64,000 nt of DNA from Plazaster borealis (taxonomy: Eukaryota; Echinodermata; Asteroidea; Forcipulatida; Labidiasteridae), in assembly GCA_021014325.1 (NCBI GenBank), contig CM037470.1, positions 6,165,647-6,229,646 on the forward strand. Reading direction: 5' to 3'. Shown one piece after another: positions 1-64,000 of the stretch. The notes under the pieces are model-generated. The model was not told the DNA's origin. It made no database searches and was given only the letters and a program-made list of their open reading frames with translations. Made by a program: the position numbers and the translations under genes. Position 1 is the first letter of the stretch, and each line of letters opens with the position of its first letter.

Positions 1-162
1 ATTACAAAAATGTGCAGAGCTTATTAATCTGCAAGCAAATGTAATTAGATGTGATTTGTATACAATCTGTTTTTAATAGTGACAGCATTCAGGCGGAAAT
101 ATTGATCCAAGGTGGCATAATTTTATACCAAGTTATACGCAAAAGAGAGAGAGAGAGAGAGA

Positions 163-193
<31 letters not shown>

Positions 194-1194
194 TTCTGAA
201 GTTTCAGGTCTTCTCCGTACAACTTATCATCTGAGTGTCTTCAGTTTAAAATCACCAATGACCTCCACTCGACTTCACAGATTGTTGTCAGTTTTTTTAT
301 TTTTATTGAGTCCCAATTTCCTTCTTTCGTTTGGGAAAGAAACGTGTTTATGACAGACCATGCGGGGGTATACGAACAGAAGATTTGCTCCCCCAACGAG
401 TCCCCCGGCGGACTAGACACTATCAAGTGACGAATGATTTTTTACCGGGGGAAAACACTCTAGTCTCAAGACCAGCCAAGCTTGTAAACAGGTAATGCTC
501 TCCGCTAACCGGCTTAATCTACATTACGTGGAATTAAGTTACAGATACATCTGCAGTAGGTGAATGAATGAGTGGTTTTCTTTTTTTGCACAGGGCAACA
601 ACACAGTCTTTACTGCCAATGCATATCAAAGAACTTGATGGTTTAAGAGTTTACAAAAAAGTTTAAGCAAGATGAAAGAAAGGGGTTCTGTTCTCTTAGA
701 CCAATTTCTTGAGATGATATGGTTTATGTTTTTATTTAATGACAGTTAGGATTTTACCGAAATCTTGATCTTTGTATTTTGACAGGGCGAGGTCGTTCTC
801 GCTTCTCTTTTGTGTGCCAAACCAATACAGACGTCACTGAAAACAAAGAATTAGGAAAAACCCTGAGTCCAAACAGTTGGATTACTAAAGGGAAGTCCTC
901 TAATTTGGGTCGATTGTGTGGGCGTGTGTGTATGTGAGGTGGGGGGGGGGTATGTGTGTGAGGGGAGGGGGGGGGGGGGTGAGGTGATTTGGGATTTTTG
1001 CACGCCCTTAAATCCTAGGTTTTGTATACATTTTAATGGTAGACGCAGTGTTTATGACGTCTTCTAGAAGAGCCGACAAGGCAAGCCACATTGCTTATAC
1101 TATAAGCTTTGCAACTTTTCCCAGTATGGTATCCAAGTGATTAGAAACACCAAGTACTCATTCACAAACTTGGTTCCCCCATCACAGACCCCTT
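1..1194. other. Non-coding stretch with GA/A microsatellite and G runs
   Basis: No supported gene. A (GA)n tract runs into a poly-A run at about 143-190. A G-rich patch at about 938-980 includes G runs of 8 to 11 separated by T or GTGT. The 100-residue frame at 51-353 passes through the poly-A run as poly-lysine and is not credible coding sequence. Confidence 0.8.
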
Positions 1195-1345
1195 AAATAC
1201 GACGTCACAAGCCATAAAACAGCGCCCTCACTCTGAGGTCAATAATGACATACCATTGGTTGAGAGTGGCGCGTACACGCGTAGACATTTCCTTTGTTTG
1301 ACCTCAGCAATGACGGCCAATACAATGGGTTTGTTTATGGCCTTT
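1195..1345 (+). mobile_element. S-family foldback element, copy S1 (partial)
   Basis: This segment is homologous to the reverse complement of 33559-33793. Both contain a GACGTCACAAGCC block, a GCCCTCAC block, an inverted CCAAT box (CATTGGTTGAGA) and a GTACACGCGT block in the same order. S1 keeps one arm and part of the other (TTTGACCTCAGCAATGACGGCCAAT). No coding potential. The embedded CRE-like and CCAAT-like motifs could act as regulatory sites, but that is inference. Confidence 0.6.
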
Positions 1346-1861
1346 TAGCATCTGAACTGCCTGTTATCACCCACACACTTAAGCAATGCCAAGATGTTGA
1401 GCATAGAGTCACTGCTATACCCAATTTGTCCGCGTACTGCATCTCCTTGGATCTCCTTGCCTAGTGCAAATCTCCCCCGATTATCTGCAAGTGTAAACAA
1501 ACAGAAATCTGACCACCTTCGGACACGCTTTGAACAAAACACACTTACAATTATGTATAATGATGCGAAGATAAAGTGCAAGTTTAGAACAATTTCTGGA
1601 TTGACTAATTCCGTACCTCTAGTTTGACAGACTGCGCTGTTGCCTTCTCCCGTTAATTATGCTTTTTTGATGTCTTCAATAAACTCATTAGTCTAAGGAA
1701 CTATGGGACAGTTCTCTGCAGATCCTGGGCCCATGGGTCTAATTATTTTGATTCCTTGATGTCTAGGGGCCCTGAGGTACAGACAAGCAAGGAGAAAAAG
1801 AGTCAAAGTAGGAACCAGTACGCAGAAGGCGTCTCAGAAATCGGGCATGTTTATCAAACTT
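1346..1861. other. Unassigned non-coding
   Basis: Two overlapping frames of 77 and 78 residues lie on opposite strands here. Neither has a recognisable motif or splice context, and nothing else was identified. Confidence 0.6.
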
Positions 1862-2140
1862 TTAAAGGTAGTGTTCATGTTTTGTGTGATCAATCATGAA
1901 ACAAGAAACCTTTGAAAATTTGGGAGCCTAATCTGTTGCGTCAGGAGAAAATCGTAACTTTCAGCATGTAATTATTATTATTATTATTTTTTCGTTGTTT
2001 CGGTTTTCAGATAATTGTTTTTGATTTCAGAGGGAAATATTTCACACACAAAAATGCTTATAGCATGATTTTCATAACCAGTAAGCTTTCAGGCTAAATT
2101 TAAACAATAATGTTTATTATTCTGTATAACATACCTTTTA
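1862..2140 (+). mobile_element. TTAA MITE family C, copy C3
   Basis: It shares the C-family body with 37982-38328: GTTCATGTTTTGTGTGATCA, then a TCAGGAGAAAAT block, TTTCAGCATGTAA, and CAGTAAGCTTTCAG near the right end. The left end begins TTAAAGG but lacks about 50 bp found in C1, so it is internally deleted. An ATT microsatellite has expanded inside it at about 1971-1987. The right end reads ATACCTTTTA, so the terminal TTAA is mutated. Confidence 0.75.
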
Positions 2141-3025
2141 GGAAATGTGAAGGTATTTTTTTTCTGAATCAAAATAAGTATAAAGTAATAGTATAAATGT
2201 GTTTTCAGTTCTGTTTGAGGTATTCTTAAACTAATCTGTTATTATAAAAAACACCTGATCAGAAACTTAGTATAATTGGAAAATGAGTTTTGTTCCTAGG
2301 AGGCTAGAGTAGTCGGAGTAGGGACTGAAAACTCTTTCCACATGCAACCCTCATAGTCTGGGTTGAGACTCGAATCGGTTGTGACATCTATCAAAATCCC
2401 ATTGAAACATTAGCACTTACTTATTACTACATGCCTTTTTATACTTTGTTGAGTCAATAAGATACTCTGCTTCACGCACATTTACTTTATGGTCCACTAT
2501 GCATCGAAAACACCCGTCAATCACCAAGCTCGAAACGAAAACAGAAATTCAGCACCAAACCAGCTTAAAACATTTTGAAACACATGAACATAGTTTTCAG
2601 ATTTAACATTCAGATGTGTCCATTATCGAGGAAATGGGTGGATACATTTGGGTGTTAATTACAACTGGTTTGGGGGTAAACAAGTGGGCTTTATACCTGG
2701 TCCGGATGAGCCAGTAAATCCGCCTAATTTTTAGAAACCTTCTTACAGCATGACCTAGAAACATACACGGGCTAACCGAGTTTTGCATCCTGAAGGATTT
2801 TATGTATGTCAAAGCAAAACTTTCCCCAGATGAGTTTTTTTTCTTCATTTATGTCACACGAGGAACAAGTTTTACTCGTGCAAAATCCTCTTTTAGTACC
2901 CCCCGTCTTTATGTTTCTGACAATATTGTGTACTTTGCAGTGTTTTCGTAGAAATGCTACAGTGAAACAAGCACAAAATACACAGAAGTTGATACGCCGT
3001 GCAATAAAAGTGATTTTTGTATTCA
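2141..3025. other. Unassigned non-coding
   Basis: AT-rich sequence with several frames under 110 residues on both strands. None resembles a known domain, and no repeat structure was recognised before the minisatellite that follows. Confidence 0.6.
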
Positions 3026-3470
3026 CCGTTGTATCCGACAAACCATTGTGTTCGACATACTTTGTTCGACAAACTGTTATGTCCCACCCATTGTGTCCGA
3101 AATGTCCGACCCAATGTATCTAACAAATGACTTTGTCCGACCCATTTTGTCCGACAAACTATCATCTCCAACCTTTATGTCCGACCCATTGTGTTCGACA
3201 AAATATTATGTCAAACCCATTGTGTCCGACAAACCACTATGTTCGATCCATTTTGTCCTACAAATCATTATGTTCAACCCATTGTGCTCGAAAAACCATT
3301 GTATCCGACCCATTGTGTCTGACAAATTATTATGTACGATCCATTGTGTCTGACAAACCATTATGTACGACACATTGTGTTCGACAAACTAGTATATTAT
3401 GCCCGACCCATTGTGCTCGACAAATTTGTTCGTCTGGCAAAGTGGTTCTTGTCGGACATAATTGTGCCCA
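3026..3470. repeat. 31-bp minisatellite (TGTCCGAC type)
   Basis: Tandem repeats with an exact 31-bp spacing through the middle of the array: the CCCATT motif (one copy reads TCCATT) falls at 3185, 3216, 3247, 3278, 3309 and 3340. Each unit combines CCCATTGTGTCCGACAAA with a shorter CCATTATGTTCGA half. Units are diverged. At about 3451-3462 the motif appears inverted (TTGTCGGACATAA). Overlapping open frames on both strands are products of the repeat. Confidence 0.9.
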
Positions 3471-3620
3471 AAACTCACAATTAGTACTATTGTTTTCCCC
3501 CATAATGCAGTATTTCAGGCGACAATGGTAATCAGAACAGTGTAAGACATTCACTGTGCATTCTGTTTCGATAATTATAAGTCATTTTTCCACAAAACAA
3601 ACACATTCCCCTTTAAAACA

Positions 3621-3921
3621 TTAAAGGAGAAACTTTTCACTTCGAAGTACTGCGGTTATGGAAAAAGATATCACTTTTGATCTCCAAAAATTTGAATCTG
3701 AGTAGCGTTACTGTAGTAACGTTTCTCAGATTGTGAATTCCAAGTGCAGATTATTCTTCCTGCGTGGACATAACCGCTCCAGATGTTTTGGCAATGTCTC
3801 AAAAACGCTACCACCTTTTGAAAATAATTTTTCAAAAGTTAGTTTTTTGGTATAATCTACAACTATGTAGGATTGAAACAAACAGTTGGTTCCAATTACC
3901 AATCGTATACTATCCCTTTAA
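3621..3921 (+). mobile_element. TTAA MITE family B, copy B1 (left-truncated)
   Basis: It matches 35369-35764 and the reverse of 30279-30675. Shared blocks are ACTTCGAAGTACTGCGGTTA, TTTGAATCTGAGTAGCG with its hairpin partner TTTCTCAGATT, AACGCTACCACCTTTTG, GATTGAAACAAACAGT, and the right end ATCCCTTTAA. The outer left arm is missing. The central hairpin is about GAATCTGAGTAGCGTTACTG/TAACGTTTCTCAGATT. Confidence 0.8.
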
Positions 3922-4424
3922 AACATTGAACATTAGGCACAAAGTTAGCTTAGTCATCCGCTCATGTGATACTCCACATTACGTTCTTGTCCAGATTACA
4001 TTGCCTAATCTACGTTTGAGTCTACACAGACCAAATTAAAATATCACTTTATGAGTTATTTAGGAGGTAAGTTATGCAGATCGGATGCCCAACAAGAAGT
4101 CTGTACCGACCTCAACTGCTCTGAGCGGAGATCAGTTGATTTGACCCTTTGACCCCCAGGGATTATACGAACTCAATACATCACAATCTGACAGGATGGT
4201 TAGAACGTTAACGAACATCTTTAAAGGGGATCATTTACCATCCCGTAAATCATATTGTGAAGCTGTTTTTTTTTTCTTCTTCTAATTTAGGAAAGTTGTT
4301 ATTTGCCTCTCGATCTTTTTCTTGAAAGTGGTAAAGCTGCCATGCACAGAAGACATGAGTTGGACATTTGATGTATTGATTTACAGACCTTGTGAGCAGC
4401 TATAGGGTAACATTATAGGGGCAC
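3922..4424. other. Unassigned non-coding
   Basis: No gene, repeat family or tandem structure recognised. There is a T-rich run at about 4266-4276. Confidence 0.5.
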
Positions 4425-4755
4425 GAGAAGTCCACCATTATTTTTCTAGGGGGCACTTAGCATATAGGGAGCATTTCTTACCAATTAAAACTGCAGTTTC
4501 TGTTTGCATTTCTCTTAAACTAGCCACCTTTTAATCACTCTTGTTATGTAATCATTTTGTATATGAAAATCGGACGTGAGTGTAAAAACACATAATTGTC
4601 GGCGTGTAGATGGAACAACACGGTTTTAAATACATTGAAATTATCACTTTAAAGCTTACAAAATGTAACATTTTCCTCTGGTAATTAATTCGTAATCTCA
4701 AAAGTCAAGATTTCATGTGGGGGCATGGGGGGGGGGGCTAAAAGTTACGCCACTG
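4425..4755. mobile_element. Dispersed repeat family R, copy R1
   Basis: It aligns by eye with 42790-43095. Shared blocks include AGGGGGCAC, CCAATTAAAACTG.AGTTTC, GTTTGCATTT, CACTTTAAAGCTTA.AAAATGTA and TTTTCCTCTGGTAAT. It ends with a G run and AAAAGTTACGCCACTGG. The reverse complement of that end starts CCAGTGGCGTAACTTTT, a form common at hAT-type termini, so a decayed hAT element is possible. No transposase frame. Confidence 0.5.
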
Positions 4756-5223
4756 GTTTAGAATCTTTATCGTTCCCATCCAATACCTTAAACCCTTTTC
4801 TTATCTTCACAATTTGGTTTTTATTTTAGCTACAGCTGATGAGGTGATCTGGGAAAACACTTCATGTGGTATTAGTTCCCTTTTGGTGGCAATAAAATGA
4901 CCGATTCAAATGCGAGAAATTAAATCAATGAGCTCAGTGAAGCCCCCTCCCCCAACTTTGCCTGGGGAATGCACCGTCTGCAGACACTAACAAGAAGCAT
5001 GACAATGAGTTGGGTGTTAACACAGCTTGGAGTATTTACAGAATAAACTATTTATAGGCTTTCCCAAATCACATCTTAATTCAATAGATTTGTCATAGTG
5101 AGACTTTCCTTGCTTGACGACATTCCCAACATGAATGTACTATAATCAAAAATACAGATTACTTTACAACTTGACAATATTTTGATTCATTCAGTCTCGC
5201 ATTGATTTTAATGAATAATGTGT
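4756..5223. other. Unassigned non-coding
   Basis: AT-rich sequence with no credible reading frame or repeat between R1 and the A1 MITE. Confidence 0.5.
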
Positions 5224-5604
5224 TTAAAGGCACTGAACACGTTTGGTAAGTGTCAAAGACCAGTGTTCTCACTTGGTGTATCCCAACATATGCATAAAAT
5301 AACAAGCCTGTGAAAATTTGGGCTCAACTGGTCATCGAAGTTGCAAGAAAATGATGAAAGAAAAAACACCCTCATCGTTGTACACATCATTGTGTGATTT
5401 CAGATAGGAATAAAAGGCTTCTTGCAAGAAGTCTTTTATTGTTTTGGCAGAGAAATTACCTCTTTCTTAAAAACTACGTTACTTCAGAGGAAGTCGTTTC
5501 TCACAATGTTGTATACTATCGACAGCTCTCTGTTGCTTGTTACCAAGTCAGTTTTATGCTAATATATATTTTGAGTAATTACCAATTGTGTACAGTGCCT
5601 TTAA
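5224..5604 (+). mobile_element. TTAA MITE family A, copy A1
   Basis: Full-length non-autonomous transposon. It starts TTAAAGGCACTGAACACG and ends GTACAGTGCCTTTAA, so both termini are inverted and include TTAA. The CCTGTGAAAATTT box begins 83 bp from the left TTAA. A central hairpin (AAGGCTTCTTGCAAGAAGTC) is centred about 200 bp in. It has no transposase. The 80-residue frame at 5394-5636 is a MITE translation that recurs in other copies. Confidence 0.9.
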
Positions 5605-6050
5605 TATTCAATTGTTTAAAAAACATGATTTCATAATGTTCTACTTTATTTAGAGACACACAATGATTTTAGATGAGAGACAAATATGTTCCTGGTACTT
5701 TGATAATTTGGGTTCACAGTTTCGTCGTGATAGTTTACAGGGTATCAACTTTGATCATGGATTCATGTTCTAGCCACTGAGTTAGATGTGATATTATACG
5801 AATTACTCCCCTCTTTCACCTAGTTGTTCAGAGTTAATACTCTCGAGAACACTGTAAATGTTTTAGTATTTTTTGTGTGTGAGTGTAATATGAACCATTT
5901 GCAGATTGTACTTATGTAGACAGACAATGAGAATATTTTATATCAGTCAACCCGGAAACGCCAAGGTTACCGCACACTTCCTGGGCGGGGATTGTAGCTA
6001 CCATTGCAATGTTACTAGTAAATGAGCAAAGTCAGACCGTTATATGCATG
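5605..6050. other. Unassigned non-coding
   Basis: AT-rich flank before the large tetranucleotide tract. Nothing recognised. Confidence 0.5.
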
Positions 6051-6059
6051 CATCTCACC

Positions 6060-6475
6060 GATTAGCCGACCAAGCAAGCAACCAAACCAAAAAGCAAGTA
6101 ACCAAACAAGCAAGCAAGCAAGCAAGCACGCAAGCAAGCAAGCAGCAAGCAAACGTAAAAGCAAGCAAACAAACAAGCAAGCAAGCAATCAAGCTGCAAG
6201 CAAGCAAACGAACAAGCAAGCAAACAAACAAACACGCAAGCAGGCAGGCAATCAAACAAGCAAACAAACGAACAAGCAAGCAAGCAAGCAAGCAAACAGC
6301 AAGCAAACAAGCACACAAGCAAACACACGAACAAGCAAGCAAGCAACCAGGCAAATATGCAAGCTGCAATCAAGCAAGAAGGCAAGCAAGCACGCAAACA
6401 ACTAGCGAACAAAAGAAAATAAGACGGCAAGCATCCAATTAATCAAACAAACAAGCAGGCAAGCAAACAAGCAAT
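6060..6475. repeat. Degenerate CAAG/CAAA tetranucleotide repeat
   Basis: Long tract built from CAAG with CAAA and CAGG variants, almost free of T on the + strand. All frames read as Lys/Gln/Ala/Ser/Asn or Leu/Ala/Cys low-complexity strings, so the four frames of 104 to 132 residues are not genes. It grades into the CCAA tract that follows. Confidence 0.95.
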
Positions 6476-6497
6476 TTATTGAGCAAAACAGCAAAAA

Positions 6498-6751
6498 AAC
6501 AACCAACCAACCAACCAACCAATCAACCAACCAAACAACCAGCCAGCCAACCAATCAACCAACCAACCAACCAACCAACCAACCAACCAACCAAACAACC
6601 AACCAACCAACCAACCAACCAACCAACCAACCAACCAACCAACCAACCAACCAACCAACCAACCAACCAACCAACCAACCAACCAACCAACCAACCAACC
6701 AACCAACCAACCAACCAACCAACCAACCAACCAACCAACCAACCAACCAAC
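6498..6751. repeat. (CCAA)n tetranucleotide tract, left block
   Basis: About 60 nearly perfect CCAA units with a few early variants (ATCAACC, CCAGCC). It reads as a Pro-Thr-Asn-Gln tetrapeptide repeat on + and Gly-Trp-Leu-Val on -. It joins directly to the CCCA block. Confidence 0.97.
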
Positions 6752-6942
6752 CCACCCACCCACCCACCCACCCACCCACCCACCCACCCACCCACCCACC
6801 CACCCACCCACCCACCCACCCACCCCCCCACCCACCCACCCACCGACCCACCGACCCCCCCACCCACCCACCCACCCACCCACCCACCCACCCACCCACC
6901 CACACACCCACCCACCCACCCACCCACCCACCCACCCACCCA
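6752..6942. repeat. (CCCA)n tract with G-quadruplex potential on the minus strand
   Basis: About 48 CCCA units, interrupted by a C run near 6822 and by CCGA and CACA variants. The minus strand is (TGGG)n, which meets the G3+N1 pattern for parallel G-quadruplexes many times over; the plus strand could form i-motifs. It is flanked on both sides by CCAA blocks, as expected if a C substitution in one unit spread by slippage inside an older CCAA array. Confidence 0.97.
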
Positions 6943-7080
6943 CCAACCAACCAACCAACCAAGAAACCAACCAACCAACCAACCAACCAACCAACCAACC
7001 AACCAACCAACCAACCAACCATCCAACCAACCAACCAAACCAACCAACCAACCAACAAACCAACCAGCCAACCAACCGAC
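6943..7080. repeat. (CCAA)n tetranucleotide tract, right block
   Basis: About 33 CCAA units with variants AAGAAACC, ATCC and CAAACC toward the right edge. Homopurine interruptions are rare, so the array probably still slips. Confidence 0.95.
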
Positions 7081-7085
7081 CAAGA

Positions 7086-8042
7086 AACTTGCTTCAGTAG
7101 GTTTGTAATGGAGAAAACGGCGATGATTTCAATGCAATCATTGTTTGTTTACGACTGGGTAATCCATTTAGCTCCATCTTGCAAATTAATTAAAACAATT
7201 TCTTGACAAATCGTTTACGCAGAAATCCATTCCATCATCGTTGTCATTTCAAAAGAAAAATGGGACGATTTTCAACAAAGAGGGTACGCCTCGATTGCTG
7301 AATGGGATCTCCTGTTTACAACTAGAATGGCGCGAAAACAGACTATAGGCTATTATGTCATTAGCGAATACCAATCCATCTAGATCCCCACAAGTCAAAT
7401 AACACCTCATTACAAGGGGACGTAGTTTTACATCATCAGCCATTGACAATAAATTGGATTTAATGATGCACCCACATTTCTTAGAAACCTCCCAAGTTCA
7501 TCTGTTAGGGGTGTAAGACAATACACTACACAGCCAAATGCCGGTAAACTATCGCCATGGGGGTCAAAACATGCTTTTTATATACGAATCGCAATTTGAT
7601 TTTGTTGTGGAAATATATATTGGCCGGCTATTGGTATGAACAATCATGATTTGTATAAACATTATACCTTTCTTTTTGCAACGTCACAGCTGCGAGTTTT
7701 GCCAAACCAGTGATTGGTAAAAGTACTGGCGGCTTTCATTGCAAAGTATACAACAGTTTACTATTTGACTAATCATACTATTAATATCCATGTTACTGAT
7801 ACATACAAATCACTGTCCAAAACAAAGAGTAAACTTATAATTCATAACAAATTTTTAAAATGTTTTTACTAGAAAGGGAAAAGGCAGGCCAGTTTATGCA
7901 TTTTAGTCACTCAAGGCGTCTCATACAAAACGGTGGTGAATATTTGTAAACAAAAGAAAGGTCTATAAAAGTCTTGATGTTATTTTCAGAAAACACCACT
8001 TTTAGAAGATGTTTTGAATCTTGTATCAGTAGAAATCTCTAC
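7086..8042. other. Unassigned non-coding
   Basis: Non-repetitive by eye. The only frame, 66 residues on the minus strand at 7249-7449, has no motif. Nothing else supported. Confidence 0.5.
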
Positions 8043-8292
8043 ACTGTATAAACACTCATGGGTTAGAATTGATTCGGATTCAGTGTCCCGTGAGGCCTGA
8101 CCCCATTTCGGGGTCAGTATGATCTGGAATCTTTGTCAAAGTTACCCAGAAGTGGGTCAAACCGAAGCAGAATCCGATTTAAAATCAACTTTGCAAACCA
8201 CTTTCCAGGTCAATCTGATCCAGAATTGGTCAAGGGCCCTGGTACTCGGAATCCGGGTCAATTCTGACCATGGAGTTTTTAGAGTGTATACG
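8043..8292. mobile_element. GGGTCA-type inverted-repeat element, copy G1
   Basis: The left end reads CACTGTATAAACACTCATGG followed by GTTAGAATTGATTCGGATTC. The reverse complement of the right end reads CACTCTAAAAACTCCATGG followed by TCAGAATTGACCCGGATTCC. These are imperfect terminal inverted repeats of about 40 bp. The interior consists of short GGGTCA/TGACCC-containing subunits. The overlapping frames at 8119-8390 are repeat translations. Related copies lie at 19078-19330 and flank the 48-kb minisatellite. Confidence 0.7.
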
Positions 8293-8576
8293 AGTCGTAA
8301 ATAAATCAGAGTACTTTCACTCTGTTGTAGCTTGACTCTGACGTCATTCATAGCTATACTGCCCATGCCTTGGCCTGACTGAGGACACATCTAATAAAAG
8401 CTTTTCCGGGTGGTTGAAATTTTGGAGCACCTGTGGAGGTACGGGTAACAAACCTGTCTGCCAATTCGTATAATGATCATAACATTAATTTGTTTCTTTC
8501 ATTCTGATAAAAACATCCAACGTCTATAGCAAATGCATTGCAAACTTTTGAGCTGGGGGGGGGGCAAAGCGAGGTT

Positions 8577-8680
8577 GTTTCATAGAGTTGGTTATGATGG
8601 AAGCCTGCTTCAAGCTGTACATTGAACTTGGGCAAGTCTCGCGCGTATCGAAAATGACTCGAACGGAGACTCTATGAAAT
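8577..8680. mobile_element. Small inverted-repeat fragment related to family L
   Basis: TTTCATAGAGT at the left and ACTCTATGAAAT at the right form a short inverted repeat. Inside lies GCAAGTCTCGCGCGTATCGA, which matches the terminal arm of L1 (31877-32028). It is probably a composite or rearranged remnant. Confidence 0.4.
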
Positions 8681-9044
8681 AAAATCTTCTTTTAAATTAT
8701 ATTGAAGTAACAATCTTGAAAATAATAGCAATTTGTTATAAATACAATTTAGATTGTTACATAATACAAATAATTTTGTTAAAATTATCTTGAAACAAAA
8801 TTAAAACTTGGGTCTAGGATTTTGAAAAAACCCATTTGCCAACCACGCCCGAAGTTGTGCAACCATTACAATTTATTTAATTATAACATGAACGTCAGTT
8901 CGGCACAATTATTATGTTTACACGTAACCGGAAACGGAGGTCAAGTCTTCTTCTCTGGTTTCCTTTGTTGATTTTTTAAACTTATATTGCTTACATATTT
9001 CCCATGAAAATATTTTTACTTTCCTAACAATATGATATAATTGT
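8681..9044. other. Unassigned non-coding
   Basis: AT-rich sequence with no frame or repeat recognised. Confidence 0.5.
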
Positions 9045-9163
9045 TATAGCACGTTAAACTAAAGTATTTGAAGAAACAGAATTTCGCACACGTAAAACTC
9101 AATAATGGTTGGGACCAACTTGGTCCCTGCAGTTCGAATACGCGCGAGCACAGTCTATATCAA
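9045..9163. mobile_element. Family L foldback element, copy L2 (half)
   Basis: The right part, GGTTGGGACCAACTTGGTCCC followed by GTTCGAATACGCGCGAG and ending CAGTCTATA, matches the right arm of L1 at 31877-32028. The left arm is degraded. Confidence 0.55.
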
Positions 9164-9316
9164 AGTTGCCCGTGATTGGGGAGGGAGTGTAAGGACGGGG
9201 CAAGAAGCCCCCTTTATCACCCTTCAACTGGCTACTCACTGCTGTTCGATGTCTGTAGATAAAGGTTGGATGGATGAGGGGGTGGGGGCGTTCAGTGGTG
9301 TCTCACCAGTGACCAG

Positions 9317-9616
9317 TCAGATACAAAGTCCTGTCTGACCAATCCAAATCTCGGATTGCTTAAAGGGCAAACGACGTCTTGAAATACAAGCAGTGGGTTT
9401 CTCTGCTCTGACGTGTCTTGTGGATGTCTGCGCCCTCTCGTTCCCTCTCTCTCCCCCTTGTATGTTTTTGGTACGGCTAAGCAGTCGTCCCAGTTCAACC
9501 TTAGCCCCCTGATTCGTCCAAATTCGAAAGTTCCTCTGGACTACTGATTGAGCTTCCGGGCCGGGCCGAGGAATAACACACGACAGAAATAGAATGAGCA
9601 AGGCGATAGGGTTCAT
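9317..9616 (-). CDS. Possible first exon of a secreted protein (unconfirmed)
   Basis: Not recognised as a known protein. The minus-strand frame begins with a stretch that looks like a signal peptide: MNPIALLILFLSCVIPRPG, i.e. a short polar start, a hydrophobic core of about 12 residues and small residues before PGPEAQS. A G occupies position -3 of the ATG. The patch is visibly richer in GC and CpG than its flanks, as early exons often are. After roughly residue 38 the frame becomes basic and low-complexity, so the true exon may end near an AAG/GTTGAA junction. The IPRPGP stretch faintly resembles the end of 2A-like signals known from echinoderm retrotransposons, but the conserved NPGP asparagine is absent. 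It could equally be a chance frame. Confidence 0.2.
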   Translation of the reverse strand: MNPIALLILFLSCVIPRPGPEAQSVVQRNFRIWTNQGAKVELGRLLSRTKNIQGGERGNERAQTSTRHVRAEKPTACISRRRLPFKQSEIWIGQTGLCI

Positions 9617-9802
9617 ATCGCAGGGCTGGGGGTATCTGTGTGTCTCTTGTTTAAGATGGTAGACAAAGGGAGCAATGGAAAACGGGAGAAGGGGAAAGGG
9701 ACTATTCTTAAAAAGTTAGACAAATACCACAAGGTGTTTTCTTATTCAACATGCCCATTAGTGGGGGCAGATAGAAGACATATGTGGCGGAATTTTGTCT
9801 TA

Positions 9803-10007
9803 GATACAAGCACGTAAACTGGCACACAATCAGAGTATGTTACAATAAAGATATTTTATTGTTAGAGGGCCATCGCAATTTTGAGTTTTGCTTGTTATAC
9901 TACCTACATTTGTTCAAAGGACAAATCTGCGATGGCCCTCGAGTCTAGCCAAATATCTTTCTCATGACATACTCTGACTGTATGCCAAATTCTATGCTTG
10001 TATTATC
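9803..10007. mobile_element. Foldback MITE N
   Basis: Two long inverted arms. The left arm has GATACAAGCACGTAAACTGG, CACACAATCAGAGTATGT and AAAGATATTT, then GAGGGCCATCGCA. The right arm carries the complements in reverse order: TGCGATGGCCCTC, AAATATCTTT, ACATACTCTGACTGTATGCC and CTTGTATTATC. The whole 205 bp can fold into one interrupted hairpin. No coding capacity. Superfamily unknown because no clean target duplication is visible. Confidence 0.8.
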
Positions 10008-10281
10008 AAAGGCATAATCCATCACCTGTATACACGCTGTTCTAATGTAACACAATTATAAAGGGAGATGCATGTCCCAAAACGAGACTGTATGCAATAA
10101 ATGATAACTGTTTGAAGGCAATTTCTCAGTTACATTTAACATATATCTAGTATAATTTCCAGAACGGTTTCCACGAATTGATTTTCTGAAATTTGTTTAT
10201 GTATATGACAAAAACGTTTCAATGAACCAAGTTATATTAAAAAAAAACATTCACAGAAAATGACGATACCTCGGGCAATTG

Positions 10282-10780
10282 TAACGTGAGTACATGGAAT
10301 TACTCGTGAGTAACCATGGAATGTCACATGAGGAACCATGGAGTAACATGTGCGTAGCAACATAATGTCACGCGAGTAACCATGGAATGTCACGTGAGTA
10401 ACCATGGAATAACACGTGAGTAACACTAGAGGGTCACGTGAGTAACCATGTAATGTCACGTGAGTAACCATGGAGTAACATGTGAGTAGCAACATAATGT
10501 CACGCGAGTAACCATGGAATGTCACGTGAGTAACTATGTAATGTCACGTGAGTAACCATGGAGTAACATGTGAGTAGCAACATAATGTCACGCGAGTAAC
10601 CATGGAATGTCACGTGAGTAACATTGTAATGTCACATGAGGAACCATGGAATGTCACGTGAATAACCATGGAATGTCACATGAGTAACCAGTGGAATAAC
10701 ACGTAAGTGACAAAAGAATGTTACGCAAGGAAACATGGAATATCACTCGAGTGAGTAACTATGGAATGTGGCGTGAGTAT
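10282..10780. repeat. 22-bp minisatellite with CACGTG E-boxes
   Basis: About 22 units of consensus CATGGAATGTCACGTGAGTAAC. Three landmark variants (CATGGAGTAACATGTG) start at 10337, 10469 and 10557, spaced 132 and 88 bp, which are exact multiples of 22. This shows higher-order structure. Many units contain the palindromic E-box CACGTG and CCATGG. The 97-residue frame at 10232-10525 on the minus strand is a repeat translation. Confidence 0.95.
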
Positions 10781-11017
10781 GGCATCGTCCATAGTTTATC
10801 TCAGAGTGTATGCCTGCGAGTTTCAAGCAATTGCGAGAGTTTAAACTAATTTGTGGCATCACAAGACAACTGAGTATTCTGTAATGGAAACAATACTGTG
10901 CCGTTTCTGCCTAACACATGCCAGAAGCGAACAAGGCTTGGTTAGAGCTGGGGAAACTAAATGATGTTTTAAGCTTTGCATGGTATGGATTATAATAAGT
11001 AACTATTACAAGTCAAC

Positions 11018-11205
11018 TTGCGGGTACAACCAATTCAGTTTACATTTCATTTGGGAGGAGTGTTGGCTCTGAATAGACCCGTTGGTATGGTCTCGACGTT
11101 TCGAACAGTGTACTCTGCTCGTCTTCAGGAGAATTAGAAATTCGAGCAGAGTTTGTACTGTTCGAAACGTCGACACCTCACGGATTCTTTTCAGAGCCAG
11201 CACTT
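11018..11205. mobile_element. Hairpin repeat family I, copy I1
   Basis: It shares with 14018-14150 the blocks ACTTG.GGGTACAACCA, GGAG.AGTGTTGG.TCT and TCTCGACGTTTCGAACAGT...CTCTG.TCGTCTTCAGGA. In I1 the second block is followed by an inverted version (CGAGCAGAGT, CTGTTCGAAACGTCGAC, CAGAGCCAGCACT), making a foldback of about 130 bp. The motif style resembles Penelope-like element terminal repeats, but this assignment is tentative. Confidence 0.6.
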
Positions 11206-11210
11206 TCTTC

Positions 11211-11710
11211 TCACTTTGTCAAGAATTTAATCTGCTTAAACAAAGAAAAATGCTCAATATAAAGGAAATTTGGGTCATTTTGCTCTTGTAGGGATAACGA
11301 TTTTGATTGTTGGAAACATTTGTTAAAGGAGTAATTGAACATGAATGATCGATTCAATAAATCGACACTTCTTTTTAATGTGACAATTTATTTTCAAACT
11401 TTGGTAGCTGTTGATCCTGTGTCTCATGTCAGAAGACTGTCATCTTTGAGATAATTGTCCCCTCAATGGTCGGTTCTTTTTGTTTTGCCTCGATGAGTGA
11501 AACATTTAACATGGAAAGCACGTGCATAACCTTGCACAAGATCCCCTGAAAACACATAAATCGTTATTCGATGTTTGCCAAAAGACGTGACCATGTCCCC
11601 ATTTGAAGAATTTTGTTCACAAGCTATCTGAACGAGGGTGGCCTGTTTATTGAAAACTAGAGGGTTGGCATGAATCTGTCCTTCCCAAAACAGATGATGT
11701 ATCATAACAA
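11211..11710. other. Unassigned non-coding
   Basis: Contains an 80-residue minus-strand frame (11463-11705) with no motif. No repeat recognised. Confidence 0.5.
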
Positions 11711-12056
11711 TTTAATGAACACCGACAACATTGATAATTGTCAAAGATCCGCACTTTGATGTGACCCAACATAAACATGAAATAACAAACTTGTGAAAGT
11801 TTCAGCTTAATCGGTCATCGGAGTCACGAGAAAATAATGAAAACCTCCTTACACGTTTCAACCTTTTTTTAAACATCACTTTTTGAACTCACGAGATAAA
11901 CTAAGTGTTTTGCTCATTTCTTAAAACTATAGCATGTCAGGCAAAAACATTTCACGAGAAGTTTGTTACCATGACCACCTTTATGCCATGTAAGCTATGT
12001 GAAAATATGTGATAAATTATTTGTCTAGCTTTACCAATGTTGTCAGCATCCTTTAA
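11711..12056 (+). mobile_element. TTAA MITE family D, copy D1
   Basis: Near full length. The D-type left half has TGATAATTGTCAAAGATC, TGTGACCCAACATAAACATG, AATAACAAACTTGTGAAAG and TCGGTCATCGGAGTCACGAG. The right end is TGTCAGCATCCTTTAA. Its right TTAA is at the same time the left TTAA of element C2, so the two elements are joined without a spacer. Confidence 0.8.
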
Positions 12057-12425
12057 AGGTATTAAACGGGATTGGTAATGACAACAAACGACAGTTTCTT
12101 TTTTTAAGTCTGAAAGCTTACTGATTATGAAGTTCATACTAGAACCATTTTTTATGAGAAATATTTCCCTCTGAAATGAGGTTATATTCGAGGAAACTGT
12201 ATCTGAAAACCTTAAAAAAAGTACCGGCTGATTTCGGTTGTTACAACCAAAATTAAGGACAATGTGTTTACATGCTGAAAATTCTGCTTGGTTTTTCACT
12301 ATTTTCTCCTGACTCACACAACGGATTTCACAGATTTGTTAGTTCTTGTATGGTTGATCACACACAACATGAACACTGTCTGCTACTATTGTGTCAGCTC
12401 TACCAATCCCGTTTATTACCTTTAA
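12053..12425 (-). mobile_element. TTAA MITE family C, copy C2
   Basis: Best preserved C copy, in reverse orientation. The ends are TTAAAGGTATTAAACGGG, then ATTGGTAATGAC, against GTCAGCTCTACCAATCCCG and TTTATTACCTTTAA, so both arms match inwards for about 25 bp. Body blocks CTGAAAGCTTACTG, TTTCCCTCTGAAATG and GGTTGATCACACACAACATG match C1 and C3 in reverse. The 121- and 70-residue frames here are MITE translations. Confidence 0.85.
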
Positions 12426-12931
12426 CAACAAGTCGACCTCTTGTTTGTCTTTTCTCAAATAGAAACAATTCCGGAGTGGAATGACTTCTTTCGATGTAAA
12501 AGACCTTGTTCCTGGAAGCATTCATCTTATCCATACGCCCATTCACATGAACGTAATGAAACCGAGGCATAAAGGTAAAAATGGTTTGGATCCCTTTTTA
12601 TAAAATAAAAACAGTCAGCATTCAAAACTGCTGGCAGACGAGGACATAGCTAAGATGTTGGAAGAATAAACAAGATAGGTTTGCTTTTGAAGCACGGTTT
12701 TGTGAATAAAACTCTTGTTTGCCACTCATAATAATACAACCTGATGCAAAAACAGGTTCCAGATGGAACAATTTCACAAACTTTACGAAGAAACGGTGTT
12801 AACACGTCAATGGATTTCGGCAGTACAATTCCATTCCAATCCCCCAGTTTGAAATAAACATACAATCAACCTATAAGTTGGTTACAAGTGATCTTTTGAT
12901 CGGAAGTCGCTCATTACTATCCGTCATTGTG
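12426..12931. other. Unassigned non-coding
   Basis: Two short minus-strand frames (60 and 71 residues) lack recognisable motifs. They could be linked to the exon-like units that follow, but nothing shows this. Confidence 0.4.
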
Positions 12932-13147
12932 TCAACCATTGTTGTCGGACTTGCGTCGATCATATAATCTTTGTATTATACCTTCTAAGCAGATGTAAGA
13001 TATGTTGACAATCAGAAGAGCTATCATGACAAATACAAAAATGTCAAAGACAAACTGTTGAGCAAAGAACGACCTTCCCATCAAACTCTGCAAAATTCGC
13101 TTCAATATACAGTCGCGAATAGATGGGTCAATCTTTGTTTCGATCAT
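12932..13147 (-). pseudogene. Exon-like unit 1 with membrane-segment frame
   Basis: The minus-strand frame contains a strongly hydrophobic run (FVFDIFVFVMIALLIVNISY), suited to a transmembrane helix. It is preceded by a TTTTGCAG acceptor-like site (AG at 13088-13089) and followed by GAAG/GTATAAT, a donor-like site (GT at 12980-12981). This defines a possible exon of about 106 bp. Two diverged tandem copies follow. Family not recognised; a channel or transporter is possible. Without the rest of a gene this may be a duplicated, dead exon. Confidence 0.3.
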
Positions 13148-13315
13148 TCAGTCACTGTCATATCTTCAAAGCTACTTGTGTTGATAGTCAGAAAAGCTAT
13201 AATGTTAAAGATGCCATAGACAACTGTTAATATTGGAATGACCTTCCCATCAAACTCTGCAACTCCACTTCAGTATACAGTCGTGTCGATCATTGTGTCG
13301 ATCATTCAGTCATTG
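13148..13315 (-). pseudogene. Exon-like unit 2, decayed copy
   Basis: It aligns with 12932-13147 through CCTTCCCATCAAACTCTGCA, CAGTATACAGTCG and TCGATCATTCAGTCA. The acceptor-like GTTGCAG is kept. The donor is altered (GAAG/ATATG), and the hydrophobic frame is broken by changes such as the loss of the FVMIALL codons. Confidence 0.35.
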
Positions 13316-13445
13316 TGTCATACCTTCAAAGCATTGCAAGTTTTGTTGATAAGCAGTAAAGCTATCATGACAAAGATGCCGGAGACAACTTTTGTACATG
13401 GAATGACCTCCCCATTCACTGCTCAGTTCAAGTCTTTAAAATAAA
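13316..13445 (-). pseudogene. Exon-like unit 3, decayed copy
   Basis: It aligns with units 1 and 2 through ATACCTTCAAAGC, GCTATCATGACAAAGATGCC and GGAATGACCTCCCCATTCA. It keeps both the donor-like GAAG/GTATGA and an acceptor-like GAGCAG. The frame equivalent to unit 1 reads FVMIALLI, then diverges. Confidence 0.35.
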
Positions 13446-14017
13446 CAACACAAACTTTGCCACATTTTTTGTCGTGCAGCAGTAACCGGTTTAGCTGCAT
13501 ACACTACATTGATTAAAATGTGCGAGCTATTAGAACTATGTATTATTAATGTTTTGCTCAATGAAAGTTGTTTTCTCACATGGGCATGGTCAAGACTTAA
13601 AGACAGAGTTCAGAATTGGTAAAACGAAACTGTTTAGATCTTCAAGCCCTGTAAGTTCATACCAGTATCACTCCTCCAGGGAAAACGTACATGTCTCAAA
13701 AAGAAAAAACTATCCAAGACGAGAAGATAGCATGTGAAGACTCCCCAAATCACCGTTACGAAATGGTCCTGATATGAGTACAGAGTCGATGACAAAAATC
13801 GAACCATTTTGTAGTTGGCGTTTTCACCCAAACTTGACCAACGAATTTGATGATTTCTGTACAGGTCGTTTGGATGGTGCTTCTTTTTCTTACATTATAA
13901 AGATGGGTGGGAATGAATTGACTTTTCAAAAAACCAATGAAGTTTCAATTGTTGCATGTTACGGTACAACACCCTGATTTAGGTGCAACGACCTTCACAC
14001 CTATGAGAAAAACTGTA
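13446..14017. other. Unassigned non-coding
   Basis: Three overlapping frames of 62 to 67 residues without motifs or good splice context. No repeat recognised. Confidence 0.5.
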
Positions 14018-14150
14018 GTAGAAAACTTGTGGGTACAACCATGTATAAAACTCCTTTTGGAGAAGTGTTGGTTCTAAGAAGAACCAGTGTTGTCTCGACG
14101 TTTCGAACAGTATACTCTGTTCGTCTTCAGGAAAACCATGTTTTACCATT
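14018..14150. mobile_element. Hairpin repeat family I, copy I2
   Basis: The second copy of the family seen at 11018-11205: AACTTGTGGGTACAACCATG, GGAGAAGTGTTGGTTCT, then TCTCGACGTTTCGAACAG pairing with CTGTTCGTCTTCAG. It lacks the large inverted extension of I1. The 98-residue frame beginning here runs out of the repeat; its later part has a CPLC-type cysteine pair only. Confidence 0.6.
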
Positions 14151-14627
14151 AGCATTACTTGACATCAATCACAACGTTAAATGGGCATATTTACGTAACT
14201 TGACAAGAAAATGTCCTCTTTGCAGAAGAGAATTAATCGAGTTATACAAATGTTTGGGATTTGAAGTAGAAGGAGCGATCTTCAGGGAATATTTCAGTGG
14301 GAAATTATACATTAATCCACGGTAGATGTAAAGCCGGTGTTTAGCACTCGGGTCTATTCTTAATCAAGTGTTGATACGCCGTCAATCTATCATCCTTGTG
14401 GAATTCTGATTAAATTACACAACGTCGCCTGTACCAAATGCCAGTTGAAAACTTGCTTCTTCTCCCCCTCCTGTAGGTTCCTCTGGAACTCACCCCCCCC
14501 CCCACCGAAGTCTGCCTTTTTTCATTGCCATGGACTGATCAGACGAGCTTCCCCATTGGTTGTTTTGCCAGCTACTAACTTGCACGGCCAATTGCTAGAG
14601 TGACGTTGTCGTGTCCTGTTACTTCAG
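14151..14627. other. Unassigned, with poly-C run
   Basis: Contains a C run at about 14492-14502, and GC rises to the right toward the possible exon. No gene otherwise. Confidence 0.4.
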
Positions 14628-14783
14628 TCAGTTAGTCGCAGCAGAGTCAAGGAAGTACCACAACCTGTTGACTACGTCCCGTCTGTATATGGAATCTTTC
14701 CCTCAGCACTAAAGAAAACCCCAATCGTCTCTTCCACTTCAAACCCCCGATCGTCTGATTCACCGATGGACAAGTTAGTGAAG
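14628..14783 (+). CDS. Possible coding exon with GTGAGT donor (unconfirmed)
   Basis: A 156-bp open segment lies between a pyrimidine-rich acceptor-like site (CCTGTTACTTCAG, AG at 14626-14627) and AAG/GTGAGT, a consensus donor (GT at 14784). It is 52 codons in phase, so both ends would be phase 0. The translation contains KEVPQPVDYVPSVYGIFP and ends with SSDSPMDKLVK. It is Ser/Pro-rich with mixed composition, unlike the repeat frames nearby. Family not recognised. A start at the internal ATG (MDKLVK) of a first exon is an alternative. The GC-rich sequence just downstream would suit a 5' gene region. No partner exon was found. Confidence 0.25.
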
Positions 14784-15851
14784 GTGAGTACATGTTTATC
14801 TTTTTTCCCCACCATCAAAAAGTTTACCGTTTTGGGGGCAAGGCAAGTTTTTTCCCGGCAACCCGGTCGGGGTGAGTTTTGTTTCCCCCGCGTACCGTGT
14901 TGCGCGACGGCTACCAACCCTGCCGCTTAGCGTGTGCTCGAGACTGACAGAGAGGGGAAGAATGGATGTTTTTGCAGGCAGTCGATGTTTTGGCTTGGCC
15001 ACACGGGATATCCTCTGCCGGTTTCCTCACGGTTGTTTTCCGTTGGGATAGCTAGAACAGACAATGGGATGGACTCTTAATATCCCCGGGTGGTACAGGA
15101 TATAGCATTAGCTTTGGGCGCTACATAGGCTTGTTCTTGTACAAAAATATCATTGTCTCTACCGCCGGACCCAAAACAGCCTGTAACTGTTTTAGATTAT
15201 GGCTAATAATTTTGTAGATTAGAACTTGTTGCATGAAGTTTGGTCTGAAGGTTGTTGTGAATCTTTTGAAGCAACTGAACTATTGGACGAACTTCATTTC
15301 GTTGAACTTTTCGTTGTGTCGTTGTTGTGCCAGTTGCGTTTTCTGATTACATTAGAAGTAAATTCGTTCCTCTGGTACTTCATTACTTAATTTTGTTTTC
15401 TGTTAAATTCCCGTTTATAGAAAGGAAGATATGCTGAACACAATTAAACCAATTCCACTATTTCGTATATCGATGCTCTTCCATCATTTTAGTCTTAAAA
15501 GTTAGTACAAATAACAACCGTTTTTCCTTGTTTTCTCATTTATATTGAGTACTATGTCATGACTTTAACATTATTGGGTCACTAAGTTTAGCTTTAACAA
15601 AGTTTTATTACATTCAAATTCACTTTGGTTTTGATGAAATCTGATGTGACCTTCTGTAATATAGCCACGGTATGGCTAATTTTGTTTTGTACTAAAAACG
15701 GTCACTAGCTTTGAAGTGAACATCGGCATTATACCTCACTGGAAAAAAAATCATATTAAGTATTTTTTTTTGGTACAAACTGATTATGAATGTTGTAATG
15801 ATAATTGTCATCAGTGGTTTATTCTATCGGCATGAGGTAATAACATGTTAC
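14784..15851. other. GC-rich shoulder then AT-rich non-coding
   Basis: 14820-15060 is GC/CpG-rich (for example GCAACCCGGTCGGGGTGAG) and could be intron-1 or promoter sequence if the neighbouring exon is real. The rest is AT-rich with no repeat recognised. Confidence 0.4.
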
Positions 15852-15992
15852 CCTTACACCGATGTGTATTAAGCACTGCGTATTCAGTACTTTTCTATGA
15901 CCGGTGAACAAAATTGCTGTGTTTTAATTGTTTGTTTCACAGGACTTGGGAAAGTACTGAGTATACAGTGCTTTACACACATCGGTGTAAGG
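15852..15992. mobile_element. Foldback MITE U
   Basis: 141-bp element with long inverted arms. Left: CCTTACACCGATGTGT, AAGCACTG, TCAGTACTTT. Right, reversed: CCTTACACCGATGTGTGTAA, AGCACTGTATACTCAGTAC. About 45 bp pair with few mismatches. No open frame. Only one copy in the window. Confidence 0.8.
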
Positions 15993-17813
15993 ACGAAAAA
16001 CAAATAATCTTCTTTATCCCCGATGCAAAATTAAAAGGTGATAACATGTTGTGATGCACATGCATGTGTTGTAAATTAGGTAATGTCTAGTCCATATCCA
16101 TTAGTGTCATGCAATTATCAATATTTAAAACCTAATCTCGAAACAATACTGACAAAGGGTGCAAGAAACCCTTAACAAAAGCACAAGTTCGTCTTGAAGT
16201 GAAGTTTTGAGGTCTAGTGAAAAGCCAAAGTAATTATGGAAACTAAAGATTTTGTAAATATTATTCTTTAAGGAGTCTTTAAAAACTACCTTCGGCTAGA
16301 GAAATTGCAGCGGTTAACCCTAACCGTTCAAATAGGCAGTTATTGTTGATGTCTTTTTGTTGTTGCTGTAATTCTATAAAATGTGTAACTATTCCGTGTT
16401 TGTCCCCAAACCCTGTGCTTACAGAGTGTAATTTTCATGTTAGCCAAAAAGTTGTAAAGACATTTCTCAATCACCGTACATAATGACAGCAAAACCTCCG
16501 CAAGGCAAATCAGAAAAAAATGAATAAGCTATTCATGATTAATTAATTATTTATTTTGGTTTAAAACACACAAAATGGTCGGTAGTATCACAAGGCAATA
16601 CTAAAAATGGCATGCTCAGAAAATAAAACACTAAGTATTACACAGACACTGAAAAAAAAAAACCAACCAAAATCCGGACCAGAAATACCCCAAATATTAC
16701 TCTGATTAAAATACAAACTTGCAAAAGTAAAAGTAATCACAAAGTAGAAGAATTACAAGATACACTTGTAGGCCTACATAAAAAGGGTTTAAAAAATAGA
16801 ATAGACGTTCATACAATAACTATTGGCTATTAATCATGCAAATGTTCATTATATGTGAATATATTGAGAGTGGCATTCCATTACATAAAACTGTGCCGTT
16901 GAACATGTATACATGTTTATTTTTTCACCAACCCCACATCACCCTGCGTGTTAAGTGTGTTGGCCGATAGCTCCCTCGAGATTGATTGCTTGACGGCATC
17001 CGTTCTCGCTTTTCCAGACCCGTTTTTTCCTTGTTCCTCCCCCATGAAAGTTTCAGATATTTCCCGGACTGAGTCGCGGACTGTGTCGGACTCACGTCTC
17101 GACTTTCAACGCTGAACGGACCTGGGTCGGGAATTCTTCGCGCGGGATCTGAACACGGAGGTGTTTTACAGGGGAAAACGAAAGTGTTAAACGAATCAAT
17201 AGAGCTCCAATAAACTAGTTTCTATTTGTTAGAACAATGTTTAATTATAATGTTTGGAAAACAGTTATGTTTTCTTTCTCTGAACAAGCTTGGAAAGATA
17301 CGAAGTTGAAAACATTCGCAACAACAAAAACTAGGAGAAAATGACCGACCGAATAAGCTGTTGCTGTCTGCACCATCTGATGGTCGAAACGAAACTTATT
17401 TTTCATTGTGAATTGTCTTTCCTACCACCACTGCTGTCACAGATAATACCGACTTAGATTGACCTCAAATACCATCATTATGTGCGCAACAACTGTGCTC
17501 AAAGAGGTGGATAAAAAGTAGCAGGAAGGGTCGAGATGTTCAATTGTATGAGACAAAATAGCACTTAGTCTTTCCTATAAAAATAACCAATAAACAGACA
17601 ACCACTGTGAGTCATTTGACTGCTCTTATTTATACTAATTTCGTTCGTATTCATTTATTCATTGGTTAGTTGTTTTTTTGGCGTGAATTTTGTTGTTGAA
17701 TCCACTGCGAATTATTCAATGATTAATACTGCTTTGGTGGCGGCTGCCGACCAACTACTTGTGACTTTTATTTTGATTTTAAAACCTACAAAATGGCACT
17801 GACACCAATCAAT
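15993..17813. other. Long AT-rich non-coding stretch with one GC-rich patch
   Basis: Mostly AT-rich and free of long frames. A GC-rich patch at about 16960-17180 (TCGCGGACTGTGTCGGACTC, TTCTTCGCGCGGGATCTG) stands out and may be a regulatory element or an old exon. Nothing diagnostic. Confidence 0.5.
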
Positions 17814-18181
17814 TTAAAGGCACTGAACACGTTTGGAGATTGTCAAAGATCATTGTTTTCACTTGGTGTATCCCAACATATGCATAAAATAACAAGCCTG
17901 TGAAAATATGGGCTCAATTGGTCATCGAAGTTGCAAGAAAATGATGAAAGAAAAAACACCCTTGTTGTACAACTTTGTGTGCTTTGAGATAGGAATAAAA
18001 ACTTCTTGCAAGAAGTTGTTTTAGTGAGAAATGACCTCTTTCTCAAAAACTACGTTATTTCAGAGGGAGTCGTTTCCTACAATGTTTTGTACTATCAACA
18101 GCTCTCCGTTGCTTGTTATCAAGTAAGTTTTTATGCTAATATTTGTTTTGAGTCATTACCAAACGTGTACGATACCTTTAA
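17814..18181 (+). mobile_element. TTAA MITE family A, copy A2
   Basis: TTAAAGGCACTGAACACG left end and CGTGTACGATACCTTTAA right end. The CCTGTGAAAA box lies 83 bp from the left TTAA. The central palindrome is AACTTCTTGCAAGAAGTT. The right half is of the GAGTCATTACC subtype also seen in A5, A8, A9 and A10. Confidence 0.9.
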
Positions 18182-19077
18182 TAATGGCATATGTTTCCAT
18201 TCCATTGTCGAGAAATTTGTGTGTAAATTCGACCATATATTTCGTCTAACACAACATTATGGTAAAAATAGAAACACACACCAGCTCAGATTTCCATGCA
18301 AACTCTGAAAAAGGGTGAATTTATTTACCACATTCTGAAATCGTTTAATTCGTATAGTCCCTCAATTCAGAAATTATTATAAAATCTCACCAAGTGCAGA
18401 AATGCTACACACCGAAAAAAACACAAGTGCAAAAGTAGCTCTAGATGAATTTACAAGAGCTGTTCACACACACATACAGGTAAACAAGCTGGGAAACCCA
18501 TTGTGCCGGCCAACCTAGTTCATGAAGATTGCTATTTTCGGCCACACTTCCTTTTTGATACACGTATTCTTATCTGGTTAGTTCGATATCTTCCACATGC
18601 AGATGTTCACCGAAGCTTTGGCAGAGTCTACGGTAGCATAACACACATTGTATGCTAGCATATCATATGAACCTATCATGCATGTATATAACGGCATTTG
18701 CTATCAGGGTTACACGGTTTAAATATGTCCCAACGAAACTGCAGTTGAGGTATAGCATCGGTGTGAATGTCACAATAAACCCTGTTTGTTTGATTGGTTT
18801 CATTGGATCAATTTACTTTTTACTTTGTTTAAAGTTTATTTTATTATTTAACTGCTCGAATGGTGTAAATTCCTAAACACTCTTCATCTATAATTATTGT
18901 ACTAAAACAGCTCCAAAATTGCTTGTGGTTCTTTCAGTCTGTATTCGATTTGTGGACACACAATTAGTTCCAACATTGGTAATGTTGGCAACAATTATGA
19001 ATTACGACAGACCGCGACATTGATTTTGAGTGTGTGCCGGTCACAAACAAACCGGGGACCTAAAACAAAAGAGAGTG
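18182..19077. other. Unassigned non-coding
   Basis: One 74-residue frame at 18652-18876 with a hydrophobic tail and no motif. No repeats recognised. Confidence 0.5.
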
Positions 19078-19330
19078 CCTGTTACAATTCGGTGTAACCC
19101 CACCCCGAAATAAAAGACTTTGGAGAGGTTGTTGGAATAACTTTTGCTTGACCCAGATGACCCGGAATCTGTGTAAAAATGACCCAGGAATGTGACAAAC
19201 TGATGCTGAATCCGAGTTAAAATTCAATTTTTTTATAACCAGTTTCCGGGTTAGCCTGATCCAGAAAAGGGCCATGTTCCCATGACCCCGGAATCCGGGT
19301 CAACCCCGATTCAGGAGTTTTAGATTGTAT
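19078..19330. mobile_element. GGGTCA-type element, copy G2
   Basis: It carries the same style of subunits as G1: GACCCGGAATC, CCGGGTTAGCCTGATCCAGA, CCCGGAATCCGGGTCAACCC, and the terminal CAGGAGTTTTAGATTGTAT. The left end is less clear than in G1. The frame at 19060-19275 on the minus strand is a repeat translation similar to the one inside G1. Confidence 0.65.
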
Positions 19331-19352
19331 CATTATCTTTGAATCTTTGAGC

Positions 19353-19706
19353 TAAAGGCACTGTACACGTTTGGTAATTACTCAAAATATATATTAGCAT
19401 AAACACTGACTTGGTAACGAGCAACAGAGAGCTGTTGAGAGTATAAAACATTGTGAGAAACAACTCCCTCTGAAGTAACATAGTTTTTGAGAAAGAGGTA
19501 ATTTCTCATAAAAAAAAAAAAGAATTCTTGCAAGAAGTTTTTATTCCTATCTGAAAGCACACAAATTTGTACAACAAGGGTGTTTTTTCTTTCATCATTT
19601 TCTTGCAACTTCGATGACCAATTGAGCCCAAATTTTCACAGGCTTGTTATTTTATGCATATGAGAACGCTGGTCTTTGACAATTACCAAACGTGTACGAT
19701 GCCTTA
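19353..19706 (-). mobile_element. TTAA MITE family A, copy A3
   Basis: Reverse-oriented. Left end CTAAAGGCACTGTACACG, right end ACGTGTACGATGCCTTAA. The part equivalent to CTTGGTGTATCCCAAC is deleted, shortening the element to 354 bp. The central hairpin is expanded by an A run (AAAAAGAATTCTTGCAAGAAG). Confidence 0.88.
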
Positions 19707-20284
19707 AAGTATCAACATTGGTGTCATCTGCTGCCTTGTTTAATGTACTCCGTTTTAATCAATTCGTGTCTGAACTGAATTGTTTTGAAATGATATGCTA
19801 CTATAGTAACATATTTCCAAATTAAATCAGTTCAGATACATATTTAATTCCATGCTTTTATGAGAAAAAACAACAAATACATGTCATGATGGAGTAATCA
19901 TAACAACAAATGGTTGATAATTGTTATTGGTGCTTGTATACTCTCTTTGAATCAAGATAAGGTACAACATTGCAACTAGAACCGCTGTTTATGTAGATAA
20001 AGAGTGAGTACATTCAAACTTAATGGCAATCTTTTGCAGTACACTATGTTTGTTGATTGGAAGACAACGAAGTTGTGGCTAGATTACAATGAACTGTTAT
20101 GATTAGCAGCAAGACTCATCCAAACCAATAAATAGTCATCTAGTTCCTCTGTTTCGGTTTCGACATTTAGGGTGTTTAACAATTAGTTATACATATTTGT
20201 TTCTCCACCTGTTACTTCTCTACATGCTCACCAGCCGTACGTAAAAAAAACACACCCAGAAAACACCCCCCAAAAAACCACAAA
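19707..20284. other. Unassigned non-coding
   Basis: AT-rich with no frame or repeat recognised until the CAAA/CAA tract. Confidence 0.5.
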
Positions 20285-20455
20285 AAACCACACACAAAAC
20301 TCAAAACAAAAACCAAACCAAACAAACAAACAAACAAACAAACAAAAAACCAGAGAGACAACAACAACAACAACAACAATACACACGAAAAACAAACAAC
20401 AACAACAACAACAACAATAACAGCAACAACAACAACAACAACAACAACAATGATA
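20245..20455. repeat. CAAA/CAA low-complexity tract
   Basis: A/C-only sequence moving from CCAAAAAAC to (CAAA)n, then (CAA)n with few interruptions. The Cys/Val-rich minus-strand frame at 20228-20545 is an artefact of it. Confidence 0.9.
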
Positions 20456-20763
20456 ATAAAAATTATTTAATTTATAAGGCGCCAATTCCAGACGAGGCTG
20501 TTCAAAGGCGCACGACAATGTACAATACAAAATAAGTAGAACCACTGAAAATTACGCATTAGAATAATAAAAAATACAGCGAGAAGATTTGTAACCATAG
20601 CAATGAAGGGGCATACAAATATACAATACACATTTTAATAGGAAAAGAAAACCAAAATATGAAAGCTCTAAATAGTTAGGCAAAGTTACATTTTATGTAC
20701 ATGGTATTTTAACATTGAATGCTTTCTTGAAAAGAAACGTTTTCAGCTGACATTTAATTTTTT
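20456..20763 (-). repeat. Retroposon 3'-tail-like sequence
   Basis: On the minus strand it ends with GCGCC...TTATAAATTAAATAATTTTTATTATC. This recalls the 'GCGCTTTATAA + (ATT)n' ends of invertebrate CR1/L2-type retroposons, as at 23687-23975. The segment AAGAAACGTTTTCAGCTGACA is also repeat-like. It is sandwiched between two CAA-type tracts. Assignment is weak. Confidence 0.35.
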
Positions 20764-20764
20764 T

Positions 20765-20768
20765 TTAA

Positions 20769-20800
<32 letters not shown>

Positions 20801-20915
20801 GCAACAGCAACAGCAACAGCAAAAGCAACAGCAGCAACAGTAGCAAAAGCAGCAGCAGAGCAGCAGCAGCAGAAGCAGCAGCATAAACAGCAGAAACAGC
20901 AGCATAAGCAGCAGA

Positions 20916-20947
<32 letters not shown>

Positions 20948-20998
20948 TAACATCAACAACAACAAAAACAAAAGCAAAGCAACAAAAACAAGCAAACA
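20765..20998. repeat. (CAA)n/(CAG)n trinucleotide tract
   Basis: About 230 bp of CAR triplets: a pure CAA block, then mixed CAG/CAA/AAG. In one plus frame it would read poly-Gln with stops. In minus frames it gives Leu/Ala/Val runs, which explains the 122- and 76-residue frames. It is not coding. Confidence 0.95.
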
Positions 20999-21044
20999 AG
21001 TAAATTGTCAAACTAGAAAAAGAAATGTTCCTCATAATTGTTGA

Positions 21045-21391
21045 AACAACACTTGTAAGGTTGAAAAATAGATACAATGTTTGCCGATTTGTAAATTTCT
21101 CACATGATATAAAGATGGTCATGGTGGAAAACCTTTCCCTAGAAATATTTGCCTTGAAATGCTATATGTATAGAGATGTGTGAAACAACTAGCTTTGATC
21201 TCACAATTTCGATACCTGATCCATGAACAAAGGTAAAACAAACATTATACAATTTGTAAACTAGTTTCAGGTGACACCGATGACCGATTGAGTTACAACT
21301 TTCACAGGTTTGTAAAACCATGTATATATTGGGTCACATAAAGTGTGGATACCGGTATTTGACAACTACCAATTTTGTCCGATTGTTTTAA
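21045..21391 (-). mobile_element. TTAA MITE family D, copy D5 (diverged)
   Basis: It reads as a reverse D element: CACATGATATAAAGATGGTC, GGTGACACCGATGACCGATT, CTTTCACAGGTTTGTAA, TATTGGGTCACATAAAGTG and TTTGACAACTACCAATTTTG. The outer TTAA on the right is degraded (GTTTTAAAG). The left end is indistinct. Confidence 0.65.
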
Positions 21392-22620
21392 AGTCAGACA
21401 CAAAAAGTTATCTTGGAAGTTGACTTGGAAAAGTTAGCTCAGAAAAATAATTAATGTGGAGTGTGTCCATGTGGTTTAATGCATTTTGGTTTTGGGTTTT
21501 TAGTCTTTAGTTGCCTTAGTATAAAATACGACTTATTGACAAAAGGAAATTTTATTTTTAGGAAGATTTTACTTTTGTTTCCTTCGAAAATGTAATCTTT
21601 TTTTCAAACTGATGGGGTCAATTCCTGCATCATCATGATTTATAGTAATTGGACGTGGTTCCGTAGGTGTGCTACACAACTCTTTTTGCAGCAATTGTTA
21701 TGTACAGTTTAATGAACTTAATGTTTTAAATGTTTTCCTTTAAACTATTTTGTTCCTTTCAAGTCAGTCTAACCAAACCGAGGCTGCAAGGAAACACAAA
21801 AGTCTGGCCATTGTCCAAGAGAATATTATGTAGGTTTCATTTCTGTTATCGGATATAAGGAACACGACGAAGGTCTGTAGCTACTGTGTGAACAATACCT
21901 AATGTGAAGTCTAAATTCCCTGTCGGTTGTCCATAATAACACCCTAGAGGTGCATGCAAAATGCTAATCGCCCCATAGGAACCGATTCATTTTTGTTGTG
22001 GTTTCCTACTGGAAGCAGTGGAAGTCATTCCAAACGTCTTTTGTTGATAACCGGGAGTTGCCAGCACTGATTTGTCAAGGAAAACTTGATATACAGAGCG
22101 TCGTAATATACAGAGCGTCGTTATAAACGTTAAAAGAAATCATCGCTATAACCATCTGGTTGTTGTACCGTTTTCTCTCTCACAGACGGTTACCTGGCAG
22201 AATGTTAAACATTTCGATACGCGGCTTTAGCGTCGATTCCGGCTTAGGCACCGTCCTTTTGTATGGAGACTCGTACTGAAAGTGTACGCTTTCCGGAGCC
22301 GTTGTTTCGAAATGAGGCCTATTTATGTTGTTAAAATGGGGTACACTTTCTACACTGTTCGCCTCTTTTCATATACAAGCATCAAAAACTGTATACTACT
22401 TTTTACGGGTTGTTTGCATGGTGAAGATTTGGATTATAGCGTACATTCCTGCGAGCTTAATGACATCAAGTTACTACTCATCTGCAGAGTACGGTAGCTG
22501 TTGCCGACGGTCAAAAGGAAAATGCGTTGTTTGCACTAATCAAATCGTGTTTTTTTTTTACACCTTCTCGAAGTTATTTTCTCTTGTGAGGATCTGTAGG
22601 TCTGTAGATTGTTTTTCTTT
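21392..22620. other. Unassigned non-coding
   Basis: Contains a short direct repeat (ATATACAGAGCGTCGT twice near 22090-22122). Two overlapping 71- and 104-residue frames at 22282-22639 lack motifs. Otherwise nothing. Confidence 0.5.
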
Positions 22621-22664
22621 CTCCCAAGATGAAAAATAGTTAAAACTATTTTTCATCTTGGGAG
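22621..22664. repeat. Perfect 44-bp palindromic hairpin
   Basis: 21-bp arms (22621-22641 CTCCCAAGATGAAAAATAG + TT; 22644-22664 its exact complement) separated by only AA. No mismatch. It can extrude as a cruciform or, if transcribed, fold as a short stem. Confidence 0.95.
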
Positions 22665-23686
22665 GCTAACTGTTTTTATTTATTTGTTTTTGTACAGTAT
22701 ATGACCCCGGGGGTTTGTAAACAAACGCATTGAGGTCAAGTATTCACACAGGCTAAACAGGCTGAACGAAAATTCTCAGACGAGTGTATTTTGTCCTGTT
22801 TGTTTTGCCTAGATATGAGGATGGACTATACAAAAAATGAAAGTATTTGATTGAACAAATAATTAGTTATTAACTAATTAGTGATATTGTGTGGGTCAGC
22901 TACCGATATAGGGTGCCGATGTGCTGGATTACAAGAAAACACAAACCTTTTCAACAATATCGTACCGAATGATATAAGGGGTCAAATAGTTTTGCAAACT
23001 GTCATCCAGAAAGGTTACTTGTCTGTAATATATTGACCTTGTACAAAACATCCTGAAAAGAAGTTCCGGCTGACATGCCAGTTTCGGGGGGGGGGGAGGG
23101 GGGGGGGACACACACAAATTCCGAGTTACTTGAAATTGATCACCGGTCGTACATCATCAGCTAGAGACGAGTATCAAAACATTGGGTTTCAATACCTTGA
23201 AGAGGTTTCATCGTAAATGCAATGACGAAGAAGTTGTGAGTGACGCTAGAAGTTTCAGGTTGTTTTCTACGCTTAATTAGTGTAGAGAGTAATTTTATTG
23301 GGAAGGTATATTGCGTCAAGATTTCTAGATGATGCCTCATATATATTTATTTAATTTTTGCCTTGTAAAAAAAATGTGTTCATGGTTACTTCTTTAAATC
23401 ACAGTTTTGGCTTTTTAAATCACAGTTTTGGCTAATGTATTGTTTGAAAGTATGAAAATATATGCGAGTTTAAATTGAATTGAATGCATATGTAATTCCC
23501 TTATGTTAAAAAGCAATATAATATCACAATTATAGACAATGTCACACTGTTTCCGCCCAACACGCGAAGCCAGCCGGTCTTAAACAGCTTCAGCTGTGTC
23601 TTTATCAACCGTTTAAACACCCCCACGTGACGCGCTCTCCACCAATAGGAGTAGCGAAACTGTCTGGGGTATTTATGAATGGACAA
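22665..23686. other. Unassigned, with G runs
   Basis: G tracts at about 23086-23107 (GGGGGGGGGAGGGGGGGGGG). A short direct repeat TTTAAATCACAGTTTTGGCT occurs twice near 23393-23433. No gene. Confidence 0.5.
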
Positions 23687-23975
23687 TATTGATACCTCGA
23701 CTCGTTGTACCTAAATCTCGTACCACCCACTATGGCGACTGTGCATTTTCTTACATTGCACCAGTCTTATGGAACAAGTTACCCAGCGACATCAGAAACA
23801 TTCTCTCAACACATTTCAAACTCATATTAAGAAACTTCTGTTTACTGCAAGTTGTTAACATTCCTGTTTGGGTGTAATTTTCTGTAGAGAGCTTGATACT
23901 TTTGTAGTATCTTTTCTCTAGCGCCTTGAGTAATATTTTACTAGAAAGTGCGCTTTATAAGTTTGTATTATTATT
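23687..23975 (+). pseudogene. 3' end of a CR1/L2-like LINE
   Basis: Open frame 23689-23877 reads VPKSRTTHYGDCAFSYIAP, then LWNKLPSDIRNILSTHFK. It matches the C-terminal pattern of non-LTR reverse transcriptases of the CR1/L2/Rex type (R-T-x-Y-G-D-x-A-F-S, P-x-L-W-N-x-L-P-x-D-I-R, F-K). A stop is followed by a short 3' UTR with AGCGCCTTGAG, AAGTGCGCTTTATAAG and an ATT microsatellite tail, as expected of these LINEs. Everything upstream of the C-terminus is absent, i.e. 5' truncation during insertion. Confidence 0.8.
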
Positions 23976-24220
23976 ATTAGTATACCTCTGTGAAAAATTC
24001 AAACGGTAGTCTTGTGTCCAAACTGTTTATGTTTTGAACGTTTCGGAAAAAAAGGGTATTGATTTCAACCTTTTAGTTTTGCTACATTCTCTTGTGTGTT
24101 TACACTCACTTATCTTAACAAATTGATTCGTCGCAATGTCATCGAGTAGCGTTCCTCAAAAAGTAGAACACAAAAGCGGAAAGTGAAAGTGATTCGGGTC
24201 CGGAGGATATTTCTTATAAC
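23976..24220. other. Unassigned non-coding
   Basis: Flank between the LINE tail and a GC-rich, promoter-like patch. Nothing recognised. Confidence 0.4.
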
Positions 24221-24224
24221 GGCC

Positions 24225-24345
24225 GGGGTTGGATGACGTGAGGTACCCCCAACCCCCGTGAATCGCGGTCTGTTTGCCCCCCACAAAAGTCACGTGTTCT
24301 GCCGCGGTATCGCATATATAATAGTGTTGGATTTAGCTGACGGCC
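24225..24345 (+). promoter_or_regulatory. Promoter-like patch: CACGTG E-box plus TATATAATA
   Basis: GC-rich sequence with TGACGTGA (about 24233), CACGTG (24291-24296), GCCGCGG, then TATATAATA at 24315-24323. The spacing from E-box to TATA-like motif to a purine-rich start region near 24350 would suit an RNA polymerase II core promoter. No confirmed downstream gene: the following frame (24349-24663) starts without ATG and contains a GAA microsatellite. Confidence 0.2.
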
Positions 24346-25674
24346 GTTTTGATCATTGGTGACACCGGACGGGAAGTGATAATACAAAATCCACGCGACA
24401 TAGATCGATCAGCGCGTCTTAAGACCAAAACGTGGTCGATTAAAGAAGAAGAAGAAGAAGAAAAAAAAGCTTTGGTCCCCCACCCGTTCAAGGGGGGTCG
24501 GCTAAACCGCTATGTTATATATCAGCTGTTCGACCTTTCGAACTTGCTCCATATTTTAATGCTACCGGGCGTTCGTTGTGACGAAGGGATGTCTTATTTT
24601 GGTACATTTCTCCTTTTTTACGAATTCGAAGGGTATGGGTCGGAACGATGTCACCTGATGTAGTGTCTTCATCCCAAGTGGCTGGTTCCCCAAATGACGT
24701 CATTGTAGGCATGGCAACAAAACCAACACGGGCAATTTAAGGGTGACACCATTTTGATTGGATTGATGCTATACTCTCTATAGATATAATTGCATTATAA
24801 GTCTTGCGAAGCAAAGTGCACATGTAATAATGACGAAAATGTCATGATCGTGGTAAAGTCAATAAATAAACCACTTGTTAATCTCGACAGATTGTGGAAC
24901 GTACTGTGTACATTGTAATGGAGAATACGCCACAAAATTGGTACATGGAAAGTGACACCGTCACCAGGCACCCCAAGTTAGCACAGTCCATTAAATTGTC
25001 ACTGGTGTTAAAAACACACATTTCTTTTGGTCATTTTTTGTTAACACGCATCTAAAAAAAAAAAACGCCTGGGAAAACCAGTATGCTGTCGATGTATGTG
25101 TTTCATGACGGAAATGTTCCTTGTTTCAATAACAACATTACTTCATACATCCAGTCAAGGTTTTCACCCATGCTTAGGTTTGATTGCCTTAAAATGGGAA
25201 ACATTTCCTTGGAAGATTTCCGGATACCAGGCTCAGTGTTTCAGGACTTGGGGATAAGCAGAGCTGTGTTTTGATAGAGATGTTGTGGCACAGAGGGACC
25301 AGTTTGCTTGTTGCTGGACGCCATTTTCGGTCCAAATGTAGCACACCCAATGTGCAGTCTAGTCTGGCACCCTTTGTGCGCATTATGCGTTTTGTGGGAG
25401 CCAGCCGAAAATGGCTTCCAAACGCAAGTTGTAGCATTTATCCCAATTCAGAGCTCTGAGGGTAAGGTTTGATCTCCAACTTGGCTCAATCGAACCCAGA
25501 GTAGAGGCTTACGGTAACGAGATGGGCCCGTTCTCTGACTCCACGCACTCCGGGATCGGACACCTCTGTCCTCTTGACTCTTAGTTTGATATTTCGGACT
25601 CGAGACTCGGACATTGATTGCCAATTTGAGGATAACTCACTTGGACCCGTATAATAGACTCGAATCCGGCAGAC
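24346..25674. other. Unassigned non-coding
   Basis: Includes a (GAA)n run at about 24446-24461 and an A run near 25055. Overlapping frames at 25083-25459 have no domain. From about 25540, loosely repeated GACTCGGA/GGACTCG motifs appear up to the A4 boundary. Confidence 0.4.
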
Positions 25675-26050
25675 TTAAAGGCACTGAACACGTTTGGTAG
25701 TTGTCAAAGACCAGTTTTCTCACTTGGTGTATCCCAACATATGCATAACAAAACAAGCCTGTGAAAATTTGGGCTCATTTGGTCATCGAAGTTGCAAGAA
25801 AATGATGAAAGAAAAAAAAACCCTGTTGTACACATTTGTGTGCTTTCAGATGGAATAAAAGGCTTCTTGCAAGAAGTCATTTATTATTTTAGTGAGAAAT
25901 TACCTCTTTCTCAAAAACTACGTTACTTCAAAGGAGGGAGTCGTTTCTCACAAATATACTAACAGCTCTCTGTTGCTCGTATAAATACCAAGTCAGTTTT
26001 TATGCTAATATATGTTTTGAGTAATTACCAAACGTGTACAGTGCCTTTAA
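25675..26050 (+). mobile_element. TTAA MITE family A, copy A4
   Basis: TTAAAGGCACTGAACACG to GTGTACAGTGCCTTTAA, both ends intact. The hairpin core is GGCTTCTTGCAAGAAGTC. It has small local duplications in the right half (AGGAGGGAG, TATAAATACC). Confidence 0.9.
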
Positions 26051-26137
26051 GTTTGCAAGAATTACGAATCATATCGTCTGAGTGTCCACCTTTTTAATAA
26101 ACATGTACTAGTCTCGTAGTGATCGAGTCGAGTCTGG

Positions 26138-26473
26138 TATAGACCATGTAACCTATGGCGTCACATGTTTACAAAGGAGCCACAGAGCCTGGACTTCCTG
26201 CAGGCACGATTTGTACGACAGCTAAATGGAAGTAAACATAAAATCTTACATTTATTGTGATTGGACTGTCTGATTTTAGATCAACTTTTGATATGAAGTT
26301 TTAGGGGGGAAATTTCAAAACTTGTTCAGCTGTTACTTTTATGAATTTTTGGACATTGTTACACAAAATAAAAAAACCCCGTTCCTTTATGACAAGTGCA
26401 GTATCTTGCCTGCCAGGAAATGCCCTTGAATCTACAAAGTCATTCTTTTTGTAATGGGTTACATGATACATAG
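26138..26473 (+). mobile_element. TATAGACC-type MITE family T, copy T1
   Basis: The left end TATAGACCATGTAACCT is followed by GGCGTCACATGTTTACAA, AGGAGCC and GCCTGGACTT. The right end GGGTTACATGATACATA is its imperfect inverse. The interior shares blocks with 38793-39139 in reverse (CAACTTTTGATATGAAG, AAACTTGTTCAGCTGTTACTTT, AAGTCATTCTTTTTG). The 89-residue frame at 26301-26570 is inside the repeat. Confidence 0.75.
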
Positions 26474-27413
26474 AACTAATACATTGATATAAAGCTCTCC
26501 TAGTTTTTCTCTCAAACGTTGGAATAACAATCTTTGACCTGGGCGCAGTTTTTTTAATCTGCTTATGCATAATGTTGTTGTATTTATTATTATAGAAAAC
26601 AAGATTTAAAAAACAAACCTGCGTTGTTCCGGTCTCGGGGGTTTGACTCGGAATTGGAATCGGATTAGCACTCCGGACCCGAGATTCGAGAATATAAGAC
26701 TCGGAGTTCCAGTCGTCGCGTTTATTTACTTATAACTTTGAGTTAGATACAAAGCCCAGGTAAGGGTTGACTCCCGAATGGGAACTCGTAACACTAATTT
26801 GTAAACACATAACACACACAGACCATTTGCATACAAAGATATGAACTGTACTTGCCTTTTCCAAGAAAAGGACGGAGCGTAAAAATATGCGGTTAAGGGA
26901 AAGTTGCTTCCCAACAGAGCTCTAATGCAGAGAATTAATTGTTTTTGACAGTTAATTCTATGACAAGGTAACTGGTTTATATGAACTGGCGTGACCTGAG
27001 GGGAGGGGCGGGGGCCTCAGAACTCTTGCACCACTTGTGCCCCTCCAAATGAGAAAAGAAAATGCACAAATGAATGGTTCTTTAGCCACCCCAAGTTATG
27101 TTATTGCCCGCTTGCCACCCCCCCTCCTAACCCCAAAATGAAAATGTCCGGTTACGTCTCTGTTGTAAGTCTGCTCGAGCAGGTCATTCTGGATTGTTTG
27201 TTGATATTATAAGCCGAAAGGAAATACAATATATTTTTCTGTTTGAGAAAGGAATTTCTTTCAATGCAACGAGCTAGAAAATTATGCAAATCAGTCGGGC
27301 CGTTCAGACACGCGGCCAGCCTGCTATTTAAGTTTACCAACATTTGTATAATTATTATTATTTTTTTGTATACGGCCATATTGTTTCCCCGTTTACATCA
27401 TTGCGATCAAATG
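26474..27413. other. Unassigned non-coding
   Basis: A region at 26630-26720 has GACTCGGA/GAGACTCG-like short motifs resembling those at 25540-25680, perhaps one array split by A4 and T1. 27000-27140 is C-rich and Pro-like. No gene. Confidence 0.4.
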
Positions 27414-27515
27414 TTCATCTGAGATAATGAAGTATTACACTTCAATACTCATCTGAGAAAACGAAGTATTACACTTCAATATTCATCTGAGATAATGAAG
27501 TACATGTATTATACT
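27414..27515. repeat. 34-bp tandem repeat, three copies
   Basis: TTCATCTGAGATAATGAAGT then ATTACACTTCAATAC, repeated with CATCTGAGA at 27416, 27450 and 27484, an exact 34-bp spacing. Each unit contains a GAAGTATTACACTTC inverted repeat. Confidence 0.9.
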
Positions 27516-28793
27516 TCGTAATAATTTAAGGCTACAATGGTCATCGGTATAGTATTTATTATAGTTCGTTGACAAATAAATCAAGACAAAACAAAGGTAT
27601 GATGATTGACTGCTTCGATTGCCATGGTTTACCAACATAATGCAACCATGAAATGGCAAAAGTAACACATAAAACAAACCACAGCATATTTTAATTTGTC
27701 ACGAAGCTCTTAATAAAGTTCCTACATAAAGATGTATAGAACTGTGCAGTTTGCATAGTTATATATATACAAATGGGAAGAGTATAACTTGGCCTGAAAC
27801 AGCAAATTTCCCAGCCTGTAAAACTATAAATCGATTATTTACAAAAGCTAATGATATTTTTTTTAGAAATAATAATAATCATGAAAGCAATGACATCGAA
27901 GGCTCCTTCCAGTCGCCATGGGACCGTATCCTGTCCCGTGACAAGTTAACCTTAAAGGGAAAACAAAGGTTTTCCCGGTCAACTTCAGCAAAAAAAGTAT
28001 TAAATTCCATTCAAGCGCATTCAAGTTCATACGCAAATTTGATCAAACTAGGGTCTATAAACTTTTGCAGTCAGTTTCGTTTTCGTGCACACATGATTTC
28101 GTTCTTGTCATTCATGTTCTTTTTATTCATTCTAGTTCGTTTGATACAGGCATTCAATACTACATTTTTAACATTCTTCAGTTGAATGTCCACTACCTTC
28201 GGTATTTACAATTGATGAAATTGTATGGTTGACCAGTCTCTTGCTGCTTACTTTCGCAAAATGGAATGATCTTTGCTGCCTAAGGAATTTGAATGATATC
28301 ATTTTGACCAGTGAATACCAAACTGTTGAAATTGGACTTACTCCTTTTGACTGCTGAATGCTGATGAGACGGGGCGTTCCAGTTCAAACGACATTTGAAT
28401 GGGCCATGTATTTATTTGAATCAGCTTTTGTTGAAATTGGTCAATTGCTTTCAGAAGAAGTGATTTGTTCCCAATATCCTATAATGTTTGATAAACAAAC
28501 ATATTAATCAAACAGGTGGGAAATATATTTAAACTAGATGGACACGCTGTAGACAACTAACAACATTTTGTGTTTTGCCAATCAAATTTCTGGCACGTTC
28601 ATACGTGCTTATTTCAATCGCTGCAATCGAATTAAGCAACCAGTAATTTAATTTATTTGAAAGGGGTCATCAACACATCTTCTTGCCTTTGGCAGTATTT
28701 CAGATTGGAGTACTTCTCTTGAGGCTTGACACTGCTATTGGCTTTATAATCAGCAAACTTCCATTGGAACTAATCAATTGGGTTCTTCTTCCG
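27516..28793. other. Unassigned, with longest non-repeat frame
   Basis: The plus-strand frame 27751-28185 (144 codons) is the longest here that is outside a recognised repeat. It has an Asn run, a basic middle and a hydrophobic C-terminal helix (MISFLSFMFFLFILVRLIQ). No homologous family is recalled and no splice context is evident. Its AT-rich codon use matches the background, so chance is the simplest reading. Confidence 0.3.
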
Positions 28794-29229
28794 TTAAAGG
28801 TTAGGGTCAAAGATTGGCTTTCGTCAATAATGCTTATGAATAGGCCAAAATATAAAGAAAGGCACACTAAAAGGAACATGCGAAAGTTTCAGCTAAATAC
28901 AGTGTCTACTTTCTGAGAAAACAGAAGAAGAAGAAATGCCATGGTATCTTCATAAGAACGTCAAATCCATTCACTTTTAGCGAGGTGACAGCGGGTACCA
29001 ACCGTATCTCTGGGCGCAGCAATCGTGAACGGACACCAACCCTCAACAAATCTGAGAAACGATTCATGCACGAATCGTTTTCGAATGTTTTGGGGTGAAC
29101 AACTATCCAAACCATATTACTTCGAAGGGATTTCTTTCTCAAAACAGTTTGCTGTGCTTTTCCCCAAGTAAGTTTAAAATGGTCATGATTTTTTGGGGAG
29201 TATTTACCAATCTATGACCCTACCTTTAA
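28794..29229 (+). mobile_element. TTAA MITE family E, copy E1
   Basis: Left end TTAAAGGTTAGGGTCAAAG followed by ATTGG; right end CCAATCTATGACCCTACC followed by TTTAA. These are clear inverted ends. The CATGCGAAAGTTTCAG box (the equivalent of CCTGTGAAAATTT) begins 83 bp in. A central hairpin is GAAACGATTC/GAATCGTTTTC around 29071. Its right TTAA doubles as the left TTAA of A5. Confidence 0.8.
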
Positions 29230-29598
29230 AGGTATCGTACACGTTTGGTAATGACTCAAAACAAATATTAGCATAAAAACTTACTTGGTAACAAGCAACG
29301 GAGAGCTGTTGATAGTAAAAAACATTGTAAGAAACGATTTCCTCTGAAGTAACGTAGTTTTGGGGAAAGAGGTAATTTCTCACTAAAATAATAAAAACTT
29401 CTTGCAAGAAGTTTTTATTTTTATCTGAAAGCACACAAATTTGTACAACAAGGGTGTTTTTTCTTTCACAATTTTCTTGCAACTTCGATGACCAATTGAG
29501 ACAAATTTTCACAGGCTTGTTATTTTATGCATATGTTGGGATACACCAAGTGAGAACACTGGTCTTTGACAATTACCAAACGTGTTCAGTGCCTTTAA
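29226..29598 (-). mobile_element. TTAA MITE family A, copy A5
   Basis: Reverse orientation. TTAAAGGTATCGTACACG at the left, CGTGTTCAGTGCCTTTAA at the right. The core hairpin is AACTTCTTGCAAGAAGTT. It abuts E1 through the shared TTAA at 29226-29229. Frames of 92 and 102 residues here are MITE translations. Confidence 0.9.
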
Positions 29599-30278
29599 AG
29601 CATGTACGTTTTATCCTTGTACGCCAGCCTCATTCCCTCATAATCCCACCATATGCAGAAATCAACCCAGACCCACAAAGCCGTATGATATACACGATAC
29701 CTCGAACTGTATCCGTTCTGCGTGTAAGATAACGTCGCCGAACTTCAGGATATCCGGTGACATTTCTATTTAATACGACTGTCAAAGTTGGTTGTTTTTA
29801 AAGTCCCTGCTATTTCCTTGTTCTTCCCATTGCCAATTGTGTGAATTTAATCGAAGAGAACGGAGAGTCAGCTATCGGATGGAGTGAGCTTATATCATTT
29901 GACACGATTTGAGATCGATCTTTGAAAGTGATGAAAAGCTACGCGTGTTAGGACGTGCTCGATCCTCAATACGGGAATGCCACATATGTACAGAGTACGA
30001 ATTATTTGCTGAAGGAAAACAAAAAATAACAAAAAATAAGAATTTTGCACATGTTGTAATTTTTGTTGAATACGATACAGATCAATTCATGAAAAACATT
30101 CGAAATTAGAGAAAAATCACCGGATTCCATTTAAGTTTTTTTAACGGGTGAAAAAACCTTTCATTAATCGAAGCATATAGAAATATCAATTAAAGATACA
30201 TAAATACACACATTGACGAACACATACAAAAAAGAACTGCGCCAAACATCCCACAAACAAACTGAAAAGAAATTGCTT
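29599..30278. other. Unassigned non-coding
   Basis: A 66-residue frame at 29909-30109 has no motif. Nothing else recognised. Confidence 0.5.
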
Positions 30279-30675
30279 GAAGGGTGTGTATACGTTTGGT
30301 AGTTGGAACCCATTGTTTGTTTCAATCCTATATAATTGTAGATATATACCATAAAACTAACCTGTGAAAATTTAATTTCAAAGGTGGTAGCGTTTTTGAG
30401 ATAATTGCCGAAAATCTTGAGTGGTTATGCCACGCAGAAAGAATAATCTGCAATTGGAATACCCGGTACACAATCTGAGAAACGTTACTGCGGTAACACT
30501 TCTCAGATTCAAATTTTTGGGGATAAAAAGTGATATCTTTTTCCATAACAGCAGTACTTCGAAGTGAAACGTTTCTCAAAATGCATTATATTCAAAGCTG
30601 CTGTACTTCTTACCAAGTAAGTTTTCGTTGCCATTAATTTTTCAGAGTCATTACCAAACGTATACAGACCATTTC
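30279..30675 (-). mobile_element. TTAA MITE family B, copy B2
   Basis: Ends AGGGTGTGTATACGTTTGG and CCAAACGTATACAGACC are inverted. The CCTGTGAAAATTT box lies at 30361, about 84 bp from the left end. The central hairpin is AATCTGAGAAACGTTACTGC/GTAACACTTCTCAGATT. The terminal TTAA is mutated on both sides. The 83-residue frame on the minus strand is a MITE translation. Confidence 0.82.
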
Positions 30676-30730
30676 ACAACTGTTAAGAAAACATTGGGAA
30701 TACTACTATGACAAAGTGTTCAAAGTTAAA

Positions 30731-31056
30731 CTAAAGCACGCGGAGAACATCGGTAATTGTCAAAGACCAGTAACAGCCTTTTTTGTGACCCAACATCTAG
30801 GGCCAGCATGAAATAACAAACCTGTGAATGTTTAAGCGCAATCGGTTATTAGAGTCACGAGAAAATAGTGAAAAGACCCCATTACAGTTGTCACTGTTTT
30901 CAAACTTCGTGTTTCGGACACGCGAGATCAAAACTAACTGTTTTCTTCATTTCTCCTATAAACTTATGCATTCCAGGCAAACATAAATTTCAAGGGAAGC
31001 TTTCCACCACGACGATCTCTATACCATTGTGCATGCTCATGCTTATTTTGAACATT
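30731..31056 (+). mobile_element. TTAA MITE family D, copy D2 (right-truncated)
   Basis: CTAAAGCACGCGGAGAACAT left end, then GGTAATTGTCAAAGACCAGT, GTGACCCAACAT, ATGAAATAACAAACCTGTGA (box about 90 bp in) and TTAGAGTCACGAGAAAATAG. It loses similarity near 31050, before the right terminus. Confidence 0.75.
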
Positions 31057-31142
31057 TTTGGGAAACCATGTGGGGTCCAACGCACATTGCTTTTAACTTG
31101 TAAAAGGAAGTAAACAATTGCGCAGAGAGATTCGCCGAGTTT

Positions 31143-31484
31143 ATCGCTGAATATCGGTCAAATTTGGTTGCAAGTACAAGAGTATTTGTGACTTTGCATG
31201 ACATGTTTGACAGGGCCCCGCCCCCTCTTTTCCAAACCACACAGCCAGACCACTCCAAGGAACGGTCATCAGACAGTGCCGTGTCAAAGGTCAACACCAA
31301 TTAAGCTCAATTGACAAACTGAATATCAGTCAATCATGGTTGCAAGTACAAGAGTATTTGTGACTTTGCATGACATGTTTGACATGGCCCCGCCCCCTCT
31401 TTTCCAAACCACACAGCCAGACCACTCAAAGGAACGGTCATCAGACAGTGGCGTGTCAAAGGTCAACGCCAATTAACCCCTGCA
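31143..31484. repeat. 171-bp tandem duplication
   Basis: Two near-identical units (31143-31313 and 31314-31484) with a handful of substitutions. Landmarks GAATATC (31150 and 31321) and GCAAGTACAAGAG (31171 and 31342) give a period of 171. Each has a GC box in reverse (CCCCGCCCCCTC). High identity implies a recent duplication. 171 is divisible by 3, but no frame continues through both. Confidence 0.95.
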
Positions 31485-31876
31485 ATTATTGCATTAACAG
31501 ACCCGGATTCTTCCCCTTCTCCCCCCGTGATTAGGACATCCTCGCCCCTGCTCCATAACCTAAATATAACCCCCTCCCCCAGTCGAGGACCTTTCACGCG
31601 GTAGCACTGGTGGAGTTTCTTAATTGCCACCCGGTATCCGTCCCGGGCTAATTATAGCTATGAAGTAGCAGAAAAAATACCGGAGGAGAAGGGGGGGGGG
31701 GTTCTCGTGGAGGCTTCGTCTCCGGGTGAAGTTCCCGGGGCTCACGGGGTACGGGGCATTTATCCGCATGTGGCAAATTGGCTTGGATGGTACCTGTGTT
31801 TTTACTGCTGATAGCGGTCCAGTTACGCATTGCACTTGGTTATTAGACATGGCAGGTAGTTTGGGTTGTACCACCG
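31485..31876. other. Unassigned, C- and G-rich runs
   Basis: Pyrimidine-rich (TTCTCCCCCCGTGATTAGG; CCCCCTCCCCCAG) and a G run at about 31692-31701. The minus-strand frame 31620-32018 (132 codons) spans this and the L1 foldback, and half of it is repeat-derived. Confidence 0.5.
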
Positions 31877-32028
31877 TATAGACTGTGCAAGTCTCGCGCA
31901 TATTTGAACATTGGGACCCGTTAAAGTGCGCGAGTTTGTTTCCTTCACGCGTTATTAAAGCAATGTAGGTGGGACCAAAGTGGTCCCAAAAATGTTCGAA
32001 TACGCGCGAGACTTGCACGGTCTATAGT
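31877..32028. mobile_element. Foldback MITE L1
   Basis: Left arm TATAGACTGTGCAAGTCTCG, CGCATATTTGAACATT, GGGACC. The right arm, reversed, is TATAGACCGTGCAAGTCTCG, CGCGTATTCGAACATT, GGGACC. About 40 bp of inverted repeat in a 152-bp element. The terminus TATAGACYGTG resembles that of family T (TATAGACCATG), suggesting one superfamily with a TA-type target. Confidence 0.85.
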
Positions 32029-32249
32029 CAGTGTATCAAGTATAGGAAATACCCTTTTCCCCCTCTCAAGTGGGGGCGCTAGGGAAGAGGGAAACCAGCA
32101 AGGATATATCTGGTTTGCTATAAATTTACCAATCTGATTTGTGCAACGGATCGCTCAGTCACTTGCAGAGTCGATTAATTAAAGCATCATTCAAGCTTAT
32201 ACACGAATACATATATAATATTATGAACCGTCGATGGCAATTTCAATTA

Positions 32250-32400
32250 ATGGGTTTACAAAATTGGTAAGGTTGAAACTATATGTTCACAGATTTGCAC
32301 ATAACTTTACAAGGTATTAGATATGGAAAATTTCCCTTGAACTATATTTCTAGTATTTAGTAATACAAATAGTTTTAACCTCGCGAGACCACAAGTATAC
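32250..32400 (-). mobile_element. TTAA MITE family D, copy D6 (fragment)
   Basis: AATTGGTAAGGTTGAAACTA, TGTTCACAGATTTGCACATA and TATTTCTAGTATTTAGTAAT correspond to the left part of D4 (60773-61114). The remainder is missing, cut near the E2 boundary. Confidence 0.55.
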
Positions 32401-32407
32401 GATACAA

Positions 32408-32785
32408 TTAAAGGTCACCTGTGAACGTTTCAGTTGAATACTTTGTCTATTTGTTGAGAAGAAGAAGAAGAAGAAGAAAAAGAAAGAAAGAAAAACAATA
32501 ACGAGAAAATCACGGGGTAACAGCCGGTACCAACTGAATGTCTGGCCATATTGAGAGCAGCATTGAAATGGACACCACGGAAAGTCGCCTGCAGGCGATC
32601 TTTGAAGATTCAAATGTGTCGACATACGTTTTATTAATTGCCAGTCAACGGGGGGCGCTTCAGACGAAACAAGTTCGCAGAATGCTTACTGGCCATTACC
32701 ATTTTTACAACAAGTAGGCTTTTTGATAAAGATTACACATTAATTTATGTTCAGGGTCATTACCAAAGTATAACCCTACCTTTAA
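32408..32785 (+). mobile_element. TTAA MITE family E, copy E2 (left-truncated)
   Basis: It shares with E1 GTGAACGTTTCAGTTGAATA, a GAAGAAGAA microsatellite, GTAACAGCCGGTACCAAC and the right end GTATAACCCTACCTTTAA. A different hairpin sits in the core: TCGCCTGCAGGCGA near 32590. The left TTAAAGG is only 9 bp from the CCTGTGAA box, so about 75 bp are missing. Its right TTAA is shared with A6. Confidence 0.75.
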
Positions 32786-33157
32786 AGGCACTAAACACGT
32801 TTGGTAATTGTCAAAGACCAGTATTCTCACTTGGTGTATCCCAACATATGCATAAAGTAACAAGCCTGTGAAAATTTGGGCCCAAATTGGTAATTGAAGT
32901 TGCAAGAAAATGATAAAAGAAAAGCACCCTTGTTGTACAAATTTGTGTGCTTTCAGATAGGAATAAAAGGCTTCTTGCAAGAAGTCTTTTATTATTTTAG
33001 TGAGAAATGACCTCTTTCTCAAAAACTACGTTACTTCAGAGGAAGTCGTTTCTCACAATGTTTTATACTATCAACAGCTCTCTGTTGCTCGTTACCAAGT
33101 AATTTTTTATGCTAATATATATTTTGAGTAATTACCAAACGTGTACGGTGCCTTTAA
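32782..33157 (+). mobile_element. TTAA MITE family A, copy A6
   Basis: TTAAAGGCACTAAACACG to GTGTACGGTGCCTTTAA. Core hairpin AAGGCTTCTTGCAAGAAGTC. It abuts E2 through the TTAA at 32782-32785. Confidence 0.9.
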
Positions 33158-33558
33158 AGAACAATCCCCTCTATTCTCTTTAGTGAAAATGAAGACACCC
33201 ATCATACATCCACCTGCAATGATGTGTCAAGGAATTGATTTCGATAGATTACATGCCGAATGGTTCTGATGGCTTAACCACCGGTGCAGGAAACTCGGTG
33301 AAGATTGTGTCTGTTTTCCCAACCCTTGCAACAATGCAGAAATAACACTGGGATTTCCCCTATGAAATTGTGCCCACGCTTTGGGAAATAACCTGCAAAG
33401 ATATGGGTTAACTACCCCGAAAGCTCTTCTTAGTCTGATAAGTTAATTTAATTTCGGAAGCTCTCTGAGTATAAACTACATTGTGGTCCTGTCTTTTTAC
33501 GTTGTCCCACCTGACTGCTTCTGTTGCACTGGTATGGACCTTTGCATATACCTTATGC
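33158..33558. other. Unassigned non-coding
   Basis: No repeat or credible frame. Confidence 0.5.
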
Positions 33559-33793
33559 ATATGACGTCATTTGAGTAGGGCGCCATCGCCTAGAGGTCAA
33601 AGGACGTTGTTCATTGGCCAGTCCCGTGCGCCGCGCGTACAAATCTGTGCGTTTTCCATTGTTTCATCATCAGTTTATCGCAAACAATGCAAACGTGCAC
33701 GCGTGTACGCGCTGCGCACTGTTCTCAACCAATGATAGGTCTTTATTAACCTCTGTCGGTGAGGGCACTGTTTTGGGCTTGTGACGTCATATA
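33559..33793 (-). mobile_element. S-family foldback element, copy S2
   Basis: Inverted arms: left TATGACGTCA, GGGCGCC, AGAGGTCAA, TCATTGGCC, GTGCGCCGCGCGTACA; right in reverse TATGACGTCA, AGTGCCCTCACC, AGAGGTTAA, TCATTGGTT, GTGCGCAGCGCGTACA. The 235-bp element is highly GC- and CpG-rich, with two CRE palindromes (TGACGTCA), two inverted CCAAT boxes and an AGGTCA half-site. S1 at 1195-1345 is a relative. Confidence 0.8.
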
Positions 33794-33822
33794 CAGTGCG
33801 TCTATTACTACATGTAGTATGT

Positions 33823-34362
33823 TAGTCTGGTTCCCAGACCCAAAAATCTCCGACTAGGCTCTGTCGAATTTAGGGTCCGGTATCACCCAAAATCACGTGA
33901 CCAAAAAGGAGGAATTCCTCCTTTTTCGAAGTTATCCGAAATGTTCCGAACGTGTTGTCGTCAACGTTCGGACAGTATCGTTGATGGTCGGACATTTCCG
34001 GGTGTTTATGGTTGCATTGTAAACAGAATCCATGGAATCATAATGTCAGTCCTGTTGGCCGTAGATCCAGCAGGAGTTTTTGAGTTTACGCTCAACAAAT
34101 TTTTTTTTGTTGTTGTTGCATGTTTTAAGCACTTATGTAGGTCTCCTAGTGATTCAAATAAAGAAACTCACCTGCTGCAATCTACCTCCATGCTGCAAGT
34201 GAATGTAAAAATAGCTTCCGATCAGGTGCAGACATGGTTTCCCTGGAGATGACCCCCGACCCTGACAAGTTGCGTCATGCTCTATTTTTAACCGTGGGTG
34301 ATACCTGACCTAAGATTTTTAACAAGAGACGTCAAGGAATCTTTGGTCAGGGAACCAGACTA
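33823..34362. mobile_element. Mutator-like element with intact 9-bp target duplication
   Basis: The termini TAGTCTGGTTCCCAGACC and, reversed, TAGTCTGGTTCCCTGACC are inverted repeats of about 26 bp. They are flanked by perfect direct repeats GTAGTATGT at 33814-33822 and 34363-34371. A 9-bp duplication is the hallmark of the Mutator/MULE superfamily. The 540-bp interior has no transposase. It contains a 24-bp palindrome (33903-33926, AAAGGAGGAATTCCTCCTTT core) and, on the minus strand, a CAG/GTGAGT splice-donor match after an ATG (codons M-E-V-D-C-S). A 103-residue plus frame (33941-34252) has no known motif. Confidence 0.85.
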
Positions 34363-34387
34363 GTAGTATGTGTGTTGTGTTGTCGTA

Positions 34388-34475
34388 ATCTAGCCTTTGA
34401 GCAAGACTGCTGAGAGAGTCGAAACGTAAGGCCACTAAAACCCAGCGGGCAACAACGTTTTCAAATATACATTAA
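34388..34475. mobile_element. GTCGAAACGT repeat family J, copy J1
   Basis: CTTTGAGCAAGACTGCTGAG, AGAGTCGAAACGTAAGG and CAACAACGTTTTCAAATATA. It resembles J3 (36286-36372) in the order GAGCA/GATCA, AGACT.CTG, GTCGAAACGT. Possibly a terminal part of a Penelope-like retroelement. Confidence 0.4.
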
Positions 34476-35368
34476 GGCATGTGTGTGGAAGAATATCCAC
34501 ACTTATAGTTAGGGTGATACCCCCAATTATGTTACCATGTTGTGCCCCATATACCAAGGGCAGAGCATCTCAGAGGGTGAACCTACGTGATTATGGTCAC
34601 ACTGCAGTCATTTGTCCCATGACACCCAGCACATCAACAAAGGCACAACCCCCATGCATAGCGTGTAGCCTATTATAGCAAACCCTTCCAGGTGAAATAA
34701 AGGGTGTACAAACTTTCCAATCCTAGTCCAAACCTGATATGTTTTCAAAGAAATGGCAACGGGTGCCTATCTAGCTGGAGGTGACGTTGGACCATGTGGA
34801 AGGGAAAAAAACAAAATATAAATATAAATTTGTTGTGTGGAGGTTAATTTACACAAAAATTTCCCACAGGTAGTAAACAATATTGTTTTGCATTCATACC
34901 CACGGTCGTTTTAGTTGATCTTAAACTTCATACCACACCAAATCTACAGAGAAAAAAAAATCATCTAAAATACTGTCGAAATCGAAGGAGTAGAATTTGA
35001 AAACCCCACAGAAGCAGTAGTTGGATTGCAGCAGTCGATAAGAGTGACATTTAATGTAAAGAAATATTCATGAGTAAACATACCACCAATTTATGTTGTT
35101 CTCACTAAAACGGGGCCACGTTATTTTATGACAGTTTCAAAGGTTGATCTGTGATTGAAAACAAGACGATTGGAAAGAAGGTGCTCTTCCAAAATCAATG
35201 ATCATTTTTGACTACTGGGAAGCTACGTTCTAAATTCTTAAGTATTTCCTACTCCGTTGATATGAACATGAAGCCCAAAATATTTTTCCCAGAGATTACA
35301 TAAGGCAGCCATCCAACGGGAAAAAAAACGGGAAAGTACAGCGACTTTACCCCCAAACCATAGTGACC
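34476..35368. other. Unassigned, with a J fragment
   Basis: At about 34878-34930, TTGTTTTGCATTCATACCCA, CGGTCGTTTTAGTTGATCTT is a fragment matching the right part of J3. The rest is unassigned; the 65-residue frame at 34481-34678 is without motif. Confidence 0.4.
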
Positions 35369-35764
35369 TTAAAGGGCTTTATACGTTTGGTAATTACTCA
35401 TAAAATTAATGGCAATAAAAACTTACTTGGTAAGAAGTATACAGCAGCTTCAGATAATGCATTTTGAGAAACATTTCACTTTGAAGTATATATGATGTGG
35501 TTATGGAACAAAACACAAAAAATCAGTTTTGATCCTTAACCATTTGAATCTGAGAAGCGTTTCTGTCAGAAATGTTTCTCAGATTGTGTATTCCAATTGC
35601 AGATTCTTCTTCTTGCGCTCAAGATCATTGTCGGCAGTATCTCAAAAACGCTGCCACCTTTTGAAATGAAATTTTCACAGGTTAGTTTTATGTATATATC
35701 AACAACTATATGGGATTGAAACAAACAGTGGGATCCAATTACCAAACGTATACAATCCCTTTAA
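35369..35764 (+). mobile_element. TTAA MITE family B, copy B3
   Basis: The most complete B copy. TTAAAGGGCTTTATACGTTT at the left and CGTATACAATCCCTTTAA at the right. The core hairpin AATCTGAGAAGCGTTTCTG/CAGAAATGTTTCTCAGATT is centred about 197 bp from the left TTAA, the same position as in family A. No coding capacity. Confidence 0.88.
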
Positions 35765-36285
35765 AAATGCCCTTTTCGAAACTATGCATCCGGTGTACCA
35801 GCGGCACGTGTTTACGCAGTTACCGGACCGCAGAGTAGTAATTGGGCAGGGGCGAGGCTTCGGTTGGACCCGTGTGATCTACCGCGGTGACACCATACCT
35901 CCTCGGTTGGTTTCTGCAGTCAATGGAACCACTGTGTTCTCCCAACTTGCCCATGTCTTATAGATCGGAAGCTTGTGGATGAAGTTTATTGTTTCGAATA
36001 TGGGCTGACATTGTGGTTTGCATGAGGTCAATCTATGTGACCCCCAACACATGATGTATTTTAGTCTATCCATTTTGTACACCATGCTTGGCACTGTTGA
36101 ACTAGTAACCGACTACAGGATAATCGGTTATATATATAATCGATTATTTATCTGAAATTTTACTCGTACAAGTCGATATTGGTATCGATTTATCAACTTC
36201 CAAATAATGTTTTTGCTTCAAGATGCCTAATTGTAACATAAAGCTCAATGGTTGAAATGAGTGAATTGTAAAAAAAAAAAAAATG
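35765..36285. other. Unassigned non-coding
   Basis: 71-residue minus frame at 35879-36094 without motif. ATCGATT-type short inverted motifs near 36120-36200 and an A run at about 36271-36283. Confidence 0.4.
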
Positions 36286-36372
36286 CCTTTGATCAAAGAC
36301 TCTGCTAGGGTTGAAACGTCAGGAAACTATTTTTTGCATTTATACCAGAGGTCCTTTTGGTTGATAAGCAAT
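36286..36372. mobile_element. GTCGAAACGT repeat family J, copy J3
   Basis: TTGATCAAAGACTCTGCTAG, GGTTGAAACGTCAGGAAAC, TTTGCATTTATACCAGAGGT and CCTTTTGGTTGATAAGC. It matches J1 in the first half and the fragment at 34878-34930 in the second. Confidence 0.45.
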
Positions 36373-37083
36373 TTGCAACAGCTAATTCTATTTTTATGTT
36401 TAAAATGATTAAATTTTATTTTTATATAGTTAACAGAAAACAATGACAAGCAGTTTTCACCCCGTTATTTGTCGATTTAAGTGGAAACATTTGCTTTGGT
36501 TTTCCATTATTTTATAAAGCACAAAGCACACACACCTTATTTTGTTTTTTACGGTAATTAATATTTGTTTAGTAAATCTGTCTGATTTGATTACATGGTA
36601 TCAAGCATGTTTTGGTGGCTGGGCTGTGTACGTAAGAAGCCCAATGAAATGTTCCCACTGTAATTACGAGGAACACAGAAGAGAAGTCACCATAGCGCAT
36701 CGTCGTATGCTTCGTTGAATTATATTTAGTTGTGCATTCTTAGATCAGATTCAAACATAACATTTCCATGTAACTCGTGTGTCGACATACTGGTTCTAAA
36801 ACAAGTACCGTACTTTCTGCAGTTAAAACCTGGGATTTTTATGTCGAATTTTATATCACATACAACTATATTGAAAAAAATACAATTATGCAGAATCATC
36901 TCTTATTATAACAATTTGACCTTTTGCTACCTAAAAACCTCCCATCTTTACCGCAGCATATTTGAGATATTAGTCACACCAGTATTCAAATCGCATAGCA
37001 ACTGACTGTTACTGAAAGTGTGACGTGGGAACTATGATGACTACGGTGGCTCGGAAGAGACAATGGGAATATAAATTAGTGTT
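36373..37083. other. Unassigned non-coding
   Basis: AT-rich, with a 91-residue plus frame (36730-37005) of background composition. Nothing else. Confidence 0.5.
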
Positions 37084-37177
37084 CATTTTTCACAGGTTAG
37101 TTTTATGGTCACCTACAACTATATGGGGTTGAAACAAACAGTGGGTTCCAATTACCAAACGTATACAATCCCTTTAA
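37084..37177 (+). mobile_element. TTAA MITE family B, copy B4 (right end only)
   Basis: TTTTTCACAGGTTAGTTTTA, CTACAACTATATGGGGTTGA, AACAAACAGTGGGTTCCAAT and CGTATACAATCCCTTTAA are the last 90 bp of family B. Confidence 0.85.
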
Positions 37178-37552
37178 GTAGGTTTTGAAACTTTGCATGG
37201 CGGGAATACAAACAAATGAGGTTTGTGGAGACACCATGTATAATAGTTATCCTCTTGAGTTGTTTGGAGGGGTGGTTTCTGAGAAGAATTTAGTGTTAGT
37301 TCGTAACTTATGCTTGCCTGTTTAGATCAGCTTGGCCTATTTCTATTTTATAGCAAATTGGCAAAAGAGTTTCAGAGGTCATGTTCTCGAGAGAAATTTG
37401 TAATTTAGATGGGGATAATCTCAAGACGACAACCGAAATAAAGTTAACAAAAATTAAGCTTTTAAGTCGTGAACTAATTTATTTATCATAACGTAGACAT
37501 ATTGCCTGTGATGTACTGTCCACCTTACATCGTCTGTGTTTTGACTTGGTTA
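37178..37552. other. Unassigned non-coding
   Basis: Non-repetitive gap between B4 and A7. Nothing found. Confidence 0.5.
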
Positions 37553-37929
37553 TTAAAGTCACTGTACACGTTTGGTAATTACTCAAAACAAAATTACATA
37601 AAAACTTACTTCGTAACAAGCAACGGAGAGCTGTTGATAATATAAAACATTGTGAGAAACGACTCCCTCTGAAGTAACGTAGTTTTTGAGAAAAAAGGTA
37701 ATTTCTCACAGAAATATTTGAATCTGAAAAATACTTCTTTTTCATGCATCTGAAAGCACACAATATTGTGCAACAAGGGTGTTTTTTCTTTCATTATTTT
37801 CTTGCAACGTCGATGACCAATTGAGCCCAAATTTTCACAGGTTTGTTATTTTATGCATAAATATGTTGGGATACACCAAGTGAGAATACTGGTTTTTTGA
37901 CAATTACCAAACGTGTTCAGTGCCTTTAA
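37553..37929 (-). mobile_element. TTAA MITE family A, copy A7
   Basis: TTAAAGTCACTGTACACG to CGTGTTCAGTGCCTTTAA. The core differs from the AACTTCTTGCAAGAAG form: it reads TTTGAATCTGAAAAATACTT, with a weaker hairpin. The 94- and 74-residue frames are MITE translations. Confidence 0.88.
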
Positions 37930-37981
37930 ATATTGTTCTTAAAAGTGGACGAAAGAAAACACTACTCTAAAACGGAAAAAC

Positions 37982-38328
37982 TTAAATGTGTTATACAGGA
38001 TTGGTAGAGCTGACAAAATAGTTGCAGACAGTGCTCATGTTTTGTGTGATCAACCATGACATAACAAATTCGTGACATTTGGGGCTTAATCCGTTGTTCG
38101 AGTCAGGAGAAAATAGTGAACAAACATAATTTTCAGCATGTAAAAAACACGTTGTCCTTAATTTTTGGGTTTTTAAAGGTTTTTTTTATGGGTTTTCTCG
38201 AGGTATTTTATGGGGTATTTCACAGCAAAAAATGGTTGTTGCATGAACTTCAAAATCAGTAAGCTTTCAGACTAACATTAAACGATGATGTTTTTGTATC
38301 CTTACCAATCCCGTATAAAACCTTTAAG
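37982..38328 (+). mobile_element. TTAA MITE family C, copy C1
   Basis: TTAAATGTGTTATACAGG then ATTGGTAGAGC at the left; CTTACCAATCCCGTATAA then AACCTTTAA at the right. The TTCGTGACATTTGG box is about 89 bp in. Shared C body: TCATGTTTTGTGTGATCAAC, TCAGGAGAAAATAGTGAA and CAGTAAGCTTTCAGACTAA. Confidence 0.85.
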
Positions 38329-38792
38329 ACACATAGTTGAAGGTTGAAAAGATTGTGATCTCGTCAGTTCTGTTTTGAATATAAATTCACCAAGATGGCA
38401 TCCCGCACGGAGCTGCAGTTTCAAACCTCAGGTTCTTGATGTGGATTGCGTGCAGTTCCTTGTTATTCCCTTAAATCCCGAGTGTATTGAAAAACCTCAA
38501 GCTGTATACGGGCAGCAATAGCCGAGGGTAGCTCAAGTAGGTCACAGCGCAGTTGTAATAGAATAATTGATGGGGAAAAATTAGCGCGTTTTCGAGCTAA
38601 TTAGACACCAAATGTCAGAGGAAGGCTGATTTAAGAAAGGAAAAGCGACAAAAGTGTACCATATGACTCACGTATAATTACACAAAGTCATATCACATGT
38701 GCTGTATTTTCCATTTTTGTAGCATGTTGTTTAACAGTGGCTACCTGAGTTGGTATAGCGCCATCTATGTTTCGGTAAAAATGCTCGTTGTA
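38329..38792. other. Unassigned non-coding
   Basis: No gene or repeat. Moderately balanced composition. Confidence 0.5.
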
Positions 38793-39139
38793 TATAGACC
38801 ATGTATCCTTTGTTCACAAAAAAAGAGTGACTTTGTACATTCCAGTGCCTTTCTGGAAGGCAAGATACCGGGTACTACAATGGTCAGATGGGCAATTTGT
38901 GTGTCAGAATTTCCACATAAATTCTGAGATATAAAAGTAACAGCTGAACAAGTTTTGAGATGTACCGGCTTTCTTCATATCAAAAGTTGATACATTAATC
39001 AGACAGTGCAATTCCTGTAAAATATAATATTTTATGGTGTTTTGTTTCTATTGAGTTGTGTGTAAATCGTGCCTGCATAAAGTCCAGGCTCCTTGGAACT
39101 TTTGTAAACATGTGATGTCACAGGTTACGTGGTCTATTA
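38793..39139 (-). mobile_element. TATAGACC-type MITE family T, copy T2
   Basis: Left TATAGACCATGTATCC, right GGTTACGTGGTCTATTA (inverse of TATAGACCATGTAACC). Internal blocks match T1 in reverse: AAAGAGTGACTTTGTA, AGTAACAGCTGAACAAGTTT, CATATCAAAAGTTGATAC, TTTTGTAAACATGTGATGTC. The 76-residue frame at 38697-38927 lies mostly in the repeat. Confidence 0.75.
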
Positions 39140-39884
39140 TAAAGAGCTTTGTTCAGTTCCTGTTTTTGCTACGTCACGGATTGGTGTTTACAGGTTGTTG
39201 AGTATACGGCTCGTTTTTGCTTGTCATTTCATCTTTAAGTTTGTGGTCAAAAACGTTCGTGCAAAATCTTTTCCTGGTGTATCAAGTTGTAAAATACACG
39301 AGAGTTCAATCAATATCAATTACAAATTGATAGCTGTGTGAGAACATCATCAGTAAATCAGTGGTTGCTGGCGGGAAACCCTTGATACGTACGGACTTAA
39401 ATTATTATTTAAGCGTCGATTCTGAGATGTTGTTCCAATTCTACCAAATATTTTAACAATAGCAAGAAGGTTCGAACATCAAACTGGGAGATTGAGAAAG
39501 TTTTGCTGTTTACAAAAAAGTCAACATGGAAATTCGACGCACTTGCCGATTTGTATATTACGTTAGTTTTGATACAATAGTTAGATTGTTTAAAGTAGAA
39601 TCTTGTTATTCTGGATCTTCAAATACATCAATATAATGACATGAAAGTCAGTCCAAAACAAAGTAACAAAATTATAAAATCCCTCTAAAATACAACAAAT
39701 CAAACGCAGTCACATCTTTAGTACATGGCTCATTTAATAACTCTTAACTCATTGACTTTGACAACAAACACCAACTCGCGTTTCAAGATGTCGTTTCCCC
39801 TAGCCACAGTCTTCTGTCAGTGCTCACACTGAAAAACACAAGACTTCTCTTCTTTTCCTTGATTGGTTTCCATCATCGATTGTT
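39140..39884. other. Unassigned non-coding
   Basis: AT-rich with no repeat. A GC-rich patch follows. Confidence 0.5.
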
Positions 39885-40100
39885 ACTGTTTCGGACCCTC
39901 GCGCCCGGCCATTCAAATCAATCACAGCGACCGTCTGTCAGCGGTCTATTTCGTACCCGGGAAATGGCCCGTTACGCCGGCTCACGAACACCGGGCAAGC
40001 CACGGTGAGGGCAGCGCCAGGTGGCTCGGCCTCGCAGGAGACACACGCACGGTACCCTCCAGCAATAGATCCTATACACGCAGAGGCATGTTATTATCTT
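39885..40100. other. GC/CpG-rich island in AT-rich surroundings
   Basis: About 200 bp with many CpGs (CCCTCGCGCCCGGCC, GGCCCGTTACGCCGGCTC, CGGCCTCGCAGGAG) and an ATTCAAATCAATCACAG core. Two overlapping frames (62 and 79 codons) cover it; neither has a recognised domain. It could be a conserved regulatory element or an exon remnant. Confidence 0.35.
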
Positions 40101-40853
40101 GAGATTCTTCGCGATGGAAGTGAATGTGACGAGAGATGATTAATTAATAAATTTGACAACAAACTGGTCCTTTAAAAAGCTGGCCCAAACAGTTATAAAT
40201 TCCAGGGGGGGGGGTAGACTTACAAATCCACAAGGGGTGCCCAGTCTATCAATAACCAGCCATCATAATTGTACTGTCAGTTACACAGGGGTCTATCTAT
40301 TCTGTCTGTGATATGTATCCATTTTCAAAGAGCTGCTGAACAGAATGCCTAGATTATTATTAATCTGCTTGGCAAAAATAAATCTGCGTGGAACCAGTCA
40401 TAGTTAATAATAATAATACATTGTATTTAGCCGGTAACCTGTCCAAAAATGCTCGTCAGTTTGATTCACTTGAATGAAAGTAGAACTTAAAAAAAAGGAA
40501 AAAGAAAGCATACCCGATAGGTGGCGCCCTGTTCACAAAAGTTGTTTTAGTGAATTGTTGTGCCGTAAATGTTATAGAATGAGACGTGTTCGAAACCGAA
40601 CTTAATAAAGTGTTGTTAGCATGAATCGTTGTTAGAAATATCATTTTCATTCCTGAAGAGCCAACATCTTTCAGGAAAATGGATGTCAGACCACTTTTGC
40701 GCTCGACACAATACAAAACGCGGTTATTTTTGTTTCAAACTGTTTCAAGTATGATTGAGAATATTGTGAAATCACAACATCTTAAAAACTACATTTCACT
40801 AAAATGAAAGGGCAATGAGCTCAATTTTAAGCACTAAGATTCATGTATTTTCC
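40101..40853. other. Unassigned non-coding
   Basis: A G run at about 40206-40214 and an (ATA)n tail-like run at about 40408-40420 next to GTATTTAGCCGGTAACC, which may be a decayed retroposon end. No gene. Confidence 0.4.
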
Positions 40854-41183
40854 CCTTTAAAAATTGTGCGAGATTGAACATACACATCTTCAAAGGTTTG
40901 CACATAACTAACATGCTATCTAGAGGGTCATGTGAACAATTTTCATTGAAATATTTGTGCTTGAAGTAAGTATTGTTTTGAGAAAAATTAGTAAAACTAA
41001 TAATCAAAAACTCCATGTTTGAAAACAGTGAAAACATTTAAGGTTTTGTCATCCTATTTTCTCGTGACTCCGATGTCCGATTGAGCTTAAACTTTCACAA
41101 TTTGTTATTTCATGTATAATGTTGGGTCACATAAAGTGTGCATACTGGTCTTTGACAACTACCAATATTGCACACATGCTTTG
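40854..41183 (-). mobile_element. TTAA MITE family D, copy D3
   Basis: Starts CCTTTAAAAATTGTGCGAG. In reverse D order it has TTTGCACATAACTAACATGC, TATTTTCTCGTGACTCCGAT, GTCCGATTGAGCTTAAACTT, GTTGGGTCACATAAAGTGTG and TTTGACAACTACCAATATTG. The right TTAA is degraded. Confidence 0.75.
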
Positions 41184-42369
41184 GAATATAGCCTGTGCTG
41201 TCTTGTTTTTCTATTATGATTTATTTATCACGTCGGAACCCAGTCGCTCGTCCCACGCAAAACTTTTAATGTCCAAAATGTCAGAGGTTGAACGATGTTT
41301 TTTTTTCTTCTTTCTATTCCTTGCCTTAACGTTGATAGCACATTAAAGCCCGGCCATAATTGGTGACGAGACTGTTAATTTTCATCCTAACCACATTTCC
41401 CCATGCCATTCGTCAAAAAATTTGCTAGCAATACTTCTTTTCTCTCTGCCCCCCCCCTCCCTCCAACATGACGGTCACGTTTAAGAGCTCCACGCGTCTC
41501 GGCCAACTGACAGGTTCTTCTAAGACCCTGTCTTGTGAAATAGGTGTACACAGGAAACCATGCAATCGCTGCGGGTTAAACATCGGTTTCGACTACTTAA
41601 TAACAACATCCTATATATCAGCCGGGTGGACTAGCCACTCTGTTATTTTGTGACCAAAAAAAATCTCTATTTCTTTCTTAAAGAGGAGAGCATAAATTAG
41701 TCTAAAAGTGGAATCAAACATAAGATAATCCAGAGTTAAACCAGGGCGACGGTCTCGTATTTGGTTGAAAATTTCACTCTTAATCCCTGCTGGGTGTTTT
41801 AATGTTCCCTTTCCGAGTTCCCATGACAGCTGATCACGATAACATCATTAGAGATTTATGCCCATATTATTTCTTAAGTCATTTAAGTGGGAGACCAAAT
41901 AAATAGATTATTGTTTCTATACACCATAGGCGAGCTGTACTTTTCTGTGCGTATAGTTTTTCTTTCTCAGAGTGGCAGTTTTGTTCACGTTACATAAATC
42001 CTACTCCGATCAATGGGGTTTCCCTTTGTGTTCATTTATCTTCTCAAAACGTGAGCTTAAAACGACTTATAGAAACAAATACTTGAGGATAAATTTCAAT
42101 TTTCTCTGAATGCAGAATCTGCTGTGTTGGCCACACTGGATTTTTTTGAGCAGCTGTTTTTAATTTAAGCTTCTGTATAAAATAAACCCAAATGAACCGA
42201 GACTCTGCCGTTTTGTGCCAAGTTCCATGTGCAACCCATACCTGTTGCAACCGCGGCTTGTTTCCGCACACAAAGTGAGTGACAGACTTTTCAGAAGCTT
42301 CTACCAATTAGCGATTATTTGTTTGGCAAATTCAACAACTGGTTTTACATGTAGACATCGTGTTGCTTT
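41184..42369. other. Unassigned non-coding
   Basis: A C run at about 41449-41457 (CCCCCCCCTCCCTCC). Frames at 41119-41346, 41468-41653 and 42044-42307 are short and without motif. Confidence 0.5.
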
Positions 42370-42739
42370 CGCACTGAACACGTTTGGAAATTGTCAAAGA
42401 CCAGTATTCTCACTTGGTGTATCCCAACATATGCATAAAATAACAAGCCTGTGAAAATTTGGGCTCAATTGGTCATCGAAGTTGTAAGAAAATGATGAAA
42501 GAAAAACACCCTTGTTGTACAAATTTGTGTGCTTTCAGACAGAAAACAAAAAACTTCTTGCAAGAAGTTTTTATTATTTTAGTGAGAAATAACCTCTTTC
42601 TCAAAAACTACGTTACTTCAGAGGGAGTCGTTTCCTACAATGTTTTATACTATCAACAGCTCTCCGTTGCTTGTTACCAAGTAAGTTTTTATGCTAATAT
42701 TTGTTTTGAGTCATTACCAAACGTGTACGATACCTTTAA
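42370..42739 (+). mobile_element. TTAA MITE family A, copy A8
   Basis: The left TTAA is lost (TTTCGCACTGAACACG); the right end CGTGTACGATACCTTTAA is intact. The core is AACTTCTTGCAAGAAGTT with a local change upstream (GACAGAAAACAAA). The 97-residue frame is the MITE translation also seen in A2, A5 and A13. Confidence 0.9.
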
Positions 42740-42789
42740 GAAATATGTTTAAAGTCGCAGGAGGTGCCCATCAATTATAATTGGAGGCA

Positions 42790-43095
42790 GCAGTGCCAAA
42801 ACTAGGGTAAAACTTTAGGGGGCACAATGGGATGCACAATTTTTTTTTTCTGGGAGAACTTTTTGCCAATTAAAACTGTAGTTTCCGTTTGCATTTTTCT
42901 TACATAAGCCCTTTTCAGCGCTCTTGTTTATTCCATTTACTATATATCTATAAAATTTTGAAGTGAGCGTACAAACAAACACATTGTCTGTTTGTAAATG
43001 GAAACAAGTAGTTAAACAAAATTGCAGTTATCAATTTAAAGCTTATAAAATGTATCATTTTACTCTGGTAATCTTTGTTCAACCTCAAATCAAAA
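42790..43095. mobile_element. Dispersed repeat family R, copy R2
   Basis: It aligns with R1: AGGGGGCACAATGG, CCAATTAAAACTGTAGTTTC, CGTTTGCATTTTTCTTA, CAATTTAAAGCTTATAAAAT, GTATCATTTTACTCTGG. The CCACTGG end of R1 is not found. Confidence 0.5.
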
Positions 43096-43900
43096 TATGA
43101 TTGCTTGAAATTGTTTGCAACTTTGCCCCAAACAATGCTAAAAGCCGCTCTTGGTAAGGGGCTACAAGAATGAAACATTTAGGTTGAAAATAGCCTATAG
43201 GGAGCTGAGGGTAGGAATTGATATTCCTCTTAAAACGGTATAGATTGTAGGATGAAGGGAAACTTGCACCAAGCAAGTAGTTCCAAGGAGATGTAGAGGA
43301 ATAAAGTTGTTGGAGTGGCTCTTTGTTCTACATTATTTCCAGCGAGCTCATTTATCATCATTGCGTCACTAACTAAAAAATTACCGGGAGGAATTTTAAT
43401 ATCGAGACACAGCGCCCTCTTCGCGTAAGATCTGACAGCGCTATCACTGTGTCGCTTCTGCCCAAAGGTATACGCGTGTGTCACACTGCCCTTGCCTTAT
43501 AAGCGAGTAGTGACCCACTCCACAAACATTCCGCAAATTGGAACCATTCTCGTTTGAAACTGAAGGGGAAATTTTTCATCATTATAAACAGGGGCCATCA
43601 AGCGCTTATCGCTCTGCAGGTAAATCCAGCAGGAAATGTTTCATTTGACTCCGTTAACAAACCACTGAAATAGTTTTCCTTGTGAAAGTTGGTGGGGGGG
43701 GGGGGGGGAGTACAGGGGAGAACACACACCGAGGTTCGGAACTTCACGTTTCCCGTTTTGACTGTCTAGTCAAATGGTGTGTAATGCGTGCCGGGGACCC
43801 ACGAGGTCACTTCAATAGCGAGCGTTCAAAATGTGATTGAAGGACTTTTGAGTTTGAATCTATTATAACATTCTCCTCGATTTATCACCCAAATCCTTCC
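43096..43900. other. Unassigned, with long G run
   Basis: A G tract at about 43692-43708 (GGTGGGGGGGGGGGGGGGG). Overlapping minus-strand frames at 43085-43484 have no motif. Confidence 0.5.
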
Positions 43901-44280
43901 TTAAAGGCACTGAACACGTTCGGTAATTGTCAAAGACCAGTGTTCTCACTTGGTGTATCCCAACATATGCATCAAATAAAAAGCCTGTGAAAATTTGGGC
44001 TCAATTGGTCAACGAAGTTGCAAGAAAATGATGAAAGAAAAAGCACCCTTGTTGTACAAATTAATTTGTGTACTTTCAGATAGGAATAAAAACTTCTTGC
44101 AAGAAGTTGTTATTATTTTAGTGAGAAATGACTTCTTTCTCAAAAACTACGTTACTTCAGAGGGAGTCGTTTCCTACAATGTTTTATAGTTTCAACATCT
44201 CTCCGTTGCTTGTTACCATGAAAGTTTCTTATGCTAATATTTGTTTTGAGTCATTACCAAACGTGTACGATACCTTTGAA
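43901..44280 (+). mobile_element. TTAA MITE family A, copy A9
   Basis: TTAAAGGCACTGAACACG to CGTGTACGATACCTTTGAA; the right TTAA is mutated to TTGAA. Core AACTTCTTGCAAGAAGTT. It contains a duplicated TTAATTTGTG next to the core. Confidence 0.9.
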
Positions 44281-44351
44281 TATAGTTTGTTTTGTCTTGA
44301 ATTTGATGGATCCTATGGTCAAGATTTCACAAAGCACTTAATATGAGTTGG

Positions 44352-44640
44352 CAGTGTCACCATTGCGATTTGTGGAGACACCTTTTGTCTTTCCTTTGTC
44401 CTTGTACTTAACACCATTCCATAAACTTTGTACACCAAATTTCTTGTGGAGCACCCCCAGTCCTAAGAATTCCACTCTATAGCGACCTTTTTTTTCGTTT
44501 GTTTTGTCATTGGTCTCCCTAAGGTACCGAAATGAGCAATGTTTGTTTTGTACAGTGTTGAAGAATATATGGTTTTCCTTTAGTGCACAGCACAAAGGAA
44601 TGTCCACAGAGTGAATGCAAAACAGAGCTGTGTGTTTTTG
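44352..44640. repeat. Dispersed repeat family Q, copy Q1
   Basis: The left part (CTTTGTACACCAAATTTCTT, GTGGAGCACC, TTGGTCTCCCTAAGGTACCG) matches Q2. The right part (TACAGTGTTGAAGAATAT, AATGTCCACAGAGTG, AACAGAGCTGTGTG) matches Q3. Q1 therefore joins segments found apart elsewhere. The 89-residue minus frame lies within it. Confidence 0.6.
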
Positions 44641-45221
44641 TGAGTGTTTATATCTCCAGCTAAATGTTTAAATCTAGCCATTACACAAACCTGTCAGATT
44701 TCCAAAGCAGTTTCCTGGCTGTCACAACGCGCCAAGTTTAACACGACGACCATGATATTCCATCTTTTTTTAATATTATATTCAAGGTGCACTTAAGAGC
44801 CACCGCAGTAAACGAATTATTTTCCTCCACATCGGGTCCGATCTGTGTCAGATCGCCGGGCAGCTGGACCCGTGACAAGCCGTTCCTCCACCGGGGGGAA
44901 ACTAACGGACCGTCACGGCAGGTGAAATCGTCCTCGTGACGGCCTTCGCCGGAGACCATCCCCATTAATTATTCAGCTCTAACAGTTAGACATCGTTACA
45001 CAGTTCCACCATCACTAAAATGTCTTTATGCCCCTATGCTTTACCAATCACTGTAGAAACTGTAGACGCTTGACAGTGCAGTGTGATTTGATGGCGTACC
45101 GACTTACTGTTAAGTGAAATTCCCAAATAGGCCGCTAAATAAGTTTCAAAATTTACTTTTCTGCCAACTTAACAATTTTTGAAGAGCGCATTGACCATTC
45201 AGGAGTCCAGATCTTGTAATA
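44641..45221. other. GC-rich patch in unassigned sequence
   Basis: 44800-44960 is CpG-rich (TCGGGTCCGATCTGTGTCAG; CGTCCTCGTGACGGCCTTCG) and abruptly bounded by AT-rich DNA containing TTAATTATT. The 75-residue minus frame over it (44738-44965) has no known domain. Candidate regulatory island. Confidence 0.35.
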
Positions 45222-45585
45222 TTATTATTAATATTATTATGATATTTCTGGCAATGAACCAATGATACCTCATAAGTGAACTTAATCACTGTAGCTTGCA
45301 AGCCTGGGGAAACCTGTTGACAAGGGTGCTTGCTATGTGAACCAGAGAGTCGGGGTTAACCCTACTCTTCCACGATGAGTGTTCTGGATTCTTTTACGTG
45401 CACTACCAATCCTAGTACACGGGACCCACGGTTTAATGTCCCATCCGAAGGACCACGCAATTATGGTACAGCATCTTGCTCAATGGTACAAGTGTCATTA
45501 CCTGGACTCGAACCCCCACTCTGCTGATCAGAAACACCAGAGCCGGAGAATGGTGCTCTTAACCGCTCGGCCGCGACACGCCGAA
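45222..45585 (-). mobile_element. tRNA-derived SINE, full length
   Basis: Read on the minus strand, the head is class-II tRNA-like (Leu/Ser type). Box A is CGGCCGAGCGGTTAAG (45558-45573), followed by an anticodon-arm-like CTCCGGCTCTGG, a long variable region GATCAGCAGAG, and box B GGTTCGAGTCC (45504-45514). The body contains CTTGAGC-like, CCTTCGGATGGGACATTAAA and GGGTTAACCCC blocks, and the 3' tail is an (AAT)n microsatellite at 45222-45240. It needs LINE machinery in trans. A 5'-truncated relative is at 50983-51195. Confidence 0.85.
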
Positions 45586-45593
45586 GTTATAAG

Positions 45594-45925
45594 AAAACAA
45601 TGGGTCTTTGTTTCAGACTCAGAGGGCATGATTGTGCCAGTGTAGGCTCGAAAAACAAAAGAACTTGGAGGGGAACGAATAACCCTAGTATCTCTGTAGA
45701 GACAACAATAACAATACCTTTAACAAAATAAACCGAATATTTTATGACACAGAATAAACAATGGGTTCCTTTGTTTCTCAGACTTGGAGGGCATGATTGT
45801 GCCAGTGTAGGCTCGAAAAACAAAAGAACTTGGAGGGGAACGAATAACCCACGTTTTTTTTTAGAGACAACAATAACAATACCTTTAACAAAAGAAACTG
45901 AACATTTTATTACACAAAATAAACG
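45594..45925. repeat. 165-bp tandem duplication
   Basis: Two copies with GGGCATGATTGTG at 45624 and 45789, a period of 165. Shared text includes GTGTAGGCTCGAAAAACAAA and GACAACAATAACAATACCTT. 165 is a multiple of 3, so a 130-codon minus-strand frame (45587-45979) crosses both; its repeated FVPLQVLLFFEPTLAQSCP is a consequence of the duplication. Confidence 0.93.
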
Positions 45926-46754
45926 ACGGGTCCTCCAAAGACTTGTTGGTCCCCTGTTGAACTCTAAACGAAAACCCATTGGGGCTGATTGTGACTAGTT
46001 CAGTTTTAATGTCAAAACAAAACAAAAGGGACACATTCACACACATTGGAGAATCATTGTTTGGTGATGAAACTTGTAGCTACTTTTAGATTATGAAAAC
46101 CCAAGAGAAATGTCATTATAAACTGAAACTTCCCTTTAAACCTATTTTTGTACTATGGAACGTTCGGCTGACTAAGGATTTATGCCTGTCTACCTAGACT
46201 CTCCTGCCCTATTAATAATATAAAGTTCAACAGTAAAATATTAATAATCATGTATGTTTTCAATAGTCTTCCACACGTCGTCAGGCAACACACACGGATC
46301 ACGGTGGAACTCCGTGATACGAGTCGGGAGCGCGTCGCCATGGCAGGACCTGATGGGGACATTAAACGCACAATGCCCCGCGGGTTGAAGCAGCCCGTAA
46401 ACACCTGCCCCGCTACGGACGGACCGTTCCGCTGTACGGGATGTGATTGTCCATTATTAATAGCTGGAGGATAATAAAGAATGAAAGTATTTGACCCAGT
46501 CCTCCATCATGTCCAATAACGATCACCATTCAAGCAGTTACAACCTTGCATGTTCTATAATTTCTCCCCAGGAGACAGTCCATTTTTAGTTCTACCTCCA
46601 TGACACCAGGCAGTGAAACATTTTAACATTTTTAACCATATACCATCCAGAATCCTTAAAAAAAAATCAATCCCAGTGTATTTGACACATTTAGTACTGT
46701 ACACTTCAGGAAAATCTTATTCTTCAACACTGTAAAAAAACTGTATCTTGAAAA
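45926..46754. other. Unassigned, with GC-rich island
   Basis: 46255-46450 is CpG-rich (CGAGTCGGGAGCGCGTCGCC; CAATGCCCCGCGGGTTG), bounded by ATTAATAAT on the left and ATTATTAATAG on the right, an inverted pair of AT borders. Frames of 74 codons on both strands cover it without a known domain. Confidence 0.35.
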
Positions 46755-46945
46755 CTGCATCCTTGTGGAGCATTCTTTTGTTCAATTTCCTTTACCCCTG
46801 CACTTTAACAGTTTCCCATAGACTTTGTACACAAATTTCCTTGTGGAGCACCCCGGTCTTTAGAATTCCCCTATGGAGACCTTTTATTTTCCCTTTTTTT
46901 GTTTTGTCCTTGGTCTCCATAAGGTACCGAAAGTGAGACAACCTT
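46755..46945. repeat. Dispersed repeat family Q, copy Q2
   Basis: GACTTTGTACACAAATTTCC, TTGTGGAGCACCCCGGTCT, GTCCTTGGTCTCCATAAGG and TACCGAAAGTGAG match Q1. Immediately right, GTGAGACAACCTTTGTGGAC and GTGTGTAA are duplicated in tandem (period 37) at about 46933-47000. Confidence 0.6.
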
Positions 46946-48419
46946 TGTGGACGTGTGTAAGTGAGACAACCTTTGTGGACGTGTGTAAGTCCACACAGTG
47001 TCTCAAGTCCCCATCACACTGTGTGGACCAAGGATTCTCAGGTCCACACTTCATAAGTAACACTTAAACACCCACACAATGTATCCAGCAACACACACAC
47101 AACTGATAAATTCAAACAAACACACACAAAATGCCTAAAAGTGTAAATTCATGAAATCAATCTTATCAGAAAACAAACATTAATTTGTGTGTTTTCTTCC
47201 TCTTTCTTTTCTTCAAATCATTGGACAATGCAACATACGAGTACAGAGATCGCCCAGGAACTGTCGTCAACAAATGATGTACCCCTCCGGACCCTGTCGT
47301 GGTCAAACTAAAGAAACAGCTATATGCAATTTTCTTCATCGGCAGGAGGAAAACAAAGAGGATCAGTTATCACTTTCCTATATCCATACCAAGTGACGTT
47401 GCTTAAATTTGAATTTGATAACTTCTTAAATTTTTTGTCTAGGCTTTCCTTGTTGGCACTTTCCACTTGGGAGCAGTGCACCGGTACAAACCTCTTCATT
47501 CTTTGTAGACAAAAATAATTATTCAAGGTTAACAATTAATTCCCCGGTAGCAACAAAATAGTTTTATATTGCATTCGGAAGTTTTTCCAGGAGAGGGGGG
47601 GGGGGGGGACAACACCAAAAATAACCCAGTCCCGAGTGATCGAAACAAGGCCCCCAGTCTATCCAAATCAGCTCGTAATTACCCGGCTAATTCGGGTTAA
47701 TTCGACGGGCACATCGGTGCAGCGTTTGCCCCGGTCGTTCCCGGAATAGAACAAAAAACGAGGAGATTCGTTTATAACCGCCAAGGGGAAATAGGTTACG
47801 ACCATCGGTAGGCCCACTCGGTGTGGCGCACGGTCGGTAACTGGGGTTTTAGTTTGCTGTTGATTATACTCCAGCGAGAGGTGATTGAAAACATGGTCTG
47901 ACTGTAGAGTCTGGTGTCCAGTTTTCTGTCACTCATCAGACCAAATCTTTTTGGACAGCCCTGGTGAGGAGAGACATGACTTGGGAAGATGAGCTTAGTG
48001 GTCTGTATTTCAAGTTTGACAAATTAATAATGATCCGATTGGACACGGGTTGTCCTTTGAAGTATGTATGGCTTCTCTTAATTGAGGAGGTATTTAATTG
48101 ATGATAATTAAGAGAGATGGAGAAAATAGAGTGAAGACGCCTCTTCGGATTTTTTGAAGATACGTTCGGCTCATGTTCGTAGCACTGGGGCCTGATGAGT
48201 CCAAGTCTTCACTGGATCGCGATAATTCTAATAAGTCTTGCCCATAAGGGATGGTACACCAGTGTTTTGGAGGTATTTGTTTATTCTAGCCGAGTGTTTA
48301 TTAATCACTTATCTAGTGACAAAACATAAACAAAATAATAGACAAACAAAACACAGACAGGTAGGTTGTTGTTATCACAGCACACCGGATTCTGAGTTCA
48401 GAAACATGCTATAACTCGG
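46946..48419. other. Unassigned, with G run and GC-rich patch
   Basis: Includes the ACAACCTTTGTGGAC direct repeat, a G run at about 47596-47608, and a CpG-rich patch at 47610-47850 (GTTCCCGGAATAG; CGGTGTGGCGCACGGTCGG). Short frames at 47187-47535 have no motif. Confidence 0.4.
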
Positions 48420-49180
48420 CTTCTTACTTAATGTGACCAACAAACGGGCCAATGTGACCCTAAAACCGTCCACGCTAACCCTGATCAGGTCAATATGGGT
48501 CATGGTGACTCCAAACGGGTCCCGATGACCCGAAACAGGTCACGATGATCCCAAATAGGTCATGCTCAACCCCAAACAACCCCAAACGGGTCCAAGTGAT
48601 CCCAAGTGGGCCATGCTGACACCAAACGGGTCTCGATGACCCGAAACAGGTCACGATGATCCCAAATAGGTCATGCTCAACCCCAAACAACCCCGAACGG
48701 GTCCAAGTGATCCCAAGTGGGCCATGCCGACACCAAACGGGTCTCGATGACCCGAAACAGGTCACGATGATCCCAAATAGGTCATGCTCAACCCCAAACA
48801 ACCCCGAACGGGTCCAAGTGATCCCAAGTGGGCCATGCCGACACCAAACGGGTCTCGATGACCCGAAACAGGTCACGATGATCCCAAATAGGTCATGCTC
48901 AACCCCAAACAACCCCGAACGGGTCCAAGTGATCCCAAGTGGGCCATGCCGACACCAAACGGGTCTCGATGACCCGAAACAGGTCACGATGATCCCAAAT
49001 AGGTCATGCTCAACCCCAAACAACCCCAAACGGGTCCAAGTGATCCCAAGTGGGCCATGCTGACACCAAACGGGTCTCGATGACCCAAAACGGTTCATGT
49101 TCACCTCAAACGGGTCATGCTGACCCAGAAACTCGTATCGTCCCCTTTGACCCGAATCCGGATCAATTCTGACCCATTAC
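48420..49180. repeat. 111-bp higher-order minisatellite (TGACCC type)
   Basis: The tandem unit is exactly 111 bp: TCTCGATGACCC falls at 48631, 48742, 48853, 48964 and 49075. Each unit is four 20-bp subunits (for example CACGATGATCCCAAATAGGT) plus one 31-bp subunit. Central copies are nearly identical and edge copies diverge. The right edge (CCGAATCCGGATCAATTCTG) matches the G1 terminus, so the array probably expanded inside a G element. Because 111 is 3 x 37, frames stay open (204 codons on the minus strand, 48490-49104) without being genes. Confidence 0.95.
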
Positions 49181-49984
49181 ATTATTGAGTAAGTACAACT
49201 TAACCTTATCCACATAGTTTTCAATAGTAATCGTTTTGTTTTTCAAATCCACGAGAGACGAACAGTTTTGATTAAACAGTTCTGAATTATTAGTTTAATT
49301 GTCCGACCCGTCTTGTCATTTTCCCTGTCCCATTTTAATCATGTCGAATTACGCTTCAAGTGCAAACAAACCTTTACAGCAATGTGTCCAATAAATGAAG
49401 TCATCATCTTCGTTTATTACGAACGGAGATGCGTAAATAATGGAAACCAATTATCTTGAGCTTATTGCTTTATTTGCAACAAATTATGAGAAAAAAAACC
49501 CTCAAAACAACAACTCAATTAAACACCATGACAAATTGAATAATGGTATAGAACAGCGACGCAAAGAAAACCGTTCTGATTGAGCGACCTTTTTTTGACA
49601 GATTACCCTGCCATTTCCCATTCAATACCTTAATGCTTGCTTCCCAGGGTAAGGAAATTGATAAATTTACAAGAAACCGCTATTATAAAACAAAAAAGTC
49701 TACTCTGAACACATGTTGTAAATCTTACGGACTGAGAGAGAACGGGGGAAAGTTCTGTCGCTCAGACAAAACTTAGATGCGGTCATTTGCAGTGAAAAGT
49801 AGCCATGTCGTTTTCAGAGAGCTGCCAGGGGTTCGGGTAAAAACAGGATGCTACTGTTTTAATACGTTAACGAGGCAAGCGTTCTGCTTGCAAGGTACCT
49901 GGGTAAAATAATACATGCCTTGCATGGTACGGCCAAGCACTGGATCATGGGGTTGTTACCAAGCCTTGGAATGGAGTCTTGTTA
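49181..49984. other. Unassigned non-coding
   Basis: AT-rich with no frame or repeat recognised. Confidence 0.5.
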
Positions 49985-50165
49985 TATGGAGCCTGACCGG
50001 GTTTGTTCGGTGGTTTCTTCCCTGCCTTTCACCTCTGTGGACCGTGGTTCAAGTCCCGGATCGAAGCCTTGCATGTGGATTGGGTTTTTCAAGTCCCTAC
50101 CTGACTGCGTGGGTTTTCCCCTCTTTGGGGGTTTTCCTCCAACGTCTAAAACTAAACTTTCACCA
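49985..50165 (+). mobile_element. tRNA-derived SINE, second family
   Basis: Box B GGTTCAAGTCC lies at 50046-50056, preceded by CCTTTCACCTCTGTGGACC and a weak box A-like GTTCGGTGGTTTC about 45 bp upstream. The body GCATGTGGATTGGGTTTTTC, GACTGCGTGGGTTTTCCCC and CCTCCAACGTCTAAAACT has the 'GTGGGTTTTCC' style common in animal SINEs. The 161- and 92-codon frames across it are SINE translations. Confidence 0.65.
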
Positions 50166-50982
50166 TTGGACCTCTTTACAAAAGTTGGTGTAATGTTTAC
50201 AATAAACAAGGATACTTTGCCCGATTGTATAATTCGGATTCAGATTCAGGTTCAGAATGCACGGTGCGGCCATCTTGATTTCAAATTGAGACTGGAAGGG
50301 ATGATTAACACATGCGCAGTGCCAGTGCAAGATGGATCACTGATGGGGGTCCTTGAATTAATGAGTGTTAATGGCCATTACCAAAAATCAAAATGTTGTA
50401 GGTAACTTTATAATACCTCAGTACCGAATCCATGAAATACACTAAAAGAATGGTGGATGTAGTTAGTTCTGCTCACATACAAACTCAACTTTACCAGAGC
50501 GAGGCTGGAAGGCTAGACTCCTACCCTCTCCCTGATCATGCAACAGCAGCATGTTACGAAACTAATGTACCAATACGGCTGAACATGAGACCATAATATC
50601 ATACTAGTTTACGCCCTCTATCTGTCGTAATGGTCCAACTGAAGATATGTCTGAATATCCTTTTTATGTTTAAGTTATACAATCCCATACGAGTCGGCCA
50701 TTTATTCCTCCTGACCAATATTTCGTTGAATTATACAATCCCCATAGCGGGTTGGTAACGACCTGCAAACTGTATTAATTTGAAAACGAAATATTATAAA
50801 TGATCCAATTATTGCCCATTGACCTTTAAACCTTAATTCTTAATTCTCTGTTATCACATTTTGGGCTTTTTGCAGTATTCCCAACTCCATGTGTGTGGAC
50901 AGCGGAATAGTAATACTATGCCAAACTTACGTATTTCTTTATGTGTACTGCAACCATACCACTACTGCGTGTGAGTGTTATT
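50166..50982. other. Unassigned non-coding
   Basis: A small imperfect direct repeat TATACAATCCC.ATA occurs near 50672 and 50734. No gene. Confidence 0.45.
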
Positions 50983-51195
50983 ATTATATACAATTTCTGG
51001 TAATGAAACCAAGGATACCTCATAAGTGAACCTAATCACTGTAGCTCGCAAGCTCGAGGAAACCTGTAAACAAGGGTGCTTGGTGTGAACCAGAAATACA
51101 GTGGTTAACCCCTACTCTTCCAATACAAATGTTCTGGGTCCGTCTATTTGTAATACCAATACTATCATGGAACCTACTACCCCATCCCATTGACT
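50983..51195 (-). mobile_element. tRNA-derived SINE, 5'-truncated copy
   Basis: It matches the tail half of the SINE at 45222-45585: TTCTGGTAATGAAACCA, ATACCTCATAAGTGAACCTA, ATCACTGTAGCTCGCAAG, AACAAGGGTGCTTGG and GGTTAACCCCTACTCTTCCA. Similarity fades near 51195, before the tRNA head. Such 5' truncation is normal for retroposition. Confidence 0.8.
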
Positions 51196-51985
51196 GTTTG
51201 ACCAGCAGTCACAGTGGTTCATATAAATCAGAGAAACCATATCAACCCGATAAAACATTATTTTTCATTTTTGATATCGGTGTTTGTGTCAATTATGCAC
51301 CAAAGGCTGTCACACGAGTATTTTCTGCTTGGAAGCAGTCTATTAGAAAAGTGAATTGAAACTATTATGTAAATTCGTGTCGATAAGTGAAGATGACAGG
51401 GCCGAATTTTTATTCAGGTTTAGAACGAGAGGAGGAAGAGCCACAGGGGAAACAAGACAAGGTGATCCATGTGTGCAGGAAGACTCCCCCGAGCCCACCT
51501 AATAATAACCCTCATAGGGATATGAGGGGGAGGAGTGGACCCCCTCCCATATTTGCCGACCCTAAAACTGCTTCACCGAGACCTTTCGAAATTGATACAT
51601 CCATTTTTATGGAACTGAGGGACTTAATGTATAGTATTGGAAATGAAAATGAGTAATTGGAATTGAAGTAACCGAATTAATAATTGGATTCTTATCTGAC
51701 TTGAAAGCAGTGTCTTGTGATACTCCATCATGGTGTGTTTTCGCGGCTGTAATCAGTAACTGTTTCGCCCATTGGCCAGTGATAGCTAATGACCAATTCA
51801 ACCGATATAGTTTTGGGTTACGACAGCGAAAACGCGTCCCTTTTCATTTTTTCGAACGTGGTTGTTTGGCATAAAAAAATACATCAGATCAGAAGTAGTC
51901 CACTGTGTTGATTTGTTATTGATCTATTACCTGATTGATTGATTGTTTTTTATTTTGATTTTTATCCTTTTTAAACACCTTGGCA
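51196..51985. other. Unassigned, with one protein-like frame
   Basis: Plus frame 51387-51656 (about 89 codons, upstream stop at 51383, first ATG at 51393) looks more protein-like than most: acidic start (EREEEEPQGKQ), Pro/Asn middle (CRKTPPSPPNNNP), and an end with FEIDTSIFMELRDLMYSIG. It is not recognised. It could be the tail of a retroelement or transposase protein, or chance. Confidence 0.25.
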
Positions 51986-52324
51986 TAAAGGCACTGAACA
52001 CGTTTGGAAATTGTCAAAGACCAGTGTTCTCACTTGGTGTATCCCAATATATGCATAAATTAACAAGCCTGTGAAAATTTGAGCTCAATTGGTCATTGAA
52101 GTTGCAAGAAAATGATGAAAGAAAAAACACCCTTGTTGTACAAAGGAGAAGTGTTTATTATTTTCGTGAGAAATTACCCCTTTCTCAAAAACTACGTTAC
52201 TTCAGAGGGAGTCGTTTCCTACAATGTGTTATACTATCAACAGCTCTCCGTTGCTTGTTACCAAGTAAGTTTTTTATGCTAATATTTGTTTTGAGTCATT
52301 ACCAAACGTGTACGATACCTTTAA
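51986..52324 (+). mobile_element. TTAA MITE family A, copy A10 (core deleted)
   Basis: ATAAAGGCACTGAACACG to CGTGTACGATACCTTTAA. The stretch from TTTGTGTGCTTTCAG through the central hairpin is missing (GTACAAAGGAGAAGTGTTTA), removing about 35 bp exactly at the variable core. Confidence 0.88.
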
Positions 52325-52385
52325 GTTCCCTAAAACGGATGGTATTGGAGTTTGAAGTAGAGTTTGCATGAATATTTAACAACTG

Positions 52386-52672
52386 TTAAGGCATGGTATA
52401 CCTTTGGTAATTGTAAAAGACCAGCATCCTCACTTGGTGCATCCCATCACATGCAAGAAAAAACAAACATGTGAACATTTGGGTTCAATTGGTCATCGAA
52501 GTTGCACGAAAATAATGAAAGAAAAAACACCCTTATTGGATAGAATTGTCTGCTTTCAGATATCTGAGAAAGGCTTCATGCCTGCAGCCTTTCTCAGATT
52601 CAAATTTTGTGTGAAAAACTACCCCTTTCTTTAAAACTACATTACTTCAAAGGGAGTTGTTTCTACCAAATA
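52386..52672 (+). mobile_element. TTAA MITE family A variant, right-truncated
   Basis: TTAAGGCATGGTATACC left end, then CTTTGGTAATTGTAAAAGAC and ATTGGTCATCGAAGTTGCAC. The core hairpin is different from other A copies: ATCTGAGAAAGGCTTCATG/CTGCAGCCTTTCTCAGAT (52562-52598, centred 195 bp in). Similarity ends at TTCTACCAAA, so the last 100 bp and the right TTAA are missing. Confidence 0.8.
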
Positions 52673-53264
52673 AAACGGTGAGTTGTTATAATTAGGCTAC
52701 GTTTCTTTTCAGAACCAGTACTACCTCATAGAAATATTATGTTCATGTACAAGGTGTTACCGCAAACTTTACTATACAACAGACATACAAATCATTTATA
52801 ATAAGATAACAAATAAACTATGTGAGAAATTGTTCGGTATACGCATCGCTTAAAGCTGAAAATGTTTCGAGTATAATGGCCAGTTGAGTCCTATCGATGA
52901 TCGATATCATATTAATTTTGATTCTTTCATTATTATTTTGTAATTACGTTGTATTGCTCGATGACGATCCACCCACTCAGTCGTACATTCTCACATGTCT
53001 TAGAACCGTATCCATTCTTTCCTAGTGTTTCCTTTGTTGTTGTTAGACTTAAAATTTTGGAAGCAACCTCTATTAGTTTTGTACACGACTGCCATCCGAG
53101 GACCTACGATAACAACAGCTTCAGAGTCCCTAATATAAAATTATCACGGAGGCTCATGTAATTCAAGTACACGACACACACAATACTCTAACGATAATTG
53201 CCAGTTTCATTTTTCTTTTCTTCTTCTACCTTCAGCCATATTTTAGTTCCCCATAACATTGTAT
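52673..53264. other. Unassigned non-coding
   Basis: TTTCTTTTCAGAACCAGTAC near 52709 recalls the reverse of the family I arm. Otherwise nothing. Confidence 0.4.
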
Positions 53265-53500
53265 TTTGCCCAAGAGCTCCCCGCCCATTTCACCCCCGAG
53301 GAATAGGGCAGTTCAGTTTCAGCCGGCAGCGCGTGGTGACATCCATGGGGGCCTCAGCGCTCCCTGCGCCCGGCAGACGATCGATCCGCTGTGCCAACAC
53401 GATAGTTCACGCGCGTAACTAAAACCGTTAATTCGGCATGATTTCCACCTGTCCCTCGTAAATGAATGCCGTTTGATTTGTTATGCAAATTTCTCAGCAG
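53265..53500. promoter_or_regulatory. GC-rich island with octamer ATGCAAAT
   Basis: CpG-rich from about 53270 to 53425 (CAGCCGGCAGCGCGTGGTG; CTGCGCCCGGCAGACG), then GATTTCCACCTGTCCC with an E-box, and TTATGCAAATTTCTCAG with a perfect POU octamer at 53483-53490. The combination and the sharp AT-rich borders fit a distal regulatory element. Conservation is untested. Confidence 0.25.
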
Positions 53501-54450
53501 TCACGGTGCCTTCTGCCCATTCTCTTGATGTATTTTTCTCTATGGGATGAATATATTGTGAGTTGATTTCAAACAGCTTGGATGTCGAGATCTGTACTTC
53601 TGAATTGTAACACACAAATCAAACGAAGTTCGCCTCCTTCGGTTACAGCAATATAATACTTATTTATGCAATTTAATATTGCGATCTTCTTAAACTGTTG
53701 TTCAAGGGAAGGGTAAAAAAATATATAAAATAATCTTCTCAGCATAAAACGTATAACAGGTCACAATGGATCTGAAAATCTGAAAACGGGCGATCTTCTG
53801 AAACTCTTACAATGGGTTCATGTCTCAACGATTTACTTTAAACAAAATTTGGTAAGGTTACAATACAAAAATAAACTATTGTGAAGGACAACAGTTTTGA
53901 AGAACACTCAATCTTCTTTCAGAGGAGTTCAAACTGTACTCACAGAAGGTCAATAAAGTATATGTTTGTCATAAATTACCGAGGGATCATCGTAAATGAA
54001 GTTCATTGGGTCGAAGAAATCCAACGATTATCAGAGGGCACCCGACTTTAAGAAATACCCCACTATTAAAAGAAACGAGAATAAACATTGACGAATAAGG
54101 TACTTTTTGGGGAACACCCATTCTGTTTTTAACAGGATACACGCAATGAAGATTCACTTTTCAGTCTTCGTGATCGACATCGAATCTTCCAGCCACTAAT
54201 AATTTCATCGAGTGACGAGGCCATTGGCTGAACGACTTCCTATACGCTAAGCCCTTGTACAAATTAACTGCTACATGATAGGGGTGTATACAGACGTAAC
54301 AAACTTGCAATGGTTGATACTGTGATAAAGAAGGGCTATGTGAAGTGAGAAGTGATGACAACTGCAGCGAGACTGCATTAAAGTCGAGATGACTCGCCAA
54401 ACTTTGGGAGAAGGGAGAAGGGAGGAGCCATGACTACGTCAGAAATAGTT
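53501..54450. other. Unassigned non-coding
   Basis: A 79-residue minus frame at 54161-54400 without motif. No repeat recognised. Confidence 0.5.
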
Positions 54451-54575
54451 GGCCTTTTTGAGGTATGGTGGACACTATAAGAATGCACTGTTTGGTTTGG
54501 GTGGATATACAGACAGATTTACCCAAACCCTTAGTAGTGTAATTATAGTGTTGTGTCCACCATCTTAAAATGGCT
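54451..54575. mobile_element. Foldback MITE O
   Basis: Left GCCTTTTTGAGGTATGGTGG, ACACTATAA; right reversed GCCATTTTAAGATGGTGG, ACACAACACTATAA. The inner arms GGTTTGGGT and ACCCAAACC also pair. 125 bp, non-coding, single copy here. Confidence 0.75.
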
Positions 54576-54639
54576 TATGGCTTTGGGAAAATGGCTAGAA
54601 TAAGACCACCACATATACTTTTTATTTGTTATTGTTTTG

Positions 54640-54745
54640 TATACAGTTTTGAAGAATATTGTTTTTTTCTTAAAAGTAATGTCCACAGAGTGTGTGCAGC
54701 ACAGAGCTGTGTGGTCCTATAGGATTTACACAGTGTTAATCGCTG
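54640..54745. repeat. Dispersed repeat family Q, copy Q3
   Basis: TACAGTTTTGAAGAATATTG, AATGTCCACAGAGTGTGTGC and CACAGAGCTGTGTGG match the right part of Q1 (44535-44630). Confidence 0.6.
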
Positions 54746-55239
54746 TTCGTGATCCATTGGTTTGATCACCAGAAAGATGTATATGAAACACCTAATATAG
54801 TAAATTATACTGAAAAACTGTATGAAAGTTAAGCACATTTTAACTAGATGTTTAAGGGAAGACACATCCATCACTACCAGGACGGGTAGGAGCGATGACT
54901 CAAGTGCAAGCTCCTCACTTCGTTGGGGAATTTGTGTAATTGTTTTTGTGGGTAAAAATAACTTTTCTTTTGGTACCAGTATCTGAAGTCTGCTCTGAAT
55001 TGACGATCTGATGCGAACGTTCCTCTATCGTTGATGACACACCTTGAACGTATTATAGATACCATCTTTCTGAGCCGTGTTGAGCGCACGTGTCGAGCTA
55101 TTTATAGATACCAAAGTCATCACTCAGAGTTGTCTGATAGTATGAGACAGGCATAACAAATCTTCTTTAAAGGTGTGACACAAATTTATTATTATTATTA
55201 TTATTTTTTTTTTTTTGGAAAATCAAGTTCCAGTCCAAT
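54746..55239. other. Unassigned, with ATT/T tract
   Basis: (ATT)n followed by a T run at about 55187-55217. A 71-residue minus frame at 54874-55089 without motif. Confidence 0.5.
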
Positions 55240-55800
55240 CATCAAGGCCCAATTTCACACAGCTGCATAAAACAGAACACCCCCCCCAAAAAAACAAAAA
55301 AACAAACAAACGACTAAACACCCCAGCGAACAAACAAACAAACAGGATACCAGTCACTTAAGGAACATGTGACATGGTATTTTGGCTGATGACTTTTTTT
55401 GTGGTGAACATAAGCTGTTTACTTTTTGTGTTCTATAAAATAAGGCCCATGACCCAACCTGATAGAGGTGCTTAAAGCAGACAATAGTGCTCAACAATTG
55501 TCTACTGAGCAAAAACAGCAGGAGACTATGCACATAATGGAACATGTGACATGTTATTTTGGCTGGTAACCTTTTTTTCTGGTAAGCATAATCTGGTGGC
55601 GCTTGGCTACCATTTATTTTTTACATGAAATTAGGCCCAGGGCCCAACCTCATTTTATGAGCTGCTTAAGCAGACAATAGTGCTTTAAAATGTTCTATTT
55701 TGCATAAATAAGCAGGATACCAGTCACACATGGTAAACGTGACATGGTATTTGGGCTGGTAACCTTATTTTGGTAAACATAATTTGTCTGTGCATAGCTT
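55240..55800. repeat. GTGACATGG-type tandem array, about 180-bp units
   Basis: Three diverged units with GTGACATG at about 55369, 55546 and 55739 (spacings about 177 and 193). Shared blocks: GGATACCAGTCAC, GGAACATGTGACATGGTATT, TTGGCTGGTAACC, TTAGGCCCAGGGCCCAACCT and TTAAGCAGACAATAGTGCT. A C run and CAAA microsatellite sit at 55277-55345 near the left edge. Sequences of this style are, as far as I recall, frequent in echinoderms. Confidence 0.85.
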
Positions 55801-56495
55801 TAAAATTACATCCGTGAAGAAAGCCAACAAGCTGACAAGTGAATGTTTATTTAATTTTTTCTGTGATCTTCAACAATATTTGGGTATCAATTTTTTACGC
55901 ACCATCTGAGCAAATCTCAAGCATCGCGCTTGCGGTTGCAACCGCTTAATACACATTCTTATATTAAAAAAAAATAGTGAATCAATGTTACTTATTAATA
56001 ACAATCAACCGAATCTACTGCAGACTGCCGTCCAACCAGCAAAATTAATTATACAAGTAAATAACGCGTCGGTTTACAACTCGTCTTCCGATAAATCACC
56101 AACAGTGGTCGGTACCAGAATATGGTACTTTAAATCTTCAAGCCAACCTTCAGTTTTTCGTTTGATTTTGCCAACTCTATGCTTCTGCGTTCCTCACTTT
56201 TCTTCTTCACCAGCACCTTGTGGCTGTAACGCCGCACTGCACTACATCCCAGTGTAGATAACCTTTTGCTGCAAAGGAATTATTCTCCTGAAGACTGAAG
56301 TTGTTGGTCGAATTCATTGTACAAAAAATGTACTTCCAACCTACGTTTCTAGAAGTTGTGTAAACCGACTGATCTCTGATACTGACTGGATAGAAGGTTG
56401 GGCCTATGCGTGTGCACAAGACTACGAGGTCACACACAAGCAGAGGCCATTTTGAAATTTGCAAAAACCCTGTTAAATGTGAAATACTTATTTAT
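55801..56495. other. Unassigned non-coding
   Basis: Overlapping frames at 55985-56257 (+) and 56207-56464 (-), 85 to 90 codons, lack motifs. Nothing else. Confidence 0.45.
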
Positions 56496-56884
56496 TTAAA
56501 GACACTGGACACCTTTGGTAATTGTCAAAGACCAGTCTTCTCACTTGGTGTATCTCAACATATGCACAAAATAACAAACCTGTGAAAATTTGAACTCAAT
56601 TGGTCATCGAAGTTGCGAGATAATAATGGAAGAAAAAAACACCCTTGTCACACGAAGTTGTGTGCTTTCAGATGCTTGATTTCGAGACCTCACGCGTGAG
56701 GTCTCGAAATGAATTCAAATATTTTACTGAGAAATTACTTTTTTCTCAAAAACGACGTTACTTCAGAAGGAGCCGTTTCTCACAATGTTTTATACTATCA
56801 ACAGCTCTCCATTGATCGTTACCACGTACGTTTTTATGCTAACAATTATGTTGAGTAATTACCAATAGTGTCCAGTGCCTTTAA
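56496..56884 (+). mobile_element. TTAA MITE family A variant, copy A11
   Basis: TTAAAGACACTGGACACC to AGTGTCCAGTGCCTTTAA. The central core is a perfect 32-bp palindrome at 56679-56710 (left arm ATTTCGAGACCTCACG), centred 199 bp in. This defines, with A12, a subfamily with GTCACACGAAGTTGTGTGC before the core. Confidence 0.9.
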
Positions 56885-58157
56885 GGAAGGGATTCTATTT
56901 CATTAACAATTTTGTCTTTATTCCTTTAGCTTGTTTACGCCTACATTATGTTATTTCATTCGTTGTATACATACACGGTACGCGTTGATAATGTGCTGTC
57001 ATGCAACCTTCGAAATGGCGTCCACTAAACTCAAAAAGACATGCAACCCGCTATAGAGATTGTTAACCATGCGATGATCTTTTCCTGACCCTAGACAGAA
57101 GTCACCACTTGAGGGCGGATCAATATCCAAAAGATTTCCAGTAGTGCACGGTGGGGGGGGGGGGGGGATTATGATAATATAGGGCAATGGAAAGAATAAT
57201 AACATGTTGATATTCAGAGGTTAGAGGGGGTCTAATTTGCCTCATTCGTTGCTTCCTTCCGCCCCTTACTTGTTTGCTTGTTGTGTGGACTCCAGCTTGA
57301 ATGCGACGACTGACACACCGCTCTGGTTGACACGGATTCCTACTACGGGTCAATTATTGTTCTGTTTCACACACAGCTGCCGGTACCTGTCCGTAAAACA
57401 AGAAGAAGAACCAGTGTGATCAAGAACATAACACGACAGCAATCTCACATGAAGCGTTAGCTTTGATAACAAGTGCATGAACCCAGAAAAGTCTCTGAAA
57501 AAAGTTAAAGTGACACTGGATTTTATTAGCTCTCTTTTACTAAGTGGATCAATATTGTTGTTCGAAGGCTTTTCAGCTGCTTTTCAACTCAATCATAAAA
57601 ATGAGTAGGATTTTTGCCCAACAAATTAATCAAGTTTATTATGTCAGTTACCCTTGTGGTTTATCACATAAAAAGGAAAGCTGGAAGAAAGTGTGTTATT
57701 GATTGAAAGAGCAAACTTTCATACACGTGTTTGTGAAGATAAGGAGAAGACACATAAAGTAAAACTTATTATTCAATAGGTTATTTAAAATGTATATGAA
57801 CTCAAAGAACATTAACACGGATAGAGTCGTAGTATTGTTTAAAAAATGTTTTTACAAATAATAACAGACAATGAGTATCTGGATTTGTAATTGATTTGGT
57901 ATTGATTAGCATTTCTTAATACATGTAAAAAAAACACACCTAAAAATACCACTATTAGGTAAATGTTACTTAAACACGAAGGATAATGAAACAAATACAA
58001 AGAACTATTCAGGTTAATGCTGAAAACAACTCAAACGTAACAGCTCGGCATTGTATGGATTTGTCTGCTCAATTTACACTAATTCAGGTTATTTTGTATG
58101 TTGCTTTAAAGGGACATCGAACATACGGAAATCTATACAATTTGTTCCCCCAGATCG
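56885..58157. other. Unassigned, with G run
   Basis: G run at about 57153-57167. Frames at 56999-57205, 57120-57353 and 57237-57419 cover a GC-richer patch without known domains. The rest is AT-rich. Confidence 0.5.
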
Positions 58158-58332
58158 CAAATATTTATGTAAAGATTTACGATTTAGAGCACAAATCGTG
58201 ACTATTCACGTAAATATTTACGTGAAAACTCGCGACACGTCCAAAATCGTGAATTTGTACGTAAATGTGAATATTTACGTAAGGGGCACAAATCATGAAT
58301 ATTTACGTCAATATTTACGTAAATATACGATG
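58158..58332. repeat. ACGTAAATATTT palindrome cluster
   Basis: Three loose units of 45 to 55 bp, each with a CAAATCGTGAAT-like block followed by one or two ATTTACGTAAATATTTACGT-type palindromes. TTTACGT or ACGTAAA occurs about eight times in 175 bp. The open frames at 58051-58486 (KYLCKDLRF, NIYVNIYVNI) are translations of it. Confidence 0.85.
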
Positions 58333-58999
58333 TCCTTTGAAAGTCACCATAACATTTGTGATGTCGGGGTATAATACGTGTTCAGATCAACAGGCAAGAG
58401 AATGGCTGATTTCAACCTCTAGCTATGCACTATCGTCAAGCCGTCAGCTGGCCTTACGGAACCTATCCCGACTGTCGCATCTTTGAAGTCCGGAACTGAA
58501 CAAATTGTTCCGAATCCCGTGTAAATGCAGCAGGAAACGTCTGCCAAATAGCGTGTCAGTTGATATTATCTTTGGAACTTTGAAATGCGTGATGTGATGT
58601 GAGGTTTGACAATCACTTTGAAAAGAGAAAGAGATGGAAACATGATAAATAAAACTTTTATAAACATGCCTATAGGGGTTTGGGTTGCAGCTCTGACCAG
58701 AAGCTTCTAAAAGCTACTCCAAAACTCTTTTTCCGAAAATTTTGCTAATATATATTGCCCAAAACTACCTCTCTTCCTTTTCCCCTCTAATGAAGCCCAA
58801 AAGTGGACTTCAATTTTGACAAAGGGTCGAGGCTTTTTTCCTTTTTAAAAATCAGTCCCTGGAATATTAATCTAATTCTTTTTTGATCACTTTTTTTGAA
58901 TTACATATCATTGGCGAAGTTTGGTTGTGCAGCGTAGTGACAAATAACATGAAACCTTTGCCTAATTAACGTGCTTTTCATGGATTATAAAAATTATAC
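58333..58999. other. Unassigned non-coding
   Basis: No repeat or credible frame. Confidence 0.5.
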
Positions 59000-59383
59000 T
59001 TAAAGACTATAGACACTATTGGTAATTGTCAAAGACCAGTCTTCTCACTTGGTGTATCGCAACATATGCATAAAATAACAAACCTGTGAAAATTTGAGGT
59101 CAATTGGTCATCGAAGTTGCGAGATAATAATGGAAGAAAAAACACCCTTGTCACACGAAGTTGTGTGCTTTCAGATGCTTGATTTCGAGACCTCAAAATC
59201 TAATTCTGAGGTCTCGAAATCAAATTCGTGGAAAATTACTTCTTTCTCGAAAACTACGTTACTTCAGAGGGAGCCGTTTCTCACAATGTTTTACTATCAA
59301 CAGCTCCCCATTACTCGTTACCAAGTAAGGTTTTATGCCAATAATTATTTTGAGTAATTACCAATAGTGTCCACTGCCTTTAA
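59000..59383 (+). mobile_element. TTAA MITE family A variant, copy A12
   Basis: TTAAAGACTATAGACACT to AGTGTCCACTGCCTTTAA. Core hairpin GATTTCGAGACCTCA...TGAGGTCTCGAAATC at 59181-59221, centred 201 bp in: same arm sequence as A11 but with a longer loop (AAATCTAATTC). Confidence 0.9.
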
Positions 59384-60217
59384 TTAATTTCATTTCATTT
59401 CAAAGAACTGGTATGGTTGCCATTAACTACATAATACAGTACACTTCATAATACAATTCCCTTGTAGATTACCCGCTGGGTACGAGATAATGACATTGAT
59501 CATTCGCAGTGTATAATGAAAAAAATGGTGCTCAGTACACACGCTGCATAATACAAACAAATCAATGAGTAGAAGGTAAATTCCCATCGTATACAGTGGA
59601 ACGTCCCAAGTCATGTATCTACGAAAATCCACTGATCAAAAAAAGTGCCCCCGGATCTGCTGTCGTCAAAGTGTGTACACTTCAATCGGCACTCGGTGTT
59701 TTCTGATCATTTTTTTAACGTGAATTACTCGTGTGAATCACAGTGGGAATGAAGTCCTGGGAAGTACTGGGTGTAGTGTGTTAAGGCGATCAAACGACGG
59801 GGGGAAAGAGCTTCGAATCCCCCGTTGACTCTGGTTTGTGAGGGTGGGGAGGAACTATCAGGGATGCGGATTGTTTTCGATGTGTGAGAATCATGCTGCC
59901 GTATGTTGATGATGTACCAGGTTTATCCGTCCTCGATGCCGCGGTTCTCGTGCCTGTACCACCCGGGTGTGGCCAGGTTCTCACTACGCTGCAGATGTCT
60001 TAAGGCGTGCTCGTACACGGAGGTTAGTGTCTGGAACGGGTGGTCTACGGGCCGGGAAGGGGAAAAAAATTGGGCAGAGAGGGGGTTGTTAATTTCAGTT
60101 TGTTTGCAACGACATCAGTACTGATAACTTCCAGTTACATGGCTGCTGGAAGACCTTCTCAAAAATATGCAAATACATTGGATCTGTCTAAAGCTTAACG
60201 TAAAAGTAAAACTAACA
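59384..60217. other. Unassigned, with GC-rich patch
   Basis: 59900-60065 is GC-rich (GGTTCTCGTGCCTGTACCAC; CGGGTGTGGCCAGGTTC). Weak tRNA-like GCTTCGAATCCCCC at 59812. Frames of 64 to 73 codons on both strands have no domain. Confidence 0.4.
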
Positions 60218-60449
60218 CACTGCAAAAACCGGAGTGTTAAAATTGACACCATGGGTATTGTCATCCAAGATACCCAGAGAGAATCAAAATGTAACACAAT
60301 AGGGTTTTAAAATAACACCAATGTAATTGTGATGGCAGAAGTAAGTGTTATTTTAACACCCTGTGGTGTAAATTTTGATTCCCCCTCCCGGTATCTATAA
60401 TGTGACAACACCCATGGTGTCAATTTTAGCACCCCAGCTTTTGTAGTGC
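60218..60449. mobile_element. CACTGCAAAAAC-type MITE, copy H1
   Basis: Left CACTGCAAAAACCGGAGTG, TTAAAATTGACACCATGGGT; right reversed CACTACAAAAGCTGGGGTG, CTAAAATTGACACCATGGGT. About 45 bp of inverted terminus. The inner parts (TAACACAATAGGGTTTTAAA; TTTTAACACCCTGTGGTGTA) also pair, so the element folds almost completely. Confidence 0.85.
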
Positions 60450-60487
60450 TCTTATTCACCACGGTTTAATCATGGGAGAACATTGTT

Positions 60488-60735
60488 TAGTTTTCTTCCT
60501 GGACCCCATATCCTACTATATTTTTCTTCCAGTAGGCATCAAGCTTTTTCTTCAAAGTGGACACTGTCTTGGCATTGACTATTTCTATAAGGTAGACTAT
60601 CCCAGTCGTTGATGACTCTCTGATCTGAGAGAAGAAGTGACATGCACATTCGATGTTCTTGTTGGGAGTTGGCTTATCAACTTTGAAAAATGGCCTCTTG
60701 TTCTTGTGCTTGTGCTTGTGCTTGTGGATATCTTT
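60488..60735 (-). pseudogene. LINE reverse transcriptase C-terminus remnant
   Basis: Minus-strand translation in two frames reads CHFFSQ, RVINDWDSLP, then after a frameshift EIVNAKTVSTLKKKLDAYW and a stop. This is the F-F-S-Q-R-V-x-x-x-W-N-x-L-P...V-x-A-x-T-V-x-x-F-K-x-x-L-D-x-x-W pattern found at the C-terminus of CR1/Jockey-type LINE proteins. Frameshifted and 5'-truncated, so inactive. A short CTTGTG hexamer array (60698-60726) sits at its upstream edge. Confidence 0.75.
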
Positions 60736-60772
60736 AATAAATGTCCCGCTATTGTTCTAATCCTTCGACCAG

Positions 60773-61114
60773 CTAAAAGGCCCTGTACACTATTGGTAAG
60801 ATCGAAAAACACAATGTTCACAGATTCACACATAACTTACATGATTTAAAGTAGTAATGGTTGAAAGGGTTCCTTAAAATATTTCTGCCTAAAATGCTGT
60901 CGTTTCTGAGAAATGAGTAAAACAATAGTTTTTATCACGCGCGATTATTTGAAAAAACAGAAAACACATAAGGTCTCTTTTCACTATTTTCTCGTGACCT
61001 CGATGACCAATTGAGCTCAAACTTTCACACGTTTGTTTGTTCATGCATATGTTGAATCACAACAAATGTGGACACTGATTTTTAGCTGTTACCAAAAGTG
61101 TAAAATACCTTTAA
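60773..61114 (-). mobile_element. TTAA MITE family D, copy D4
   Basis: CTAAAAGGCCCTGTACAC to AAGTGTAAAATACCTTTAA. In reverse D order: TTCACAGATTCACACATAAC, ACTATTTTCTCGTGACCTCG, ATGACCAATTGAGCTCAAAC, TTTCACACGTTTG. The CGTGTGAAAG box lies exactly 83 bp from the end carrying CCTTTAA. Confidence 0.85.
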
Positions 61115-61233
61115 ACGTTTCAATCAACCTCCTCTTAGTCTTCTTTGTTCTAGCGGGTACAAGTTAAAAGCTCGTTAAGGTTAAAACACAACGCGTTATT
61201 CGTCTATACATGTATACACGTTTATGGTGTCTA

Positions 61234-61469
61234 CACTGCAGAAACCGGAGAGTTAAAATTGACACCATTGGTGTTGTCACATATTATAGATACTATACTA
61301 AATATTCACAATTTACACCACAGGGTTTTAAAATAACACTAATTTCTGCCACACAATTAGATTGGTTGGTGTTACTGAACACCCTACGATGTTAATTTTG
61401 ATTCTCTCTTGGGTATCTATACGTGACAACACCCATGGTGCCAATTTTTGCACCCAAGTTTTTGCAGTG
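61234..61469. mobile_element. CACTGCAAAAAC-type MITE, copy H2
   Basis: Left CACTGCAGAAACCGGAGAG, TTAAAATTGACACCATTGGT; right reversed CACTGCAAAAACTTGGGTG, CAAAAATTGGCACCATGGGT. Flanked by TA on both sides (TCTA before, TAAT after), consistent with a TA target. H1 lies 785 bp upstream. Confidence 0.85.
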
Positions 61470-62269
61470 TAATAACGACCAGGTTATATAGCATCATGTG
61501 ACTGTGTAGTATTTAGATTGTTTTTAAAAATGAAAGTTGTGGGGGTTGTTAAATCTCCATTTCTATAGCTAAATAAATCTTAATTAAGGCACCTGTCAGG
61601 TACGTTTAACGACAGGAATTCAATACAGTTGTATGTTTTTGTACCCCACTTCTCTACAACTGAATTTCAATTTCCTTTACCCCCGTCCTCAAGGGGCCCG
61701 TAAGTTGATTGCGCATCCTTATTAAGCCGAATCAACACATAATGACAGGATAAATACTTTTGCCACTTTCGCTAATTTTCTGTTACTCACAAATATTTAC
61801 TTCTCCAACCAATCGCTCAAAAGAGAAGGAAGAAAGACAAAAAAAGGGTATGTACGTGGTGCTTGTCCCTGACCGTCTCGTTTAATCAAATTGATTAGGT
61901 CTGAGAACCACAGCAAGAAGGCCCTATACATCAGTGGCCCAACTTAGATTCTTTCCTGTTGTTTTTGTGGTTTTAATGACCCCGGCTGCTGCCTGGCATT
62001 TCTCCACCAGTTGTTTTCTTTCTTTGACTTCTGGGGGTACAAGTGTTGATTTGGCTAATCAAGTGTCTATTTTCGTCTTCCAGAATCTAGACTTGTTAAA
62101 AACCAAGGACAGGGAAAGTTTAGAACCCCCATTACGGGTTTAACTGTCTTGTTTTGTAAGACTTGATAAAATTAAACCGAGGATGAATTGGCTTAAAAAA
62201 AAAGAAAACAGTCGTATAATTTATGTTCATGTACTTGTTGTAAGATTTATAATATGGTTGTTAAAACTA
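61470..62269. other. Unassigned non-coding
   Basis: 69-codon plus frame at 61934-62143 begins with a hydrophobic stretch (LRFFPVVFVVLMTPAAAWHF) that could pass for a signal peptide, but no further support exists. Confidence 0.4.
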
Positions 62270-62700
62270 ATGTGACGTCCGCGCGGACTCTAAATGTAAC
62301 CCGACATATTCGTGTATCCTGGCCCTTAATGTAACTCCAACATTGTACGTAAAATGTGGCCGTGGCTCGAACCTTTACCTAAAAGTAGCCCAAACACTGT
62401 ACCTAAATGTAACCCAAACCCGTTTCCTAAATGTTACTCCAACACTGACCTTAATGTATCCCAGATCTGACTGTGGCCCCTACCCTATTCCTAAATGTAG
62501 CTCCGACCCTGACCTTAATGTAGCCCAGATCTAAATGTAGCCCCAACACTGACCTTAATGTATCCCAGACCTGATGGTAGCCCCGACCCTCTTCCTATAA
62601 TGTAGCTCCAACTTTGAAATTAATGTAGCCCAGACCTGAATGTAGCCCCATCCCTATTCATAAATGTCACCCCGACCCTGTACATATAAAGCTAGCCCGA
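62270..62700. repeat. Degenerate ATGTAGCCC minisatellite
   Basis: Diverged subunits of about 20 to 22 bp, typified by CCTAAATGTAGCCCCGACCC, CTGACCTTAATGTATCCCAG and ACCTGAATGTAGCCCCA. GACCTTAATGTA recurs at 62447, 62511 and 62551. The 63-codon frame 62343-62534 (LNVAQT/LNVTQT repeats) is its translation. Confidence 0.85.
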
Positions 62701-62810
62701 TTTAGGTTCGTGATACTTGGACCTTTCGGAACTTCTCTGAAATAGTTAAATGACATTACAAGTGAAAACAAAAAAGTGCCATGCTATCAACGTAATGTGA
62801 TATCTACATG

Positions 62811-63186
62811 TTAAAGGCACCGTATACGTTTGGTAATTACTCAAAATATATATTAGCATAAAAACTGACTTGAAAACGAGCAACAGAGAGCTGTTGATAG
62901 TATAAAACATTGTAAGGAACGACTCCCTCTGAAGTAACGTAGTTTTTGAGAAAGAGGTAATTTCTCACTAAAATAATAAAAACTTCTTGCAAGAAGTTTT
63001 TATTCCTACATCTGAAAGCACACAAATTTGTACAACAAGGGTGTTTTTTCTTTCATCATTTTCTTGCAACTTCGATGACCAATTGAGCCCAAATTTTCAC
63101 AGGCTTGTTATTTGATGCATATGTTGGGATACACCGAATGGGAACACTGGTCTTTGACAATTACCAAACGTGTACGATGCCTTTAA
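62811..63186 (-). mobile_element. TTAA MITE family A, copy A13
   Basis: TTAAAGGCACCGTATACG to CGTGTACGATGCCTTTAA. Core hairpin AAACTTCTTGCAAGAAGTTT. The 62-codon minus frame is the recurrent MITE translation (FLQEVFIILVRNYLFLKNYV). Confidence 0.9.
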
Positions 63187-64000
63187 GAAACACTTTTACC
63201 TTTATATGCTTACTTACATTTGGTATTATTTGAATTTCGTCTTCTCGTCAATCTGATGAGCAAATAAACCAAGTCTCATCATCAGAATGAGGTGTCAGTT
63301 TTTGGCATGGAACGTTACAATGTATATTCGTCTTAGTATAATCAAGCTTAATATAGCGATCAGTGAAGTCCTACAACTTGATTATAACTGCCGCCATCTT
63401 GTTTTTGTATGATTGAAAACATCGTAACGAAGTAATTGAGTCTGGATATATGCAAAATGGTCTGATTTATTACTCTATATATCTTAGGGTGGGTAAAAAC
63501 AATCAATCTCTTTTTAATTGCTGCGGTGACACAGGAAAGTATGACAAGTTGTTGTCAACTTTTATTAGGACTGTATTTTTTAAGTAAATTTAATAATTAA
63601 TCAGAGATGATGAAGTACTTCAACAAAATTCCCTGGGGTGTAGGGGAAACGCGTAACAGCTTGTAGAATTTAGGTTATTTGATGACTCTGAAATTGCTTC
63701 CATTCTCTTTAAATCATACAATATTTCAATTAGCCAAATGATAATTGTTTCTTCCCATTCTCCATGCGTTTAGATCAACAACCATTCATTGAAGTTAATT
63801 CAAGAAGAATGAACTAACATTACGATTGCTTGCTAATAATATCAATGCTGTGACCCAAATCGTTACTTATCAATAATTAATCGATAAAACACCAGTAGCC
63901 TTTATAACAAAATAAACCATCCCGAAGTGTCTATAGATGATATTCATCGATAGCGATTGGTGTTTCTTTTATTCCCATGACGACTACACTCAGCATTTTA
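63187..64000. other. Unassigned non-coding
   Basis: AT-rich. A loose inverted pair CTGATGAG/CTCATCATCAG at 63256-63288 lacks the GAAA needed for a hammerhead. Nothing else. Confidence 0.5.

Follow-up and report, generated by a model that had tools for sequence, protein, structure and literature searches.

MITE interiors are usually regarded as filler between the terminal repeats. In a 64,000-nucleotide stretch of the Plazaster borealis genome (contig CM037470.1, positions 6,165,647 to 6,229,646; hereafter the window), copies of such elements carry near their centre hairpins of differing sequence, which raises the question of what is maintained there. An earlier note on this DNA had offered two answers: either it is the fold that is kept rather than the sequence, or palindromes are repeatedly replaced by a replication or gap-repair mechanism.

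The elements are TTAA-targeting non-autonomous DNA transposons (MITEs) and resemble those of the T2/Kolobok group. They have terminal inverted repeats and end in TTAA; of 90 copies, 62 had it at most six bases from both ends and 25 from one end. The TTAA is duplicated at the target site, and an empty site with a single TTAA was found when locus L061 was compared with the joined flanks of L005 (the array matches of L011 were not clean). Helitrons, including DINE-1, lack both target duplication and terminal inverted repeats and carry their hairpin near the 3' end; this assignment was rejected, as TTAA duplication and terminal inverted repeats are present here and the hairpin is central. T2-MITEs of Xenopus and the Kolobok superfamily have, in the available part of their description, a TTAA target, a terminal AGGRR motif and several subfamilies (PMC6004289), and the present elements share the TTAA target and the presence of several subfamilies; the A-orientation left end of copy 35369 (family B), TTAA-AGGGA, fits AGGRR. 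Unlike the T2-MITEs, family A starts with AGGCA or AGACA and is off the motif at one or more positions; moreover, the available T2-MITE text names no central hairpin with matched arms (PMC6004289). A piggyBac-type MITE was also considered and set aside, the left end being TTAA-AGG and the right end CCT-TTAA, not the CCYT after TTAA by which that type is defined (PMC2872659). The element is small and very abundant, and copies of differing ages appear to number in the thousands genome-wide; none turned up when viral contigs and prokaryote genome contigs were scanned for the pattern.

In both families, A and B, the core hairpin begins roughly 180-200 bp inward of the left end (A orientation), so the constant position described earlier was recovered, as were the hairpins named for these two families. 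Type T1 cores lie at 5409-5440, 25854-25885 and 32962-32993 (all + strand; copies 5224-5604, 25675-26050 and 32782-33157), with GGCTTCTTGCAAGAAGTC at 5416, 25861 and 32969. Type T2 cores lie at 17994-18017 (+, right arm shortened; copy 17814-18181), 29390-29419 (-, a perfect 30-bp palindrome; copy 29226-29598), 42549-42572 (+; copy 42368-42739), 44091-44108 (+; copy 43901-44279) and 62975-63004 (-; copy 62811-63186), with AACTTCTTGCAAGAAGTT at 18000, 29396, 42552, 44091 and 62981; a further copy (19352-19708, -) has a T2 core with a decayed right arm. Type T3 is represented by a core with a palindromic centre at 56679-56710 (+; copy 56496-56884), which is the 32-bp perfect palindrome, and by one with a loop at 59181-59221 (+; copy 59000-59383), where GATTTCGAGACCTCA at 59181 faces its inverse at 59207. 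A T4 core occupies 52562-52599 (+; truncated copy 52385-52689) and holds CTGAGAAAGGCTTCATG at 52564, the type that had been named after a copy at 52386. Family B cores were located at 3698-3729 (-; copy 3621-3921), 35550-35582 (-; copy 35369-35764; CTGAGAAGCGTTTC at 35550) and 30475-30506 (+, C-type; copy 30277-30674). Two hairpins are additional to the earlier note: a type F core at 29052-29085 (+; fragment 29054-29229 of a related family) and a shortened core at 37724-37746 (-; copy 37553-37929), most of whose 20 retrieved relatives are type T7 with a full hairpin. Finally, one copy (51985-52324, +) lacks exactly the core, as had been stated.

The core hairpin exceeds chance expectation. In 90 copies, comprising the flank-model matches in the window plus retrieved loci (mostly relatives of two queries; L001 and L031, which repeat the window, were removed before counting), the strongest hairpin was the core in 85 and lay outside it in five. 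The median score of the best hairpin was 12.65, versus 6.2 in 270 dinucleotide shuffles, and 59% of the copies surpassed the shuffle maximum of 12.2. On one or the other strand, nine typical core sequences gave folding z values of -3.3 to -9.9.

Most cores trace back to a single ancestral hairpin, CTGAGAAA...TTTCTCAG, and are not unrelated palindromes swapped in. This hairpin, of about 15-20 base pairs, is still recognisable in family A, family B and the fragments F. Only nine consensus types exist, and they are related to one another; F derives from about four copies and B from about seven. In consensus letters, by eye, the arms are CTGAGAAACGATTCATG/CATGAATCGTTTCTCAG in F, CTGAGAAAGGCTTCATG/CCTGAAGCCTTTCTCAG in T4, CTGAGAAAGGCTTCAGG/CCTGAAGTCTTTCTCAG in T6 and CTGAAAAAGACTTCTGG/CCAGAAGTCTTTTTCAG in T7. 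That a replication or gap-repair process repeatedly inserted unrelated palindromes at one and the same site is very improbable, and as a general rule this part of the earlier interpretation is not supported: most of the arm sequence is common to F, B, T4, T6 and T7, the types other than T3 align through the arms and have intermediates, and core types largely track the flank tree. On the flanks-only tree T4 (26 copies), T7 (19) and T3 (2) were each monophyletic with support of 100, and T1 plus T2 (68 copies) with support of 93. Replacement is possible in T3, where 10 of 17 axis-aligned pairs are unlike those of T6 (in the single copy 56496) and which could be a replacement hairpin. Moreover, since five T2-core copies are placed (with weak support) among T1 copies on flank trees and three copies join a T1 arm to a T2 or altered arm, some exchange of cores between T1 and T2 is possible. 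In the comparison of cores with flank trees that had been suggested, T1/T2 is the one, weakly supported exception; elsewhere cores largely follow ordinary subfamilies.

On the other hand, the proposal that the fold is kept and not the sequence is supported by the arms, which show an excess of matched over independent change. The T4 and T1 stems differ at 12 of 32 positions yet both are paired. When neighbouring consensuses were compared over six steps, 14 pairs had changed and 8 of these were matched (P = 1e-8), or 13 of 20 when the T6-T1 step, which rests on arm alignment about the symmetry axis, was added. The family A steps alone gave 3 of 7 (P = 4e-4), and 8 of 13 (P = 5e-9) with the T6-T1 step; exclusion of paired-gap pairs left 6 of 12 (P = 9e-7), and family A without either the T6-T1 step or paired gaps 2 of 6 (P = 0.005). 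When independent change was simulated, T4 to T1 attained the observed matched count in 51 of 5,000,000 trials and T4 to F in 12,007 of 5,000,000. T3 was omitted from the main counts because its steps derive from copy 56496 only, and 20 retrieved T3 copies have a loop unlike the centre of that copy. As MAFFT puts the arms in the wrong place, they were aligned manually, with the symmetry axis as reference; the T4-T2 hairpin identity of 38% in the MAFFT alignment is affected by these misplaced arms. RNAalifold, run on a plain MAFFT sequence alignment of the whole element, gave a covariation term of +1.35, which is not favourable, and placed five of nine two-sided pairs in the core.

Within subfamilies the picture was reversed. 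After 22 of 145 cores with at least three missing stem bases were set aside, the remaining 123 copies held 106 one-sided base changes, eight one-sided indels, two two-sided mismatches and a single matched change, and 20 further T3 copies, scored by eye, had four one-sided changes, one insertion and no matched change. One-sided arm changes in resident copies occurred at about the flank rate. A mispaired T7 variant found in six places reflects segmental duplication (outer flanks 91-100% identical), as does the pair L118/L122 (95-100%); collapsing the T7 duplicates reduces the 106 one-sided changes to about 98. At pair 5 of T6, by eye, eight copies had G-C, eight A-T, four A.C and one G.T (P = 0.024), and counting both T6 states as one subfamily weakened the contrast (P = 7.5e-5). 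Flank divergence was 5.0/6.8% for private T4 changes and 7.4/14.2% between the T1 and T4 consensuses, so the time available is comparable inside family A; the F and B steps exceed the divergence of any resident copy and stand outside this control. The arms, in short, changed together as new subfamilies arose and hardly ever in resident copies. Of the two findings that were to speak jointly against the earlier interpretation, a one-to-one mapping of core types onto subfamilies therefore largely holds, but a lack of compensatory excess does not, and that interpretation is partly supported: it was half right.

This contrast bears on whether mutation alone could produce the matched changes. Template switching between the arms (quasipalindrome correction) might maintain a hairpin without selection, and such a mechanism has been proposed for RNA hairpins (PMC8794818). 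Several core differences look like single events: i) T2 lacks one base pair of T1 in both arms; ii) T6 and T1 differ in several adjacent pairs; iii) in L133 T1-like outer arms enclose T6-like inner arms. Unselected correction, however, predicts matched changes within subfamilies of similar age, where one was found beside 116 others, and we consider a purely mutational origin fairly unlikely. In the available text on template-switch hairpins, matched multi-base stem changes are described as in the present cores, and the hairpins lie in rRNA and microRNA genes (PMC8794818); the present case differs in that the transposon is non-coding and the contrast between changes within and between subfamilies speaks for selection.

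We therefore regard as the probable reading that these are T2/Kolobok-like TTAA MITEs in which selection among amplifying copies keeps the central hairpin paired, and to which template switching may contribute changes. This reading is tempered by the family A steps, of which without T6-T1 only 3 of 7 pairs are matched, and by the mixing of T1 and T2 on the flank tree. Amplification would be the preserve of copies with a hairpin that can still pair, so that pairing would be selected at the level of element spread. Template switching between arms may supply some matched changes in a single step, candidates being the adjacent pairs changed at once and the base pair lost from both arms, and selection would then pick the paired products. 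The pattern suggests that pairing ability, more than the exact letters, matters for spread.

As to the selected form, DNA (an extruded hairpin or cruciform, or matched half-sites) is more likely than a one-strand transcript, because G.T and A.C mismatches were equally frequent on the same strand (25 and 24), i.e., without strand bias. For that reason the idea that a small RNA precursor or structured RNA needs the hairpin was set aside as extremely improbable; in its favour, pairing is retained, and a G.T pair is fixed in T6 and T1 where T7, T2 and T3 have A-T, but the window had no Rfam match at gathering scores. Absence of strand bias would also suit arms that serve as half-sites recognised by a symmetric DNA-binding protein, either a transposase or a host factor, the half sequence being what matters and the fold a by-product. 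The outer half CTGAGAAA is common to F, B, T4 and T6, despite only 48% left flank identity between the T4 consensus and copy 35369, and left and right terminal repeats shift together between subfamilies (by eye), as protein binding explains. Yet T1, T2 and T3 lost the outer half-site with pairing retained, while the left flanks of T2 and T3 are still 91% and 87% identical to T4, so the protein would need to have changed its site quickly; we judge half-sites alone unlikely. For a hairpin selected for its pairing, candidate roles would be end synapsis, fork stalling that increases copy number through excision and repair, or dimer binding.

Copies without a normal core were also compared. Twenty retrieved copies (found with a core-less query, and so not a random sample) and the window copy show at least 19 different junctions, those of L088 and L105 differing by one base at the break. 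Two core-deleted copies 8 kb apart (L086 and L087) are 97.6% identical with different outer flanks, so one hairpin-less version may have moved once.

Partial parallels exist elsewhere. Coral CMITEs likewise target TTAA and retain an internal region across families, suspected to be relevant to transposition, a likeness to the present core; in them, however, sequence and not pairing is conserved, the ends are piggyBac-like CCYT, and the available main text lacks the words hairpin, stem-loop, palindrom and secondary structure (PMC2872659). DINE-1 of Drosophila, in the available part of its description, has a short hairpin whose stem sequence varies between species, which its authors read as compensatory change; that hairpin lies near the 3' end, insertion is between TT, the repeats are subterminal and the comparison is between species (PMC2374699). 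The present element has a central hairpin, TTAA ends with terminal inverted repeats and a contrast inside one genome.

The broader claim, that a transposon of the cut-and-paste type, bounded by terminal inverted repeats, relies for its amplification on a central extruded DNA hairpin or cruciform chosen for pairing and not for letters, each new subfamily having a rewritten self-complementary core, is one we hold as possible but doubtful. If the pairing of the centre is kept while its sequence is rewritten, DNA secondary structure would be a cis requirement for spread. The seemingly thousands of copies of differing ages also offer a natural test of whether selection or template-switch mutation lies behind compensatory change.

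In the 64 kb window, family A is represented by 13 complete or almost complete copies plus a truncated one; there are also three copies of the related family B (of which that at 3621 is short and that at 30277 is C-type), and several fragments. In the surrounding assembly (560.6 Mb, 717 contigs), 50 kb from five other places yielded, besides a partial copy and an F-type fragment, three family A copies that have cores and one copy of family B. The family is thus common across the genome; the genome search gave 3897 to 6224 first-look candidates per query. Full copies measure ~370-390 bp; their terminal inverted repeats are imperfect, and their ends carry TTAA. Among 90 copies with enough flank, TTAA stood at both ends in 62 and at one end in 25, and one empty site, identified in a further copy of a repeat, had a single TTAA. 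The ends read TTAA-AGG; judged by the AGGRR terminal motif of T2/Kolobok as given in PMC6004289, family B ends fit and family A ends nearly fit. At L044:1406-2164 and L046:1027-1778, loci elsewhere in the genome, two elements of the family abut end to end. The window also carries a near-perfect 44-base palindrome (22621-22664; 21-base arms, 2-base centre) outside the A and B copies, as well as long tandem arrays at 6046-7200 and 10227-10734 (CCAA-like; 22-base unit).

The core strings quoted in the earlier note were located at their positions, and the different hairpins that it described are for the most part one hairpin, with arm sequence shared among most types and with intermediates. Read by eye from copies gathered by genome searches, the consensus cores of the family A types (arm/arm) are: T4, CTGAGAAAGGCTTCATG/CCTGAAGCCTTTCTCAG; T6, CTGAGAAAGGCTTCAGG/CCTGAAGTCTTTCTCAG, pair 5 of which also occurs as A-T; T7, CTGAAAAAGACTTCTGG/CCAGAAGTCTTTTTCAG; T1, AATAAAAGGCTTCTTG/CAAGAAGTCTTTTATT; T2, AATAAAAACTTCTTG/CAAGAAGTTTTTATT; and T3, GATTTCGAGACCTC/GAGGTCTCGAAATC flanking a 13-base loop. 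The outer arm CTGAGAAA recurs in family B (~7 copies) and in F fragments (~4 copies). T6 bridges T4 and the other A types, because it has T4-like arms inside flanks that group with T1, T2, T3 and T7; the core of one further locus (L133), T1-like outside and T6-like inside, is an additional intermediate. Beside the core (window 17814-18181 and other A copies) lie a smaller second inverted repeat, TGAGAAA-TTACCTC-TTTCTCA, directly right, and ACAAATTTGT-like palindromes directly left. One T4-type core (L022:2137-2479) carries ~seven GGGTTA repeats in its 3' arm, as if a hairpin break had been healed by telomerase, or as in a subfamily with telomere repeats.

In a tree of 138 copies built from flanks alone, T4 (26 copies), T7 (19 copies, of which five belong to a single segmental duplication) and T3 (2 copies) were each monophyletic with support 100, as was T1+T2 (68 copies) with support 93, while T6 formed a grade with both pair-5 states intermixed. 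Core types, for which the earlier note had proposed comparing core and flank trees, follow the flank tree for these four groups and are mixed, with weak support, for T1 versus T2: T2 alone is no clade, since five T2-core copies nest among T1 copies. Together with three copies joining a T1 or T2 arm to an other-type or altered arm (L009:2013, L003:584, L053:2253), this makes exchange of cores between T1 and T2 possible; elsewhere in the 138-copy tree, no case required core swapping. A mispaired-arm T7 copy lies in a segmental duplication (L126-L130 and L135; contigs C403, C493, C624 at two places, C629 and C22).

Compensatory change, for which the earlier note suggested a test, was present between subfamilies and nearly absent within them. 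When 145 cores were each aligned to their own subfamily consensus and 22 with deleted stems set aside, the remaining 123 showed 106 one-sided base changes (~98 once the segmental duplication was collapsed), one of which restores a pair, 8 one-sided indels and three two-sided changes, two non-pairing and a single pairing one. Across six steps linking neighbouring consensus cores (F-T4, F-B, T4-T6, the two T6 states, T6-T7 and T1-T2), 8 of 14 changed pairs, including two paired gaps, were matched on both sides, and of the other six, three were one-sided changes restoring pairing and three broke it; adding T6-T1 gave 13 of 20 (between versus within, Fisher P 1e-8 and 1e-12 respectively). The contrast was retained with family A steps taken alone (3/7, P 4e-4; with T6-T1 8/13, P 5e-9), with paired gaps excluded (6/12 over six steps, P 9e-7; family A 2/6, P 0.005) and with the two T6 states merged into one subfamily (P 7.5e-5). 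When an equal number of changes was placed independently and at random, matched counts as high as those observed arose in 51 of 5,000,000 trials in the T4 to T1 comparison, and in 12,007 of 5,000,000 in the T4 to F comparison.

In resident copies, the stem does not appear to be a hot spot for substitutions, because its rates are close to those of the flanks: 47/900 positions (5.2%) in T4 against 5.0 and 6.8%, and 22/1410 (1.6%) in T2 against 1.8 and 2.3%; core deletions are nonetheless met often. Between T4 and T1, on the other hand, the stem differs at 12 of 32 positions, with flanks at 7.4 and 14.2%. Therefore the surplus of stem change, mostly paired, dates to subfamily origin. This comparison spans family A; divergence is much greater at the F and B steps. 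At pair 10, F, B and T4 have G-C, T6 and T1 have G.T, and T7, T2 and T3 have A-T; if the T1+T2 grouping (support 93) holds, T7 and T2 would have removed this mismatch separately. As T2 is one pair shorter than T1, it may equally have dropped the G.T pair and altered the neighbour, the mismatch being gone both ways. At T6 pair 5, read by eye, 8 copies have G-C, 8 A-T, 4 A.C and 1 G.T (Fisher P 0.024).

Copies without the hairpin, namely the one at 51985 in the window and 20 more retrieved with it as query, a sample skewed toward deletions since the query itself lacks the core, have at least 19 different junctions, those of L088 and L105 differing by one base. One such allele is present twice (L086 and L087; 97.6% identical, 8 kb apart) with differing outer flanks, so hairpin loss may be compatible with movement. 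In this query-biased sample, three core deletions (L089, L094, L100) have their right end at the hairpin tip, as would be expected if an extruded hairpin is cut there.

The DINE-1 hairpin lies close to one end of the element, and its stem varies among Drosophila species, which the authors of that study read as compensatory (PMC2374699), whereas the hairpin of these TTAA MITEs is central; in coral CMITEs, an internal region is conserved (PMC2872659). The literature covered, which includes few subscription journals, listed no TTAA MITE with a central covarying hairpin.

Correction by mutation alone, with no selection, does not explain, at least inside family A, why matched changes separate subfamilies and hardly occur within them. 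Selection among amplifying copies would produce this pattern, with template switching as a possible supplier of the matched changes. The equal numbers of one-sided changes yielding G.T (25) and A.C (24) in the 123 cores speak for a constraint that is at the DNA level or symmetric, and the selected trait would be either pairing itself or two matching half-sites.
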